A stretch of 64,000 nucleotides of DNA, from positions 20,030,173 through 20,094,172 of the forward strand of contig CM067311.1 in the NCBI GenBank assembly GCA_034231615.1, given 5' to 3'. Both the position numbers and the translations under genes were made by a program. This DNA comes from Meghimatium bilineatum. Taxonomy: Eukaryota > Mollusca > Gastropoda > Stylommatophora > Philomycidae. The stretch's first letter is position 1, and each line of letters opens with the position of its first letter. The notes beneath the pieces are model-generated. The model made no database searches. It saw only the letters and a list, made by a program, of their open reading frames with translations, and was not told the DNA's origin. Below, piece by piece: positions 1 through 64,000 of the stretch.

Positions 1-429
1 GCTTACTACACCAGAATTTGTAGTCTGGACACACGCATTTGGTGTATTCCAGCTTACTACGTAAAAACTCAGTGTTCTATGGAATATTACTCACAAATTG
101 GGTGTACTGCAGCTTACTACACCAGAATTTGTAGTCTGGACACACGCATTTGGTATAGTCCAGCTTACTACGTTAGAACTCGGAGTTTTCTGGCATATTA
201 CAAATTCATTGTACTGCAGCTTACTACACCAGAATTTGTAGTCTGGACACACGCATTTGGTGTATTCCAGCTTACTACGTTAGGACTCGGAGTTTTCTGG
301 CATATTACTCACAAATTCATTGTACTGAAGCTTACTACACTAGAATTGATTGTATTCTGGCCTATTATACATGATTCTGTTGTATTGCAGCATAATACGT
401 AAGAACACTGGCGTATTACACACAAATTA
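1..429 (+). repeat. Partial 499-bp module at left edge
   Basis: Starts inside A (1-40), then B/E hybrid 41-100, A 101-151, B56 152-207, C/A hybrid 208-258, B 259-318, C 319-378 and a D2/D1 chimera 379-429. The B56 copy reads GGTATAGTCC, a variant otherwise seen in zone II 499-bp modules (9210, 12051, 13490). Unlike the next two 499-bp modules it is not followed by a 280-bp module, so the array lost that module here. Confidence 0.85.
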
Positions 430-2150
430 GGTCTTGCTGTTTAGTATGTCAAAAGTCAGTGTTCTATGGCATATTACTCACAAATTGGGTGTACTGCAGC
501 TTACTACACCAGAATTTGTAGTCTGGACACACGCATTTGGTGTATTCAAGCTTAATACGTTAGAACTCGGTGTTTTCTGGCATATTACTCACAAATTGGG
601 TGTACTGCAGCTTACTACACCAGAATTTGTAGTCTGGACACACGCAATTGGTGTATTCCAGCTTACTTCGTTAGAACTCGGTGTTTTCTGGCATATTACT
701 CACAAATTCATTGTACTGAAGCTTACTACACTAGAATTGAGTGTATTCTGGCCTATTATACATGATTCTGTTGTATTGCAGCATAATACGTAAGAACACT
801 GGCGTATTGCACACAAATTAGGTCTCTTGCTGTTTAGTACGTCAAAACTCAGTGTTCTGTGGAATATTACTCACAAATTGGGTGTACTGCAGCTTACTAC
901 ACCAGAATTTGTAGTCTGGACACGCATTTGGTGTATTCCAGCTTACTACGTTAGAACTCGGTGTTTTCTGGCATATTACTCACAAATTGGGTGTACTGCA
1001 GCTTACTACACCAGAATTTGTAGTCTGGACACACGCATTTGGTGTATTCCAGCTTACTACGTTAGAACTCGGTGTTTTCTGGCATATTACTCACAAATTC
1101 ATTGTACTGAAGCTTACTACACTAGAATTGAGTGTATTCTGGCCTATTATACATGATTATGTTGTATTGCAGCATAATACGTCAGAATACTGGCGTATTA
1201 CACACAAATTAGGTCTTGCTGTTTAGTATGTCAAAAGTCAGTGTTCTATGGCATATTACTCACAAATTGGGTGTACTGCAGCTTACTACACCAGAATTTG
1301 TAGTCTGGACACACGCATTTGGTGTATTCAAGCTTAATACGTAAGAACACTGGCGTATTGCACACAAATTAGGTCTCTTGCTGTTTAGTACGTCAAAACT
1401 TAGTGTTCTGTGGAATATTACTCACAAATTGGTGTACTGCAGCTTACTACACCAGAATTTGTAGTCTGGACACACGCATTTGGTGTATTCCAGCTTACTA
1501 CGTAAAAACTCAGTGTTCTATGGAATATTACTCACAAATTGGGTGTACTGCAGCTTACTACACCAGAATTTGTAGTCTGGACACACGCATTTGGTGTAGT
1601 CCAGCTTACTACGTTAGAACTCGGAGTTTTCTGGCATATTACAAATTCATTGTACTGCAGCTTACTACACCAGAATTTGTAGTCTGGACACACGCATTTG
1701 GTGTATTCCAGCTTACTACGTTAGGACTCGGAGTTTTCTGGCATATTACTCACAAATTCATTGTACTGAAGCTTACTACACTAGAATTGATTGTATTCTG
1801 GCCTATTATACATGATTCTGTTGTATTGCAGCATAATACGTCAGAATACTGGCGTATTACACACAAATTAGGTCTTGCTGTTTAGTATGTCAAAACTCAG
1901 TGTTTTCTGGCATATTACTCACAAATTGGGTGTACTGCAGCTTACTACACCAGAATTTGTAGTCTGGACACACGCATTTGGTGTATTCCAGCTTACTACG
2001 TTAGAACTCGGTGTTTTCTGGCATATTACTGACAAATTCATTGTATTGAAGCTTACTACACTAGAATTGATTGTATTCTGGCCTATTACACATGACTTCG
2101 TTGTTTTGCAGATTGATACGTAAGAACACTGGCGTATTACACACACATTA
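430..2150 (+). repeat. 1721-bp HOR, copy 1
   Basis: Modules start at 430 (391 bp), 821 (391, with A49), 1212 (160), 1372 (499) and 1871 (280). The sum is exactly 1721. The next 1721 bp repeat the same order and appear nearly identical; a visible difference is CTTACTTCG at 661-670 against CTTACTACG in copy 2. Confidence 0.92.
1372..1870 (+). repeat. 499-bp module (type example)
   Basis: Composition: E60* 1372-1431, A50 1432-1481, B/E hybrid 1482-1541, A 1542-1592, B56 1593-1648, C/A hybrid 1649-1699 (ATTGTACTGCAG then A sequence), B 1700-1759, C 1760-1819, D2 1820-1870. The length equals E plus four 111-bp dimers minus 1 bp (A50) and minus 4 bp (B56). Fourteen copies start at 1372, 3093, 5320, 6761, 8988, 11822, 13261, 20491, 26045, 30826, 32434, 35651, 45567 and 56758. 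It is a convenient start point for the HOR of each zone. Confidence 0.88.
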
Positions 2151-3871
2151 GGTCTTGCTGTTTAGTATGTCAAAAGTCAGTGTTCTATGGCATATTACTC
2201 ACAAATTGGGTGTACTGCAGCTTACTACACCAGAATTTGTAGTCTGGACACACGCATTTGGTGTATTCAAGCTTAATACGTTAGAACTCGGTGTTTTCTG
2301 GCATATTACTCACAAATTGGGTGTACTGCAGCTTACTACACCAGAATTTGTAGTCTGGACACACGCAATTGGTGTATTCCAGCTTACTACGTTAGAACTC
2401 GGTGTTTTCTGGCATATTACTCACAAATTCATTGTACTGAAGCTTACTACACTAGAATTGAGTGTATTCTGGCCTATTATACATGATTCTGTTGTATTGC
2501 AGCATAATACGTAAGAACACTGGCGTATTGCACACAAATTAGGTCTCTTGCTGTTTAGTACGTCAAAACTCAGTGTTCTGTGGAATATTACTCACAAATT
2601 GGGTGTACTGCAGCTTACTACACCAGAATTTGTAGTCTGGACACGCATTTGGTGTATTCCAGCTTACTACGTTAGAACTCGGTGTTTTCTGGCATATTAC
2701 TCACAAATTGGGTGTACTGCAGCTTACTACACCAGAATTTGTAGTCTGGACACACGCATTTGGTGTATTCCAGCTTACTACGTTAGAACTCGGTGTTTTC
2801 TGGCATATTACTCACAAATTCATTGTACTGAAGCTTACTACACTAGAATTGAGTGTATTCTGGCCTATTATACATGATTATGTTGTATTGCAGCATAATA
2901 CGTCAGAATACTGGCGTATTACACACAAATTAGGTCTTGCTGTTTAGTATGTCAAAAGTCAGTGTTCTATGGCATATTACTCACAAATTGGGTGTACTGC
3001 AGCTTACTACACCAGAATTTGTAGTCTGGACACACGCATTTGGTGTATTCAAGCTTAATACGTAAGAACACTGGCGTATTGCACACAAATTAGGTCTCTT
3101 GCTGTTTAGTACGTCAAAACTTAGTGTTCTGTGGAATATTACTCACAAATTGGTGTACTGCAGCTTACTACACCAGAATTTGTAGTCTGGACACACGCAT
3201 TTGGTGTATTCCAGCTTACTACGTAAAAACTCAGTGTTCTATGGAATATTACTCACAAATTGGGTGTACTGCAGCTTACTACACCAGAATTTGTAGTCTG
3301 GACACACGCATTTGGTGTAGTCCAGCTTACTACGTTAGAACTCGGAGTTTTCTGGCATATTACAAATTCATTGTACTGCAGCTTACTACACCAGAATTTG
3401 TAGTCTGGACACACGCATTTGGTGTATTCCAGCTTACTACGTTAGGACTCGGAGTTTTCTGGCATATTACTCACAAATTCATTGTACTGAAGCTTACTAC
3501 ACTAGAATTGATTGTATTCTGGCCTATTATACATGATTCTGTTGTATTGCAGCATAATACGTCAGAATACTGGCGTATTACACACAAATTAGGTCTTGCT
3601 GTTTAGTATGTCAAAACTCAGTGTTTTCTGGCATATTACTCACAAATTGGGTGTACTGCAGCTTACTACACCAGAATTTGTAGTCTGGACACACGCATTT
3701 GGTGTATTCCAGCTTACTACGTTAGAACTCGGTGTTTTCTGGCATATTACTGACAAATTCATTGTATTGAAGCTTACTACACTAGAATTGATTGTATTCT
3801 GGCCTATTACACATGACTTCGTTGTTTTGCAGATTGATACGTAAGAACACTGGCGTATTACACACACATTA
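2151..3871 (+). repeat. 1721-bp HOR, copy 2
   Basis: Modules start at 2151 (391), 2542 (391), 2933 (160), 3093 (499) and 3592 (280). Both copies end in the private variant ATTACACACACATTAGG (about 2137 and 3858), in place of the usual ACACAAATTAGG, so this mutation predates the duplication. Confidence 0.92.
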
Positions 3872-4937
3872 GGTCTTGCTGTTTAGTATGTCAAATGTCA
3901 GTGTTCTATGGCATATTACTCACAAATTGGGTGTACTGCAGCTTACTACACCAGAATTTGTAGTCTGGACACACGCATTTGGTGTATTCCAGCTTACTAC
4001 GTTAGAACTCGGTGTTTTCTGGCATATTACTCACAAATTGGGTGTACTGCAGCTTACTACACCAGAATTTGTAGTCTGGACACACGCAATTGGTGTATTC
4101 CAGCTTACTACGTTAGAACTCGGTGTTTTCTGGCATATTACTCACAAATTCATTGTACTGAAGCTTACAACACTAGAATTGAGTGTATTCTGGCATATTA
4201 CACATGACTTCGTTGTTTTGCAGCTTAATACGTAAGAACACTGGCGTATTGCACACAAATTAGGTCTCTTGCTGTTTAGTACGTCAAAACTCAGTGTTCT
4301 GTGGAATATTACTCACAAATTGGGTGTACTGCAGCTTACTACACCAGAATTTGTAGTCTGGACACACGCATTTGGTGTATTCCAGCTTACTACGTTAGAA
4401 CTCGGTGTTTTCTGGCATATTACTCACAAATTGGGTGTACTGCAGCTTACTACACCAGAATTTGTAGTCTGGACACACGCAATTGGTGTATTCCAGCTTT
4501 CTACGTTAGAACTCGGTGTTTTCTGGCATATTACTCACAAATTCATTGTACTGAAGCTTACAACACTAGAATTGAGTGTATTCTGGCATATTACACATGA
4601 CTTCGTTGTTTTGCAGCTTAATACGTAAGAACACTGGCGTATTGCACAAAAATTAGGTCTCTTGCTGTTTAGTACGTCAGAACTCAGTGTTCTGTGGAAT
4701 ATTACTCACAAATTGGGTGTACTGCAGCTTACTACACCAGAATTTGTAGTCTGGACACACGCATTTGGTGTATTCCAGCTTACTACGTTAGAACTCGGTG
4801 TTTTCTGGCATATTACTGACAAATTCATTGTACTGAAGCTTACTACACTAGAATTGATTGTATTCTGGCCTATTGCACATGACTTCGTTGTTTTGCAGAT
4901 TGATACGTACGAACACTGGCGTATTACACACAAATTA
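3872..4937 (+). repeat. Modules 391, 393, 282 with zone III signatures
   Basis: Modules start at 3872 (391, E58 with AAATGTCAG), 4263 (393) and 4656 (282). The 393-bp module carries B'' (CAGCTTTCTACG at about 4493-4504) and ends GCACAAAAATTAGG. The 282-bp module has GTCAGAACTC and D3 with TAC. This set is otherwise typical of zone III, more than 33 kb away. Confidence 0.88.
4887..4937 (+). repeat. Sub-monomer D, type D3, 51 bp (type example)
   Basis: D3 carries ATTGATACGTA(A/C)GAACAC and GCGTATTACACAC and is followed by E58. This copy has TAC at the variable codon; many others, for example the D closing module 1871-2150, have TAA. D3 closes the 278-, 280- and 281-bp modules and many 282-bp modules of zone III. 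Confidence 0.86.
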
Positions 4938-6378
4938 GGTCTTGCTGTTTAGTATGTCAAAAGTCAGTGTTCTATGGCATATTACTCACAAATTGGGTGT
5001 ACTGCAGCTTACTACACCAGAATTTGTAGTCTGGACACACGCATTTGGTGTATTCCAGCTTACTACGTTAGAACTCGGTGTTTTCTGGCATATTACTCAC
5101 AAATTGGGTGTACTGCAGCTTACTACACCAGAATTTGTAGTCTGGACACACGCAATTGGTGTATTCCAGCTTACTACGTTAGAACTCGGTGTTTTCTGGC
5201 ATATTACTCACAAATTGGGTGTACTGCAGCTTACTACACCAGAATTTGTAGTCTGGACACACGCATTTGGTGTATTCAAGCTTAATACGTAAGAACACTG
5301 GCGTATTGCACACAAATTAGGTCTCTTGCTGTTTAGTACGTCAAAACTTAGTGTTCTGTGGAATATTACTCACAAATTGGTGTACTGCAGCTTACTACAC
5401 CAGAATTTGTAGTCTGGACACACGCATTTGGTGTATTCCAGCTTACTACGTAAAAACTCAGTGTTCTATGGAATATTACTCACAAATTGGGTGTACTGCA
5501 GCTTACTACACCAGAATTTGTAGTCTGGACACACGCATTTGGTGTAGTCCAGCTTACTACGTTAGAACTCGGAGTTTTCTGGCATATTACAAATTCATTG
5601 TACTGCAGCTTACTACACCAGAATTTGTAGTCTGGACACACGCATTTGGTGTATTCCAGCTTACTACGTTAGGACTCGGAGTTTTCTGGCATATTACTCA
5701 CAAATTCATTGTACTGAAGCTTACTACACTAGAATTGATTGTATTCTGGCCTATTATACATGATTCTGTTGTATTGCAGCATAATACGTCAGAATACTGG
5801 CGTATTACACACAAATTAGGTCTTGCTGTTTAGTATGTCAAAACTCAGTGTTTTCTGGCATATTACTGACAAATTCATTGTATTGAAGCTTACTACACTA
5901 GAATTGATTGTATTCTGGCCTATTACACCTGACTTCGTTGTTTTGCAGATTGATACGTAAGAACACTGGCGTATTACACACAAATTAGGTCTTGCTGTTT
6001 AGTATGTCAAATGTCAGTGTTCTATGGCATATTACTCACAAATTGGGTGTACTGCAGCTTACTACACCAGAATTTGTAGTCTGGACACACGCATTTGGTG
6101 TATTCCAGCTTACTACGTTAGAACTCGGTGTTTTCTGGCATATTACTCACAAATTGGGTGTACTGCAGCTTACTACACCAGAATTTGTAGTCTGGACACA
6201 CGCAATTGGTGTATTCCAGCTTACTACGTTAGAACTCGGTGTTTTCTGGCATATTACTCACAAATTCATTGTACTGAAGCTTACAACACTAGAATTGATT
6301 GTATTCTGGCCTATTGCACATGACTTCGTTGTTTTGCAGATTGATACGTACGAACACTGGCGTATTACACACAAATTA
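4938..6378 (+). repeat. 1441-bp unit, copy 1
   Basis: Modules start at 4938 (382), 5320 (499), 5819 (169) and 5988 (391). The 382-bp module is E58 plus two A-B dimers and A-B'/D. The 169-bp module is only E58-C-D3: it lacks one A-B dimer (111 bp) compared with the 280-bp module at 7260, yet shares its private CACCTGACTTCG. The last module joins an AAATGTCAG start to a C-D end with GCCTATTGCACATG, as in module 4656. Confidence 0.88.
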
Positions 6379-7930
6379 GGTCTTGCTGTTTAGTATGTCA
6401 AAAGTCAGTGTTCTATGGCATATTACTCACAAATTGGGTGTACTGCAGCTTACTACACCAGAATTTGTAGTCTGGACACACGCATTTGGTGTATTCCAGC
6501 TTACTACGTTAGAACTCGGTGTTTTCTGGCATATTACTCACAAATTGGGTGTACTGCAGCTTACTACACCAGAATTTGTAGTCTGGACACACGCAATTGG
6601 TGTATTCCAGCTTACTACGTTAGAACTCGGTGTTTTCTGGCATATTACTCACAAATTGGGTGTACTGCAGCTTACTACACCAGAATTTGTAGTCTGGACA
6701 CACGCATTTGGTGTATTCAAGCTTAATACGTAAGAACACTGGCGTATTGCACACAAATTAGGTCTCTTGCTGTTTAGTACGTCAAAACTTAGTGTTCTGT
6801 GGAATATTACTCACAAATTGGTGTACTGCAGCTTACTACACCAGAATTTGTAGTCTGGACACACGCATTTGGTGTATTCCAGCTTACTACGTAAAAACTC
6901 AGTGTTCTATGGAATATTACTCACAAATTGGGTGTACTGCAGCTTACTACACCAGAATTTGTAGTCTGGACACACGCATTTGGTGTAGTCCAGCTTACTA
7001 CGTTAGAACTCGGAGTTTTCTGGCATATTACAAATTCATTGTACTGCAGCTTACTACACCAGAATTTGTAGTCTGGACACACGCATTTGGTGTATTCCAG
7101 CTTACTACGTTAGGACTCGGAGTTTTCTGGCATATTACTCACAAATTCATTGTACTGAAGCTTACTACACTAGAATTGATTGTATTCTGGCCTATTATAC
7201 ATGATTCTGTTGTATTGCAGCATAATACGTCAGAATACTGGCGTATTACACACAAATTAGGTCTTGCTGTTTAGTATGTCAAAACTCAGTGTTTTCTGGC
7301 ATATTACTCACAAATTGGGTGTACTGCAGCTTACTACACCAGAATTTGTAGTCTGGACACACGCATTTGGTGTATTCCAGCTTACTACGTTAGAACTCGG
7401 TGTTTTCTGGCATATTACTGACAAATTCATTGTATTGAAGCTTACTACACTAGAATTGATTGTATTCTGGCCTATTACACCTGACTTCGTTGTTTTGCAG
7501 ATTGATACGTAAGAACACTGGCGTATTACACACAAATTAGGTCTTGCTGTTTAGTATGTCAAATGTCAGTGTTCTATGGCATATTACTCACAAATTGGGT
7601 GTACTGCAGCTTACTACACCAGAATTTGTAGTCTGGACACACGCATTTGGTGTATTCCAGCTTACTACGTTAGAACTCGGTGTTTTCTGGCATATTACTC
7701 ACAAATTGGGTGTACTGCAGCTTACTACACCAGAATTTGTAGTCTGGACACACGCAATTGGTGTATTCCAGCTTACTACGTTAGAACTCGGTGTTTTCTG
7801 GCATATTACTCACAAATTCATTGTACTGAAGCTTACAACACTAGAATTGAGTGTATTCTGGCATATTACACATGACTTCGTTGTTTTGCAGCTTAATACG
7901 TAAGAACACTGGCGTATTGCACACAAATTA
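6379..7930 (+). repeat. 1552-bp unit, copy 2 of the 1441-bp unit
   Basis: Modules start at 6379 (382), 6761 (499), 7260 (280) and 7540 (391). It matches 4938-6378 with a shift of 1441, then 1552 after the 111-bp difference in the third module. Confidence 0.88.
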
Positions 7931-8987
7931 GGTCTCTTGCTGTTTAGTACGTCAGAACTCAGTGTTCTGTGGAATATTACTCACAAATTGGGTGTACTGC
8001 AGCTTACTACACCAGAATTTGTAGTCTGGACACACGCATTTGGTGTATTCCAGCTTACTACGTTAGAACTCGGTGTTTTCTGGCATATTACTGACAAATT
8101 CATTGTACTGAAGCTTACTACACTAGAATTGATTGTATTCTGGCCTATTACACATGACTTCGTTGTTTTGCAGATTGATACGTACGAACACTGGCGTATT
8201 ACACACAAATTAGGTCTTGCTGTTTAGTATGTCAAAAGTCAGTGTTCTATGGCATATTACTCACAAATTGGGTGTACTGCAGCTTACTACACCAGAATTT
8301 GTAGTCTGGACACACGCATTTGGTGTATTCCAGCTTACTACGTTAGAACTCGGTGTTTTCTGGCATATTACTCACAAATTGGGTGTACTGCAGCTTACTA
8401 CACCAGAATTTGTAGTCTGGACACACGCAATTGGTGTATTCCAGCTTACTACGTTAGAACTCGGTGTTTTCTGGCATATTACTCACAAATTCATTGTACT
8501 GAAGCTTACAACACTAGAATTGAGTGTATTCTGGCATATTACACATGACTTCGTTGTTTTGCAGCTTAATACGTAAGAACACTGGCGTATTGCACACAAA
8601 TTAGGTCTCTTGCTGTTTAGTACGTCAAAACTCAGTGTTCTGTGGAATATTACTCACAAATTGGGTGTACTGCAGCTTACTGCACCAGAATTTGTAGTCT
8701 GGACACACGCATTTGGTGTATTCCAGCTTACTACGTTAGAACTCGGTGTTTTCTGGCATATTACTCACAAATTGGGTGTACTGCAGCTTACTACACCAGA
8801 ATTTGTAGTCTGGACACACGCAATTGGTGTATTCCAGCTTACTACGTTAGAACTCGGTGTTTTCTGGCATATTACTCACAAATTGGGTGTACTGCAGCTT
8901 ACTACACCAGAATTTGTAGTCTGGACACACGCATTTGGTGTATTCAAGCTTAATACGTAAGAACACTGGCGTATTGCACACAAATTA
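7931..8987 (+). repeat. Modules 282, 391, 384
   Basis: Modules start at 7931 (282, GTCAGAACTC type), 8213 (391) and 8604 (384, the 60-bp-E version of the 382 module, with CTGCACC in its first A). From 6761 the run 499-280-391-282-391-384 totals 2227 bp, the same as 499-280-391-393-282-382 from 3093, although the last three modules differ in order. Confidence 0.86.
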
Positions 8988-11821
8988 GGTCTATTGCTGT
9001 TTAGTACGTCAAAACTTAGTGTTCTGTGGAATATTACTCACAAATTGGTGTACTGCAGCTTACTACACCAGAATTTGTAGTCTGGACACACGCATTTGGT
9101 GTATTCCAGCTTACTACGTAAAAACTCAGTGTTCTATGGAATATTACTCACAAATTGGGTGTACTGCAGCTTACTACACCAGAATTTGTAGTCTGGACAC
9201 ACGCATTTGGTATAGTCCAGCTTACTACGTTAGAACTCGGAGTTTTCTGGCATATTACAAATTCATTGTACTGCAGCTTACTACACCAGAATTTGTAGTC
9301 TGGACACACGCATTTGGTGTATTCCAGCTTACTACGTTAGGACTCGGAGTTTTCTGGCATATTACTCACAAATTCATTGTACTGAAGCTTACTACACTAG
9401 AATTGATTGTATTCTGGCCTATTATACATGATTCTGTTGTATTGCAGCATAATACGTTAGAATACTGGCGTATTACACACAAATTAGGTCTTGCTGTTTA
9501 GTATGTCAAAACTCTGTTTTCTGGCATATTACTCACAAATTGGGTGTACTGCAGCTTACTACACCAGAATTTGTAGTCTGGACACACGCATTTGGTGTAT
9601 TCCAGCTTACTACGTTAGAACTCGGTGTTTTCTGGCATATTACTGACAAATTCATTGTATTGAAGCTTACTACACTAGAATTGATTGTATTCTGGCCTAT
9701 TACACATGACTTCGTTGTTTTGCAGATTGATACGTAAAAACACTGGCGTATTACACACAAATTAGGTCTTGCTGTTTAGTATGTCAAAAGTCAGTGTTCT
9801 ATGGCATATTACTCACAAATTGGGTGTACTGCAGCTTACTACACCAGAATTTGTAGTCTGGACACACGCATTTGGTGTATTCAAGCTTAATACGTTAGAA
9901 CTCGGTGTTTTCTGGCATATTACTCACAAATTGGGTGTACTGCAGCTTACTACACCAGAATTTGTAGTCTGGACACACGCATTTGGTGTATTCCAGCTTA
10001 CTACGTTAGAACTCGGTGTTTTCTGGCATATTACTCACAAATTCATTGTACTGAAGCTTACTACACTAGAATTGAGTGTATTCTGGCCTATTATACATGA
10101 TTATGTTGTATTGCAGCATAATACGTCAGAATACTGGCGTATTACACACAAATTAGGTCTTGCTGTTTAGTACGTCACTACTCAGTGTTCTATGGCATAT
10201 TACTCACAAATTGGGTGTACTGCAGCTTACTACACCAGAATTTGTAGTCTGGACACACGCATTTGGTGTATTCAAGCTTAATACGTAAGAACACTTGCGT
10301 ATTGCACACAATTTAGGTCTCTTGCTGTTTAGTACGTCAAAACTTAGTGTTCTGTGGAATATTACTCACAAATTGGTGTACTGCAGCTTACTACACCAGA
10401 ATTTGTAGTCTGGACACACGCATTTGGTGTATTCCAGCTTACTACGTTAGAACTCGGTGTTTTCTGGCATATTACTGACAAATTCATTGTACTGAAGCTT
10501 ACTACACTAGAATTGATTGTATTCTGGCCTATTACACATGACTTCGTTGTTTTGCAGCTTAATACGTAAGAACACTGGCGTATTACACACAAATTAGGTC
10601 TTGCTGTTTAGTATGTCAAAAGTCAGTGTTCTATGGCATATTACTCACAAATTGGGTGTACTGCAGCTTACTACACCAGAATTTGTAGTCTGGACACACG
10701 CATTTGGTGTATTCAAGCTTAATACGTTAGAACTCGGTGTTTTCTGGCATATTACTCACAAATTGGGTGTACTGCAGCTTACAACACTAGAATTGAGTGT
10801 ATTCTGGCATATTACACATGACTTCGTTGTTTTGCAGCTTAATACGTAAGAACACTGGCGTATTGCACACAAATTAGGTCTCTTGCTGTTTAGTACGTCA
10901 AAACTCAGTGTTCTGTGGAATATTACTCACAAATTGGGTGTACTGCAGCTTACTGCACCAGAATTTGTAGTCTGGACACACGCATTTGGTGTATTCCAGC
11001 TTACTACGTTAGAACTCGGTGTTTTCTGGCATATTACTCACAAATTGGGTGTACTGCAGCTTACTACACCAGAATTTGTAGTCTGGACACACGCAATTGG
11101 TGTATTCCAGCTTACTACGTTAGAACTCGGTGTTTTCTGGCATATTACTGACAAATTCATTGTACTGAAGCTTACACTAGAATTGATTGTATTCTGGCCT
11201 ATTACACATGACTTCGTTGTTTTGCAGCTTGATACGTAAGAACACTGGCGTATTGCACACAAATTAGGTCTCTTGCTGTTTGGTACGTCAAAACTCAGTG
11301 TTCTGTGGAATATTACTCACAAATTAGGTGTACTGCAGCTTACTACACCAGAATTTGTAGTCTGGACACACGCATTTGGTGTATTCCAGCTTACTACGTT
11401 AGAACTCGGTGTTTTCTGGCATATTACTCACAAATTCATTGTACTGAAGCTTACAACACTAGAATTGAGTGTATTCTGGCATATTACACATGACTTCGTT
11501 GTTTTGCAGCTTAATACGTAAGTACACTGGCGTATTGCACACAAATTAGGTCTCTTGCTGTTTAGTACGTCAAAACTCAGTGTTCTGTGGAATATTGCTC
11601 ACAAATTGGGTGTACTGCAGCTTACTACACCAGAATTTGTAGTCTGGACACACGCATTTGGTGTATTCCAGCTTACTACGTTAGAACTCCGTGTTTTCTG
11701 GCATATTACTCACAAATTGGGTGTACTGCAGCTTACTACACCAGAATTTGTAGTCTGGACACACGCATTTGGTGTATTCAAGCTTAATACGTAAGAACAC
11801 TGGCGTATTGCACACAAATTA
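8988..11821 (+). repeat. Zone II HOR variant, 2834 bp
   Basis: Modules start at 8988 (499), 9487 (278), 9765 (391), 10156 (160), 10316 (281), 10597 (280), 10877 (390), 11267 (282) and 11549 (273). The 280-bp module at 10597 contains an A/C hybrid (CTGCAGCTTACAACACTAG) instead of A'-B-C, a 111-bp loss. The 160-bp module has a unique GTCACTACTCAG. Modules from 10877 recur from 19546. Confidence 0.87.
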
Positions 11822-13260
11822 GGTCTCTTGCTGTTTAGTACGTCAAAACTTAGTGTTCTGTGGAATATTACTCACAAATTGGTGTACTGCAGCTTACTAC
11901 ACCAGAATTTGTAGTCTGGACACACGCATTTGGTGTATTCCAGCTTACTACGTAAAAACTCAGTGTTCTATGGAATATTACTCACAAATTGGGTGTACTG
12001 CAGCTTACTACACCAGAATTTGTAGTCTGGACACACGCATTTGGTATAGTCCAGCTTACTACGTTAGAACTCGGAGTTTTCTGGCATATTACAAATTCAT
12101 TGTACTGCAGCTTACTACACCAGAATTTGTAGTCTGGACACACGCATTTGGTGTATTCCAGCTTACTACGTTAGGACTCGGAGTTTTCTGGCATATTACT
12201 CACAAATTCATTGTACTGAAGCTTACTACACTAGAATTGATTGTATTCTGGCCTATTATACATGATTCTGTTGTATTGCAGCATAATACGTCAGAATACT
12301 GGCGTATTACACACAAATTAGGTCTTGCTGTTTAGTATGTCAAAACTCTGTTTTCTGGCATATTACTCACAAATTGGGTGTACTGCAGCTTACTACACCA
12401 GAATTTGTAGTCTGGACACACGCATTTGGTGTATTCCAGCTTACTACGTTAGAACTCGGTGTTTTCTGGCATATTACTGACAAATTCATTGTATTGAAGC
12501 TTACTACACTAGAATTGATTGTATTCTGGCCTATTACACATGACTTCGTTGTTTTGCAGATTGATACGTAAGAACACTGGCGTATTACACACAAATTAGG
12601 TCTTGCTGTTTAGTATGTCAAAAGTCAGTGTTCTATGGCATATTACTCACAAATTGGGTGTACTGCAGCTTACTACACCAGAATTTGTAGTCTGGACACA
12701 CGCATTTGGTGTATTCAAGCTTAATACGTTAGAACTCGGTGTTTTCTGGCATATTACTCACAAATTGGGTGTACTGCAGCTTACTACACCAGTATTTGTA
12801 GTCTGGACACACGCAATTGGTGTATTCCAGCTTACTACGTTAGAACTCGGTGTTTTCTGGCATATTACTCACAAATTCATTGTACTGAAGCTTACAACAC
12901 TAGAATTGAGTGTATTCTGGCATATTACACATGCCTTCGTTGTTTTGCAGCTTAATACGTAAGAACACTGGCGTATTGCACACAAATTAGGTCTCTTGCT
13001 GTTTAGTACGTCAAAACTCAGTGTTCTGTGGAATATTACTCACAAATTGGGTGTACTGCAGCTTACTACACCAGAATTTGTAGTCTGGACAAGCCTTTGG
13101 TGTATTCCAGCTTACTACGTTAGAACTCGGTGTTTTCTGGCATATTACTCACAAATTGGGTGTACTGCAGCTTACTACACCAGAATTTGTAGTCTGGACA
13201 CACGCATTTGGTGTATTCAAGCTTAATACGTAAGAACACTGGCGTATTGCACACAAATTA
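11822..13260 (+). repeat. Zone II short unit, 1439 bp
   Basis: Modules start at 11822 (499), 12321 (278), 12599 (391) and 12990 (271). It is a tandem duplicate of the beginning of the next HOR (shift 1439: 11822 to 13261, 12321 to 13760, 12599 to 14038, 12990 to 14429). The A of module 12990 has the variant GGACAAGCCTTTGG, shared only with module 14429. A private CCAGTATTTG lies at about 12790. Confidence 0.88.
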
Positions 13261-16200
13261 GGTCTCTTGCTGTTTAGTACGTCAAAACTTAGTGTTCTGT
13301 GGAATATTACTCACAAATTGGTGTACTGCAGCTTACTACACCAGAATTTGTAGTCTGGACACACGCATTTGGTGTATTCCAGCTTACTACGTAAAAACTC
13401 AGTGTTCTATGGAATATTACTCACAAATTGGGTGTACTGCAGCTTACTACACCAGAATTTGTAGTCTGGACACACGCATTTGGTATAGTCCAGCTTACTA
13501 CGTTAGAACTCGGAGTTTTCTGGCATATTACAAATTCATTGTACTGCAGCTTACTACACCAGAATTTGTAGTCTGGACACACGCATTTGGTGTATTCCAG
13601 CTTACTACGTTAGGACTCGGAGTTTTCTGGCATATTACTCACAAATTCATTGTACTGAAGCTTACTACACTAGAATTGATTGTATTCTGGCCTATTATAC
13701 ATGATTCTGTTGTATTGCAGCATAATACGTCAGAATACTGGCGTATTACACACAAATTAGGTCTTGCTGTTTAGTATGTCAAAACTCTGTTTTCTGGCAT
13801 ATTACTCACAAATTGGGTGTACTGCAGCTTACTACACCAGAATTTGTAGTCTGGACACACGCATTTGGTGTATTCCAGCTTACTACGTTAGAACTCGGTG
13901 TTTTCTGGCATATTACTGACAAATTCATTGTATTGAAGCTTACTACACTAGAATTGATTGTATTCTGGCCTATTACACATGACTTCGTTGTTTTGCAGAT
14001 TGATACGTAAGAACACTGGCGTATTACACACAAATTAGGTCTTGCTGTTTAGTATGTCAAAAGTCAGTGTTCTATGGCATATTACTCACAAATTGGGTGT
14101 ACTGCAGCTTACTACACCAGAATTTGTAGTCTGGACACACGCATTTGGTGTATTCAAGCTTAATACGTTAGAACTCGGTGTTTTCTGGCATATTACTCAC
14201 AAATTGGGTGTACTGCAGCTTACTACACCAGAATTTGTAGTCTGGACACACGCAATTGGTGTATTCCAGCTTACTACGTTAGAACTCGGTGTTTTCTGGC
14301 ATATTACTCACAAATTCATTGTACTGAAGCTTACAACACTAGAATTGAGTGTATTCTGGCATATTACACATGCCTTCGTTGTTTTGCAGCTTAATACGTA
14401 AGAACACTGGCGTATTGCACACAAATTAGGTCTCTTGCTGTTTAGTACGTCAAAACTCAGTGTTCTGTGGAATATTACTCACAAATTGGGTGTACTGCAG
14501 CTTACTACACCAGAATTTGTAGTCTGGACAAGCCTTTGGTGTATTCCAGCTTACTACGTTAGAACTCGGTGTTTTCTGGCATATTACTCACAAATTGGGT
14601 GTACTGCAGCTTACTACACCAGAATTTGTAGTCTGGACACACGCATTTGGTGTATTCCAGCTTACTACGTTAGAACTCGGTGTTTTCTGGCATATTACTC
14701 ACAAATTCATTGTACTGAAGCTTACTACACTAGAATTGAGTGTATTCTGGCCTATTATACATGATTATGTTGTATTGCAGCATAATACGTCAGAATACTG
14801 GCGTATTACACACAAATTAGGTCTTGCTGTTTAGTACGTCACAACTCAGTGTTCTATGGCATATTACTCACAAATTGGGTGTACTGCAGCTTACTACACC
14901 AGAATTTGTAGTCTGGACACACGCATTTGGTGTATTCAAACTTAATACGTAAGAACACTTGCGTATTGCACACAATTTAGGTCTCTTGCTGTTTAGTACG
15001 TCAAAACTTAGTGTTCTGTGGAATATTACTCACAAATTGGTGTACTGCAGCTTACTACACCAGAATTTGTAGTCTGGACACACGCATTTGGTGTATTCCA
15101 GCTTACTACGTTAGAACTCGGTGTTTTCTGGCATATTACTGACAAATTCATTGTACTGAAGCTTACTACACTAGAATTGATTGTATTCTGGCCTATTACA
15201 CATGACTTCGTTGTTTTGCAGATTGATACGTAAGAACACTGGCGTATTACACACAAATTAGGTCTTGCTGTTTAGTATGTCAAAAGTCAGTGTTCTATGG
15301 CATATTACTCACAAATTGGGTGTACTGCAGCTTACTACACCAGAATTTGTAGTCTGGACACACGCATTTGGTGTATTCAAGCTTAATACGTTAGAACTCG
15401 GTGTTTTCTGGCATATTACTCACAAATTGGGTGTACTGCAGCTTACTACACCAGAATTTGTAGTCTGGACACACGCAATTGGTGTATTCCAGCTTACTAC
15501 GTTGGAACTCGGTGTTTTCTGGCATATTACTCACAAATTCATTGTACTGAAGCTTACAACACTAGAATTGAGTGTATTCTGGCATATTACACATGACTTC
15601 GTTGTTTTGCAGCTTAATACGTAAGAACACTGGCGTATTGCACACAAATTAGGTCTCTTGCTGTTTAGTACGTCAAAACTCAGTGTTCTGTGGAATATTA
15701 CTCACAAATTGGGTGTACTGCAGCTTACTGCACCAGAATTTGTAGTCTGGACACACGCATTTGGTGTATTCCAGCTTACTACGGTAGAACTCGGTGTTTT
15801 CTGGCATATTACTCACAAATTGGGTGTACTGCAGCTTACTACACCATAATTTGTAGTCTAGACACACGCAATTGGTGTATTCCAGCTTACTACGTTAGAA
15901 CTCGGTGTTTTCTGGCATATTACTGACAAATTCATTGTACTGAAGCTTACACTAGAATTGATTGTATTCTGGCCTATTACACATGACTTCGTTGTTTTGC
16001 AGCTTGATACGTAAGAACACTGGCGTATTGCACACAAATTAGGTCTCTTGCTGTTTGGTACGTCAAAACTCAGTGTTCTGTGGAATATTACTCACAAATT
16101 AGGTGTACTGCAGCTTACTACACCAGAATTTGTAGTCTGGACACACGCATTTGGTGTAGTCCAGCTTACTACGTTAGAACTCCGAGATTTCTGGCATATT

Positions 16201-16594
16201 ACTCACAAATTCATTGTACTGAAGCTTACTACACTAGAATTGATTGTATTCTGGCCTATTATACATGATTCTGTTGTATTGCAGCATAATACGTCAGAAT
16301 ACTGGCGTATTACACACAAATTAGGTCTTGCTGTTTAGTATGTCAAAACTCAGTGTTTTCTGGCATATTACTCACAAATTGGGTGTACTGCAGCTTACTA
16401 CACCAGAATTTGTAGTCTGGACACACGCAATTGGTGTATTCCAGCTTACTACGTTAGAACTCGGTGTTTTCTGGCATATTACTCACAAATTGGGTGTACT
16501 GCAGCTTACTACACCAGAATTTGTAGTCTGGACACACGCATTTGGTGTATTCAAGCTTAATACGTAAGAACACTGGCGTATTGCACACAAATTA
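13261..16594 (+). repeat. 3334-bp HOR, copy 1
   Basis: Modules start at 13261 (499), 13760 (278), 14038 (391), 14429 (391), 14820 (160), 14980 (281), 15261 (391), 15652 (390), 16042 (282) and 16324 (271). The same ten modules in the same order recur at 20491-23824 (shift 7230). Point differences include CTCCGAGATTTC here against CTCCGAGTTTTC in copy 2. Confidence 0.9.
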
Positions 16595-19153
16595 GGTCTC
16601 TTGCTGTTTAGTACGTCAAAACTTAGTGTTCTGTGGAATATTACTCACAAATTGGTGTACTGCAGCTTACTACACCAGAATTTGTAGTCTGGACACACGC
16701 ATTTGGTGTATTCCAGCTTACTACGTAAAAACTCAGTGTTCTATGGAATATTACTCACAAATTGGGTGTACTGCAGCTTACTACACCAGAATTTGTAGTC
16801 TGGACACACGCAATTGGTGTATTCCAGCTTACTACGTTAGAACTCGGTGTTTTCTGGCATATTACTCACAAATTCATTGTACTGAAGCTTACAACACTAG
16901 AATTGAGTGTATTCTGGCATATTACACATGACTTCGTTGTTTTGCAGCTTAATACGTAAGAACACTGGCGTATTGCACACAAATTAGGTCTCTTGCTGTT
17001 TAGTACGTCAAAACTCAGTGTTCTGTGGAATATTACTCACAAATTGGGTGTACTGCAGCTTACTGCACCAGAATTTGTAGTCTGGACACACGCATTTGGT
17101 GTATTCCAGCTTACTACGTTAGAACTCGGTGTTTTCTGGCATATTACTGACAAATTCATTGTATTGAAGCTTACTACACTAGAATTGATTGTATTCTGGC
17201 CTATTACACATGACTTCGTTGTTTTGCAGATTGATACGTAAGAACACTGGCGTATTACACACAAATTAGGTCTTGCTGTTTAGTATGTCAAAAGTCAGTG
17301 TTCTATGGCATATTACTCACAAATTGGGTGTACTGCAGCTTACTACACCAGAATTTGTAGTCTGGACACACGCATTTGGTGTATTCAAGCTTAATACGTT
17401 AGAACTCGGTGTTTTCTGGCATATTACTCACAAATTGGGTGTACTGCAGCTTACTACACCAGAATTTGTAGTCTGGACACACGCAATTGGTGTATTCCAG
17501 CTTACTACGTTAGAACTCGGTGTTTTCTGGCATATTACTCACAAATTCATTGTACTGAAGCTTACAACACTAGAATTGAGTGTATTCTGGCATATTACAC
17601 ATGCCTTCGTTGTTTTGCAGCTTAATACGTAAGAACACTGGCGTATTGCACACAAATTAGGTCTCTTGCTGTTTAGTACGTCAAAACTCAGTGTTCTGTG
17701 GAATATTACTCACAAATTGGGTGTACTGCAGCTTACTACACCAGAATTTGTAGTCTGGACACGCCTTTGGTGTATTCCAGCTTACTACGTTAGAACTCGG
17801 TGTTTTCTGGCATATTACTCACAAATTGGGTGTACTGCAGCTTACTACACCAGAATTTGTAGTCTGGACACACGCATTTGGTGTATTCCAGCTTACTACG
17901 TTAGAACTCGGTGTTTTCTGGCATATTACTCACAAATTCATTGTACTGAAGCTTACTACACTAGAATTGAGTGTATTCTGGCCTATTATACATGATTATG
18001 TTGTATTGCAGCATAATACGTCAGAATACTGGCGTATTACACACAAATTAGGTCTTGCTGTTTAGTACGTCACAACTCAGTGTTCTATGGCATATTACTC
18101 ACAAATTGGGTGTACTGCAGCTTACTACACCAGAATTTGTAGTCTGGACACACGCATTTGGTGTATTCAAGCTTAATACGTAAGAACACTTGCGTATTGC
18201 ACACAATTTAGGTCTCTTGCTGTTTAGTACGTCAAAACTTAGTGTTCTGTGGAATATTACTCACAAATTGGTGTACTGCAGCTTACTACACCAGAATTTG
18301 TAGTCTGGACACACGCATTTGGTGTATTCCAGCTTACTACGTTAGAACTCGGTGTTTTCTGGCATATTACTGACAAATTCATTGTACTGAAGCTTACTAC
18401 ACTAGAATTGATTGTATTCTGGCCTATTACACATGACTTCGTTGTTTTGCAGATTGATACGTAAGAACACTGGCGTATTACACACAAATTAGGTCTTGCT
18501 GTTTAGTATGTCAAAAGTCAGTGTTCTATGGCATATTACTCACAAATTGGGTGTACTGCAGCTTACTACACCAGAATTTGTAGTCTGGACACACGCATTT
18601 GGTGTATTCAAGCTTAATACGTTAGAACTCGGTGTTTTCTGGCATATTACTCACAAATTGGGTGTACTGCAGCTTACTACACCAGAATTTGTAGTCTGGA
18701 CACACGCAATTGGTGTATTCCAGCTTACTACGTTGGAACTCGGTGTTTTCTGGCATATTACTCACAAATTCATTGTACTGAAGCTTACTACACTAGAATT
18801 GATTGTATTCTGGCCTATTATACATGATTCTGTTGTATTGCAGCATAATACGTCAGAATACTGGCGTATTACACACAAATTAGGTCTTGCTGTTTAGTAT
18901 GTCAAAACTCAGTGTTTTCTGGCATATTACTCACAAATTGGGTGTACTGCAGCTTACTACACCAGAATTTGTAGTCTGGACACACGCAATTGGTGTATTC
19001 CAGCTTACTACGTTAGAACTCGGTGTTTTCTGGCATATTACTCACAAATTGGGTGTACTGCAGCTTACTACACCAGAATTTGTAGTCTGGACACACGCAT
19101 TTGGTGTATTCAAGCTTAATACGTAAGAACACTGGCGTATTGCACACAAATTA
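16595..19153 (+). repeat. Zone II HOR variant, 2559 bp
   Basis: Modules start at 16595 (392), 16987 (282), 17269 (391), 17660 (391), 18051 (160), 18211 (281), 18492 (391) and 18883 (271). The 499-bp start is replaced by a 392-bp one. The interval 17269-18882 matches 14038-15651 (shift 3231), while 18883-19545 matches 16324-16986 (shift 2559). Module 18492 joins directly to a C-D2 ending. Confidence 0.87.
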
Positions 19154-20490
19154 GGTCTCTTGCTGTTTAGTACGTCAAAACTTAGTGTTCTGTGGAATAT
19201 TACTCACAAATTGGTGTACTGCAGCTTACTACACCAGAATTTGTAGTCTGGACACACGCATTTGGTGTATTCCAGCTTACTACGTAAAAACTCAGTGTTC
19301 TATGGAATATTACTCACAAATTGGGTGTACTGCAGCTTACTACACCAGAATTTGTAGTCTGGACACACGCAATTGGTGTATTCCAGCTTACTACGTTAGA
19401 ACTCGGTGTTTTCTGGCATATTACTCACAAATTCATTGTACTGAAGCTTACAACACTAGAATTGAGTGTATTCTGGCATATTACACATGACTTCGTTGTT
19501 TTGCAGCTTAATACGTAAGAACACTGGCGTATTGCACACAAATTAGGTCTCTTGCTGTTTAGTACGTCAAAACTCAGTGTTCTGTGGAATATTACTCACA
19601 AATTGGGTGTACTGCAGCTTACTGCACCAGAATTTGTAGTCTGGACACACGCATTTGGTGTATTCCAGCTTACTACGTTAGAACTCGGTGTTTTCTGGCA
19701 TATTACTCACAAATTGGGTGTACTGCAGCTTACTACACCAGAATTTGTAGTCTGGACACACGCAATTGGTGTATTCCAGCTTACTACGTTAGAACTCGGT
19801 GTTTTCTGGCATATTACTGACAAATTCATTGTACTGAAGCTTACACTAGAATTGATTGTATTCTGGCCTATTACACATGACTTCGTTGTTTTGCAGCTTG
19901 ATACGTAAGAACACTGGCGTATTGCACACAAATTAGGTCTCTTGCTGTTTGGTACGTCAAAACTCAGTGTTCTGTGGAATATTACTCACAAATTAGGTGT
20001 ACTGCAGCTTACTACACCAGAATTTGTAGTCTGGACACACGCATTTGGTGTATTCCAGCTTACTACGTTAGAACTCGGTGTTTTCTGGCATATTACTCAC
20101 AAATTCATTGTACTGAAGCTTACAACACTAGAATTGAGTGTATTCTGGCATATTACACATGACTTCGTTGTTTTGCAGCTTAATACGTAAGTACACTGGC
20201 GTATTGCACACAAATTAGGTCTCTTGCTGTTTAGTACGTCAAAACTCAGTGTTCTGTGGAATATTGCTCACAAATTGGGTGTACTGCAGCTTACTACACC
20301 AGAATTTGTAGTCTGGACACACGCATTTGGTGTATTCCAGCTTACTACGTTAGAACTCCGTGTTTTCTGGCATATTACTCACAAATTGGGTGTACTGCAG
20401 CTTACTACACCAGAATTTGTAGTCTGGACACACGCATTTGGTGTATTCAAGCTTAATACGTAAGAACACTGGCGTATTGCACACAAATTA
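19154..20490 (+). repeat. Zone II short unit, 1337 bp
   Basis: Modules start at 19154 (392), 19546 (390), 19936 (282) and 20218 (273). The last three match 10877-11821 with a shift of 8669, including private AATATTGCTC and CTCCGTGTTTTC in the 273-bp module and AAGTACACTGG before it. Confidence 0.87.
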
Positions 20491-23400
20491 GGTCTCTTGC
20501 TGTTTAGTACGTCAAAACTTAGTGTTCTGTGGAATATTACTCACAAATTGGTGTACTGCAGCTTACTACACCAGAATTTGTAGTCTGGACACACGCATTT
20601 GGTGTATTCCAGCTTACTACGTAAAAACTCAGTGTTCTATGGAATATTACTCACAAATTGGGTGTACTGCAGCTTACTACACCAGAATTTGTAGTCTGGA
20701 CACACGCATTTGGTATAGTCCAGCTTACTACGTTAGAACTCGGAGTTTTCTGGCATATTACAAATTCATTGTACTGCAGCTTACTACACCAGAATTTGTA
20801 GTCTGGACACACGCATTTGGTGTATTCCAGCTTACTACGTTAGGACTCGGAGTTTTCTGGCATATTACTCACAAATTCATTGTACTGAAGCTTACTACAC
20901 TAGAATTGATTGTATTCTGGCCTATTATACATGATTCTGTTGTATTGCAGCATAATACGTCAGAATACTGGCGTATTACACACAAATTAGGTCTTGCTGT
21001 TTAGTATGTCAAAACTCTGTTTTCTGGCATATTACTCACAAATTGGGTGTACTGCAGCTTACTACACCAGAATTTGTAGTCTGGACACACGCATTTGGTG
21101 TATTCCAGCTTACTACGTTAGAACTCGGTGTTTTCTGGCATATTACTGACAAATTCATTGTATTGAAGCTTACTACACTAGAATTGATTGTATTCTGGCC
21201 TATTACACATGACTTCGTTGTTTTGCAGATTGATACGTAAGAACACTGGCGTATTACACACAAATTAGGTCTTGCTGTTTAGTATGTCAAAAGTCAGTGT
21301 TCTATGGCATATTACTCACAAATTGGGTGTACTGCAGCTTACTACACCAGAATTTGTAGTCTGGACACACGCATTTGGTGTATTCAAGCTTAATACGTTA
21401 GAACTCGGTGTTTTCTGGCATATTACTCACAAATTGGGTGTACTGCAGCTTACTACACCAGAATTTGTAGTCTGGACACACGCAATTGGTGTATTCCAGC
21501 TTACTACGTTAGAACTCGGTGTTTTCTGGCATATTACTCACAAATTCATTGTACTGAAGCTTACAACACTAGAATTGAGTGTATTCTGGCATATTACACA
21601 TGCCTTCGTTGTTTTGCAGCTTAATACGTAAGAACACTGGCGTATTGCACACAAATTAGGTCTCTTGCTGTTTAGTACGTCAAAACTCAGTGTTCTGTGG
21701 AATATTACTCACAAATTGGGTGTACTGCAGCTTACTACACCAGAATTTGTAGTCTGGACACGCATTTGGTGTATTCCAGCTTACTACGTTAGAACTCGGT
21801 GTTTTCTGGCATATTACTCACAAATTGGGTGTACTGCAGCTTACTACACCAGAATTTGTAGTCTGGACACACGCATTTGGTGTATTCCAGCTTACTACGT
21901 TAGAACTCGGTGTTTTCTGGCATATTACTCACAAATTCATTGTACTGAAGCTTACTACACTAGAATTGAGTGTATTCTGGCCTATTATACATGATTATGT
22001 TGTATTGCAGCATAATACGTCAGAATACTGGCGTATTACACACAAATTAGGTCTTGCTGTTTAGTACGTCACAACTCAGTGTTCTATGGCATATTACTCA
22101 CAAATTGGGTGTACTGCAGCTTACTACACCAGAATTTGTAGTCTGGACACACGCATTTGGTGTATTCAAGCTTAATACGTAAGAACACTTGCGTATTGCA
22201 CACAATTTAGGTCTCTTGCTGTTTAGTACGTCAAAACTTAGTGTTCTGTGGAATATTACTCACAAATTGGTGTACTGCAGCTTACTACACCAGAATTTGT
22301 AGTCTGGACACACGCATTTGGTGTATTCCAGCTTACTACGTTAGAACTCGGTGTTTTCTGGCATATTACTGACAAATTCATTGTACTGAAGCTTACTACA
22401 CTAGAATTGATTGTATTCTGGCCTATTACACATGACTTCGTTGTTTTGCAGATTGATACGTAAGAACACTGGCGTATTACACACAAATTAGGTCTTGCTG
22501 TTTAGTATGTCAAAAGTCAGTGTTCTATGGCATATTACTCACAAATTGGGTGTACTGCAGCTTACTACACCAGAATTTGTAGTCTGGACACACGCATTTG
22601 GTGTATTCAAGCTTAATACGTTAGAACTCGGTGTTTTCTGGCATATTACTCACAAATTGGGTGTACTGCAGCTTACTACACCAGAATTTGTAGTCTGGAC
22701 ACACGCAATTGGTGTATTCCAGCTTACTACGTTGGAACTCGGTGTTTTCTGGCATATTACTCACAAATTCATTGTACTGAAGCTTACAACACTAGAATTG
22801 AGTGTATTCTGGCATATTACACATGACTTCGTTGTTTTGCAGCTTAATACGTAAGAACACTGGCGTATTGCACACAAATTAGGTCTCTTGCTGTTTAGTA
22901 CGTCAAAACTCAGTGTTCTGTGGAATATTACTCACAAATTGGGTGTACTGCAGCTTACTGCACCAGAATTTGTAGTCTGGACACACGCATTTGGTGTATT
23001 CCAGCTTACTACGGTAGAACTCGGTGTTTTCTGGCATATTACTCACAAATTGGGTGTACTGCAGCTTACTACACCATAATTTGTAGTCTGGACACACGCA
23101 ATTGGTGTATTCCAGCTTACTACGTTAGAACTCGGTGTTTTCTGGCATATTACTGACAAATTCATTGTACTGAAGCTTACACTAGAATTGATTGTATTCT
23201 GGCCTATTACACATGACTTCGTTGTTTTGCAGCTTGATACGTAAGAACACTGGCGTATTGCACACAAATTAGGTCTCTTGCTGTTTGGTACGTCAAAACT
23301 CAGTGTTCTGTGGAATATTACTCACAAATTAGGTGTACTGCAGCTTACTACACCAGAATTTGTAGTCTGGACACACGCATTTGGTGTAGTCCAGCTTACT

Positions 23401-23824
23401 ACGTTAGAACTCCGAGTTTTCTGGCATATTACTCACAAATTCATTGTACTGAAGCTTACTACACTAGAATTGATTGTATTCTGGCCTATTATACATGATT
23501 CTGTTGTATTGCAGCATAATACGTCAGAATACTGGCGTATTACACACAAATTAGGTCTTGCTGTTTAGTATGTCAAAACTCAGTGTTTTCTGGCATATTA
23601 CTCACAAATTGGGTGTACTGCAGCTTACTACACCAGAATTTGTAGTCTGGACACACGCAATTGGTGTATTCCAGCTTACTACGTTAGAACTCGGTGTTTT
23701 CTGGCATATTACTCACAAATTGGGTGTACTGCAGCTTACTACACCAGAATTTGTAGTCTGGACACACGCATTTGGTGTATTCAAGCTTAATACGTAAGAA
23801 CACTGGCGTATTGCACACAAATTA
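20491..23824 (+). repeat. 3334-bp HOR, copy 2
   Basis: Modules start at 20491 (499), 20990 (278), 21268 (391), 21659 (391), 22050 (160), 22210 (281), 22491 (391), 22882 (390), 23272 (282) and 23554 (271). It is module-for-module collinear with 13261-16594. The stretch 19546-21658 also matches 10877-12989, so this copy sits at the junction of two long-range duplications. Confidence 0.9.
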
Positions 23825-26044
23825 GGTCTCTTGCTGTTTAGTACGTCAAAACTTAGTGTTCTGTGGAATATTACTCACAAATTGGTGTACTGCAGCTTAC
23901 TACACCAGAATTTGTAGTCTGGACACACGCATTTGGTGTATTCCAGCTTACTACGTAAAAACTCAGTGTTCTATGGAATATTACTCACAAATTGGGTGTA
24001 CTGCAGCTTACTACACCAGAATTTGTAGTCTGGACACACGCATTTGGTATAGTCCAGCTTACTACGTTAGAACTCGGAGTTTTCTGGCATATTACAAATT
24101 CATTGTACTGCAGCTTACTACACCAGAATTTGTAGTCTGGACACACGCATTTGGTGTATTCCAGCTTACTACGTTAGAACTCGGAGTTTTCTGGCATATT
24201 ACAAATTCATTGTACTGCAGCTTACTACACCAGAATTTGTAGTCTGGACACACGCATTTGGTGTATTCCAGCTTACTACGTTAGAACTCGGTGTTTTCTG
24301 GCATATTACTGACAAATTCATTGTATTGAAGCTTACTACACTAGAATTGATTGTATTCTGGCCTATTACACATGACTTCGTTGTTTTGCAGATTGATACG
24401 TAAGAACACTGGCGTATTACACACAAATTAGGTCTTGCTGTTTAGTATGTCAAAAGTCAGTGTTCTATGGCATATTACTCACAAATTGGGTGTACTGCAG
24501 CTTACTACACCAGAATTTGTAGTCTGGACACACGCATTTGGTGTATTCCAGCTTACTACGTTAGGACTCGGAGTTTTCTGGCATATTACTCACAAATTCA
24601 TTGTACTGAAGCTTACTACACTAGAATTGATTGTATTCTGGCCTATTACACATGACTTCGTTGTTTTGCAGATTGATACGTAAGAACACTGGCGTATTAC
24701 ACACAAATTAGGTCTTGCTGTTTAGTATGTCAAAAGTCAGTGTTCTATGGCATATTACTCACAAATTGGGTGTACTGCAGCTTACTACACCAGAATTTGT
24801 AGTCTGGACACACGCATTTGGTGTATTCAAGCTTAATACGTTAGAACTCGGTGTTTTCTGGCATATTACTCACAAATTGGGTGTACTGCAGCTTACTACA
24901 CCAGAATTTGTAGTCTGGACACACGCAATTGGTGTATTCCAGCTTACTACGTTGGAACTCGGTGTTTTCTGGCATATTACTCACAAATTCATTGTACTGA
25001 AGCTTACAACACTAGAATTGAGTGTATTCTGGCATATTACACATGACTTCGTTGTTTTGCAGCTTAATACGTAAGAACACTGGCGTATTGCACACAAATT
25101 AGGTCTCTTGCTGTTTAGTACGTCAAAACTCAGTGTTCTGTGGAATATTACTCACAAATTGGGTGTACTGCAGCTTACTGCACCATAATTTGTAGTCTGG
25201 ACACACGCATTTGGTGTATTCCAGCTTACTACGTTAGAACTCGGTGTTTTCTGGCATATTACTCACAAATTGGGTGTACTGCAGCTTACTACACCATAAT
25301 TTGTAGTCTGGACACACGCAATTGGTGTATTCCAGCTTACTACGTTAGAACTCGGTGTTTTCTGGCATATTACTGACAAATTCATTGTACTGAAGCTTAC
25401 ACTAGAATTGATTGTATTCTGGCCTATTACACATGACTTCGTTGTTTTGCAGCTTGATACGTAAGAACACTGGCGTATTGCACACAAATTAGGTCTCTTG
25501 CTGTTTGGTACGTCAAAACTCAGTGTTCTGTGGAATATTACTCACAAATTAGGTGTACTGCAGCTTACTACACCAGAATTTGTAGTCTGGACACACGTAT
25601 TTGGTGTAGTCCAGCTTACTACGTTAGAACTCCGAGTTTTCTGGCATATTACTCACAAATTCATTGTACTGAAGCTTACTACACTAGAATTGATTGTATT
25701 CTGGCCTATTATACATGATTCTGTTGTATTGCAGCATAATACGTCAGAATACTGGCGTATTACACACAAATTAGGTCTTGCTGTTTAGTATGTCAAAACT
25801 CAGTGTTTTCTGGCATATTACTCACAAATTGGGTGTACTGCAGCTTACTACACCAGAATTTGTAGTCTGGACACACGCAATTGGTGTATTCCAGCTTACT
25901 ACGTTAGAACTCGGTGTTTTCTGGCATATTACTCACAAATTGGGTGTACTGCAGCTTACTACACCAGAATTTGTAGTCTGGACACACGCATTTGGTGTAT
26001 TCAAGCTTAATACTTAAGAACACTGGCGTATTGCACACAAATTA
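23825..26044 (+). repeat. Zone II HOR variant, 2220 bp, with 606-bp module
   Basis: Modules start at 23825 (606), 24431 (280), 24711 (391), 25102 (390), 25492 (282) and 25774 (271). The 606-bp module is a 499-bp module with one more B56 plus C/A hybrid pair (107 bp). The following four modules match 22491-23824 with a shift of 2220. A private TACTTAAG lies at about 26012 instead of TACGTAAG. Confidence 0.87.
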
Positions 26045-29000
26045 GGTCTCTTGCTGTTTAGTACGTCAAAACTTAGTGTTCTGTGGAATATTACTCACAA
26101 ATTGGTGTACTGCAGCTTACTACACCAGAATTTGTAGTCTGGACACACGCATTTGGTGTATTCCAGCTTACTACGTAAAAACTCAGTGTTCTATGGAATA
26201 TTACTCACAAATTGGGTGTACTGCAGCTTACTACACCAGAATTTGTAGTCTGGACACACGCATTTGGTATAGTCCAGCTTACTACGTTAGAACTCGGAGT
26301 TTTCTGGCATATTACAAATTCATTGTACTGCAGCTTACTACACCAGAATTTGTAGTCTGGACACACGCATTTGGTGTATTCCAGCTTACTACGTTAGGAC
26401 TCGGAGTTTTCTGGCATATTACTCACAAATTCATTGTACTGAAGCTTACTACACTAGAATTGATTGTATTCTGGCCTATTATACATGATTCTGTTGTATT
26501 GCAGCATAATACGTCAGAATACTGGCGTATTACACACAAATTAGGTCTTGCTGTTTAGTATGTCAAAACTCTGTTTTCTGGCATATTACTCATAAATTGG
26601 GTGTACTGCAGCTTACTACACCAGAATTTGTAGTCTGGACACACGCATTTGGTGTATTCCAGCTTACTACGTTAGAACTCGGTGTTTTCTGGCATATTAC
26701 TGACAAATTCATTGTATTGAAGCTTACTACACTAGAATTGATTGTATTCTGGCCTATTACACATGACTTCGTTGTTTTGCAGATTGATACGTAAGAACAC
26801 TGGCGTATTACACACAAATTAGGTCTTGCTGTTTAGTATGTCAAAAGTCAGTGTTCTATGGCATATTACTCACAAATTGGGTGTACTGCAGCTTACTACA
26901 CCAGAATTTGTAGTCTGGACACACGCATTTGGTGTATTCAAGCTTAATACGTTAGAACTCGGTGTTTTCTGGCATATTACTCACAAATTGGGTGTACTGC
27001 AGCTTACTACACCAGAATTTGTAGTCTGGACACACGCAATTGGTGTATTCCAGCTTACTACGTTAGAACTCGGTGTTTTCTGGCATATTACTCACAAATT
27101 CATTGTACTGAATCTTACTACACTAGAATTGAGTGTATTCTGGCCTATTATACATGATTCTGTTGTATTGCAGCATAATACGTAAGAACACTGGCGTATT
27201 GCACACAAATTAGGTCTCTTGCTGTTTAGTACGTCAAAACTCAGTGTTCTGTGGAATATTACTCACAAATTGGGTGTACTGCAGCTTACTACACCAGAAT
27301 TTGTAGTCTGGACACGCATTTGGTGTATTCCAGCTTACTACGTTAGAACTCGGTGTTTTCTGGCATATTACTCACAAATTGGGTGTACTGCAGCTTACTA
27401 CACCAGAATTTGTAGTCTGGACACACGCATTTGGTGTATTCCAGCTTACTACGTTAGAACTCGGTGTTTTCTGGCATATTACTCACAAATTCATTGTACT
27501 GAAGCTTACTACACTAGAATTGAGTGTATTCTGGCCTATTATACATGATTATGTTGTATTGCAGCATAATACGTCAGAATACTGGCGTATTACACACAAA
27601 TTAGGTCTTGCTGTTTAGTATGTCAAAAGTCAGTGTTCTATGGCATATTACTCACAAATTGGGTGTACTGCAGCTTACTACACCAGAATTTGTAGTCTGG
27701 ACACACGCATTTGGTGTAGTCCAGCTTACTACGTTAGAACTCGGAGTTTTCTGGCATATTACAAATTCATTGTACTGCAGCTTACTACACCAGAATTTGT
27801 AGTCTGGACACACGCATTTGGTGTATTCCAGCTTACTACGTTAGGACTCGGAGTTTTCTGGCATATTACTCACAAATTCATTGTACTGAAGCTTACTACA
27901 CTAGAATTGATTGTATTCTGGCCTATTATACATGATTCTGTTGTATTGCAGCATAATACGTCAGAATACTGGCGTATTACACACAAATTAGGTCTTGCTG
28001 TTTAGTATGTCAAAACTCAGTGTTTTCTGGCATATTACTCACAAATTGGGTGTACTGCAGCTTACTACACCAGAATTTGTAGTCTGGACACACGCATTTG
28101 GTGTATTCCAGCTTACTACGTTAGAACTCGGTGTTTTCTGGCATATTACTGACAAATTCATTGTATTGAAGCTTACTACACTAGAATTGATTGTATTCTG
28201 GCCTATTACACATGACTTCGTTGTTTTGCAGATTGATACGTAAGAACACTGGCGTATTACACACAAATTAGGTCTTGCTGTTTAGTATGTCAAATGTCAG
28301 TGTTCTATGGCATATTACTCACAAATTGGGTGTACTGCAGCTTACTACACCAGAATTTGTAGTCTGGACACACGCATTTGGTGTATTCAAGCTTAATACG
28401 TTAGAACTCGGTGTTTTCTGGCATATTACTCACAAATTGGGTGTACTGCAGCTTACTACACCAGAATTTGTAGTCTGGACACACGCAATTGGTGTATTCC
28501 AGCTTACTACGTTAGAACTCGGTGTTTTCTGGCATATTACTCACAAATTCATTGTACTGAAGCTTACAACACTAGAATTGAGTGTATTCTGGCATATTAC
28601 ACATGCCTTCGTTGTTTTGCAGCTTAATACGTAAGAACACTGGCGTATTGCACACAAATTAGGTCTCTTGCTGTTTAGTACGTCAAAACTCAGTGTTCTG
28701 TGGAATATTACTCACAAATTGGGTGTACTGCAGCTTACTACACCAGAATTTGTAGTCTGGACACGCATTTGGTGTATTCCAGCTTACTACGTTAGAACTC
28801 GGTGTTTTCTGGCATATTACTCACAAATTGGGTGTACTGCAGCTTACTACACCAGAATTTGTAGTCTGGACACACGCATTTGGTGTATTCCAGCTTACTA
28901 CGTTAGAACTCGGTGTTTTCTGGCATATTACTCACAAATTCATTGTACTGAAGCTTACTACACTAGAATTGAGTGTATTCTGGCCTATTATACATGATTA

Positions 29001-30825
29001 TGTTGTATTGCAGCATAATACGTCAGAATACTGGCGTATTACACACAAATTAGGTCTTGCTGTTTAGTACGTCACAACTCAGTGTTCTATGGCATATTAC
29101 TCACAAATTGGGTGTACTGCAGCTTACTACACCAGAATTTGTAGTCTGGACATGCATTTGGTGTATTCAAGCTTAATACGTAAGAACACTTGCGTATTGC
29201 ACACAATTTAGGTCTCTTGCTGTTTAGTACGTCAAAACTTAGTGTTCTGTGGAATATTACTCACAAATTGGTGTACTGCAGCTTACTACACCAGAATTTG
29301 TAGTCTGGACACACGCATTTGGTGTATTCCAGCTTACTACGTTAGAACTCGGTGTTTTCTGGCATATTACTGACAAATTCATTGTACTGAAGCTTACTAC
29401 ACTAGAATTGATTGTATTCTGGCCTATTACACATGACTTCGTTGTTTTGCAGATTGATACGTAAGAACACTGGCGTATTACACACAAATTAGGTCTTGCT
29501 GTTTAGTATGTCAAAAGTCAGTGTTCTATGGCATATTACTCACAAATTGGGTGTACTGCAGCTTACTACACCAGAATTTGTAGTCTGGACACACGCATTT
29601 GGTGTATTCAAGCTTAATACGTTAGAACTCGGTGTTTTCTGGCATATTACTCACAAATTGGGCGTACTGCAGCTTACTACACCAGAATTTGTAGTCTGGA
29701 CACACGCAATTGGTGTATTCCAGCTTACTACGTTGGAACTCGGTGTTTTCTGGCATATTACTCACAAATTCATTGTACTGAAGCTTACAACACTAGAATT
29801 GAGTGTATTCTGGCATATTACACATGACTTCGTTGTTTTGCAGCTTAATACGTAAGAACACTGGCGTATTGCACACAAATTAGGTCTCTTGCTGTTTAGT
29901 ACGTCAAAACTCAGTGTTCTGTGGAATATTACTCACAAATTGGGTGTACTGCAGCTTACTGCACCAGAATTTGTAGTCTGGACACACGCATTTGGTGTAT
30001 TCCAGCTTACTACGTTAGAACTCGGTGTTTTCTGGCATATTACTCACAAATTGGGTGTACTGCAGCTTACTACACCATAATTTGTAGTCTGGACACACGC
30101 AATTGGTGTATTCCAGCTTACTACGTTAGAACTCGGTGTTTTCTGGCATATTACTGACAAATTCATTGTACTGAAGCTTACACTAGAATTGATTGTATTC
30201 TGGCCTATTACACATGACTTCGTTGTTTTGCAGCTTGATACGTAAGAACACTGGCGTATTGCACACAAATTAGGTCTCTTGCTGTTTGGTACGTCAAAAC
30301 TCAGTGTTCTGTGGAATATTACTCACAAATTAGGTGTACTACAGCTTACTACACCAGAATTTGTAGTCTGGACACACGCATTTGGTGTAGTCCAGCTTAC
30401 TACGTTAGAACTCCGAGTTTTCTGGCATATTACTCACAAATTCATTGTACTGAAGCTTACTACACTAGAATTGATTGTATTCTGGCCTATTATACATGAT
30501 TCTGTTGTATTGCAGCATAATACGTCAGAATACTGGCGTATTACACACAAATTAGGTCTTGCTGTTTAGTATGTCAAAACTCAGTGTTTTCTGGCATATT
30601 ACTCACAAATTGGGTGTACTGCAGCTTACTACACCAGAATTTGTAGTCTGGACACACGCAATTGGTGTATTCCAGCTTACTACGTTAGAACTCGGTGTTT
30701 TCTGGCATATTACTCACAAATTGGGTGTACTGCAGCTTACTACACCAGAATTTGTAGTCTGGACACACGCATTTGGTGTATTCAAGCTTAATACGTAAGA
30801 ACACTGGCGTATTGCACACAAATTA
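26045..30825 (+). repeat. Expanded zone II HOR, 4781 bp
   Basis: Modules start at 26045 (499), 26544 (278), 26822 (391), 27213 (391), 27604 (387), 27991 (280), 28271 (391), 28662 (391), 29053 (158), 29211 (281), 29492 (391), 29883 (390), 30273 (282) and 30555 (271). It equals the 3334-bp HOR plus 1449 bp (387, 280, 391, 391) minus 2 bp in the 158-bp module, where A reads GGACATGCATTTGG. Modules 24711-26821 match 29492-31602 with a shift of 4781. Confidence 0.87.
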
Positions 30826-31882
30826 GGTCTCTTGCTGTTTAGTACGTCAAAACTTAGTGTTCTGTGGAATATTACTCACAAATTGGTGTACTGCAGCTTA
30901 CTACACCAGAATTTGTAGTCTGGACACACGCATTTGGTGTATTCCAGCTTACTACGTAAAAACTCAGTGTTCTATGGAATATTACTCACAAATTGGGTGT
31001 ACTGCAGCTTACTACACCAGAAGTTGTAGTCTGGACACACGCATTTGGTATAGTCCAGCTTACTACGTTAGAACTCGGAGTTTTCTGGCAAATTACAAAT
31101 TCATTGTACTGCAGCTTACTACACCAGAATTTGTAGTCTGGACACACGCATTTGGTGTATTCCAGCTTACTACGTTAGGACTCGGAGTTTTCTGGCATAT
31201 TACTCACAAATTCATTGTACTGAAGCTTACTACACTAGAATTGATTGTATTCTGGCCTATTATACATGATTCTGTTGTATTGCAGCATAATACGTCAGAA
31301 TACTGGCGTATTACACACAAATTAGGTCTTGCTGTTTAGTATGTCAAAACTCTGTTTTCTGGCATATTACTCACAAATTGGGTGTACTGCAGCTTACTAC
31401 ACCAGAATTTGTAGTCTGGACACACGCATTTGGTGTATTCCAGCTTACTACGTTAGAACTCGGTGTTTTCTGGCATATTACTGACAAATTCATTGTATTG
31501 AAGCTTACTACACTAGAATTGATTGTATTCTGGCCTATTACACATGACTTCGTTGTTTTGCAGATTGATACGTAAGAACACTGGCGTATTACACACAAAT
31601 TAGGTCTTGCTGTTTAGTATGTCAAAAGTCAGTGTTCTATGGCATATTACTCACAAATTGGGTGTACTGCAGCTTACTACACCAGAATTTGTAGTCTGGA
31701 CACACGCATTTGGTGTATTCAAGCTTAATACGTTAGAACTCGGTGTTTTCTGGCATATTACTCACAAATTCATTGTACTGAAGCTTACTACACTAGAATT
31801 GAGTGTATTCTGGCCTATTATACATGATTCTGTTGTATTGTAGCATAATACGTAAGAACACTGGCGTATTGCACACAAATTA
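30826..31882 (+). repeat. Truncated zone II HOR, end of zone II
   Basis: Modules start at 30826 (499), 31325 (278) and 31603 (280). The third corresponds to the 391-bp module at 26822 minus one A'-B dimer (111 bp). This is the last occurrence of the 278-bp module in the window. Confidence 0.85.
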
Positions 31883-34800
31883 GGTCTCTTGCTGTTTAGT
31901 ACGTCAAAACTCAGTGTTCTGTGGAATATTACTCACAAATTGGGTGTACTGCAGCTTACTACACCAGAATTTGTAGTCTGGACACGCATTTGGTGTATTC
32001 CAGCTTACTACGTTAGAACTCGGTGTTTTCTGGCATATTACTCACAAATTGGGTGTACTGCAGCTTACTACACCAGAATTTGTAGTCTGGACACACGCAT
32101 TTGGTGTATTCCAGCTTACTACGTTAGAACTCGGTGTTTTCTGGCATATTACTCACAAATTCATTGTACTGAAGCTTACTACACTAGAATTGAGTGTATT
32201 CTGGCCTATTATACATGATTATGTTGTATTGCAGCATAATACGTCAGAATACTGGCGTATTACACACAAATTAGGTCTTGCTGTTTAGTATGTCAAAAGT
32301 CAGTGTTCTATGGCATATTACTCACAAATTGGGTGTACTGCAGCTTACTACACCAGAATTTGTAGTCTGGACACACGCATTTGGTGTATTCAAGCTTAAT
32401 ACGTAAGAACACTGGCGTATTGCACACAAATTAGGTCTCTTGCTGTTTAGTACGTCAAAACTTAGTGTTCTGTGGAATATTACTCACAAATTGGTGTACT
32501 GCAGCTTACTACACCAGAATTTGTAGTCTGGACACACGCATTTGGTGTATTCCAGCTTACTACGTAAAAACTCAGTGTTCTATGGAATATTACTCACAAA
32601 TTGGGTGTACTGCAGCTTACTACACCAGAATTTGTAGTCTGGACACACGCATTTGGTGTAGTCCAGCTTACTACGTTAGAACTCGGAGTTTTCTGGCATA
32701 TTACAAATTCATTGTACTGCAGCTTACTACACCAGAATTTGTAGTCTGGACACACGCATTTGGTGTATTCCAGCTTACTACGTTAGGACTCGGAGTTTTC
32801 TGGCATATTACTCACAAATTCATTGTACTAAAGCTTACTACACTAGAATTGATTGTATTCTGGCCTATTATACATGATTCTGTTGTATTGCAGCATAATA
32901 CGTCAGAATACTGGCGTATTACACACAAATTAGGTCTTGCTGTTTAGTATGTCAAAACTCAGTGTTTTCTGGCATATTACTCACAAATTGGGTGTACTGC
33001 AGCTTACTACACCAGAATTTGTAGTCTGGACACACGCATTTGGTGTATTCCAGCTTACTACGTTAGAACTCGGTGTTTTCTGGCATATTACTGACAAATT
33101 CATTGTATTGAAGCTTACTACACTAGAATTGATTGTATTCTGGCCTATTACACATGACTTCGTTGTTTTGCAGATTGATACGTAAGAACACTGGCGTATT
33201 ACACACAAATTAGGTCTTGCTGTTTAGTATGTCAAATGTCAGTGTTCTATGGCATATTACTCACAAATTGGGTGTACTGCAGCTTACTACACCAGAATTT
33301 GTAGTCTGGACACACGCATTTGGTGTATTCAAGCTTAATACGTTAGAACTCGGTGTTTTCTGGCATATTACTCACAAATTGGGTGTACTGCAGCTTACTA
33401 CACCAGAATTTGTAGTCTGGACACACGCAATTGGTGTATTCCAGCTTACTACGTTAGAACTCGGTGTTTTCTGGCATATTACTCACAAATTCATTGTACT
33501 GAAGCTTACAACACTAGAATTGAGTGTATTCTGGCATATTACACATGACTTCGTTGTTTTGCAGCTTAATACGTAAGAACACTGCGTATTGCACACAAAT
33601 TAGGTCTCTTGCTGTTTAGTACGTCAAAACTCAGTGTTCTGTGGAATATTACTCACAAATTGGGTGTACTGCAGCTTACTACACCAGAATTTGTAGTCTG
33701 GACACACGCATTTGGTGTATTCCAGCTTACTACGTTAGAACTCGGTGTTTTCTGGCATATTACTCACAAATTGGGTGTACTGCAGTTTACTACACCAGAA
33801 TTTGTAGTCTGGACACACGCATTTGGTGTATTCCAGCTTACTACGTTAGAACTCGGTGTTTTCTGGCATATTACTCACAAATTCATTGTACTGAAGCTTA
33901 CTACACTAGAATTGAGTGTATTCTGGCCTATTATACATGATTATGTTGTATTGCAGCATAATACGTCAGAATACTGGCGTATTACACACAAATTAGGTCT
34001 TGCTGTTTAGTACGTCAAAACTCAGTGTTCTATGGCATATTACTCACAAATTGGGTGTACTGCAGCTTACTACACCAGAATTTGTAGTCTGGACACACGC
34101 ATTTGGTGTATTCAAGCTTAATACGTAAGAACATTGGCGTATTGCACACAAATTAGGTCTCTTGCTGTTTAGTACGTCAAAACTTAGTGTTCTGTGGAAT
34201 ATTACTCACAAATTGGTGTACTGCAGCTTACTACACCAGAATTTGTAGTCTGGACACACGCATTTGGTGTATTCCAGCTTACTACGTCAAAACTCAGTGT
34301 TCTATGGAATATTACTCACAAATTGGGTGTACTGCAGCTTACTACACCAGAATGTGTAATCTGGACACACGCATTTGGAGTATTCCAGCTTACTACGTTA
34401 GAACTCGGTGTTCTGTGGTATATTACTCACAAATTCATTGTACTGAAGCTTACTACACTAGAATTGATTGTATTCTGGCCTATTATACATGATTCTGTTG
34501 TTTTGCAGATTGATACGTAAGAACACTGGCGTATTACACACAAATTAGGTCTTGCTGTTTAGTATGTCAAAACTCAGTGTTTTCTGGCATATTACTCACA
34601 AATTGGGTGTACTGAAGCTTACTACACCAGAATTTGTAGTCTGGACACACGCATTTGGTGTATTCAAGCTTAATACATAAGAACACTGGCGTATTGCACA
34701 CAAATTAGGTCTCTTGCTGTTTAGTACGTCAAAACTTAGTGTTCTGTGGAATATTAATCACAAATTGGTGTACTGCAGCTTACTACACCAGAATTTGTAG

Positions 34801-35099
34801 TCTGGACACACGCATTTGGTGTATTCAAGCTTAATACGTTAGAACTCGGTGTTTTCTGGCATATTACTCACAAATTGGGTGTACTGCAGCTTACTACACC
34901 AGAATTTGTAGTCTGGACACACGCAATTGGTGTATTCCAGCTTACTACGTTAGAACTCGGTGTTTTCTGGCATATTACTCACAAATTCATTGTACTGAAG
35001 CTTACTACACTAGAATTGAGTGTATTCTGGCCTATTATACATGATTCTGTTGTATTGTAGCATAATACGTAAGAACACTGGCGTATTGCACACAAATTA
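31883..35099 (+). repeat. 3217-bp HOR, copy 1
   Basis: Modules start at 31883 (391), 32274 (160), 32434 (499), 32933 (280), 33213 (390), 33603 (393), 33996 (160), 34156 (392), 34548 (160) and 34708 (392). The 390-bp module here is not the C57 type: its D lost one G (CACTGCGTATTG). Private variants shared with copy 2 include GTACTAAAGC, AATGTGTAATCTGG, AATACATAAG and AATATTAATCAC. Confidence 0.9.
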
Positions 35100-37924
35100 G
35101 GTCTCTTGCTGTTTAGTACGTCAAAACTCAGTGTTCTGTGGAATATTACTCACAAATTGGGTGTACTGCAGCTTACTACACCAGAATTTGTAGTCTGGAC
35201 ACGCATTTGGTGTATTCCAGCTTACTACGTTAGAACTCGGTGTTTTCTGGCATATTACTCACAAATTGGGTGTACTGCAGCTTACTACACCAGAATTTGT
35301 AGTCTGGACACACGCATTTGGTGTATTCCAGCTTACTACGTTAGAACTCGGTGTTTTCTGGCATATTACTCACAAATTCATTGTACTGAAGCTTACTACA
35401 CTAGAATTGAGTGTATTCTGGCCTATTATACATGATTATGTTGTATTGCAGCATAATACGTCAGAATACTGGCGTATTACACACAAATTAGGTCTTGCTG
35501 TTTAGTATGTCAAAAGTCAGTGTTCTATGGCATATTACTCACAAATTGGGTGTACTGCAGCTTACTACACCAGAATTTGTAGTCTGGACACACGCATTTG
35601 GTGTATTCAAGCTTAATACGTAAGAACACTGGCGTATTGCACACAAATTAGGTCTCTTGCTGTTTAGTACGTCAAAACTTAGTGTTCTGTGGAATATTAC
35701 TCACAAATTGGTGTACTGCAGCTTACTACACCAGAATTTGTAGTCTGGACACACGCATTTGGTGTATTCCAGCTTACTACGTAAAAACTCAGTGTTCTAT
35801 GGAATATTACTCACAAATTGGGTGTACTGCAGCTTACTACACCAGAATTTGTAGTCTGGACACACGCATTTGGTGTAGTCCAGCTTACTACGTTAGAACT
35901 CGGAGTTTTCTGGCATATTACAAATTCATTGTACTGCAGCTTACTACACCAGAATTTGTAGTCTGGACACACGCATTTGGTGTATTCCAGCTTACTACGT
36001 TAGGACTCGGAGTTTTCTGGCATATTACTCACAAATTCATTGTACTAAAGCTTACTACACTAGAATTGATTGTATTCTGGCCTATTATACATGATTCTGT
36101 TGTATTGCAGCATAATACGTCAGAATACTGGCGTATTACACACAAATTAGGTCTTGCTGTTTAGTATGTCAAAACTCAGTGTTTTCTGGCATATTACTCA
36201 CAAATTGGGTGTACTGCAGCTTACTACACCAGAATTTGTAGTCTGGACACACGCATTTGGTGTATTCCAGCTTACTACGTTAGAACTCGGTGTTTTCTGG
36301 CATATTACTGACAAATTCATTGTATTGAAGCTTACTACACTAGAATTGATTGTATTCTGGCCTATTACACATGACTTCGTTGTTTTGCAGATTGATACGT
36401 AAGAACACTGGCGTATTACACACAAATTAGGTCTTGCTGTTTAGTATGTCAAATGTCAGTGTTCTATGGCATATTACTCACAAATTGGGTGTACTGCAGC
36501 TTACTACACCAGAATTTGTAGTCTGGACACACGCATTTGGTGTATTCAAGCTTAATACGTTAGAACTCGGTGTTTTCTGGCATATTACTCACAAATTGGG
36601 TGTACTGCAGCTTACTACACCAGAATTTGTAGTCTGGACACACGCAATTGGTGTATTCCAGCTTACTACGTTAGAACTCGGTGTTTTCTGGCATATTACT
36701 CACAAATTCATTGTACTGAAGCTTACAACACTAGAATTGAGTGTATTCTGGCATATTACACATGACTTCGTTGTTTTGCAGCTTAATACGTAAGAACACT
36801 GCGTATTGCACACAAATTAGGTCTCTTGCTGTTTAGTACGTCAAAACTCAGTGTTCTGTGGAATATTACTCACAAATTGGGTGTACTGCAGCTTACTACA
36901 CCAGAATTTGTAGTCTGGACACACGCATTTGGTGTATTCCAGCTTACTACGTTAGAACTCGGTGTTTTCTGGCATATTACTCACAAATTGGGTGTACTGC
37001 AGCTTACTACACCAGAATTTGTAGTCTGGACACACGCATTTGGTGTATTCCAGCTTACTACGTTAGAACTCGGTGTTTTCTGGCATATTACTCACAAATT
37101 CATTGTACTGAAGCTTACTACACTAGAATTGAGTGTATTCTGGCCTATTATACATGATTATGTTGTATTGCAGCATAATACGTCAGAATACTGGCGTATT
37201 ACACACAAATTAGGTCTTGCTGTTTAGTACGTCAAAACTCAGTGTTCTATGGCATATTACTCACAAATTGGGTGTACTGCAGCTTACTACACCAGAATTT
37301 GTAGTCTGGACACACGCATTTGGTGTATTCAAGCTTAATACGTAAGAACATTGGCGTATTGCACACAAATTAGGTCTCTTGCTGTTTAGTACGTCAAAAC
37401 TTAGTGTTCTGTGGAATATTACTCACAAATTGGTGTACTGCAGCTTACTACACCAGAATTTGTAGTCTGGACACACGCATTTGGTGTATTCCAGCTTACT
37501 ACGTCAAAACTCAGTGTTCTATGGAATATTACTCACAAATTGGGTGTACTGCAGCTTACTACACCAGAATGTGTAATCTGGACACACGCATTTGAAGTAT
37601 TCCAGCTTACTACGTTAGAACTCGGTGTTCTGTGGTATATTACTCACAAATTCATTGTACTGAAGCTTACTACACTAGAATTGATTGTATTCTGGCCTAT
37701 TATACATGATTCTGTTGTTTTGCAGATTGATACGTAAGAACACTGGCGTATTACACACAAATTAGGTCTTGCTGTTTAGTATGTCAAAACTCAGTGTTTT
37801 CTGGCATATTACTCACAAATTGGGTGTACTGAAGCTTACTACACCAGAATTTGTAGTCTGGACACACGCATTTGGTGTATTCAAGCTTAATACATAAGAA
37901 CACTGGCGTATTGCACACAAATTA
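35100..37924 (+). repeat. 3217-bp HOR, copy 2 (2825 bp before the Q block)
   Basis: Modules start at 35100 (391), 35491 (160), 35651 (499), 36150 (280), 36430 (390), 36820 (393), 37213 (160), 37373 (392) and 37765 (160). Each lies 3217 bp after its partner. The next module, 37925, is 281 bp where copy 1 has 392 bp, so collinearity ends there. Differences include GCAGTTTAC at about 33783 against GCAGCTTAC, and TTTGAAGTATT at about 37592 against TTTGGAGTATT. Confidence 0.9.
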
Positions 37925-40656
37925 GGTCTCTTGCTGTTTAGTACGTCAAAACTTAGTGTTCTGTGGAATATTAATCACAAATTGGTGTACTGCAGCTTAC
38001 TACACCAGAATTTGTAGTCTGGACACACGCATTTGGTGTATTCCAGCTTACTACGTTAGAACTCGGTGTTTTCTGGCATATTACTGACAAATTCATTGTA
38101 CTGAAGCTTACTACACTAGAATTGATTGTATTCTGGCCTATTACAAATGACTTCGTTGTTTTGCAGATTGATACGTACGAACACTGGCGTATTACACACA
38201 AATTAGGTCTTGCTGTTTAGTATGTCAAAAGTCAGTGTTCTATGGCATATTACTCACAAATTGGGTGTACTGCAGCTTACTACACCAGAATTTGTAGTCT
38301 GGACACACGCATTTGGTGTATTCAAGCTTAATACGTTAGAACTCGGTGTTTTCTGGCATATTACTCACAAATTGGGTGTACTGCAGCTTACTACACCAGA
38401 ATTTGTAGTCTGGACACACGCAATTGGTGTATTCCAGCTTACTACGTTAGAACTCGGTGTTTTCTGGCATATTACTCACAAATTCATTGTACTGAAGCTT
38501 ACAACACTAGAATTGAGTGTATTCTGGCATATTACACATGACTTCGTTGTTTTGCAGCTTAATACGTAAGAACACTGGCGTATTGCACACAAATTAGGTC
38601 TCTTGCTGTTTAGTACGTCAAAACTCAGTGTTCTGTGGAATATTACTCACAAATTGGGTGTACTGCAGCTTACTACACCAGAATTTGTAGTCTGGACACA
38701 CGCATTTGGTGTATTCCAGCTTACTACGTTAGAACTCGGTGTTTTCTGGCATATTACTCACAAATTGGGTGTACTGCAGCTTACTACACCAGAATTTGTA
38801 GTCTGGACACACGCAATTGGTGTATTCCAGCTTTCTACGTTAGAACTCGGTGTTTTCTGGCATATTACTCACAAATTCATTGTACTGAAGCTTACAACAC
38901 TAGAATTGAGTGTATTCTGGCATATTACACATGACTTCGTTGTTTTGCAGCTTAATACGTAAGAACACTGGCGTATTGCACACAAATTAGGTCTCTTGCT
39001 GTTTAGTACGTCAGAACTCAGTGTTATGTGGAATATTACTCACAAATTGGGTGTACTGCAGCTTACTACACCAGAATTTGTAGTCTGGACACACGCATTT
39101 GGTGTATTCCAGCTTACTACGTTAGAACTCGGTGTTTTCTGGCATATTACTGACAAATTCATTGTACTGAAGCTTACTACACTAGAATTGATTGTATTCT
39201 GGCCTATTACACATGACTTCGTTGTTTTGCAGATTGATACGTACGAACACTGGCGTATTACACACAAATTAGGTCCTGCTGTTTAGTATGTCAAAAGTCA
39301 GTGTTCTATGGCATATTACTCACAAATTGGGTGTACTGCAGCTTACTACACCAGAATTTGTAGTCTGGACAAACGCATTTGGTGTATTCCAGCTTACTAC
39401 GTTAGAACTCGGTGTTTTCTGGCATATTACTCACAAATTAGGTGTACTGCAGCTTACTACACCAGAATTTGTAGTCTGGACACACGCAATTGGTGTATTC
39501 CAGCTTTCTACGTTAGAACTCGGTGTTTTCTGGCATATTACTCACAAATTCATTGTACTGAAGCTTACAACACTAGAATTGAGTGTATTCTGGCATATTA
39601 CACATGACTTCGTTGTTTTGCAGCTTAATACGTAAGAACACTGGCGTATTGCACAAAAATTAGGTCTCTTGCTGTTTAGTACGTCAGAACTCAGTGTTCT
39701 GTGGAATATTACTCACAAATTGGGTGTACTGCAGCTTACTACACCAGAATTTGTAGTCTGGACACACGCATTTGGTGTATTCCAGCTTACTACGTTAGAA
39801 CTCGGTGTTTTCTGGCATATTACTCACAAATTCATTGTACTGAAGCTTACTACACTAGAATTGAGTGTATTCTGGCCTATTATACATGATTATGTTGTAT
39901 TGCAGCATAATACGTCAGAATACTGGCGTATTACACACAAATTAGGTCTTGCTGTTTAGTACGTCACAACTCAGTGTTCTATGGCATATTACTCACAAAT
40001 TGGGTGTACTGCAGCTTACTACACCAGAATTTGTAGTCTGGACACACGCATTTGGTGTATTCAAGCTTAATACGTAAGAACACTGGCGTATTGCACACAA
40101 ATTAGGTCTCTTGCTGTTTAGTACGTCAAAACTTAGTGTTCTGTGGAATATTACTCACAAATTGGTGTACTGCAGCTTACTACACCAGAATTTGTAGTCT
40201 GGACACACGCATTTGGTGTATTCCAGCTTACTACGTCAAAACTCAGTGTTCTATGGAATATTACTCACAAATTGGGTGTACTGCAGCTTACTACACCAGA
40301 ATGTGTAGTCTGGACACACGCATTTGGAGTATTCCAGCTTACTACGTTAGAACTCGGTGTTCTGTGGTATATTACTCACAAATTCATTGTACTGAAGCTT
40401 ACTACACTAGAATTGATTGTATTCTGGCCTATTATACATGATTCTGTTGTTTTGCAGATTGATACGTAAGAACACTGGCGTATTACACACAAATTAGGTC
40501 TTGCTGTTTAGTATGTCAAAACTCAGTGTTTTCTGGCATATTACTCACAAATTGGGTGTACTGCAGCTTACTACACCATAATTTGTAGTCTGGACACACG
40601 CATTTGGTGTATTCAAGCTTAATACGTAAGAACACTGGCGTATTGCACACAAATTA
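37925..40656 (+). repeat. 2732-bp Q unit, copy 1
   Basis: Modules start at 37925 (281), 38206 (391), 38597 (393), 38990 (282), 39272 (391), 39663 (282), 39945 (160), 40105 (392) and 40497 (160). The same nine-module string recurs at 48342 and 51074. The private GGACAAACGC in the first A of the second 391-bp module is present in all three. A unique GTGTTATGTGG lies near 39021, and CACCATAATTTG near 40574. Confidence 0.9.
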
Positions 40657-41048
40657 GGTCTCTTGCTGTTTAGTACGTCAAAACTTAGTGTTCTGTGGAA
40701 TATTACTCACAAATTGGTGTACTGCAGCTTACTACACCAGAATTTGTAGTCTGGACACACGCATTTGGTGTATTCCAGCTTACTACGTTAGAACTCGGTG
40801 TTTTCTGGCATATTACTCACAAATTGGGTGTACTGCAGCTTACTACACCAGAATTTGTAGTCTGGACACACGCAATTGGTGTATTCCAGCTTTCTACGTT
40901 AGAACTCGGTGTTTTCTGGCATATTACTCACAAATTCATTGTACTGAAGCTTACAACACTAGAATTGAGTGTATTCTGGCATATTACACATGACTTCGTT
41001 GTTTTGCAGCTTAATACGTAAGAACACTGGCGTATTGCACACAAATTA
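40657..41048 (+). repeat. 392-bp module opening the R block
   Basis: E60*, A50, B, A', B'', C, D1. It lacks the B/E hybrid and corresponds to 53917-54308 (shift 13260). Confidence 0.86.
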
Positions 41049-43117
41049 GGTCTCTTGCTGTTTAGTACGTCAGAACTCAGTGTTCTGTGGAATATTACTC
41101 ACAAATTGGGTGTACTGCAGCTTACTACACCAGAATTTGTAGTCTGGACACACGCATTTGGTGTATTCCAGCTTACTACGTTAGAACTCGGTGTTTTCTG
41201 GCATATTACTGACAAATTCATTGTACTGAAGCTTACTACACTAGAATTGATTGTATTCTGGCCTATTACACATGACTTCGTTGCTTTGCAGATTGATACG
41301 TACGAACACTGGCGTATTACACACAAATTAGGTCCTGCTGTTTAGTATGTCAAAAGTCAGTGTTCTATGGCATATTACTCACAAATTGGGTGTACTGCAG
41401 CTTACTACACCAGAATTTGTAGTCTGGACACACGCATTTGGTGTATTCCAGCTTACTACGTTAGAACTCGGTGTTTTCTGGCATATTACTCACAAATTAG
41501 GTGTACTGCAGCTTACTACACCAGAATTTGTAGTCTGGACACACGCAATTGGTGTATTCCAGCTTTCTACGTTAGAACTCGGTGTTTTCTGGCATATTAC
41601 TCACAAATTCATTGTACTGAAGCTTACAACACTAGAATTGAGTGTATTCTGGCATATTACACATGACTTCGTTGTTTTGCAGCTTAATACGTAAGAACAC
41701 TGGCGTATTGCACAAAAATTAGGTCTCTTGCTGTTTAGTACGTCAGAACTCAGTGTTCTGTGGAATATTACTCACAAATTGGGTGTACTGCAGCTTACTA
41801 CACCAGAATTTGTAGTCTGGACACACGCATTTGGTGTATTCCAGCTTACTACGTTAGAACTCGGTGTTTTCTGGCATATTACTCACAAATTCATTGTACT
41901 GAAGCTTACTACACTAGAATTGAGTGTATTCTGGCCTATTATACATGATTATGTTGTATTGCAGCATAATACGTCAGAATACTGGCGTATTACACACAAA
42001 TTAGGTCTTGCTGTTTAGTACGTCACAACTCAGTGTTCTATGGCATATTACTCACAAATTGGGTGTACTGCAGCTTGCTACACCAGAATTTGTAGTCTGG
42101 ACACACGCATTTGGTGTATTCAAGCTTAATACGTAAGAACACTGGCGTATTGCACACAAATTAGGTCTCTTGATGTTTAGTACGTCAAAACTTAGTGTTC
42201 TGTGGAATATTACTCACAAATTGGTGTACTGCAGCTTACTACACCAGAATTTGTAGTCTGGACACACGCATTTGGTGTATTCCAGCTTACTACGTTAGAA
42301 CTCGGTGTTTTCTGGCATATTACTGACAAATTCATTGTACTGAAGCTTACTACACTAGAATTGATTGTATTCTGGCCAATTACAAATGACTTCGTTGTTT
42401 TGCAGATTGATACGTAAGAACACTGGCGTATTACACACAAATTAGGTCTTGCTGTTTAGTATGTCAAAAGTCAGTGTTCTATGGCATATTACTCACAAAT
42501 TGGGTGTACTGCAGCTTACTACACCAGAATTTGTAGTCTGGACACACGCATTTGGTGTATTCAAGCTTAATACGTTAGAACTCGGTGTTTTCTGGCATAT
42601 TACTCACAAATTGGGTGTACTGCAGCTTACTACACCAGAATTTGTAGTCTGGACACACGCAATTGGTGTATTCCAGCTTACTACGTTAGAACTCGGTGTT
42701 TTCTGGCATATTACTCACAAATTCATTGTACTGAAGCTTACAACACTAGATTTGAGTGTATTCTGGCATATTACACATGACTTCGTTGTTTTGCAGCTTA
42801 ATACGTAAGAACACTGGCGTATTGCACACAAATTAGGTCTCTTGCTGTTTAGTACGTCAAAACTCAGTGTTCTGTGGAATATTACTCACAAATTGGGTGT
42901 ACTGCAGCTTACTACACCAGAATTTGTAGTCTGGACACACGCAATTGGTGTATTCCAGCTTTCTACGTTAGAACTCGGTGTTCTGTGGAATATTACTCAC
43001 AAATTCATTGTACTGAAGCTTACAACACTAGAATTGAGTGTATTCTGGCATATTACACATGACTTCGTTGTTTTGCAGCTTAATACGTAAGAACACTGGC
43101 GTATTGCACACAAATTA
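41049..43117 (+). repeat. 2069-bp R unit, tandem copy 1
   Basis: Modules start at 41049 (282), 41331 (391), 41722 (282), 42004 (160), 42164 (281), 42445 (391) and 42836 (282). The next copy follows with a 2069-bp shift. Private shared variants: CAGCTTGCTAC, CTTGATGTTTAG, CTGGCCAATTAC, CTAGATTTGAG and GTTGCTTTGCAG. Confidence 0.9.
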
Positions 43118-45406
43118 GGTCTCTTGCTGTTTAGTACGTCAGAACTCAGTGTTCTGTGGAATATTACTCACAAATTGGGTGTACTGCAGCTTACTACACC
43201 AGAATTTGTAGTCTGGACACACGCATTTGGTGTATTCCAGCTTACTACGTTAGAACTCGGTGTTTTCTGGCATATTACTGACAAATTCATTGTACTGAAG
43301 CTTACTACACTAGAATTGATTGTATTCTGGCCTATTACACATGACTTCGTTGCTTTGCAGATTGATACGTACGAACACTGGCGTATTACACACAAATTAG
43401 GTCCTGCTGTTTAGTATGTCAAAAGTCAGTGTTCTATGGCATATTACTCACAAATTGGGTGTACTGCAGCTTACTACACCAGAATTTGTAGTCTGGACAC
43501 ACGCATTTGGTGTATTCCAGCTTACTACGTTAGAACTCGGTGTTTTCTGGCATATTACTCACAAATTAGGTGTACTGCAGCTTACTACACCAGAATTTGT
43601 AGTCTGGACACACGCAATTGGTGTATTCCAGCTTTCTACGTTAGAACTCGGTGTTTTCTGGCATATTACTCACAAATTCATTGTACTGAAGCTTACAACA
43701 CTAGAATTGAGTGTATTCTGGCATATTACACATGACTTCGTTGTTTTGCAGCTTAATACGTAAGAACACTGGCGTATTGCACAAAAATTAGGTCTCTTGC
43801 TGTTTAGTACGTCAGAACTCAGTGTTCTGTGGAATATTACTCACAAATTGGGTGTACTGCAGCTTACTACACCAGAATTTGTAGTCTGGACACACGCATT
43901 TGGTGTATTCCAGCTTACTACGTTAGAACTCGGTGTTTTCTGGCATATTACTCACAAATTCATTGTACTGAAGCTTACTACACTAGAATTGAGTGTATTC
44001 TGGCCTATTATACATGATTATGTTGTATTGCAGCATAATACGTCAGAATACTGGCGTATTACACACAAATTAGGTCTTGCTGTTTAGTACGTCACAACTC
44101 AGTGTTCTATGGCATATTACTCACAAATTGGGTGTACTGCAGCTTGCTACACCAGAATTTGTAGTCTGGACACACGCATTTGGTGTATTCAAGCTTAATA
44201 CGTAAGAACACTGGCGTATTGCACACAAATTAGGTCTCTTGATGTTTAGTACGTCAAAACTTAGTGTTCTGTGGAATATTACTCACAAATTGGTGTACTG
44301 CAGCTTACTACACCAGAATTTGTAGTCTGGACACACGCATTTGGTGTATTCCAGCTTACTACGTTAGAACTCGGTGTTTTCTGGCATATTACTGACAAAT
44401 TCATTGTACTGAAGCTTACTACACTAGAATTGATTGTATTCTGGCCAATTACAAATGACTTCGTTGTTTTGCAGATTGATACGTAAGAACACTGGCGTAT
44501 TACACACAAATTAGGTCTTGCTGTTTAGTATGTCAAAAGTCAGTGTTCTATGGCATATTACTCACAAATTGGGTGTACTGCAGCTTACTACACCAGAATT
44601 TGTAGTCTGGACACACGCATTTGGTGTATTCAAGCTTAATACGTTAGAACTCGGTGTTTTCTGGCATATTACTCACAAATTGGGTGTACTGCAGCTTACT
44701 ACACCAGAATTTGTAGTCTGGACACACGCAATTGGTGTATTCCAGCTTACTACGTTAGAACTCGGTGTTTTCTGGCATATTACTCACAAATTCATTGTAC
44801 TGAAGCTTACAACACTAGATTTGAGTGTATTCTGGCATATTACACATGACTTCGTTGTTTTGCAGCTTAATACGTAAGAACACTGGCGTATTGCACACAA
44901 ATTAGGTCTCTTGCTGTTTAGTACGTCAAAACTCAGTGTTCTGTGGAATATTACTCACAAATTGGGTGTACTGCAGCTTACTACACCAGAATTTGTAGTC
45001 TGGACACACGCATTTGGTGTATTCCAGCTTACTACGTTAGAACTCGGTGTTCTGTGGAATATTACTCACAAATTACGTGTACTGCAGCTTACTACACCAG
45101 AATTTGTAGTCTGGACACGCATTTGGTGTATTCCAGCTTACTACGTTAGAACTCGGTGTTTTCTGGCATATTACTCACAAATTGGGTGTACTGCAGCTTA
45201 CTACACCAGAATTTGTAGTCTGGACACACGCATTTGGTGTATTCCAGCTTACTACGTTAGAACTCGGTGTTTTCTGGCATATTACTCACAAATTCATTAT
45301 ACTGAAGCTTACTACACTAGAATTGAGTGTATTCTGGCCTATTATACATGATTATGTTGTATTGCAGCATAATACGTCAGAATACTGGCGTATTACACAC
45401 AAATTA
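43118..45406 (+). repeat. 2069-bp R unit, tandem copy 2 with 502-bp end
   Basis: Modules start at 43118 (282), 43400 (391), 43791 (282), 44073 (160), 44233 (281), 44514 (391) and 44905 (502). The last is E60 plus four dimers with A49 in second position. It replaces the 282-bp module of copy 1, and its homologue is 56096-56597. Confidence 0.9.
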
Positions 45407-48341
45407 GGTCTTGCTGTTTAGTATGTCAAAAGTCAGTGTTCTATGGCATATTACTCACAAATTGGGTGTACTGCAGCTTACTACACCAGAATTTGTAGTC
45501 TGGACAGACGCATTTGGTGTATTCAAGCTTAATACGTAAGAACACTGGCGTATTGCACACAAATTAGGTCTCTTGCTGTTTAGTACGTCAAAACTTAGTG
45601 TTCTGTGGAATATTACTCACAAATTGGTGTACTGCAGCTTACTACACCAGAATTTGTAGTCTGGACACACGCATTTGGTGTATTCCAGCTTACTACGTAA
45701 AAACTCAGTGTTCTATGGAATATTACTCACAAATTGGGTGTACTGCAGCTTACTACACCAGAATTTGTAGTCTGGACACACGCATTTGGTGTAGTCCAGC
45801 TTACTACGTTAGAACTCGGAGTTTTCTGGCATATTACAAATTCATTGTTATGCAGCTTACTACACCAGAATTTGTAGTCTGGACACACGCATTTGGTGTA
45901 TTCCAGCTTACAACGTTAGGACTCGGAGTTTTCTGGCATATTACTCACAAATTCATTGTACTGAAGCTTACTACACTAGAATTGATTGCATTCTGGCCTA
46001 TTATACATGATTCTGTTGTATTGCAGCATAATACGTCAGAATACTGGCGTATTACACACAAATTAGGTCTTGCTGTTTAGTATGTCAAAACTCAGTGTTT
46101 TCTGGCATATTACTCACAAATTGGGTGTACTGCAGCTTACTACACCAGAATTTGTAGTCTGGACACACGCATTTGGTGTATTCCAGCTTACTACGTTAGA
46201 ACTCGGTGTTTTCTGGCATATTACTGACAAATTCATTGTATTGAAGCTTACTACACTAGAATTGATTGTATTCTGGCCTATTACACATGACTTCGTTGTT
46301 TTGCAGATTGATACGTAAGAACACTGGCGTATTACACACAAATTAGGTCTTGCTGTTTAGTATGTCAAATGTCAGTGTTCTATGGCATATTACTCACAAA
46401 TTGGGTGTACTGCAGCTTACTACACCAGAATTTGTAGTCTGGACACACGCATTTGGTGTATTCCAGCTTACTACGTTAGAACTCGGTGTTTTCTGGCATA
46501 TTACTCACAAATTGGGTGTACTGCAGCTTACTACACCAGAATTTGTAGTCTGGACACACGCAATTGGTGTATTCCAGCTTACTACGTTAGAACTCGGTGT
46601 TTTCTGGCATATTACTCACAAATTCATTGTACTGAAGCTTACAACACTAGAATTGAGTGTATTCTGGCATATTACACATGACTTCGTTGTTTTGCAGCTT
46701 AATACGTAAGAACACTGGCGTATTGCACACAAATTAGGTCTCTTGCTGTTTAGTACGTCAAAACTCAGTGTTCTGTGGAATATTACTCACAAATTGGGTG
46801 TACTGCAGCTTACTACACCAGAATTTGTAGTCTGGACACACGCATTTGGTGTATTCCAGCTTACTACGTTAGAACTCGGTGTTTTCTGGCATATTACTCA
46901 CAAATTGGGTGTACTGCAGCTTACTACACCAGAATTTGTAGTCTGGACACACGCATTTGGTGTATTCCAGCTTACTACGTTAGAACTCGGTGTTTTCTGG
47001 CATATTACTCACAAATTCATTGTACTGAAGCTTACTACACTAGAATTGAGTGTATTCTGGCCTATTATACATGATTATGTTGTATTGCAGCATAATACGT
47101 CAGAATACTGGCGTATTACACACAAATTAGGTCTTGCTGTTTAGTACGTAAAAACTCAGTGTTCTATGGCATATTACTCACAAATTGGGTGTACTGCAGC
47201 TTACTACACCAGAATTTGTAGTCTGGACACACGCATTTGGTGTATTCAAGCTTAATACGTAAGAACATTGGCGTATTGCACACAAATTAGGTCTCTTGCT
47301 GTTTAGTACGTCAAAACTTAGTGTTCTGTGGAATATTACTCACAAATTGGTGTACTGCAGCTTACTACACCAGAATTTGTAGTCTGGACACACGCATTTG
47401 GTGTATTCCAGCTTACTACGTCAAAACTCAGTGTTCTATGGAATATTACTCACAAATTGGGTGTACTGCAGCTTACTACACCAGAATGTGTAGTCTGGAG
47501 ACACGCATTTGGAGTATTCCAGCTTACTACGTTAGAACTCGGTGTTCTGTGGTATATTACTCACAAATTCATTGTACTGAAGCTTACTACGCTAGAATTG
47601 ATTGTATTCTGGCCTATTATACATGATTCTGTTGTTTTGCAGATTGATACGTAAGAACACTGGCGTATTACACACAAATTAGGTCTTGCTGTTTAGTATG
47701 TCAAAACTCAGTGTTTTCTGGCATATTACTCACAAATTGGGTGTACTGCAGCTTACTACACCAGAATTTGTAGTCTGGACACACGCATTTGGTGTATTCC
47801 AGCTTACTACGTTAGAACTCGGTGTTCTGTGGAATATTACTCACAAATTGGGTGTACTGCAGCTTACTACACCAGAATTTGTAGTCTGGACACGCATTTG
47901 GTGTATTCCAGCTTACTACGTTAGAACTCGGTGTTTTCTGGCATATTACTCACAAATTGGGTGTACTGCAGCTTACTACACCAGAATTTGTAGTCTGGAC
48001 ACACGCATTTGGTGTATTCCAGCTTACTACGTTAGAACTCGGTGTTTTCTGGCATATTACTCACAAATTCATTATACTGAAGCTTACTACACTAGAATTG
48101 AGTGTATTCTGGCCTATTATACATGATTCTGTTGTTTTGCAGATTGATACGTAAGAACACTGGCGTATTACACACAAATTAGGTCTTGCTGTTTAGTATG
48201 TCAAAACTCAGTGTTTTCTGGCATATTACTCACAAATTGGGTGTACTGCAGCTTACTACACCAGAATTTGTAGTCTGGACACACGCATTTGGTGTATTCA
48301 AGCTTAATACGTAAGAACACTGGCGTATTGCACACAAATTA
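45407..48341 (+). repeat. P block of super-repeat copy 1
   Basis: Modules start at 45407 (160), 45567 (499), 46066 (280), 46346 (391), 46737 (393), 47130 (160), 47290 (392), 47682 (500) and 48182 (160). The order 160-499-280-391-393-160-392-160 is the one seen in the 3217-bp HOR. The 500-bp module (E58 with four dimers) is absent from the homologous P block at 56598. A private GTTATGCAGC in the 499-bp module is shared with 56758. Confidence 0.88.
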
Positions 48342-51073
48342 GGTCTCTTGCTGTTTAGTACGTCAAAACTTAGTGTTCTGTGGAATATTACTCACAAATT
48401 GGTGTACTGCAGCTTACTACACCAGAATTTGTAGTCTGGACACACGCATTTGGTGTATTCCAGCTTACTACGTTAGAACTCGGTGTTTTCTGGCATATTA
48501 CTGACAAATTCATTGTACTGAAGCTTACTACACTAGAATTGATTGTATTCTGGCCTATTACAAATGACTTCGTTGTTTTGCAGATTGATACGTACGAACA
48601 CTGGCGTATTACACACAAATTAGGTCTTGCTGTTTAGTATGTCAAAAGTCAGTGTTCTATGGCATATTACTCACAAATTGGGTGTACTGCAGCTTACTAC
48701 ACCAGAATTTGTAGTCTGGACACACGCATTTGGTGTATTCAAGCTTAATACGTTAGAACTCGGTGTTTTCTGGCATATTACTCACAAATTGGGTGTACTG
48801 CAGCTTACTACACCAGAATTTGTAGTCTGGACACACGCAATTGGTGTATTCCAGCTTACTACGTTAGAACTCGATGTTTTCTGGCATATTACTCACAAAT
48901 TCATTGTACTGAAGCTTACAACACTAGAATTGAGTGTATTCTGGCATATTACACATGACTTCGTTGTTTTGCAGCTTAATACGTAAGAACACTGGCGTAT
49001 TGCACACAAATTAGGTCTCTTGCTGTTTAGTACGTCAAAACTCAGTGTTCTGTGGAATATTACTCACAAATTGGGTGTACTGCAGCTTACTACACCAGAA
49101 TTTGTAGTCTGGACACACGCATTTGGTGTATTCCAGCTTACTACGTTAGAACTCGGTGTTTTCTGGCATATTACTCACAAATTGGGTGTACTGCAGCTTA
49201 CTACACCAGAATTTGTAGTCTGGACACACGCAATTGGTGTATTCCAGCTTTCTACGTTAGAACTCGGTGTTTTCTGGCATATTACTCACAAATTCATTGT
49301 ACTGAAGCTTACAACACTAGAATTGAGTGTATTCTGGCATATTACACATGACTTCGTTGTTTTGCAGCTTAATACGTAAGAACACTGGCGTATTGCACAC
49401 AAATTAGGTCTCTTGCTGTTTAGTACGTCAGAACTCAGTGTTCTGTGGAATATTACTCACAAATTGGGTGTACTGCAGCTTACTACACCAGAATTTGTAG
49501 TCTGGACACACGCATTTGGTGTATTCCAGCTTACTACGTTAGAACTCGGTGTTTTCTGGCATATTACTGACAAATTCATTGTACTGAAGCTTACTACACT
49601 AGAATTGATTGTATTCTGGCCTATTACACATGACTTCGTTGTTTTGCAGATTGATACGTACGAACACTGGCGTATTACACACAAATTAGGTCCTGCTGTT
49701 TAGTATGTCAAAAGTCAGTGTTCTATGGCATATTACTCACAAATTGGGTGTACTGCAGCTTACTACACCAGAATTTGTAGTCTGGACAAACGCATTTGGT
49801 GTATTCCAGCTTACTACGTTAGAACTCGGTGTTTTCTGGCATATTACTCACAAATTAGGTGTACTGCAGCTTACTACACCAGAATTTGTAGTCTGGACAC
49901 ACGCAATTGGTGTATTCCAGCTTTCTACGTTAGAACTCGGTGTTTTCTGGCATATTACTCACAAATTCATTGTACTGAAGCTTACAACACTAGAATTGAG
50001 TGTATTCTGGCATATTACACATGACTTCGTTGTTTTGCAGCTTAATACGTAAGAACACTGGCGTATTGCACAATAATTAGGTCTCTTGCTGTTTAGTACG
50101 TCAGAACTCAGTGTTCTGTGGAATATTACTCACAAATTGGGTGTACTGCAGCTTACTACACCAGAATTTGTAGTCTGGACACACGCATTTGGTGTATTCC
50201 AGCTTACTACGTTAGAACTCGGTGTTCTCTGGCATATTACTCACAAATTCATTGTACTGAAGCTTACTACACTAGAATTGAGTGTATTCTGGCCTATTAT
50301 ACATGATTATGTTGTATTGCAGCATAATACGTCAGAATACTGGCGTATTACACACAAATTAGGTCTTGCTGTTTAGTACGTCACAACTCAGTGTTCTATG
50401 GCATATTACTCACAAATTGGGTGTACTGCAGCTTACTACACCAGAATTTGTAGTCTGGACACACGCATTTGGTGTATTCAAGCTTAATACGTAAGAACAC
50501 TGGCGTATTGCACACAAATTAGGTCTCTTGCTGTTTAGTACGTCAAAACTTAGTGTTCTGTGGAATATTACTCACAAATTGGTGTACTGCAGCTTACTAC
50601 ACCAGAATTTGTAGTCTGGACACACGCATTTGGTGTATTCCAGCTTACTACGTCAAAACTCAGTGTTCTATGGAATATTACTCACAAATTGGGTGTACTG
50701 CAGCTTACTACACCAGAATGTGTAGTCTGGACACACGCATTTGGAGTATTCCAGCTTACTACGTTAGAACTCGGTGTTCTGTGGTATATTACTCACAAAT
50801 TCATTGTACTGAAGCTTACTACACTAGAATTGATTGTATTCTGGCCTATTATACATGATTCTGTTGTTTTGCAGATTGATACGTAAGAACACTGGCGTAT
50901 TACACACAAATTAGGTCTTGCTGTTTAGTATGTCAAAACTCAGTGTTTTCTGGCATATTACTCACAAATTGGGTGTACTGCAGCTTACTACACCAGAATT
51001 TGTAGTCTGGACACACGCATTTGGTGTATTCAAGCTTAATACGTAAGAACACTGGCGTATTGCACACAAATTA
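48342..51073 (+). repeat. 2732-bp Q unit, copy 2
   Basis: Modules start at 48342 (281), 48623 (391), 49014 (393), 49407 (282), 49689 (391), 50080 (282), 50362 (160), 50522 (392) and 50914 (160). Unique changes are CTCGATGTTTTC near 48873, GCACAATAATTAGG near 50068 and GTTCTCTGGCAT near 50225. Confidence 0.9.
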
Positions 51074-53916
51074 GGTCTCTTGCTGTTTAGTACGTCAAAA
51101 CTTAGTGTTCTGTGGAATATTACTCACAAATTGGTGTACTGCAGCTTACTACACCAGAATTTGTAGTCTGGACACACGCATTTGGTGTATTCCAGCTTAC
51201 TACGTTAGAACTCGGTGTTTTCTGGCATATTACTGACAAATTCATTGTACTGAAGCTTACTACACTAGAATTGATTGTATTCTGGCCTATTACAAATGAC
51301 TTCGTTGTTTTGCAGATTGATACGTACGAACACTGGCGTATTACACACAAATTAGGTCTTGCTGTTTAGTATGTCAAAAGTCAGTGTTCTATGGCATATT
51401 ACTCACAAATTGGGTGTACTGCAGCTTACTACACCAGAATTTGTAGTCTGGACACACGCATTTGGTGTATTCAAGCTTAATACGTTAGAACTCGGTGTTT
51501 TCTGGCATATTACTCACAAATTGGGTGTACTGCAGCTTACTACACCAGAATTTGTAGTCTGGACACACGCAATTGGTGTATTCCAGCTTACTACGTTAGA
51601 ACTCGGTGTTTTCTGGCATATTACTCACAAATTCATTGTACTGAAGCTTACAACACTAGAATTGAGTGTATTCTGGCATATTACACATGACTTCGTTGTT
51701 TTGCAGCTTAATACGTAAGAACACTGGCGTATTGCACACAAATTAGGTCTCTTGCTGTTTAGTACGTCAAAACTCAGTGTTCTGTGGAATATTACTCACA
51801 AATTGGGTGTACTGCAGCTTACTACACCAGAATTTGTAGTCTGGACACACGCATTTGGTGTATTCCAGCTTACTACGTTAGAACTCGGTGTTTTCTGGCA
51901 TATTACTCACAAATTGGGTGTACTGCAGCTTACTACACCAGAATTTGTAGTCTGGACACACGCAATTGGTGTATTCCAGCTTTCTACGTTAGAACTCGGT
52001 GTTTTCTGGCATATTACTCACAAATTCATTGTACTGAAGCTTACAACACTAGAATTGAGTGTATTCTGGCATATTACACATGACTTCGTTGTTTTGCAGC
52101 TTAATACGTAAGAACACTGGCGTATTGCACACAAATTAGGTCTCTTGCTGTTTAGTACGTCAGAACTCAGTGTTCTGTGGAATATTACTCACAAATTGGG
52201 TGTACTGCAGCTTACTACACCAGAATTTGTAGTCTGGACACACGCATTTGGTGTATTCCAGCTTACTACGTTAGAACTCGGTGTTTTCTGGCATATTACT
52301 GACAAATTCATTGTACTGAAGCTTACTACACTAGAATTGATTGTATTCTGGCCTATTACACATGACTTCGTTGTTTTGCAGATTGATACGTACGAACACT
52401 GGCGTATTACACACAAATTAGGTCCTGCTGTTTAGTATGTCAAAAGTCAGTGTTCTATGGCATATTACTCACAAATTGGGTGTACTGCAGCTTACTACAC
52501 CAGAATTTGTAGTCTGGACAAACGCATTTGGTGTATTCCAGCTTACTACGTTAGAACTCGGTGTTTTCTGGCATATTACTCACAAATTAGGTGTACTGCA
52601 GCTTACTACACCAGAATTTGTAGTCTGGACACACGCAATTGGTGTATTCCAGCTTTCTACGTTAGAACTCGGTGTTTTCTGGCATATTACTCACAAATTC
52701 ATTGTACTGAAGCTTACAACACTAGAATTGAGTGTATTCTGGCATATTACACATGACTTCGTTGTTTTGCAGCTTAATACGTAAGAACACTGGCGTATTG
52801 CACAAAAATTAGGTCTCTTGCTGTTTAGTACGTCAGAACTCAGTGTTCTGTGGAATATTACTCACAAATTGGGTGTACTGCAGCTTACTACACCAGAATT
52901 TGTAGTCTGGACACACGCATTTGGTGTATTCCAGCTTACTACGTTAGAACTCGGTGTTTTCTGGCATATTACTCACAAATTCATTGTACTGAAGCTTACT
53001 ACACTAGAATTGAGTGTATTCTGGCCTATTATACATGATTATGTTGTATTGCAGCATAATACGTCAGAATACTGGCGTATTACACACAAATTAGGTCTTG
53101 CTGTTTAGTACGTCACAACTCAGTGTTCTATGGCATATTACTCACAAATTGGGTGTACTGCAGCTTACTACACCAGAATTTGTAGTCTGGACACACGCAT
53201 TTGGTGTATTCAAGCTTAATACGTAAGAACACTGGCGTATTGCACACAAATTAGGTCTCTTGCTGTTTAGTACGTCAAAACTTAGTGTTCTGTGGAATAT
53301 TACTCACAAATTGGTGTACTGCAGCTTACTACACCAGAATTTGTAGTCTGGACACACGCATTTGGTGTATTCCAGCTTACTACGTCAAAACTCAGTGTTC
53401 TATGGAATATTACTCACAAATTGGGTGTACTGCAGCTTACTACACCAGAATGTGTAGTCTGGACACACGCATTTGGTGTATTCCAGCTTACTACGTCAAA
53501 ACTCAGTGTTCTATGGAATATTACTCACAAATTGGGTGTACTGCAGCTTACTACACCAGAATGTGTAGTCTGGACACACGCATTTGGAGTATTCCAGCTT
53601 ACTACGTTAGAACTCGGTGTTCTGTGGTATATTACTCACAAATTCATTGTACTGAAGCTTACTACACTAGAATTGATTGTATTCTGGCCTATTATACATG
53701 ATTCTGTTGTTTTGCAGATTGATACGTAAGAACACTGGCGTATTACACACAAATTAGGTCTTGCTGTTTAGTATGTCAAAACTCAGTGTTTTCTGGCATA
53801 TTACTCACAAATTGGGTGTACTGCAGCTTACTACACCAGAATTTGTAGTCTGGACACACGCATTTGGTGTATTCAAGCTTAGTACGTAAGAACACTGGCG
53901 TATTGCACACAAATTA
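51074..53916 (+). repeat. 2732-bp Q unit, copy 3 (expanded to 2843 bp)
   Basis: Modules start at 51074 (281), 51355 (391), 51746 (393), 52139 (282), 52421 (391), 52812 (282), 53094 (160), 53254 (503) and 53757 (160). It directly follows copy 2 in tandem. The 503-bp module is the 392-bp module with one additional 111-bp B/E plus A pair, both carrying AATGTGTAGTC. Confidence 0.9.
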
Positions 53917-56597
53917 GGTCTCTTGCTGTTTAGTACGTCAAAACTTAGTGTTCTGTGGAATATTACTCACAAATTGGTGTACTGCAGCTTACTACACCAG
54001 AATTTGTAGTCTGGACACACGCATTTGGTGTATTCCAGCTTACTACGTTAGAACTCGGTGTTTTCTGGCATATTACTCACAAATTGGGTGTACTGCAGCT
54101 TACTACACCAGAATTTGTAGTCTGGACACACGCAATTGGTGTATTCCAGCTTTCTACGTTAGAACTCGGTGTTTTCTGGCATATTACTCACAAATTCATT
54201 GTACTGAAGCTTACAACACTAGAATTGAGTGTATTCTGGCATATTACACATGACTTCGTTGTTTTGCAGCTTAATACGTAAGAACACTGGCGTATTGCAC
54301 ACAAATTAGGTCTCTTGCTGTTTAGTACGTCAGAACTCAGTGTTCTGTGGAATATTACTCACAAATTGGGTGTACTGCAGCTTACTACACCAGAATTTGT
54401 AGTCTGGACACACGCATTTGGTGTATTCCAGCTTACTACGTTAGAACTCGGTGTTTTCTGGCATATTACTGACAAATTCATTGTACTGAAGCTTACTACA
54501 CTAGAATTGATTGTATTCTGGCCTATTACACATGACTTCGTTGCTTTGCAGATTGATACGTACGAACACTGGCGTATTACACACAAATTAGGTCCTGCTG
54601 TTTAGTATGTCAAAAGTCAGTGTTCTATGGCATATTACTCACAAATTGGGTGTACTGCAGCTTACTACACCAGAATTTGTAGTCTGGACACACGCATTTG
54701 GTGTATTCCAGCTTACTACGTTAGAACTCGGTGTTTTCTGGCATATTACTCACAAATTAGGTGTACTGCAGCTTACTACACCAGAATTTGTAGTCTGGAC
54801 ACACGCAATTGGTGTATTCCAGCTTTCTACGTTAGAACTCGGTGTTTTCTGGCATATTACTCACAAATTCATTGTACTGAAGCTTACAACACTAGAATTG
54901 AGTGTATTCTGGCATATTACCTATGACTTCGTTGTTTTGCAGCTTAATACGTAAGAACACTGGCGTATTGCACAAAAATTAGGTCTCTTGCTGTTTAGTA
55001 CGTCAGAACTCAGTGTTCTGTGGAATATTACTCACAAATTGGGTGTACTGCAGCTTACTACACCAGAATTTGTAGTCTGGACACACGCATTTGGTGTATT
55101 CCAGCTTACTACGTTAGAACTCGGTGTTTTCTGGCATATTACTCACAAATTCATTGTACTGAAGCTTACTACACTAGAATTGAGTGTATTCTGGCCTATT
55201 ATACATGATTATGTTGTATTGCAGCATAATACGTCAGAATACTGGCGTATTACACACAAATTAGGTCTTGCTGTTTAGTACGTCACAACTCAGTGTTCTA
55301 TGGCATATTACTCACAAATTGGGTGTACTGCAGCTTACTACACCAGAATTTGTAGTCTGGACACACGCATTTGGTGTATTCAAGCTTAATACGTAAGAAC
55401 ACTGGCGTATTGCACACAAATTAGGTCTCTTGATGTTTAGTACGTCAAAACTTAGTGTTCTGTGGAATATTACTCACAAATTGGTGTACTGCAGCTTACT
55501 ACACCAGAATTTGTAGTCTGGACACACGCATTTGGTGTATTCCAGCTTACTACGTTAGAACTCGGTGTTTTCTGGCATATTACTGACAAATTCATTGTAC
55601 TGAAGCTTACTACACTAGAATTGATTGTATTCTGGCCTATTACAAATGACTTCGTTGTTTTGCAGATTGATACGTAAGAACACTGGCGTATTACACACAA
55701 ATTAGGTCTTGCTGTTTAGTATGTCAAAAGTCAGTGTTCTATGGCATATTACTCACAAATTGGGTGTACTGCAGCTTACTACACCAGAATTTGTAGTCTG
55801 GACACACGCATTTGGTGTATTCAAGCTTAATACGTTAGAACTCGGTGTTTTCTGGCATATTACTCACAAATTGGGTGTACTGCAGCTTACTACACCAGAA
55901 TTTGTAGTCTGGACACACGCAATTGGTGTATTCCAGCTTACTACGTTAGAACTCGGTGTTTTCTGGCATATTACTCACAAATTCATTGTACTGAAGCTTA
56001 CAACACTATAATTGAGTGTATTCTGGCATATTACACATGACTTCGTTGTTTTGCAGCTTAATACGTAAGAACACTGGCGTATTGCACACAAATTAGGTCT
56101 CTTGCTGTTTAGTACGTCAAAACTCAGTGTTCTGTGGAATATTACTCACAAATTGGGTGTACTGCAGCTTACTACACCAGAATTTGTAGTCTGGACACAC
56201 GCATTTGGTGTATTCCAGCTTACTACGTTAGAACTCGGTGTTCTGTGGAATATTACTCACAAATTGGGTGTACTGCAGCTTACTACACCAGAATTTGTAG
56301 TCTGGACACGCATTTGGTGTATTCCAGCTTACTACGTTAGAACTCGGTGTTTTCTGGCATATTACTCACAAATTGGGTGTACTGCAGCTTACTACACCAG
56401 AATTTGTAGTCTGGACACACGCATTTGGTGTATTCCAGCTTACTACGTTAGAACTCGGTGTTTTCTGGCATATTACTCACAAATTCATTATACTGAAGCT
56501 TACTACACTAGAATTGAGTGTATTCTGGCCTATTATACATGATTATGTTGTATTGCAGCATAATACGTCAGAATACTGGCGTATTACACACAAATTA
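53917..56597 (+). repeat. R block of super-repeat copy 2
   Basis: Modules start at 53917 (392), 54309 (282), 54591 (391), 54982 (282), 55264 (160), 55424 (281), 55705 (391) and 56096 (502). It matches 40657-42835 with a shift of 13260 and 44905-45406 with 11191. The 2069-bp unit is single here. It has CTTGATGTTTAG but not CAGCTTGCTAC or CTGGCCAATTAC. A private CACTATAATTG lies near 56004. Confidence 0.89.
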
Positions 56598-59032
56598 GGT
56601 CTTGCTGTTTAGTATGTCAAAAGTCAGTGTTCTATGGCATATTACTCACAAATTGGGTGTACTGCAGCTTACTACACCAGAATTTGTAGTCTGGACACAC
56701 GCATTTGGTGTATTCAAGCTTAATACGTAAGAACACTGGCGTATTGCACACAAATTAGGTCTCTTGCTGTTTAGTACGTCAAAACTTAGTGTTCTGTGGA
56801 ATATTACTCACAAATTGGTGTACTGCAGCTTACTACACCAGAATTTGTAGTCTGGACACACGCATTTGGTGTATTCCAGCTTACTACGTAAAAACTCAGT
56901 GTTCTATGGAATATTACTCACAAATTGGGTGTACTGCAGCTTACTACACCAGAATTTGTAGTCTGGACACACGCATTTGGTGTAGTCCAGCTTACTACGT
57001 TAGAACTCGGAGTTTTCTGGCATATTACAAATTCATTGTTATGCAGCTTACTACACCAGAATTTGTAGTCTGGACACACGCATTTGGTGTATTCCAGCTT
57101 ACTACGTTAGGACTCGGAGTTTTCTGGCATATTACTCACAAATTCATTGTACTGAAGCTTACTACACTAGAATTGATTGCATTCTGGCCTATTATACATG
57201 ATTCTGTTGTATTGCAGCATAATACGTCAGAATACTGGCGTATTACACACAAATTAGGTCTTGCTGTTTAGTATGTCAAAACTCAGTGTTTTCTGGCATA
57301 TTACTCACAAATTGGGTGTACTGCAGCTTACTACACCAGAATTTGTAGTCTGGACACACGCATTTGGTGTATTCCAGCTTACTACGTTAGAACTCGGTGT
57401 TTTCTGGCATATTACTGACAAATTCATTGTATTGAAGCTTACTACACTAGAATTGATTGTATTCTGGCCTATTACACATGACATCGTTGTTTTGCAGATT
57501 GATACGTAAGAACACTGGCGTATTACACACAAATTAGGTCTTGCTGTTTAGTATGTCAAAAGTCAGTGTTCTATGGCATATTACTCACAAATTGGGTGTA
57601 CTGCAGTTTACTACACCAGAATTTGTAGTCTGGACACACGCATTTGGTGTATTCCAGCTTACTACGTTAGAACTCGGTGTTTTCTGGCATATTACTCACA
57701 AATTGGGTGTACTGCAGCTTACTACACCAGAATTTGTAGTCTGGACACACGCAATTGGTGTATTCCAGCTTACTACGTTAGAACTCGGTGTTTTCTGGCA
57801 TATTACTCACAAATTCATTGTACTGAAGCTTACAACACTAGAATTGAGTGTATTCTGGCATATTACACATGACTTCGTTGTTTTGCAGCTTAATACGTAA
57901 GAACACTGGCGTATTGCACACAAATTAGGTCTCTTGCTGTTTAGTACGTCAAAACTCAGTGTTCTGTGGAATATTACTCACAAATTGGGTGTACTGCAGC
58001 TTACTACACCAGAATTTGTAGTCTGGACACACGCATTTGGTGTATTCCAGCTTACTACGTTAGAACTCGGTGTTTTCTGGCATATTACTCACAAATTGGG
58101 TGTACTGCAGCTTACTACACCAGAATTTGTAGTCTGGACACACGCATTTGGTGTATTCCAGCTTACTACGTTAGAACTCGGTGTTTTCTGGCATATTACT
58201 CACAAATTCATTGTACTGAAGCTTACTACACTAGAATTGAGTGTATTCTGGCCTATTATACATGATTATGTTGTATTGCAGCATAATACGTCAGAATACT
58301 GGCGTATTACACACAAATTAGGTCTTGCTGTTTAGTACGTCAAAACTCAGTGTTCTATGGCATATTACTCACAAATTGGGTGTACTGCAGCTTACTACAC
58401 CAGAATTTGTAGTCTGGACACACGCATTTGGTGTATTCAAGCTTAATACGTAAGAACATTGGCGTATTGCACACAAATTAGGTCTCTTGCTGTTTAGTAC
58501 GTCAAAACTTAGTGTTCTGTGGAATATTACTCACAAATTGGTGTACTGCAGCTTACTACACCAGAATTTGTAGTCTGGACACACGCATTTGGTGTATTCC
58601 AGCTTACTACGTCAAAACTCAGTGTTCTATGGAATATTACTCACAAATTGGGTGTACTGCAGCTTACTACACCAGAATGTGTAGTCTGGACACACGCATT
58701 TGGAGTATTCCAGCTTACTACGTTAGAACTCGGTGTTCTGTGGTATATTACTCACAAATTCATTGTACTGAAGCTTACTACGCTAGAATTGATTGTATTC
58801 TGGCCTATTATACATGATTCTGTTGTTTTGCAGATTGATACGTAAGAACACTGGCGTATTACACACAAATTAGGTCTTGCTGTTTAGTATGTCAAAACTC
58901 AGTGTTTTCTGGCATATTACTCACAAATTGGGTGTACTGCAGCTTACTACACCAGAATTTGTAGTCTGGACACACGCATTTGGTGTATTCAAGCTTAATA
59001 CGTAAGAACACTGGCGTATTGCACACAAATTA
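56598..59032 (+). repeat. P block of super-repeat copy 2
   Basis: Modules start at 56598 (160), 56758 (499), 57257 (280), 57537 (391), 57928 (393), 58321 (160), 58481 (392) and 58873 (160). It is collinear with 45407-48341 except for the missing 500-bp module. GACATCGTTG near 57480 and CTGCAGTTTAC near 57601 are private. Confidence 0.89.
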
Positions 59033-61050
59033 GGTCTCTTGCTGTTTAGTACGTCAAAACTTAGTGTTCTGTGGAATATTACTCACAAATTGGTGTACTG
59101 CAGCTTACTACACCAGAATTTGTAGTCTGGACACACGCATTTGGTGTATTCCAGCTTACTACGTTAGAACTCGGTGTTTTCTGGCATATTACTGACAAAT
59201 TCATTGTACTGAAGCTTACTACACTAGAATTGATTGTATTCTGGCCTATTACAAATGACTTCGTTGTTTTGCAGATTGATACGTACGAACACTGGCGTAT
59301 TACACACAAATTAGGTCTTGCTGTTTAGTATGTCAAAAGTCAGTGTTCTATGGCATATTACTCACAAATTGGGTGTACTGCAGCTTACTACACCAGAATT
59401 TGTAGTCTGGACACACGCATTTGGTGTATTCAAGCTTAATACGTTAGAACTCGGTGTTTTCTGGCATATTACTCACAAATTGGGTGTACTGCAGCTTACT
59501 ACACCAGAATTTGTAGTCTGGACACACGCAATTGGTGTATTCCAGCTTACTACGTTAGAACTCGGTGTTTTCTGGCATATTACTCACAAATTCATTGTAC
59601 TGAAGCTTACAACACTAGAATTGAGTGTATTCTGGCATATTACACATGACTTCGTTGTTTTGCAGCTTAATACGTAAGAACACTGGCGTATTGCACACAA
59701 ATTAGGTCTCTTGCTGTTTAGTACGTCAAAACTCAGTGTTCTGTGGAATATTACTCACAAATTGGGTGTACTGCAGCTTACTACACCAGAATTTGTAGTC
59801 TGGACACACGCATTTGGTGTATTCCAGCTTACTACGTTAGAACTCGGTGTTTTCTGGCATATTACTCACAAATTGGGTGTACTGCAGCTTACTACACCAG
59901 AATTTGTAGTCTGGACACACGCAATTGGTGTATTCCAGCTTTCTACGTTAGAACTCGGTGTTTTCTGGCATATTACTCACAAATTCATTGTACTGAAGCT
60001 TACAACACTAGAATTGAGTGTATTCTGGCATATTACACATGACTTCGTTGTTTTGCAGCTTAATACGTAAGAACACTGGCGTATTGCACACAAATTAGGT
60101 CTCTTGCTGTTTAGTACGTCAGAACTCAGTGTTCTGTGGAATATTACTCACAAATTGGGTGTACTGCAGCTTACTACACCAGAATTTGTAGTCTGGACAC
60201 ACGCATTTGGTGTATTCCAGCTTACTACGTTAGAACTCGGTGTTTTCTGGCATATTACTGACAAATTCATTGTACTGAAGCTTACTACACTAGAATTGAT
60301 TGTATTCTGGCCTATTACACATGACTTCGTTGTTGTGCAGATTGATACGTACGAACACTGGCGTATTACACACAAATTAGGTCCTGCTGTTTAGTATGTC
60401 AAAAGTCAGTGTTCTATGGCATATTACTCACAAATTGGGTGTACTGCAGCTTACTACACCAGAATTTGTAGTCTGGACACACGCATTTGGTGTATTCCAG
60501 CTTACTACGTTAGAACTCGGTGTTTTCTGGCATATTACTCACACATTCATTGTACTGAAGCTTACTACACTAGAATTGAGTGTATTCTGGCCTATTACAC
60601 ATGACTTCGTTGTTTTGCAGATTGATACGTAAGAACACTGGCGTATTACACACAAATTAGGTCTTGCTGTTTAGTATGTCAAAAGTCAGTGTTCTATGGC
60701 ATATTACTCACAAATTGGGTGTACTGCAGCTTACTACACCAGAATTTGTAGTCTGGACACACGCATTTGGTGTATTCAAGCTTAATACGTTAGAACTCGG
60801 TGTTTTCTGGCATATTACTCACAAATTGGGTGTACTGCAGCTTACTACACCAGAATTTGTAGTCTGGACACACGCAATTGGTGTATTCCAGCTTACTACG
60901 TTAGAAATCGGTGTTTTCTGGCATATTACTCACAAATTCATTGTACTGAAGCTTACAACACTAGAATTGAGTGTATTCTGGCATATTACACATGACTTCG
61001 TTGTTTTGCAGCTTAATACGTAAGAACACTGGCGTATTGCACACAAATTA
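59033..61050 (+). repeat. Start of super-repeat copy 3
   Basis: Modules start at 59033 (281), 59314 (391), 59705 (393), 60098 (282), 60380 (280) and 60660 (391). The first four match the Q unit. The fifth is 280 instead of 391 bp and ends in a C-D3 (CCTATTACACATGAC), so collinearity breaks between 60380 and 60659. A private GTTGTTGTGCAG lies near 60330. Confidence 0.87.
60660..60717 (+). repeat. Sub-monomer E, 58-bp deletion form (type example)
   Basis: E58 begins GGTCTTGCTGTTTAGTATG and lacks the CT dinucleotide of the 60-bp form, usually with TACGTC changed to TATGTC, which looks like CpG decay. Subtypes differ after that: AAAAGTCAG, AAATGTCAG, AAAACTCAG followed by a B-like GTTTTCTGG, CACAACTCAG, and a 56-bp form with a further 2-bp loss (for example at 9487, 12321 and 26544). 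A zone III subtype starts GGTCCTGCTG (39272, 41331, 43400, 49689, 52421, 54591, 60380). Subtype order is conserved within each HOR, so these serve as position labels. Confidence 0.88.
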
Positions 61051-61110
61051 GGTCTCTTGCTGTTTAGTACGTCAAAACTCAGTGTTCTGTGGAATATTAC
61101 TCACAAATTG
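61051..61110 (+). repeat. Sub-monomer E, full-length 60-bp form (type example)
   Basis: E opens each module and begins GGTCTCTTGCTGTTTAGTAC. It is the most diverged member of the family: its first half differs from B, while its second half (GTTCTGTGG, then ATTACTCACAAATTG) aligns with B position for position. It always follows a D or B'/D unit ending CAAATTA. Forms followed by a 50-bp A carry ACTTAG in place of ACTCAG (called E60* below). Because E occurs once per module, it is the natural marker for cutting the array. Confidence 0.9.
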
Positions 61111-61133
61111 GGTGTACTGCAGCTTACTACACC
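61111..61133. other. Short dyad in sub-monomer A
   Basis: GGTGTA (61111-61116) is the exact reverse complement of TACACC (61128-61133), with an 11-base spacer containing CTGCAGCT. The same arrangement recurs in nearly every intact A, so several hundred copies are expected across the window. A few copies break the right arm or its neighbourhood (CTGCACC instead of CTACACC, as at 8680 and 10954). Whether it extrudes in vivo is unknown; the stem is only 6 bp. Confidence 0.6.
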
Positions 61134-61161
61134 AGAATTTGTAGTCTGGACACACGCATTT
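61111..61161 (+). repeat. Sub-monomer A, 51 bp (type example)
   Basis: A starts GGTGTACTGCAGCTTACTAC and ends ACACACGCATTT. Aligned to B it lacks 9 bp after GTCTGG. It contains a PstI site (CTGCAG) and two short dyads. Derivatives: A' ending GCAATT (example 61222-61272), which creates CAATTG; A50, which lost one G at its start; and A49, which lost AC in the ACACAC run (first seen in module 821-1211). A is the most abundant sub-monomer with B. Confidence 0.92.
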
Positions 61162-61173
61162 GGTGTATTCCAG
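61146..61173. other. Bipartite dyad across the A-B junction
   Basis: CTGGA (61146-61150) pairs with TCCAG (61169-61173), and ACAC (61152-61155) pairs with GTGT (61163-61166) around a 7-base loop, with a 1x2 internal loop between the two stems. A competing 5-bp dyad CCAGA (61132-61136) with TCTGG (61145-61149) shares the CTGG arm, so the two are mutually exclusive. The element recurs at each A-B junction and keeps its outer stem in the A49 form. Confidence 0.55.
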
Positions 61174-61221
61174 CTTACTACGTTAGAACTCGGTGTTTTC
61201 TGGCATATTACTCACAAATTG
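61162..61221 (+). repeat. Sub-monomer B, 60 bp (type example)
   Basis: B starts GGTGTATTCCAGCTTACTAC, passes through GTTAGAACTCGGTG and ends ATTACTCACAAATT plus G or C. It always follows A or A', making the 111-bp A-B dimer. Derivatives: B' with TTCAAGCTTAATACG, which creates a HindIII site; B'' with CAGCTTTCTACG (4498 and throughout zone III); and B56, which lost 4 bp so that ATTACTCAC reads ATTAC before AAATTC. Confidence 0.92.
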
Positions 61222-61332
61222 GGTGTACTGCAGCTTACTACACCAGAATTTGTAGTCTGGACACACGCAATTGGTGTATTCCAGCTTACTACGTTAGAAC
61301 TCGGTGTTTTCTGGCATATTACTCACAAATTC

Positions 61333-61392
61333 ATTGTACTGAAGCTTACAACACTAGAATTGAGTGTATTCTGGCATATTACACATGACTTC
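61333..61392 (+). repeat. Sub-monomer C, 60 bp (type example)
   Basis: C starts ATTGTACTGAAGCTTAC and contains a HindIII site (AAGCTT), then ACACTAGAATTGA(G/T)TGTATTCTGG. Its tail is either CATATTACACATGACTTC or CCTATTATACATGATT(A/C)T. It follows B and is always followed by D, so C-D is a second kind of 111-bp dimer, with the long and short halves in the opposite order to A-B. A 57-bp form with a 3-bp loss (CTTACACTAG) marks the 390-bp modules of zone II, for example near 11171, 15952, 19841, 23172, 25392 and 30178. Confidence 0.9.
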
Positions 61393-61443
61393 GTTGTTTT
61401 GCAGCTTAATACGTAAGAACACTGGCGTATTGCACACAAATTA
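61393..61443 (+). repeat. Sub-monomer D, type D1, 51 bp (type example)
   Basis: D closes each module. D1 carries CTTAATACGTAAGAACAC and GCGTATTGCACAC and is followed by the 60-bp E. Aligned to B, D lacks 9 bp near the middle (the GGTGTTTTC region), so A and D are each 9 bp shorter than B at similar but not identical places. The TAA in ACGTAAG interrupts the otherwise open frame through A-B-C. Confidence 0.88.
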
Positions 61444-62178
61444 GGTCTCTTGCTGTTTAGTACGTCAAAACTCAGTGTTCTGTGGAATATTACTCACAAA
61501 TTGGGTGTACTGCAGCTTACTACACCAGAATTTGTAGTCTGGACACACGCATTTGGTGTATTCCAGCTTACTACGTTAGAACTCGGTGTTTTCTGGCATA
61601 TTACTCACAAATTGGGTGTACTGCAGCTTACTACACCAGAATTTGTAGTCTGGACACACGCAATTGGTGTATTCCAGCTTTCTACGTTAGAACTCGGTGT
61701 TTTCTGGCATATTACTCACAAATTCATTGTACTGAAGCTTACAACACTAGAATTGAGTGTATTCTGGCATATTACACATGACTTCGTTGTTTTGCAGCTT
61801 AATACGTAAGAACACTGGCGTATTGCACACAAATTAGGTCTCTTGCTGTTTAGTACGTCAAAACTCAGTGTTCTGTGGAATATTACTCACAAATTGGGTG
61901 TACTGCAGCTTACTACACCAGAATTTGTAGTCTGGACACACGCATTTGGTGTATTCCAGCTTACTACGTTAGAACTCGGTGTTTTCTGGCATATTACTCA
62001 CAAATTGGGTGTACTGCAGCTTACTACACCAGAATTTGTAGTCTGGACACACGCATTTGGTGTATTCCAGCTTACTACGTTAGAACTCGGTGTTTTCTGG
62101 CATATTACTCACAAATTCATTGTACTGAAGCTTACTACACTAGAATTGAGTGTATTCTGGCCTATTATACATGATTAT

Positions 62179-62229
62179 GTTGTATTGCAGCATAATACGT
62201 CAGAATACTGGCGTATTACACACAAATTA
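62179..62229 (+). repeat. Sub-monomer D, type D2, 51 bp (type example)
   Basis: D2 carries CATAATACGTCAGAATAC and TGGCGTATTACACAC. It follows the C form with CCTATTATACATGATT and is followed by E58. TCA replaces the TAA of D1. Chimeras with D2 on the left and D1 on the right (CATAATACGTAAGAACAC) are found at 379-429 and at the end of module 430-820. Confidence 0.86.
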
Positions 62230-62338
62230 GGTCTTGCTGTTTAGTACGTCAAAACTCAGTGTTCTATGGCATATTACTCACAAATTGGGTGTACTGCAGC
62301 TTACTACACCAGAATTTGTAGTCTGGACACACGCATTT

Positions 62339-62389
62339 GGTGTATTCAAGCTTAATACGTAAGAACATTGGCGTATTGCACACAAATTA
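62339..62389 (+). repeat. Recombinant B'/D sub-monomer, 51 bp (type example)
   Basis: The left part is B' (GGTGTATTCAAGCTTAATAC) and the right part is D1 (ACGTAAGAACAC onward). The switch lies in CTTAATACGT, which both parents share, so this is a crossover within homology. By my module parse it occurs 41 times: in 29 modules of 160 bp and one of 158, in eight of 271 or 273 bp and in three of 382 or 384 bp. It is followed every time by E60* and A50, which implies one founder event copied by later amplification. Confidence 0.85.
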
Positions 62390-62499
62390 GGTCTCTTGCT
62401 GTTTAGTACGTCAAAACTTAGTGTTCTGTGGAATATTACTCACACATTGGTGTACTGCAGCTTACTACACCAGAATTTGTAGTCTGGACACACGCATTT

Positions 62500-62559
62500 G
62501 GTGTATTCCAGCTTACTACGTCAAAACTCAGTGTTCTATGGAATATTACTCACAAATTG
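62500..62559 (+). repeat. Recombinant B/E sub-monomer, 60 bp (type example)
   Basis: The left part is B (GGTGTATTCCAGCTTACTAC) and the right part is E (GTCAAAACTCAGTGTTCTATG then GAATATTACTC). The switch is at TACGT, common to both. Zone I and II copies and all 499-bp modules read TACGTAAAAACTC, while copies in the zone III 392-bp modules read TACGTCAAAACTC. The hybrid sits second in the 499-bp modules and in many 392-bp modules. Confidence 0.82.
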
Positions 62560-64000
62560 GGTGTACTGCAGCTTACTACACCAGAATGTGTAGTCTGGAC
62601 ACACGCATTTGGAGTATTCCAGCTTACTACGTTAGAACTCGGTGTTCTGTGGTATATTACTCACAAATTCATTGTACTGAAGCTTACTACGCTAGAATTG
62701 ATTGTATTCTGGCCTATTATACATGATTCTGTTGTTTTGCAGATTGATACGTAAGAACACTGGCGTATTACACACAAATTAGGTCTTGCTGTTTAGTATG
62801 TCAAAACTCAGTGTTTTCTGGCATATTACTCACAAATTGGGTGTACTGCAGCTTACTACACCAGAATTTGTAGTCTGGACACACTCATTTGGTGTATTCA
62901 AGCTTAATACGTAAGAACACTGGCGTATTGCACACAAATTAGGTCTCTTGCTGTTTAGTACGTCAAAACTTAGTGTTCTTTGGAATATTACTCACAAATT
63001 GGTGTACTGCAGCTTACTACACCAGAATTTGTAGTCTGGACACACGCATTTGGTGTATTCCAGCTTACTACGTTAGAACTCGGTGTTTTCTGGCATATTA
63101 CTGACAAATTCATTGTACTGAAGCTTACTACACTAGAATTGATTGTATTCTGGCCTATTACAAATGACTTCGTTGTTTTGCAGATTGATACGTACGAACA
63201 CTGGCGTATTACACACAAATTAGGTCTTGCTGTTTAGTATGTCAAAAGTCAGTGTTCTATGGCATATTACTCACAAATTGGGTGTACTGCAGCTTACTAC
63301 ACCAGAATTTGTAGTCTGGACACACGCAATTGGTGTATTCCAGCTTACTACGTTAGAACTCGGTGTTTTCTGGCATATTACTCACAAATTCATTGTACTG
63401 AAGCTTACAACACTAGAATTGAGTGTATTCTGGCATATTACACATGACTTCGTTGTTTTGCAGCTTAATACGTAAGAACACTGGCGTATTGCATACAAAT
63501 TAGGTCTCTTGCTGTTTAGTACGTCAAAACTCAGTGTTCTGTGGAATATTACTCACAAATTGGGTGTACTGCAGCTTACTACACCAGAATTTGTAGTCTG
63601 GACACACGCATTTGGTGTATTCCAGCTTACTACGTTAGAACTCGGTGTTTTCTGGCATATTACTCACAAATTGGGTGTACTGCAGCTTACTACACCAGAA
63701 TTTGTAGTCTGGACACACGCAATTGGTGTATTCCAGCTTTCTACGTTAGAACTCGGTGTTTTCTGGCATATTACTCACAAATTCATTGTACTGAAGCTTA
63801 CAACACTAGAATTGAGTGTATTCTGGCATATTACACATGACTTCGTTGTTTTGCAGCTTAATACGTAAGAACACTGGCGTATTGCACACAAATTAGGTCT
63901 CTTGCTGCTTAGTACGTCAGAACTCAGTGTTCTGTGGAATATTACTCACAAATTGGGTGTACTGCAGCTTACTACACCAGAATTTGTAGTCTGGACACAC

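What the first reader, a model, noticed from the sequence alone, without database searches (positions are those of the whole stretch)
1..64000. A 64-kb pure satellite with at least five nested levels of repetition
Sub-monomer (51/60 bp), dimer (111 bp), module (160-606 bp), HOR (1.4-4.8 kb) and super-repeat (8-10 kb) can all be read from the sequence. Depth of nesting with no interruption over 64 kb is unusual, and I do not recognise the family, so it may be an undescribed satellite.
Basis: partly seen in the sequence, partly recalled or inferred. Interest (0 to 1): 0.8.

Follow-up and report, generated by a model that had tools for sequence, protein, structure and literature searches.

The report
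Nested centromere-like satellite in a mollusc
This stretch is part of a megabase-long, possibly centromeric, repetitive DNA array of a mollusc, built from about 30-base units repeated inside ever larger units, much as human centromere DNA is; it is real and new to us, but of a known kind.

Summary
All 64,000 bases split without a gap into 2302 units of ten ~30-bp types (139 distinct sequences), alternating class A and class B in all but one of 2301 junctions. Two satellites share these units: 111 bp (cdab) and 171 bp (efghib). They interleave into 161-, 280- and 391-bp modules, 1.4-4.8-kb HORs, and super-repeats of 7.0-7.2 and 10.4-11.2 kb (not quite 8-10). The window lies at G000:C14 20.03-20.09 Mb of a 1.61-Gb genome; haemocyanin genes indicate a mollusc. 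On C14 the array runs from 19.793 to at least 20.879 Mb: HOR core, diverged 171-bp flanks. The family was found on six contigs, one interior zone each in the places listed; marker lists that reached C4-C6 and C9-C13 showed none there. One fusion module is confined to C14 (71 of 71 hits). Modules arose by in-register recombination between ~30-bp paralogues. Best reading: a (peri)centromeric satellite evolving as alpha satellite does, by convergence; kinetochore function untested. Known kind, new family as far as searched.

The parts
1..64000 (+). Part of one head-to-tail satellite array (G000:C14:20030173-20094172) that extends beyond both window ends
497..607 (+). Example of the 111-bp module (successive starts of the same 30-mer at 497 and 608)
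   Evidence: lag 111
1322..1351 (+). First a/g fusion unit (junction d-g) of the 161-bp module cdghij; 40 such junctions in the window
1900..1929 (+). The b unit at the first i-b junction (the order of the 171-bp satellite efghib, kept inside the HOR); 29 such junctions in the window
185..4794 (+). HOR copies at offset 1717 (185-3069 vs 1902-4794, 98.1%)
13394..31242 (+). Super-repeat 7.0-7.2 kb, about 2.5 copies (13394-20623, 20624-27624, 27625-31242)
31640..38123 (+). HOR of 3217 bp, two copies (31640-34906 vs 34857-38123), 99.6%; holds the longest exact repeat (2057 bp at 31729 and 34946)
37404..59012 (+). Super-repeat 10.4/11.2 kb, two copies (37404-47821, 47822-59012), 98.96% outside gaps
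53897..54961 (+). Three junctions seen once each: a-h at 53897, e-b at 54902, b-g at 54932

Best explanation
A (peri)centromeric satellite array of a mollusc, probably a gastropod. Shown: a ~30-bp unit gave two related classes, A and B, that alternate almost without exception; these built a 171-bp satellite (efghib), found on six contigs, and a 111-bp one (cdab). On C14 the two interleave, and recombination in the 60-bp register between ~30-bp paralogues made fusion modules that were copied into HORs and 7-11-kb blocks. The C14 core is homogeneous, holds a module found nowhere else, and is flanked by diverged 171-bp repeats. Inferred: the array is the (peri)centromere, the homogeneous core is where the kinetochore sits or recently sat, and unequal exchange or copying, not selection on the sequence, drives the nesting.
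For: A/B alternation: 1 exception of 2301 junctions in the window (at the truncated first unit), 0 of 5380 in C14 19.81-19.96 Mb, 4 of 140 in ten 400-base probes on C1, C2, C3 and C7; control flanks 17 of 30 and 10 of 28. Edit cost per base in those ten probes 0.108-0.226 against 0.421-0.443 for one shuffle each (ten units plus six flank forms). A-to-B unit identity 0.585 against a shuffle mean of 0.481 and maximum of 0.502 in 100. Fusion units: the two a/i forms and the a/g form (3 of 5 tested) fit a two-parent chimera with 0 mismatches, breakpoints within bases 13-21. The 101-base a/g module: 71 hits, 71 on C14, all +. C14 layering: flank, 17 kb of 171-bp units (random identity 0.910 over 77 units), sharp change at ~19,810,000 to HOR, HOR at every probe to 20.6 Mb, 171-bp units at 20.73-20.88, nothing at 21.0. 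One interior zone per contig in the places listed: C1 70.13-71.60, C2 44.32-45.82, C3 49.68-49.91, C7 22.11-23.39, C8 24.40-27.93, C14 19.79-20.88 Mb.
Against: No CenH3 mapping, FISH, methylation or Hi-C. The six contigs were found because markers hit them. Lists that reach C4-C6 and C9-C13 show no hit there; the markers are insensitive (the 50-mer misses C1, where a 120-mer has at least 100 hits), but a family on every chromosome is not shown. C8 is no simple core with two flanks: HOR 24.869-25.49, 171-bp units at 25.7 and 26.0, HOR marker again 26.38-26.82. Of the ten probes on C1, C2, C3 and C7 only 4 have 171 as best lag; the others 159, 166, 168 or 219. No CENP-B box (0; 19 with up to 2 mismatches, 38.7 expected). 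No CenH3 recognised in the 12 of 114 histone matches read (150 of 320 candidates scored). 2 of the 5 fusion units tested fit with 1 mismatch, one of them no better than its nearest single parent; no null was run for the chimera fit. Hairpin potential weak (z -0.21 to -1.85).
Confidence: 0.65

Rival explanations
1. Non-centromeric heterochromatic satellite block (a knob or arm band) present on some chromosomes, growing by unequal exchange, with no kinetochore.
For: No direct centromere evidence; no marker hits on C4-C6 and C9-C13 in the lists that reach them; two HOR blocks on C8.
Against: Where found, the family fills a single interior zone of 0.2-3.5 Mb in the places listed, in one main orientation, with a layered young core and old flanks on C14.
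Confidence: 0.27
2. Assembly artefact: repeats mis-ordered or duplicated by the assembler.
For: Duplicates of at least 1 kb and 99% cover 81.0% of the window; no reads were available.
Against: The longest exact repeat is 2057 bp, far below usual long-read length (recalled); the 10-11-kb copies differ by 108 mismatches and 911 gap columns; the grammar holds in 150 kb elsewhere on C14 and on other contigs.
Confidence: 0.04
3. Coding DNA for a repetitive protein (51, 60 and 111 are multiples of 3).
For: ORFs of up to 160 aa recur.
Against: The longest of the 170 ORFs listed (80 aa or more) is 160 aa; 161-, 280- and 391-bp modules break the frame.
Confidence: 0.01

Closest known systems
Human alpha satellite with cascading HORs (PMC11050224, passages read)
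   Same: Monomer types repeat inside one HOR copy; homogeneous, chromosome-specific HOR with diverged monomers at the edges (the last two recalled); a 171-bp period, here in the flanks.
   Different: Unrelated organism; ~30-bp A/B base unit; two satellites of different length (111 and 171) interleaved; no CENP-B box. The shared 171 bp is taken as coincidence (six units, one shortened).
Tribolium madens major/minor satellites (PMC13081366, abstract read)
   Same: One ~110-bp element gave two satellites that intermingle in multi-megabase, likely (peri)centromeric regions.
   Different: There arranged in macro-dyad symmetries; here no inverted copies in the window.
Switchgrass centromere HORs with truncated monomers (PMC4053949, passages read)
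   Same: HORs mixing complete and shortened monomers.
   Different: Plant; 175-bp monomer; fewer levels described.
PcH-sat of the limpet Patella caerulea (PMC11121367, passages read)
   Same: Gastropod satellite, AT-rich, monomer 179 bp, classed as centromeric by its authors.
   Different: The word 'higher-order' does not occur in its text; origin tied to a SINE; sequences not compared here.

Membership tests
Satellite DNA with higher-order repeats | Head-to-tail monomers of several diverged types | tested here: met
   2302 units, ten types, alternation broken once in 2301 junctions
Satellite DNA with higher-order repeats | Multi-monomer units repeated with far higher identity than the monomers within them | tested here: met
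   unit types A-A 0.68 and B-B 0.63 mean identity; the best HOR copies 99.0-99.6% over 3-5 kb, others down to 94-98%
Cascading HOR (PMC11050224 definition) | A monomer type occurs more than once within one HOR copy | tested here: met
   token string: cdab and efghij recur inside the 1.4-4.8-kb units
Alpha satellite | CENP-B box in the monomers | tested here: not met
   0 exact on both strands; 19 with up to 2 mismatches, 38.7 expected by chance
Alpha satellite | Alphoid 171-bp sequence | not tested
   no alphoid sequence was compared; only the period 171 in the flanks is shared
Centromeric DNA | Bound by CenH3 nucleosomes / kinetochore | not testable with these tools
   needs ChIP or CUT&RUN
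Centromeric DNA | One such zone on every chromosome | tested here: inconclusive
   zones on C1, C2, C3, C7, C8, C14; no marker hit on C4-C6 and C9-C13 in the lists that reach them; lists capped at 100 places, contigs after C14 reached only by the short lists
Centromeric DNA | Homogeneous core with older diverged flanks | tested here: met
   C14; on C8 only in part (two HOR blocks)

The most novel reading that the evidence does not exclude
A mollusc evolved, independently of primates, an alpha-satellite-like centromere: an older ~171-bp satellite shared by at least six chromosomes is being displaced on at least two of them by a younger 111-bp relative made of the same 30-bp units, and on C14 recombination between the two has built a chromosome-specific nested HOR core, a centromere takeover caught half-way.
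Probability: 0.3. Interest if true: 0.7.

Novelty: new member of a known kind. Interest (0 to 1): 0.48.

Why it matters
HOR evolution is known mainly from primates and some plants (recalled). An independent case whose fusion junctions can still be read base by base (a/i and a/g hybrids), with the presumed parent satellite present in the flanks and on other chromosomes, lets one test how nested HORs start (exchange in a fixed 60-bp register) and whether the young homogeneous core is where the kinetochore sits. It also gives molluscs a candidate centromere sequence.

Tried and rejected
Coding origin: rejected. RNA family: 0 Rfam matches at gathering scores. Prokaryote or virus: an exact 26-mer gave 0 matches in IMG/VR and in GTDB contigs. 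CENP-B box: absent. Macro-dyads as in Tribolium: no inverted copies in the window. Strong hairpins: only weak. CenH3: the 12 histone matches read (of 114) looked by eye like H3 pseudogenes, H2A or H2B, or were unclear; inconclusive. Winged insect: 7tm_6 gave 0 matches, but its control rang nowhere. Token-level proof of super-repeats: not above a second-order Markov null, so nucleotide identity was used. A simple core-and-flank model for C8: dropped. 'On every chromosome': dropped. Species: not found; the mitochondrial fragment L033 looks heterobranch by recall, and its ND4-tRNA-ND2-COX1 order would fit the Helicidae move of trnT-COX3 described in PMC7039129 (passages), but genes and tRNA were read by eye and ARAGORN, run with the bacterial code, found none.
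Full report
What is there. A string decomposition with ten ~30-bp unit consensuses covers the whole window without a gap: 2302 units, 139 distinct sequences, 1615 of them 30 bp and 503 of them 21 bp long. The units fall into class A (a, c, e, g, i; CAGCTTACTAC-like core) and class B (b, d, f, h, j; CTGGCATATTAC-like core, d and h shortened to 21 bp). A and B alternate with 1 exception in 2301 junctions, at the truncated first unit. A and B are themselves related: mean identity 0.585 against a shuffle mean of 0.481 and maximum of 0.502 in 100 shuffles.

Upper levels. The units form 325 words: cdabefghij (about 280 bp, 121 copies), cdab (107-111 bp, 102), cdghij (161 bp, 40), cdaj (111 bp, 29), cdabefghib (20), cdajefghib (8) and five words seen once each, one of them cut by the window end. 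Self-comparison (words of 100, at least 90% identity) gives 4556 HSPs, none inverted; the longest is 4958 bp at 99.5%. Tandem super-repeats are 7230/7001 bp (96.65% outside gaps, 515 gap columns) and 10,418/11,191 bp (98.96%, 911 gap columns); duplicates of at least 1 kb and 99% cover 81.0% of the window. The longest exact repeat is 2057 bp; 50 permutations that keep module order and pools give a mean of 685 and a maximum of 840. Against clean levels: as a string of module names, the longest repeat (21) is above plain shuffles (maximum 10 of 60) and a first-order Markov null (maximum 16 of 60) but within a second-order one (mean 14.9, maximum 26 of 60).

How modules arose. At the non-canonical junctions the units are hybrids. 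The two forms of a before j fit a/i chimeras and the g after d fits an a/g chimera, each with 0 mismatches and breakpoints within bases 13-21; their distances to the nearest single parent form are 3 and 7, 3 and 6, and 3 and 1, the last because variants of the same fusion were left in the g pool. The j before e and the single a before h fit with 1 mismatch; for that j the nearest single parent is also at distance 1. No null was run for these fits. The pattern says that A recombined with A at homologous positions, keeping the 60-bp register. Which route did it (unequal crossing-over, break-induced copying, slippage) cannot be told.

Where it lies. The window is G000:C14:20,030,173-20,094,172, + strand, in a 1,612,235,226-bp assembly of 32 contigs; C14 is 68.1 Mb. 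Reading 19.76-19.96 Mb without a break shows a flank with reverse-transcriptase-like ORFs (judged by eye), then from about 19,793,000 a 17-kb layer of 171-bp units, then a sharp change at about 19,810,000 to HOR. The layer is mostly (efghib)n: 3 alternation exceptions of 605, random unit identity 0.910; the HOR from 19.81 to 19.96 has 0 exceptions of 5380. Probes at 19.970, 19.978, 20.13, 20.20, 20.25, 20.30, 20.40, 20.50 and 20.60 Mb are HOR-like (78-100% of 13-mers shared with the window); 20.80 has 171-bp units; 21.0 is not satellite. Markers of the 171-bp form hit 20.727-20.742 and 20.862-20.879 (the list of 106 stops in C14). DNA between the probes was not read. Everything read on C14 is in one orientation.

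Other contigs. A 27-mer of the 111-bp form, absent from all seven flank samples, has 7485 forward and 233 reverse exact copies genome-wide; the 100 listed are all on C8 from 24.869 Mb, so C1-C7 have none if the list runs in contig order. Where the 233 reverse copies lie is unknown; since all that was read on C8 and C14 is forward, the 111-bp form may exist on further contigs. A rarer variant has 16 hits, listed whole: 14 on C8 (25.49 and 26.38-26.82 Mb), 2 on C14. The a/g fusion module (101-base pattern) has 71 hits, listed whole, all on C14 between 19.814 and 20.486 Mb. On C8 the probes at 25.2 and 25.4 Mb are pure (cdab)n, 24.905 is cdab with some efghib, and 25.7 and 26.0 have 171-bp units, so C8 holds at least two 111-bp blocks.

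Four markers of the 171-bp form: a 50-mer (842+145 copies; 100 listed, on C2 44.32-45.82, C3 49.68-49.91 and C7 from 22.11 Mb; none on C1 or C4-C6); a 120-mer (861+88; the 100 listed all on C1 70.13-71.59); a two-change variant (12 copies, listed whole: 7 on C7 23.37-23.39, 5 on C14); a one-change variant (335+39; 100 listed: C1 18 at 71.54-71.60, C2 1, C7 4, C8 48 at 24.40-27.93, C14 29; none on C3-C6 or C9-C13). So six contigs carry it for certain. For C4-C6 and C9-C13 the lists that reach them show none, but single exact markers miss contigs known to carry the family (the 50-mer misses C1, the one-change variant misses C3), so absence is not shown; contigs after C14 are hardly sampled, and the unlisted reverse copies suggest that some carry it.

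Ten 400-base probes inside the zones of C1, C2, C3 and C7 all belong to the family: edit cost 0.108-0.226 per base against 0.421-0.443 shuffled, 4 alternation exceptions of 140, against 0.436 and 17 of 30 and 10 of 28 for two control stretches. Their best lags are 171 in 4 of 10 and 159, 166, 168 or 219 in the other 6, so the A/B alternation, not the 171-bp length, is what all share. The C2 and C3 probes are in the reverse orientation.

Organism. Haemocyanin beta-sandwich domains (PF14830) gave 50 matches in two clusters, on C15 and C22; that this family is molluscan is recalled, and the 14 control genomes (0 hits), as far as named in the other searches, are prokaryotes, so they say little. 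A nuclear mitochondrial fragment (L033) looks gastropod by recall.

Interpretation. Shown: the unit hierarchy, fusion junctions, layering on C14, a module confined to C14, and one interior zone per carrying contig in the places listed. Inferred: that these zones are (peri)centromeres and that the homogeneous core hosts the kinetochore. The pattern works like alpha satellite, where crossovers are said to homogenise and expand arrays into domains (PMC2853522, abstract), but it is not filed as alpha satellite: the CENP-B box is absent and no alphoid sequence was compared. It meets the definition of a cascading HOR (PMC11050224, passages). The age order (171-bp older, 111-bp younger) rests on the wider spread of the 171-bp form and the lower identity of 171-bp units next to the cores (0.910 and 0.904) than of 111-bp units on C8 (0.965-0.977); against it, 171-bp units at three other probes are 0.943-0.958 alike (4-5 units each) and the window's own 111-bp units average 0.940. 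So the order is likely, not proved.

Print. Searches listed no description of this sequence in the open-access library; most subscription papers and all repeat libraries lie outside it. Papers: passages of PMC12328838, PMC7039129, PMC10407649, PMC12506671, PMC11050224, PMC11121367 and PMC4053949; abstract and outline of PMC13081366 and PMC2853522; no paper was read whole.

Noticed in passing
L012:370-2390 (C14 about 19.7904-19.7924 Mb): About 2 kb of degenerate AACACTACAAAACACT-like repeats just outside the left edge of the array, followed by what looks by eye like a piece of a reverse transcriptase gene.
   Followed up: no
L009, L010, L011 (C14 19.76-19.79 Mb): Several long ORFs that look by eye like non-LTR retrotransposon reverse transcriptase (up to 834 aa); those of L010 and L011 are near-identical copies.
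   Followed up: no
L033 (C2:121988305-121991928): Nuclear copy of a mitochondrial segment that reads as ND4 end, a tRNA-like piece, ND2 and COX1 without COX3 (genes named by eye).
   Followed up: partly
G000 C21 15.31-15.37, C23 39.13-39.19, C25 84.78-84.85 Mb: Three tandem histone gene clusters with a period near 4.5 kb.
   Followed up: no
G000 C15 48.69-49.24 and C22 44.15-44.27 Mb: Two haemocyanin gene clusters on different contigs, which would fit the genome duplication reported for land snails (PMC12328838, abstract start in the listing).
   Followed up: no
C14 19.793-19.810 Mb and L031:1-4050 on C8: The 171-bp flank layers have their own HOR-like periods, 2206 bp on C14 and 1365 bp on C8.
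   Followed up: no
G000 C8 (67.6 Mb) and C14 (68.1 Mb): The two contigs on which the 111-bp form was seen are nearly equal in length; whether they are duplicate partners was not tested.
   Followed up: no
G000, contigs not listed: 233 reverse copies of the 27-mer of the 111-bp form whose place is unknown; all that was read on C8 and C14 is forward.
   Followed up: no
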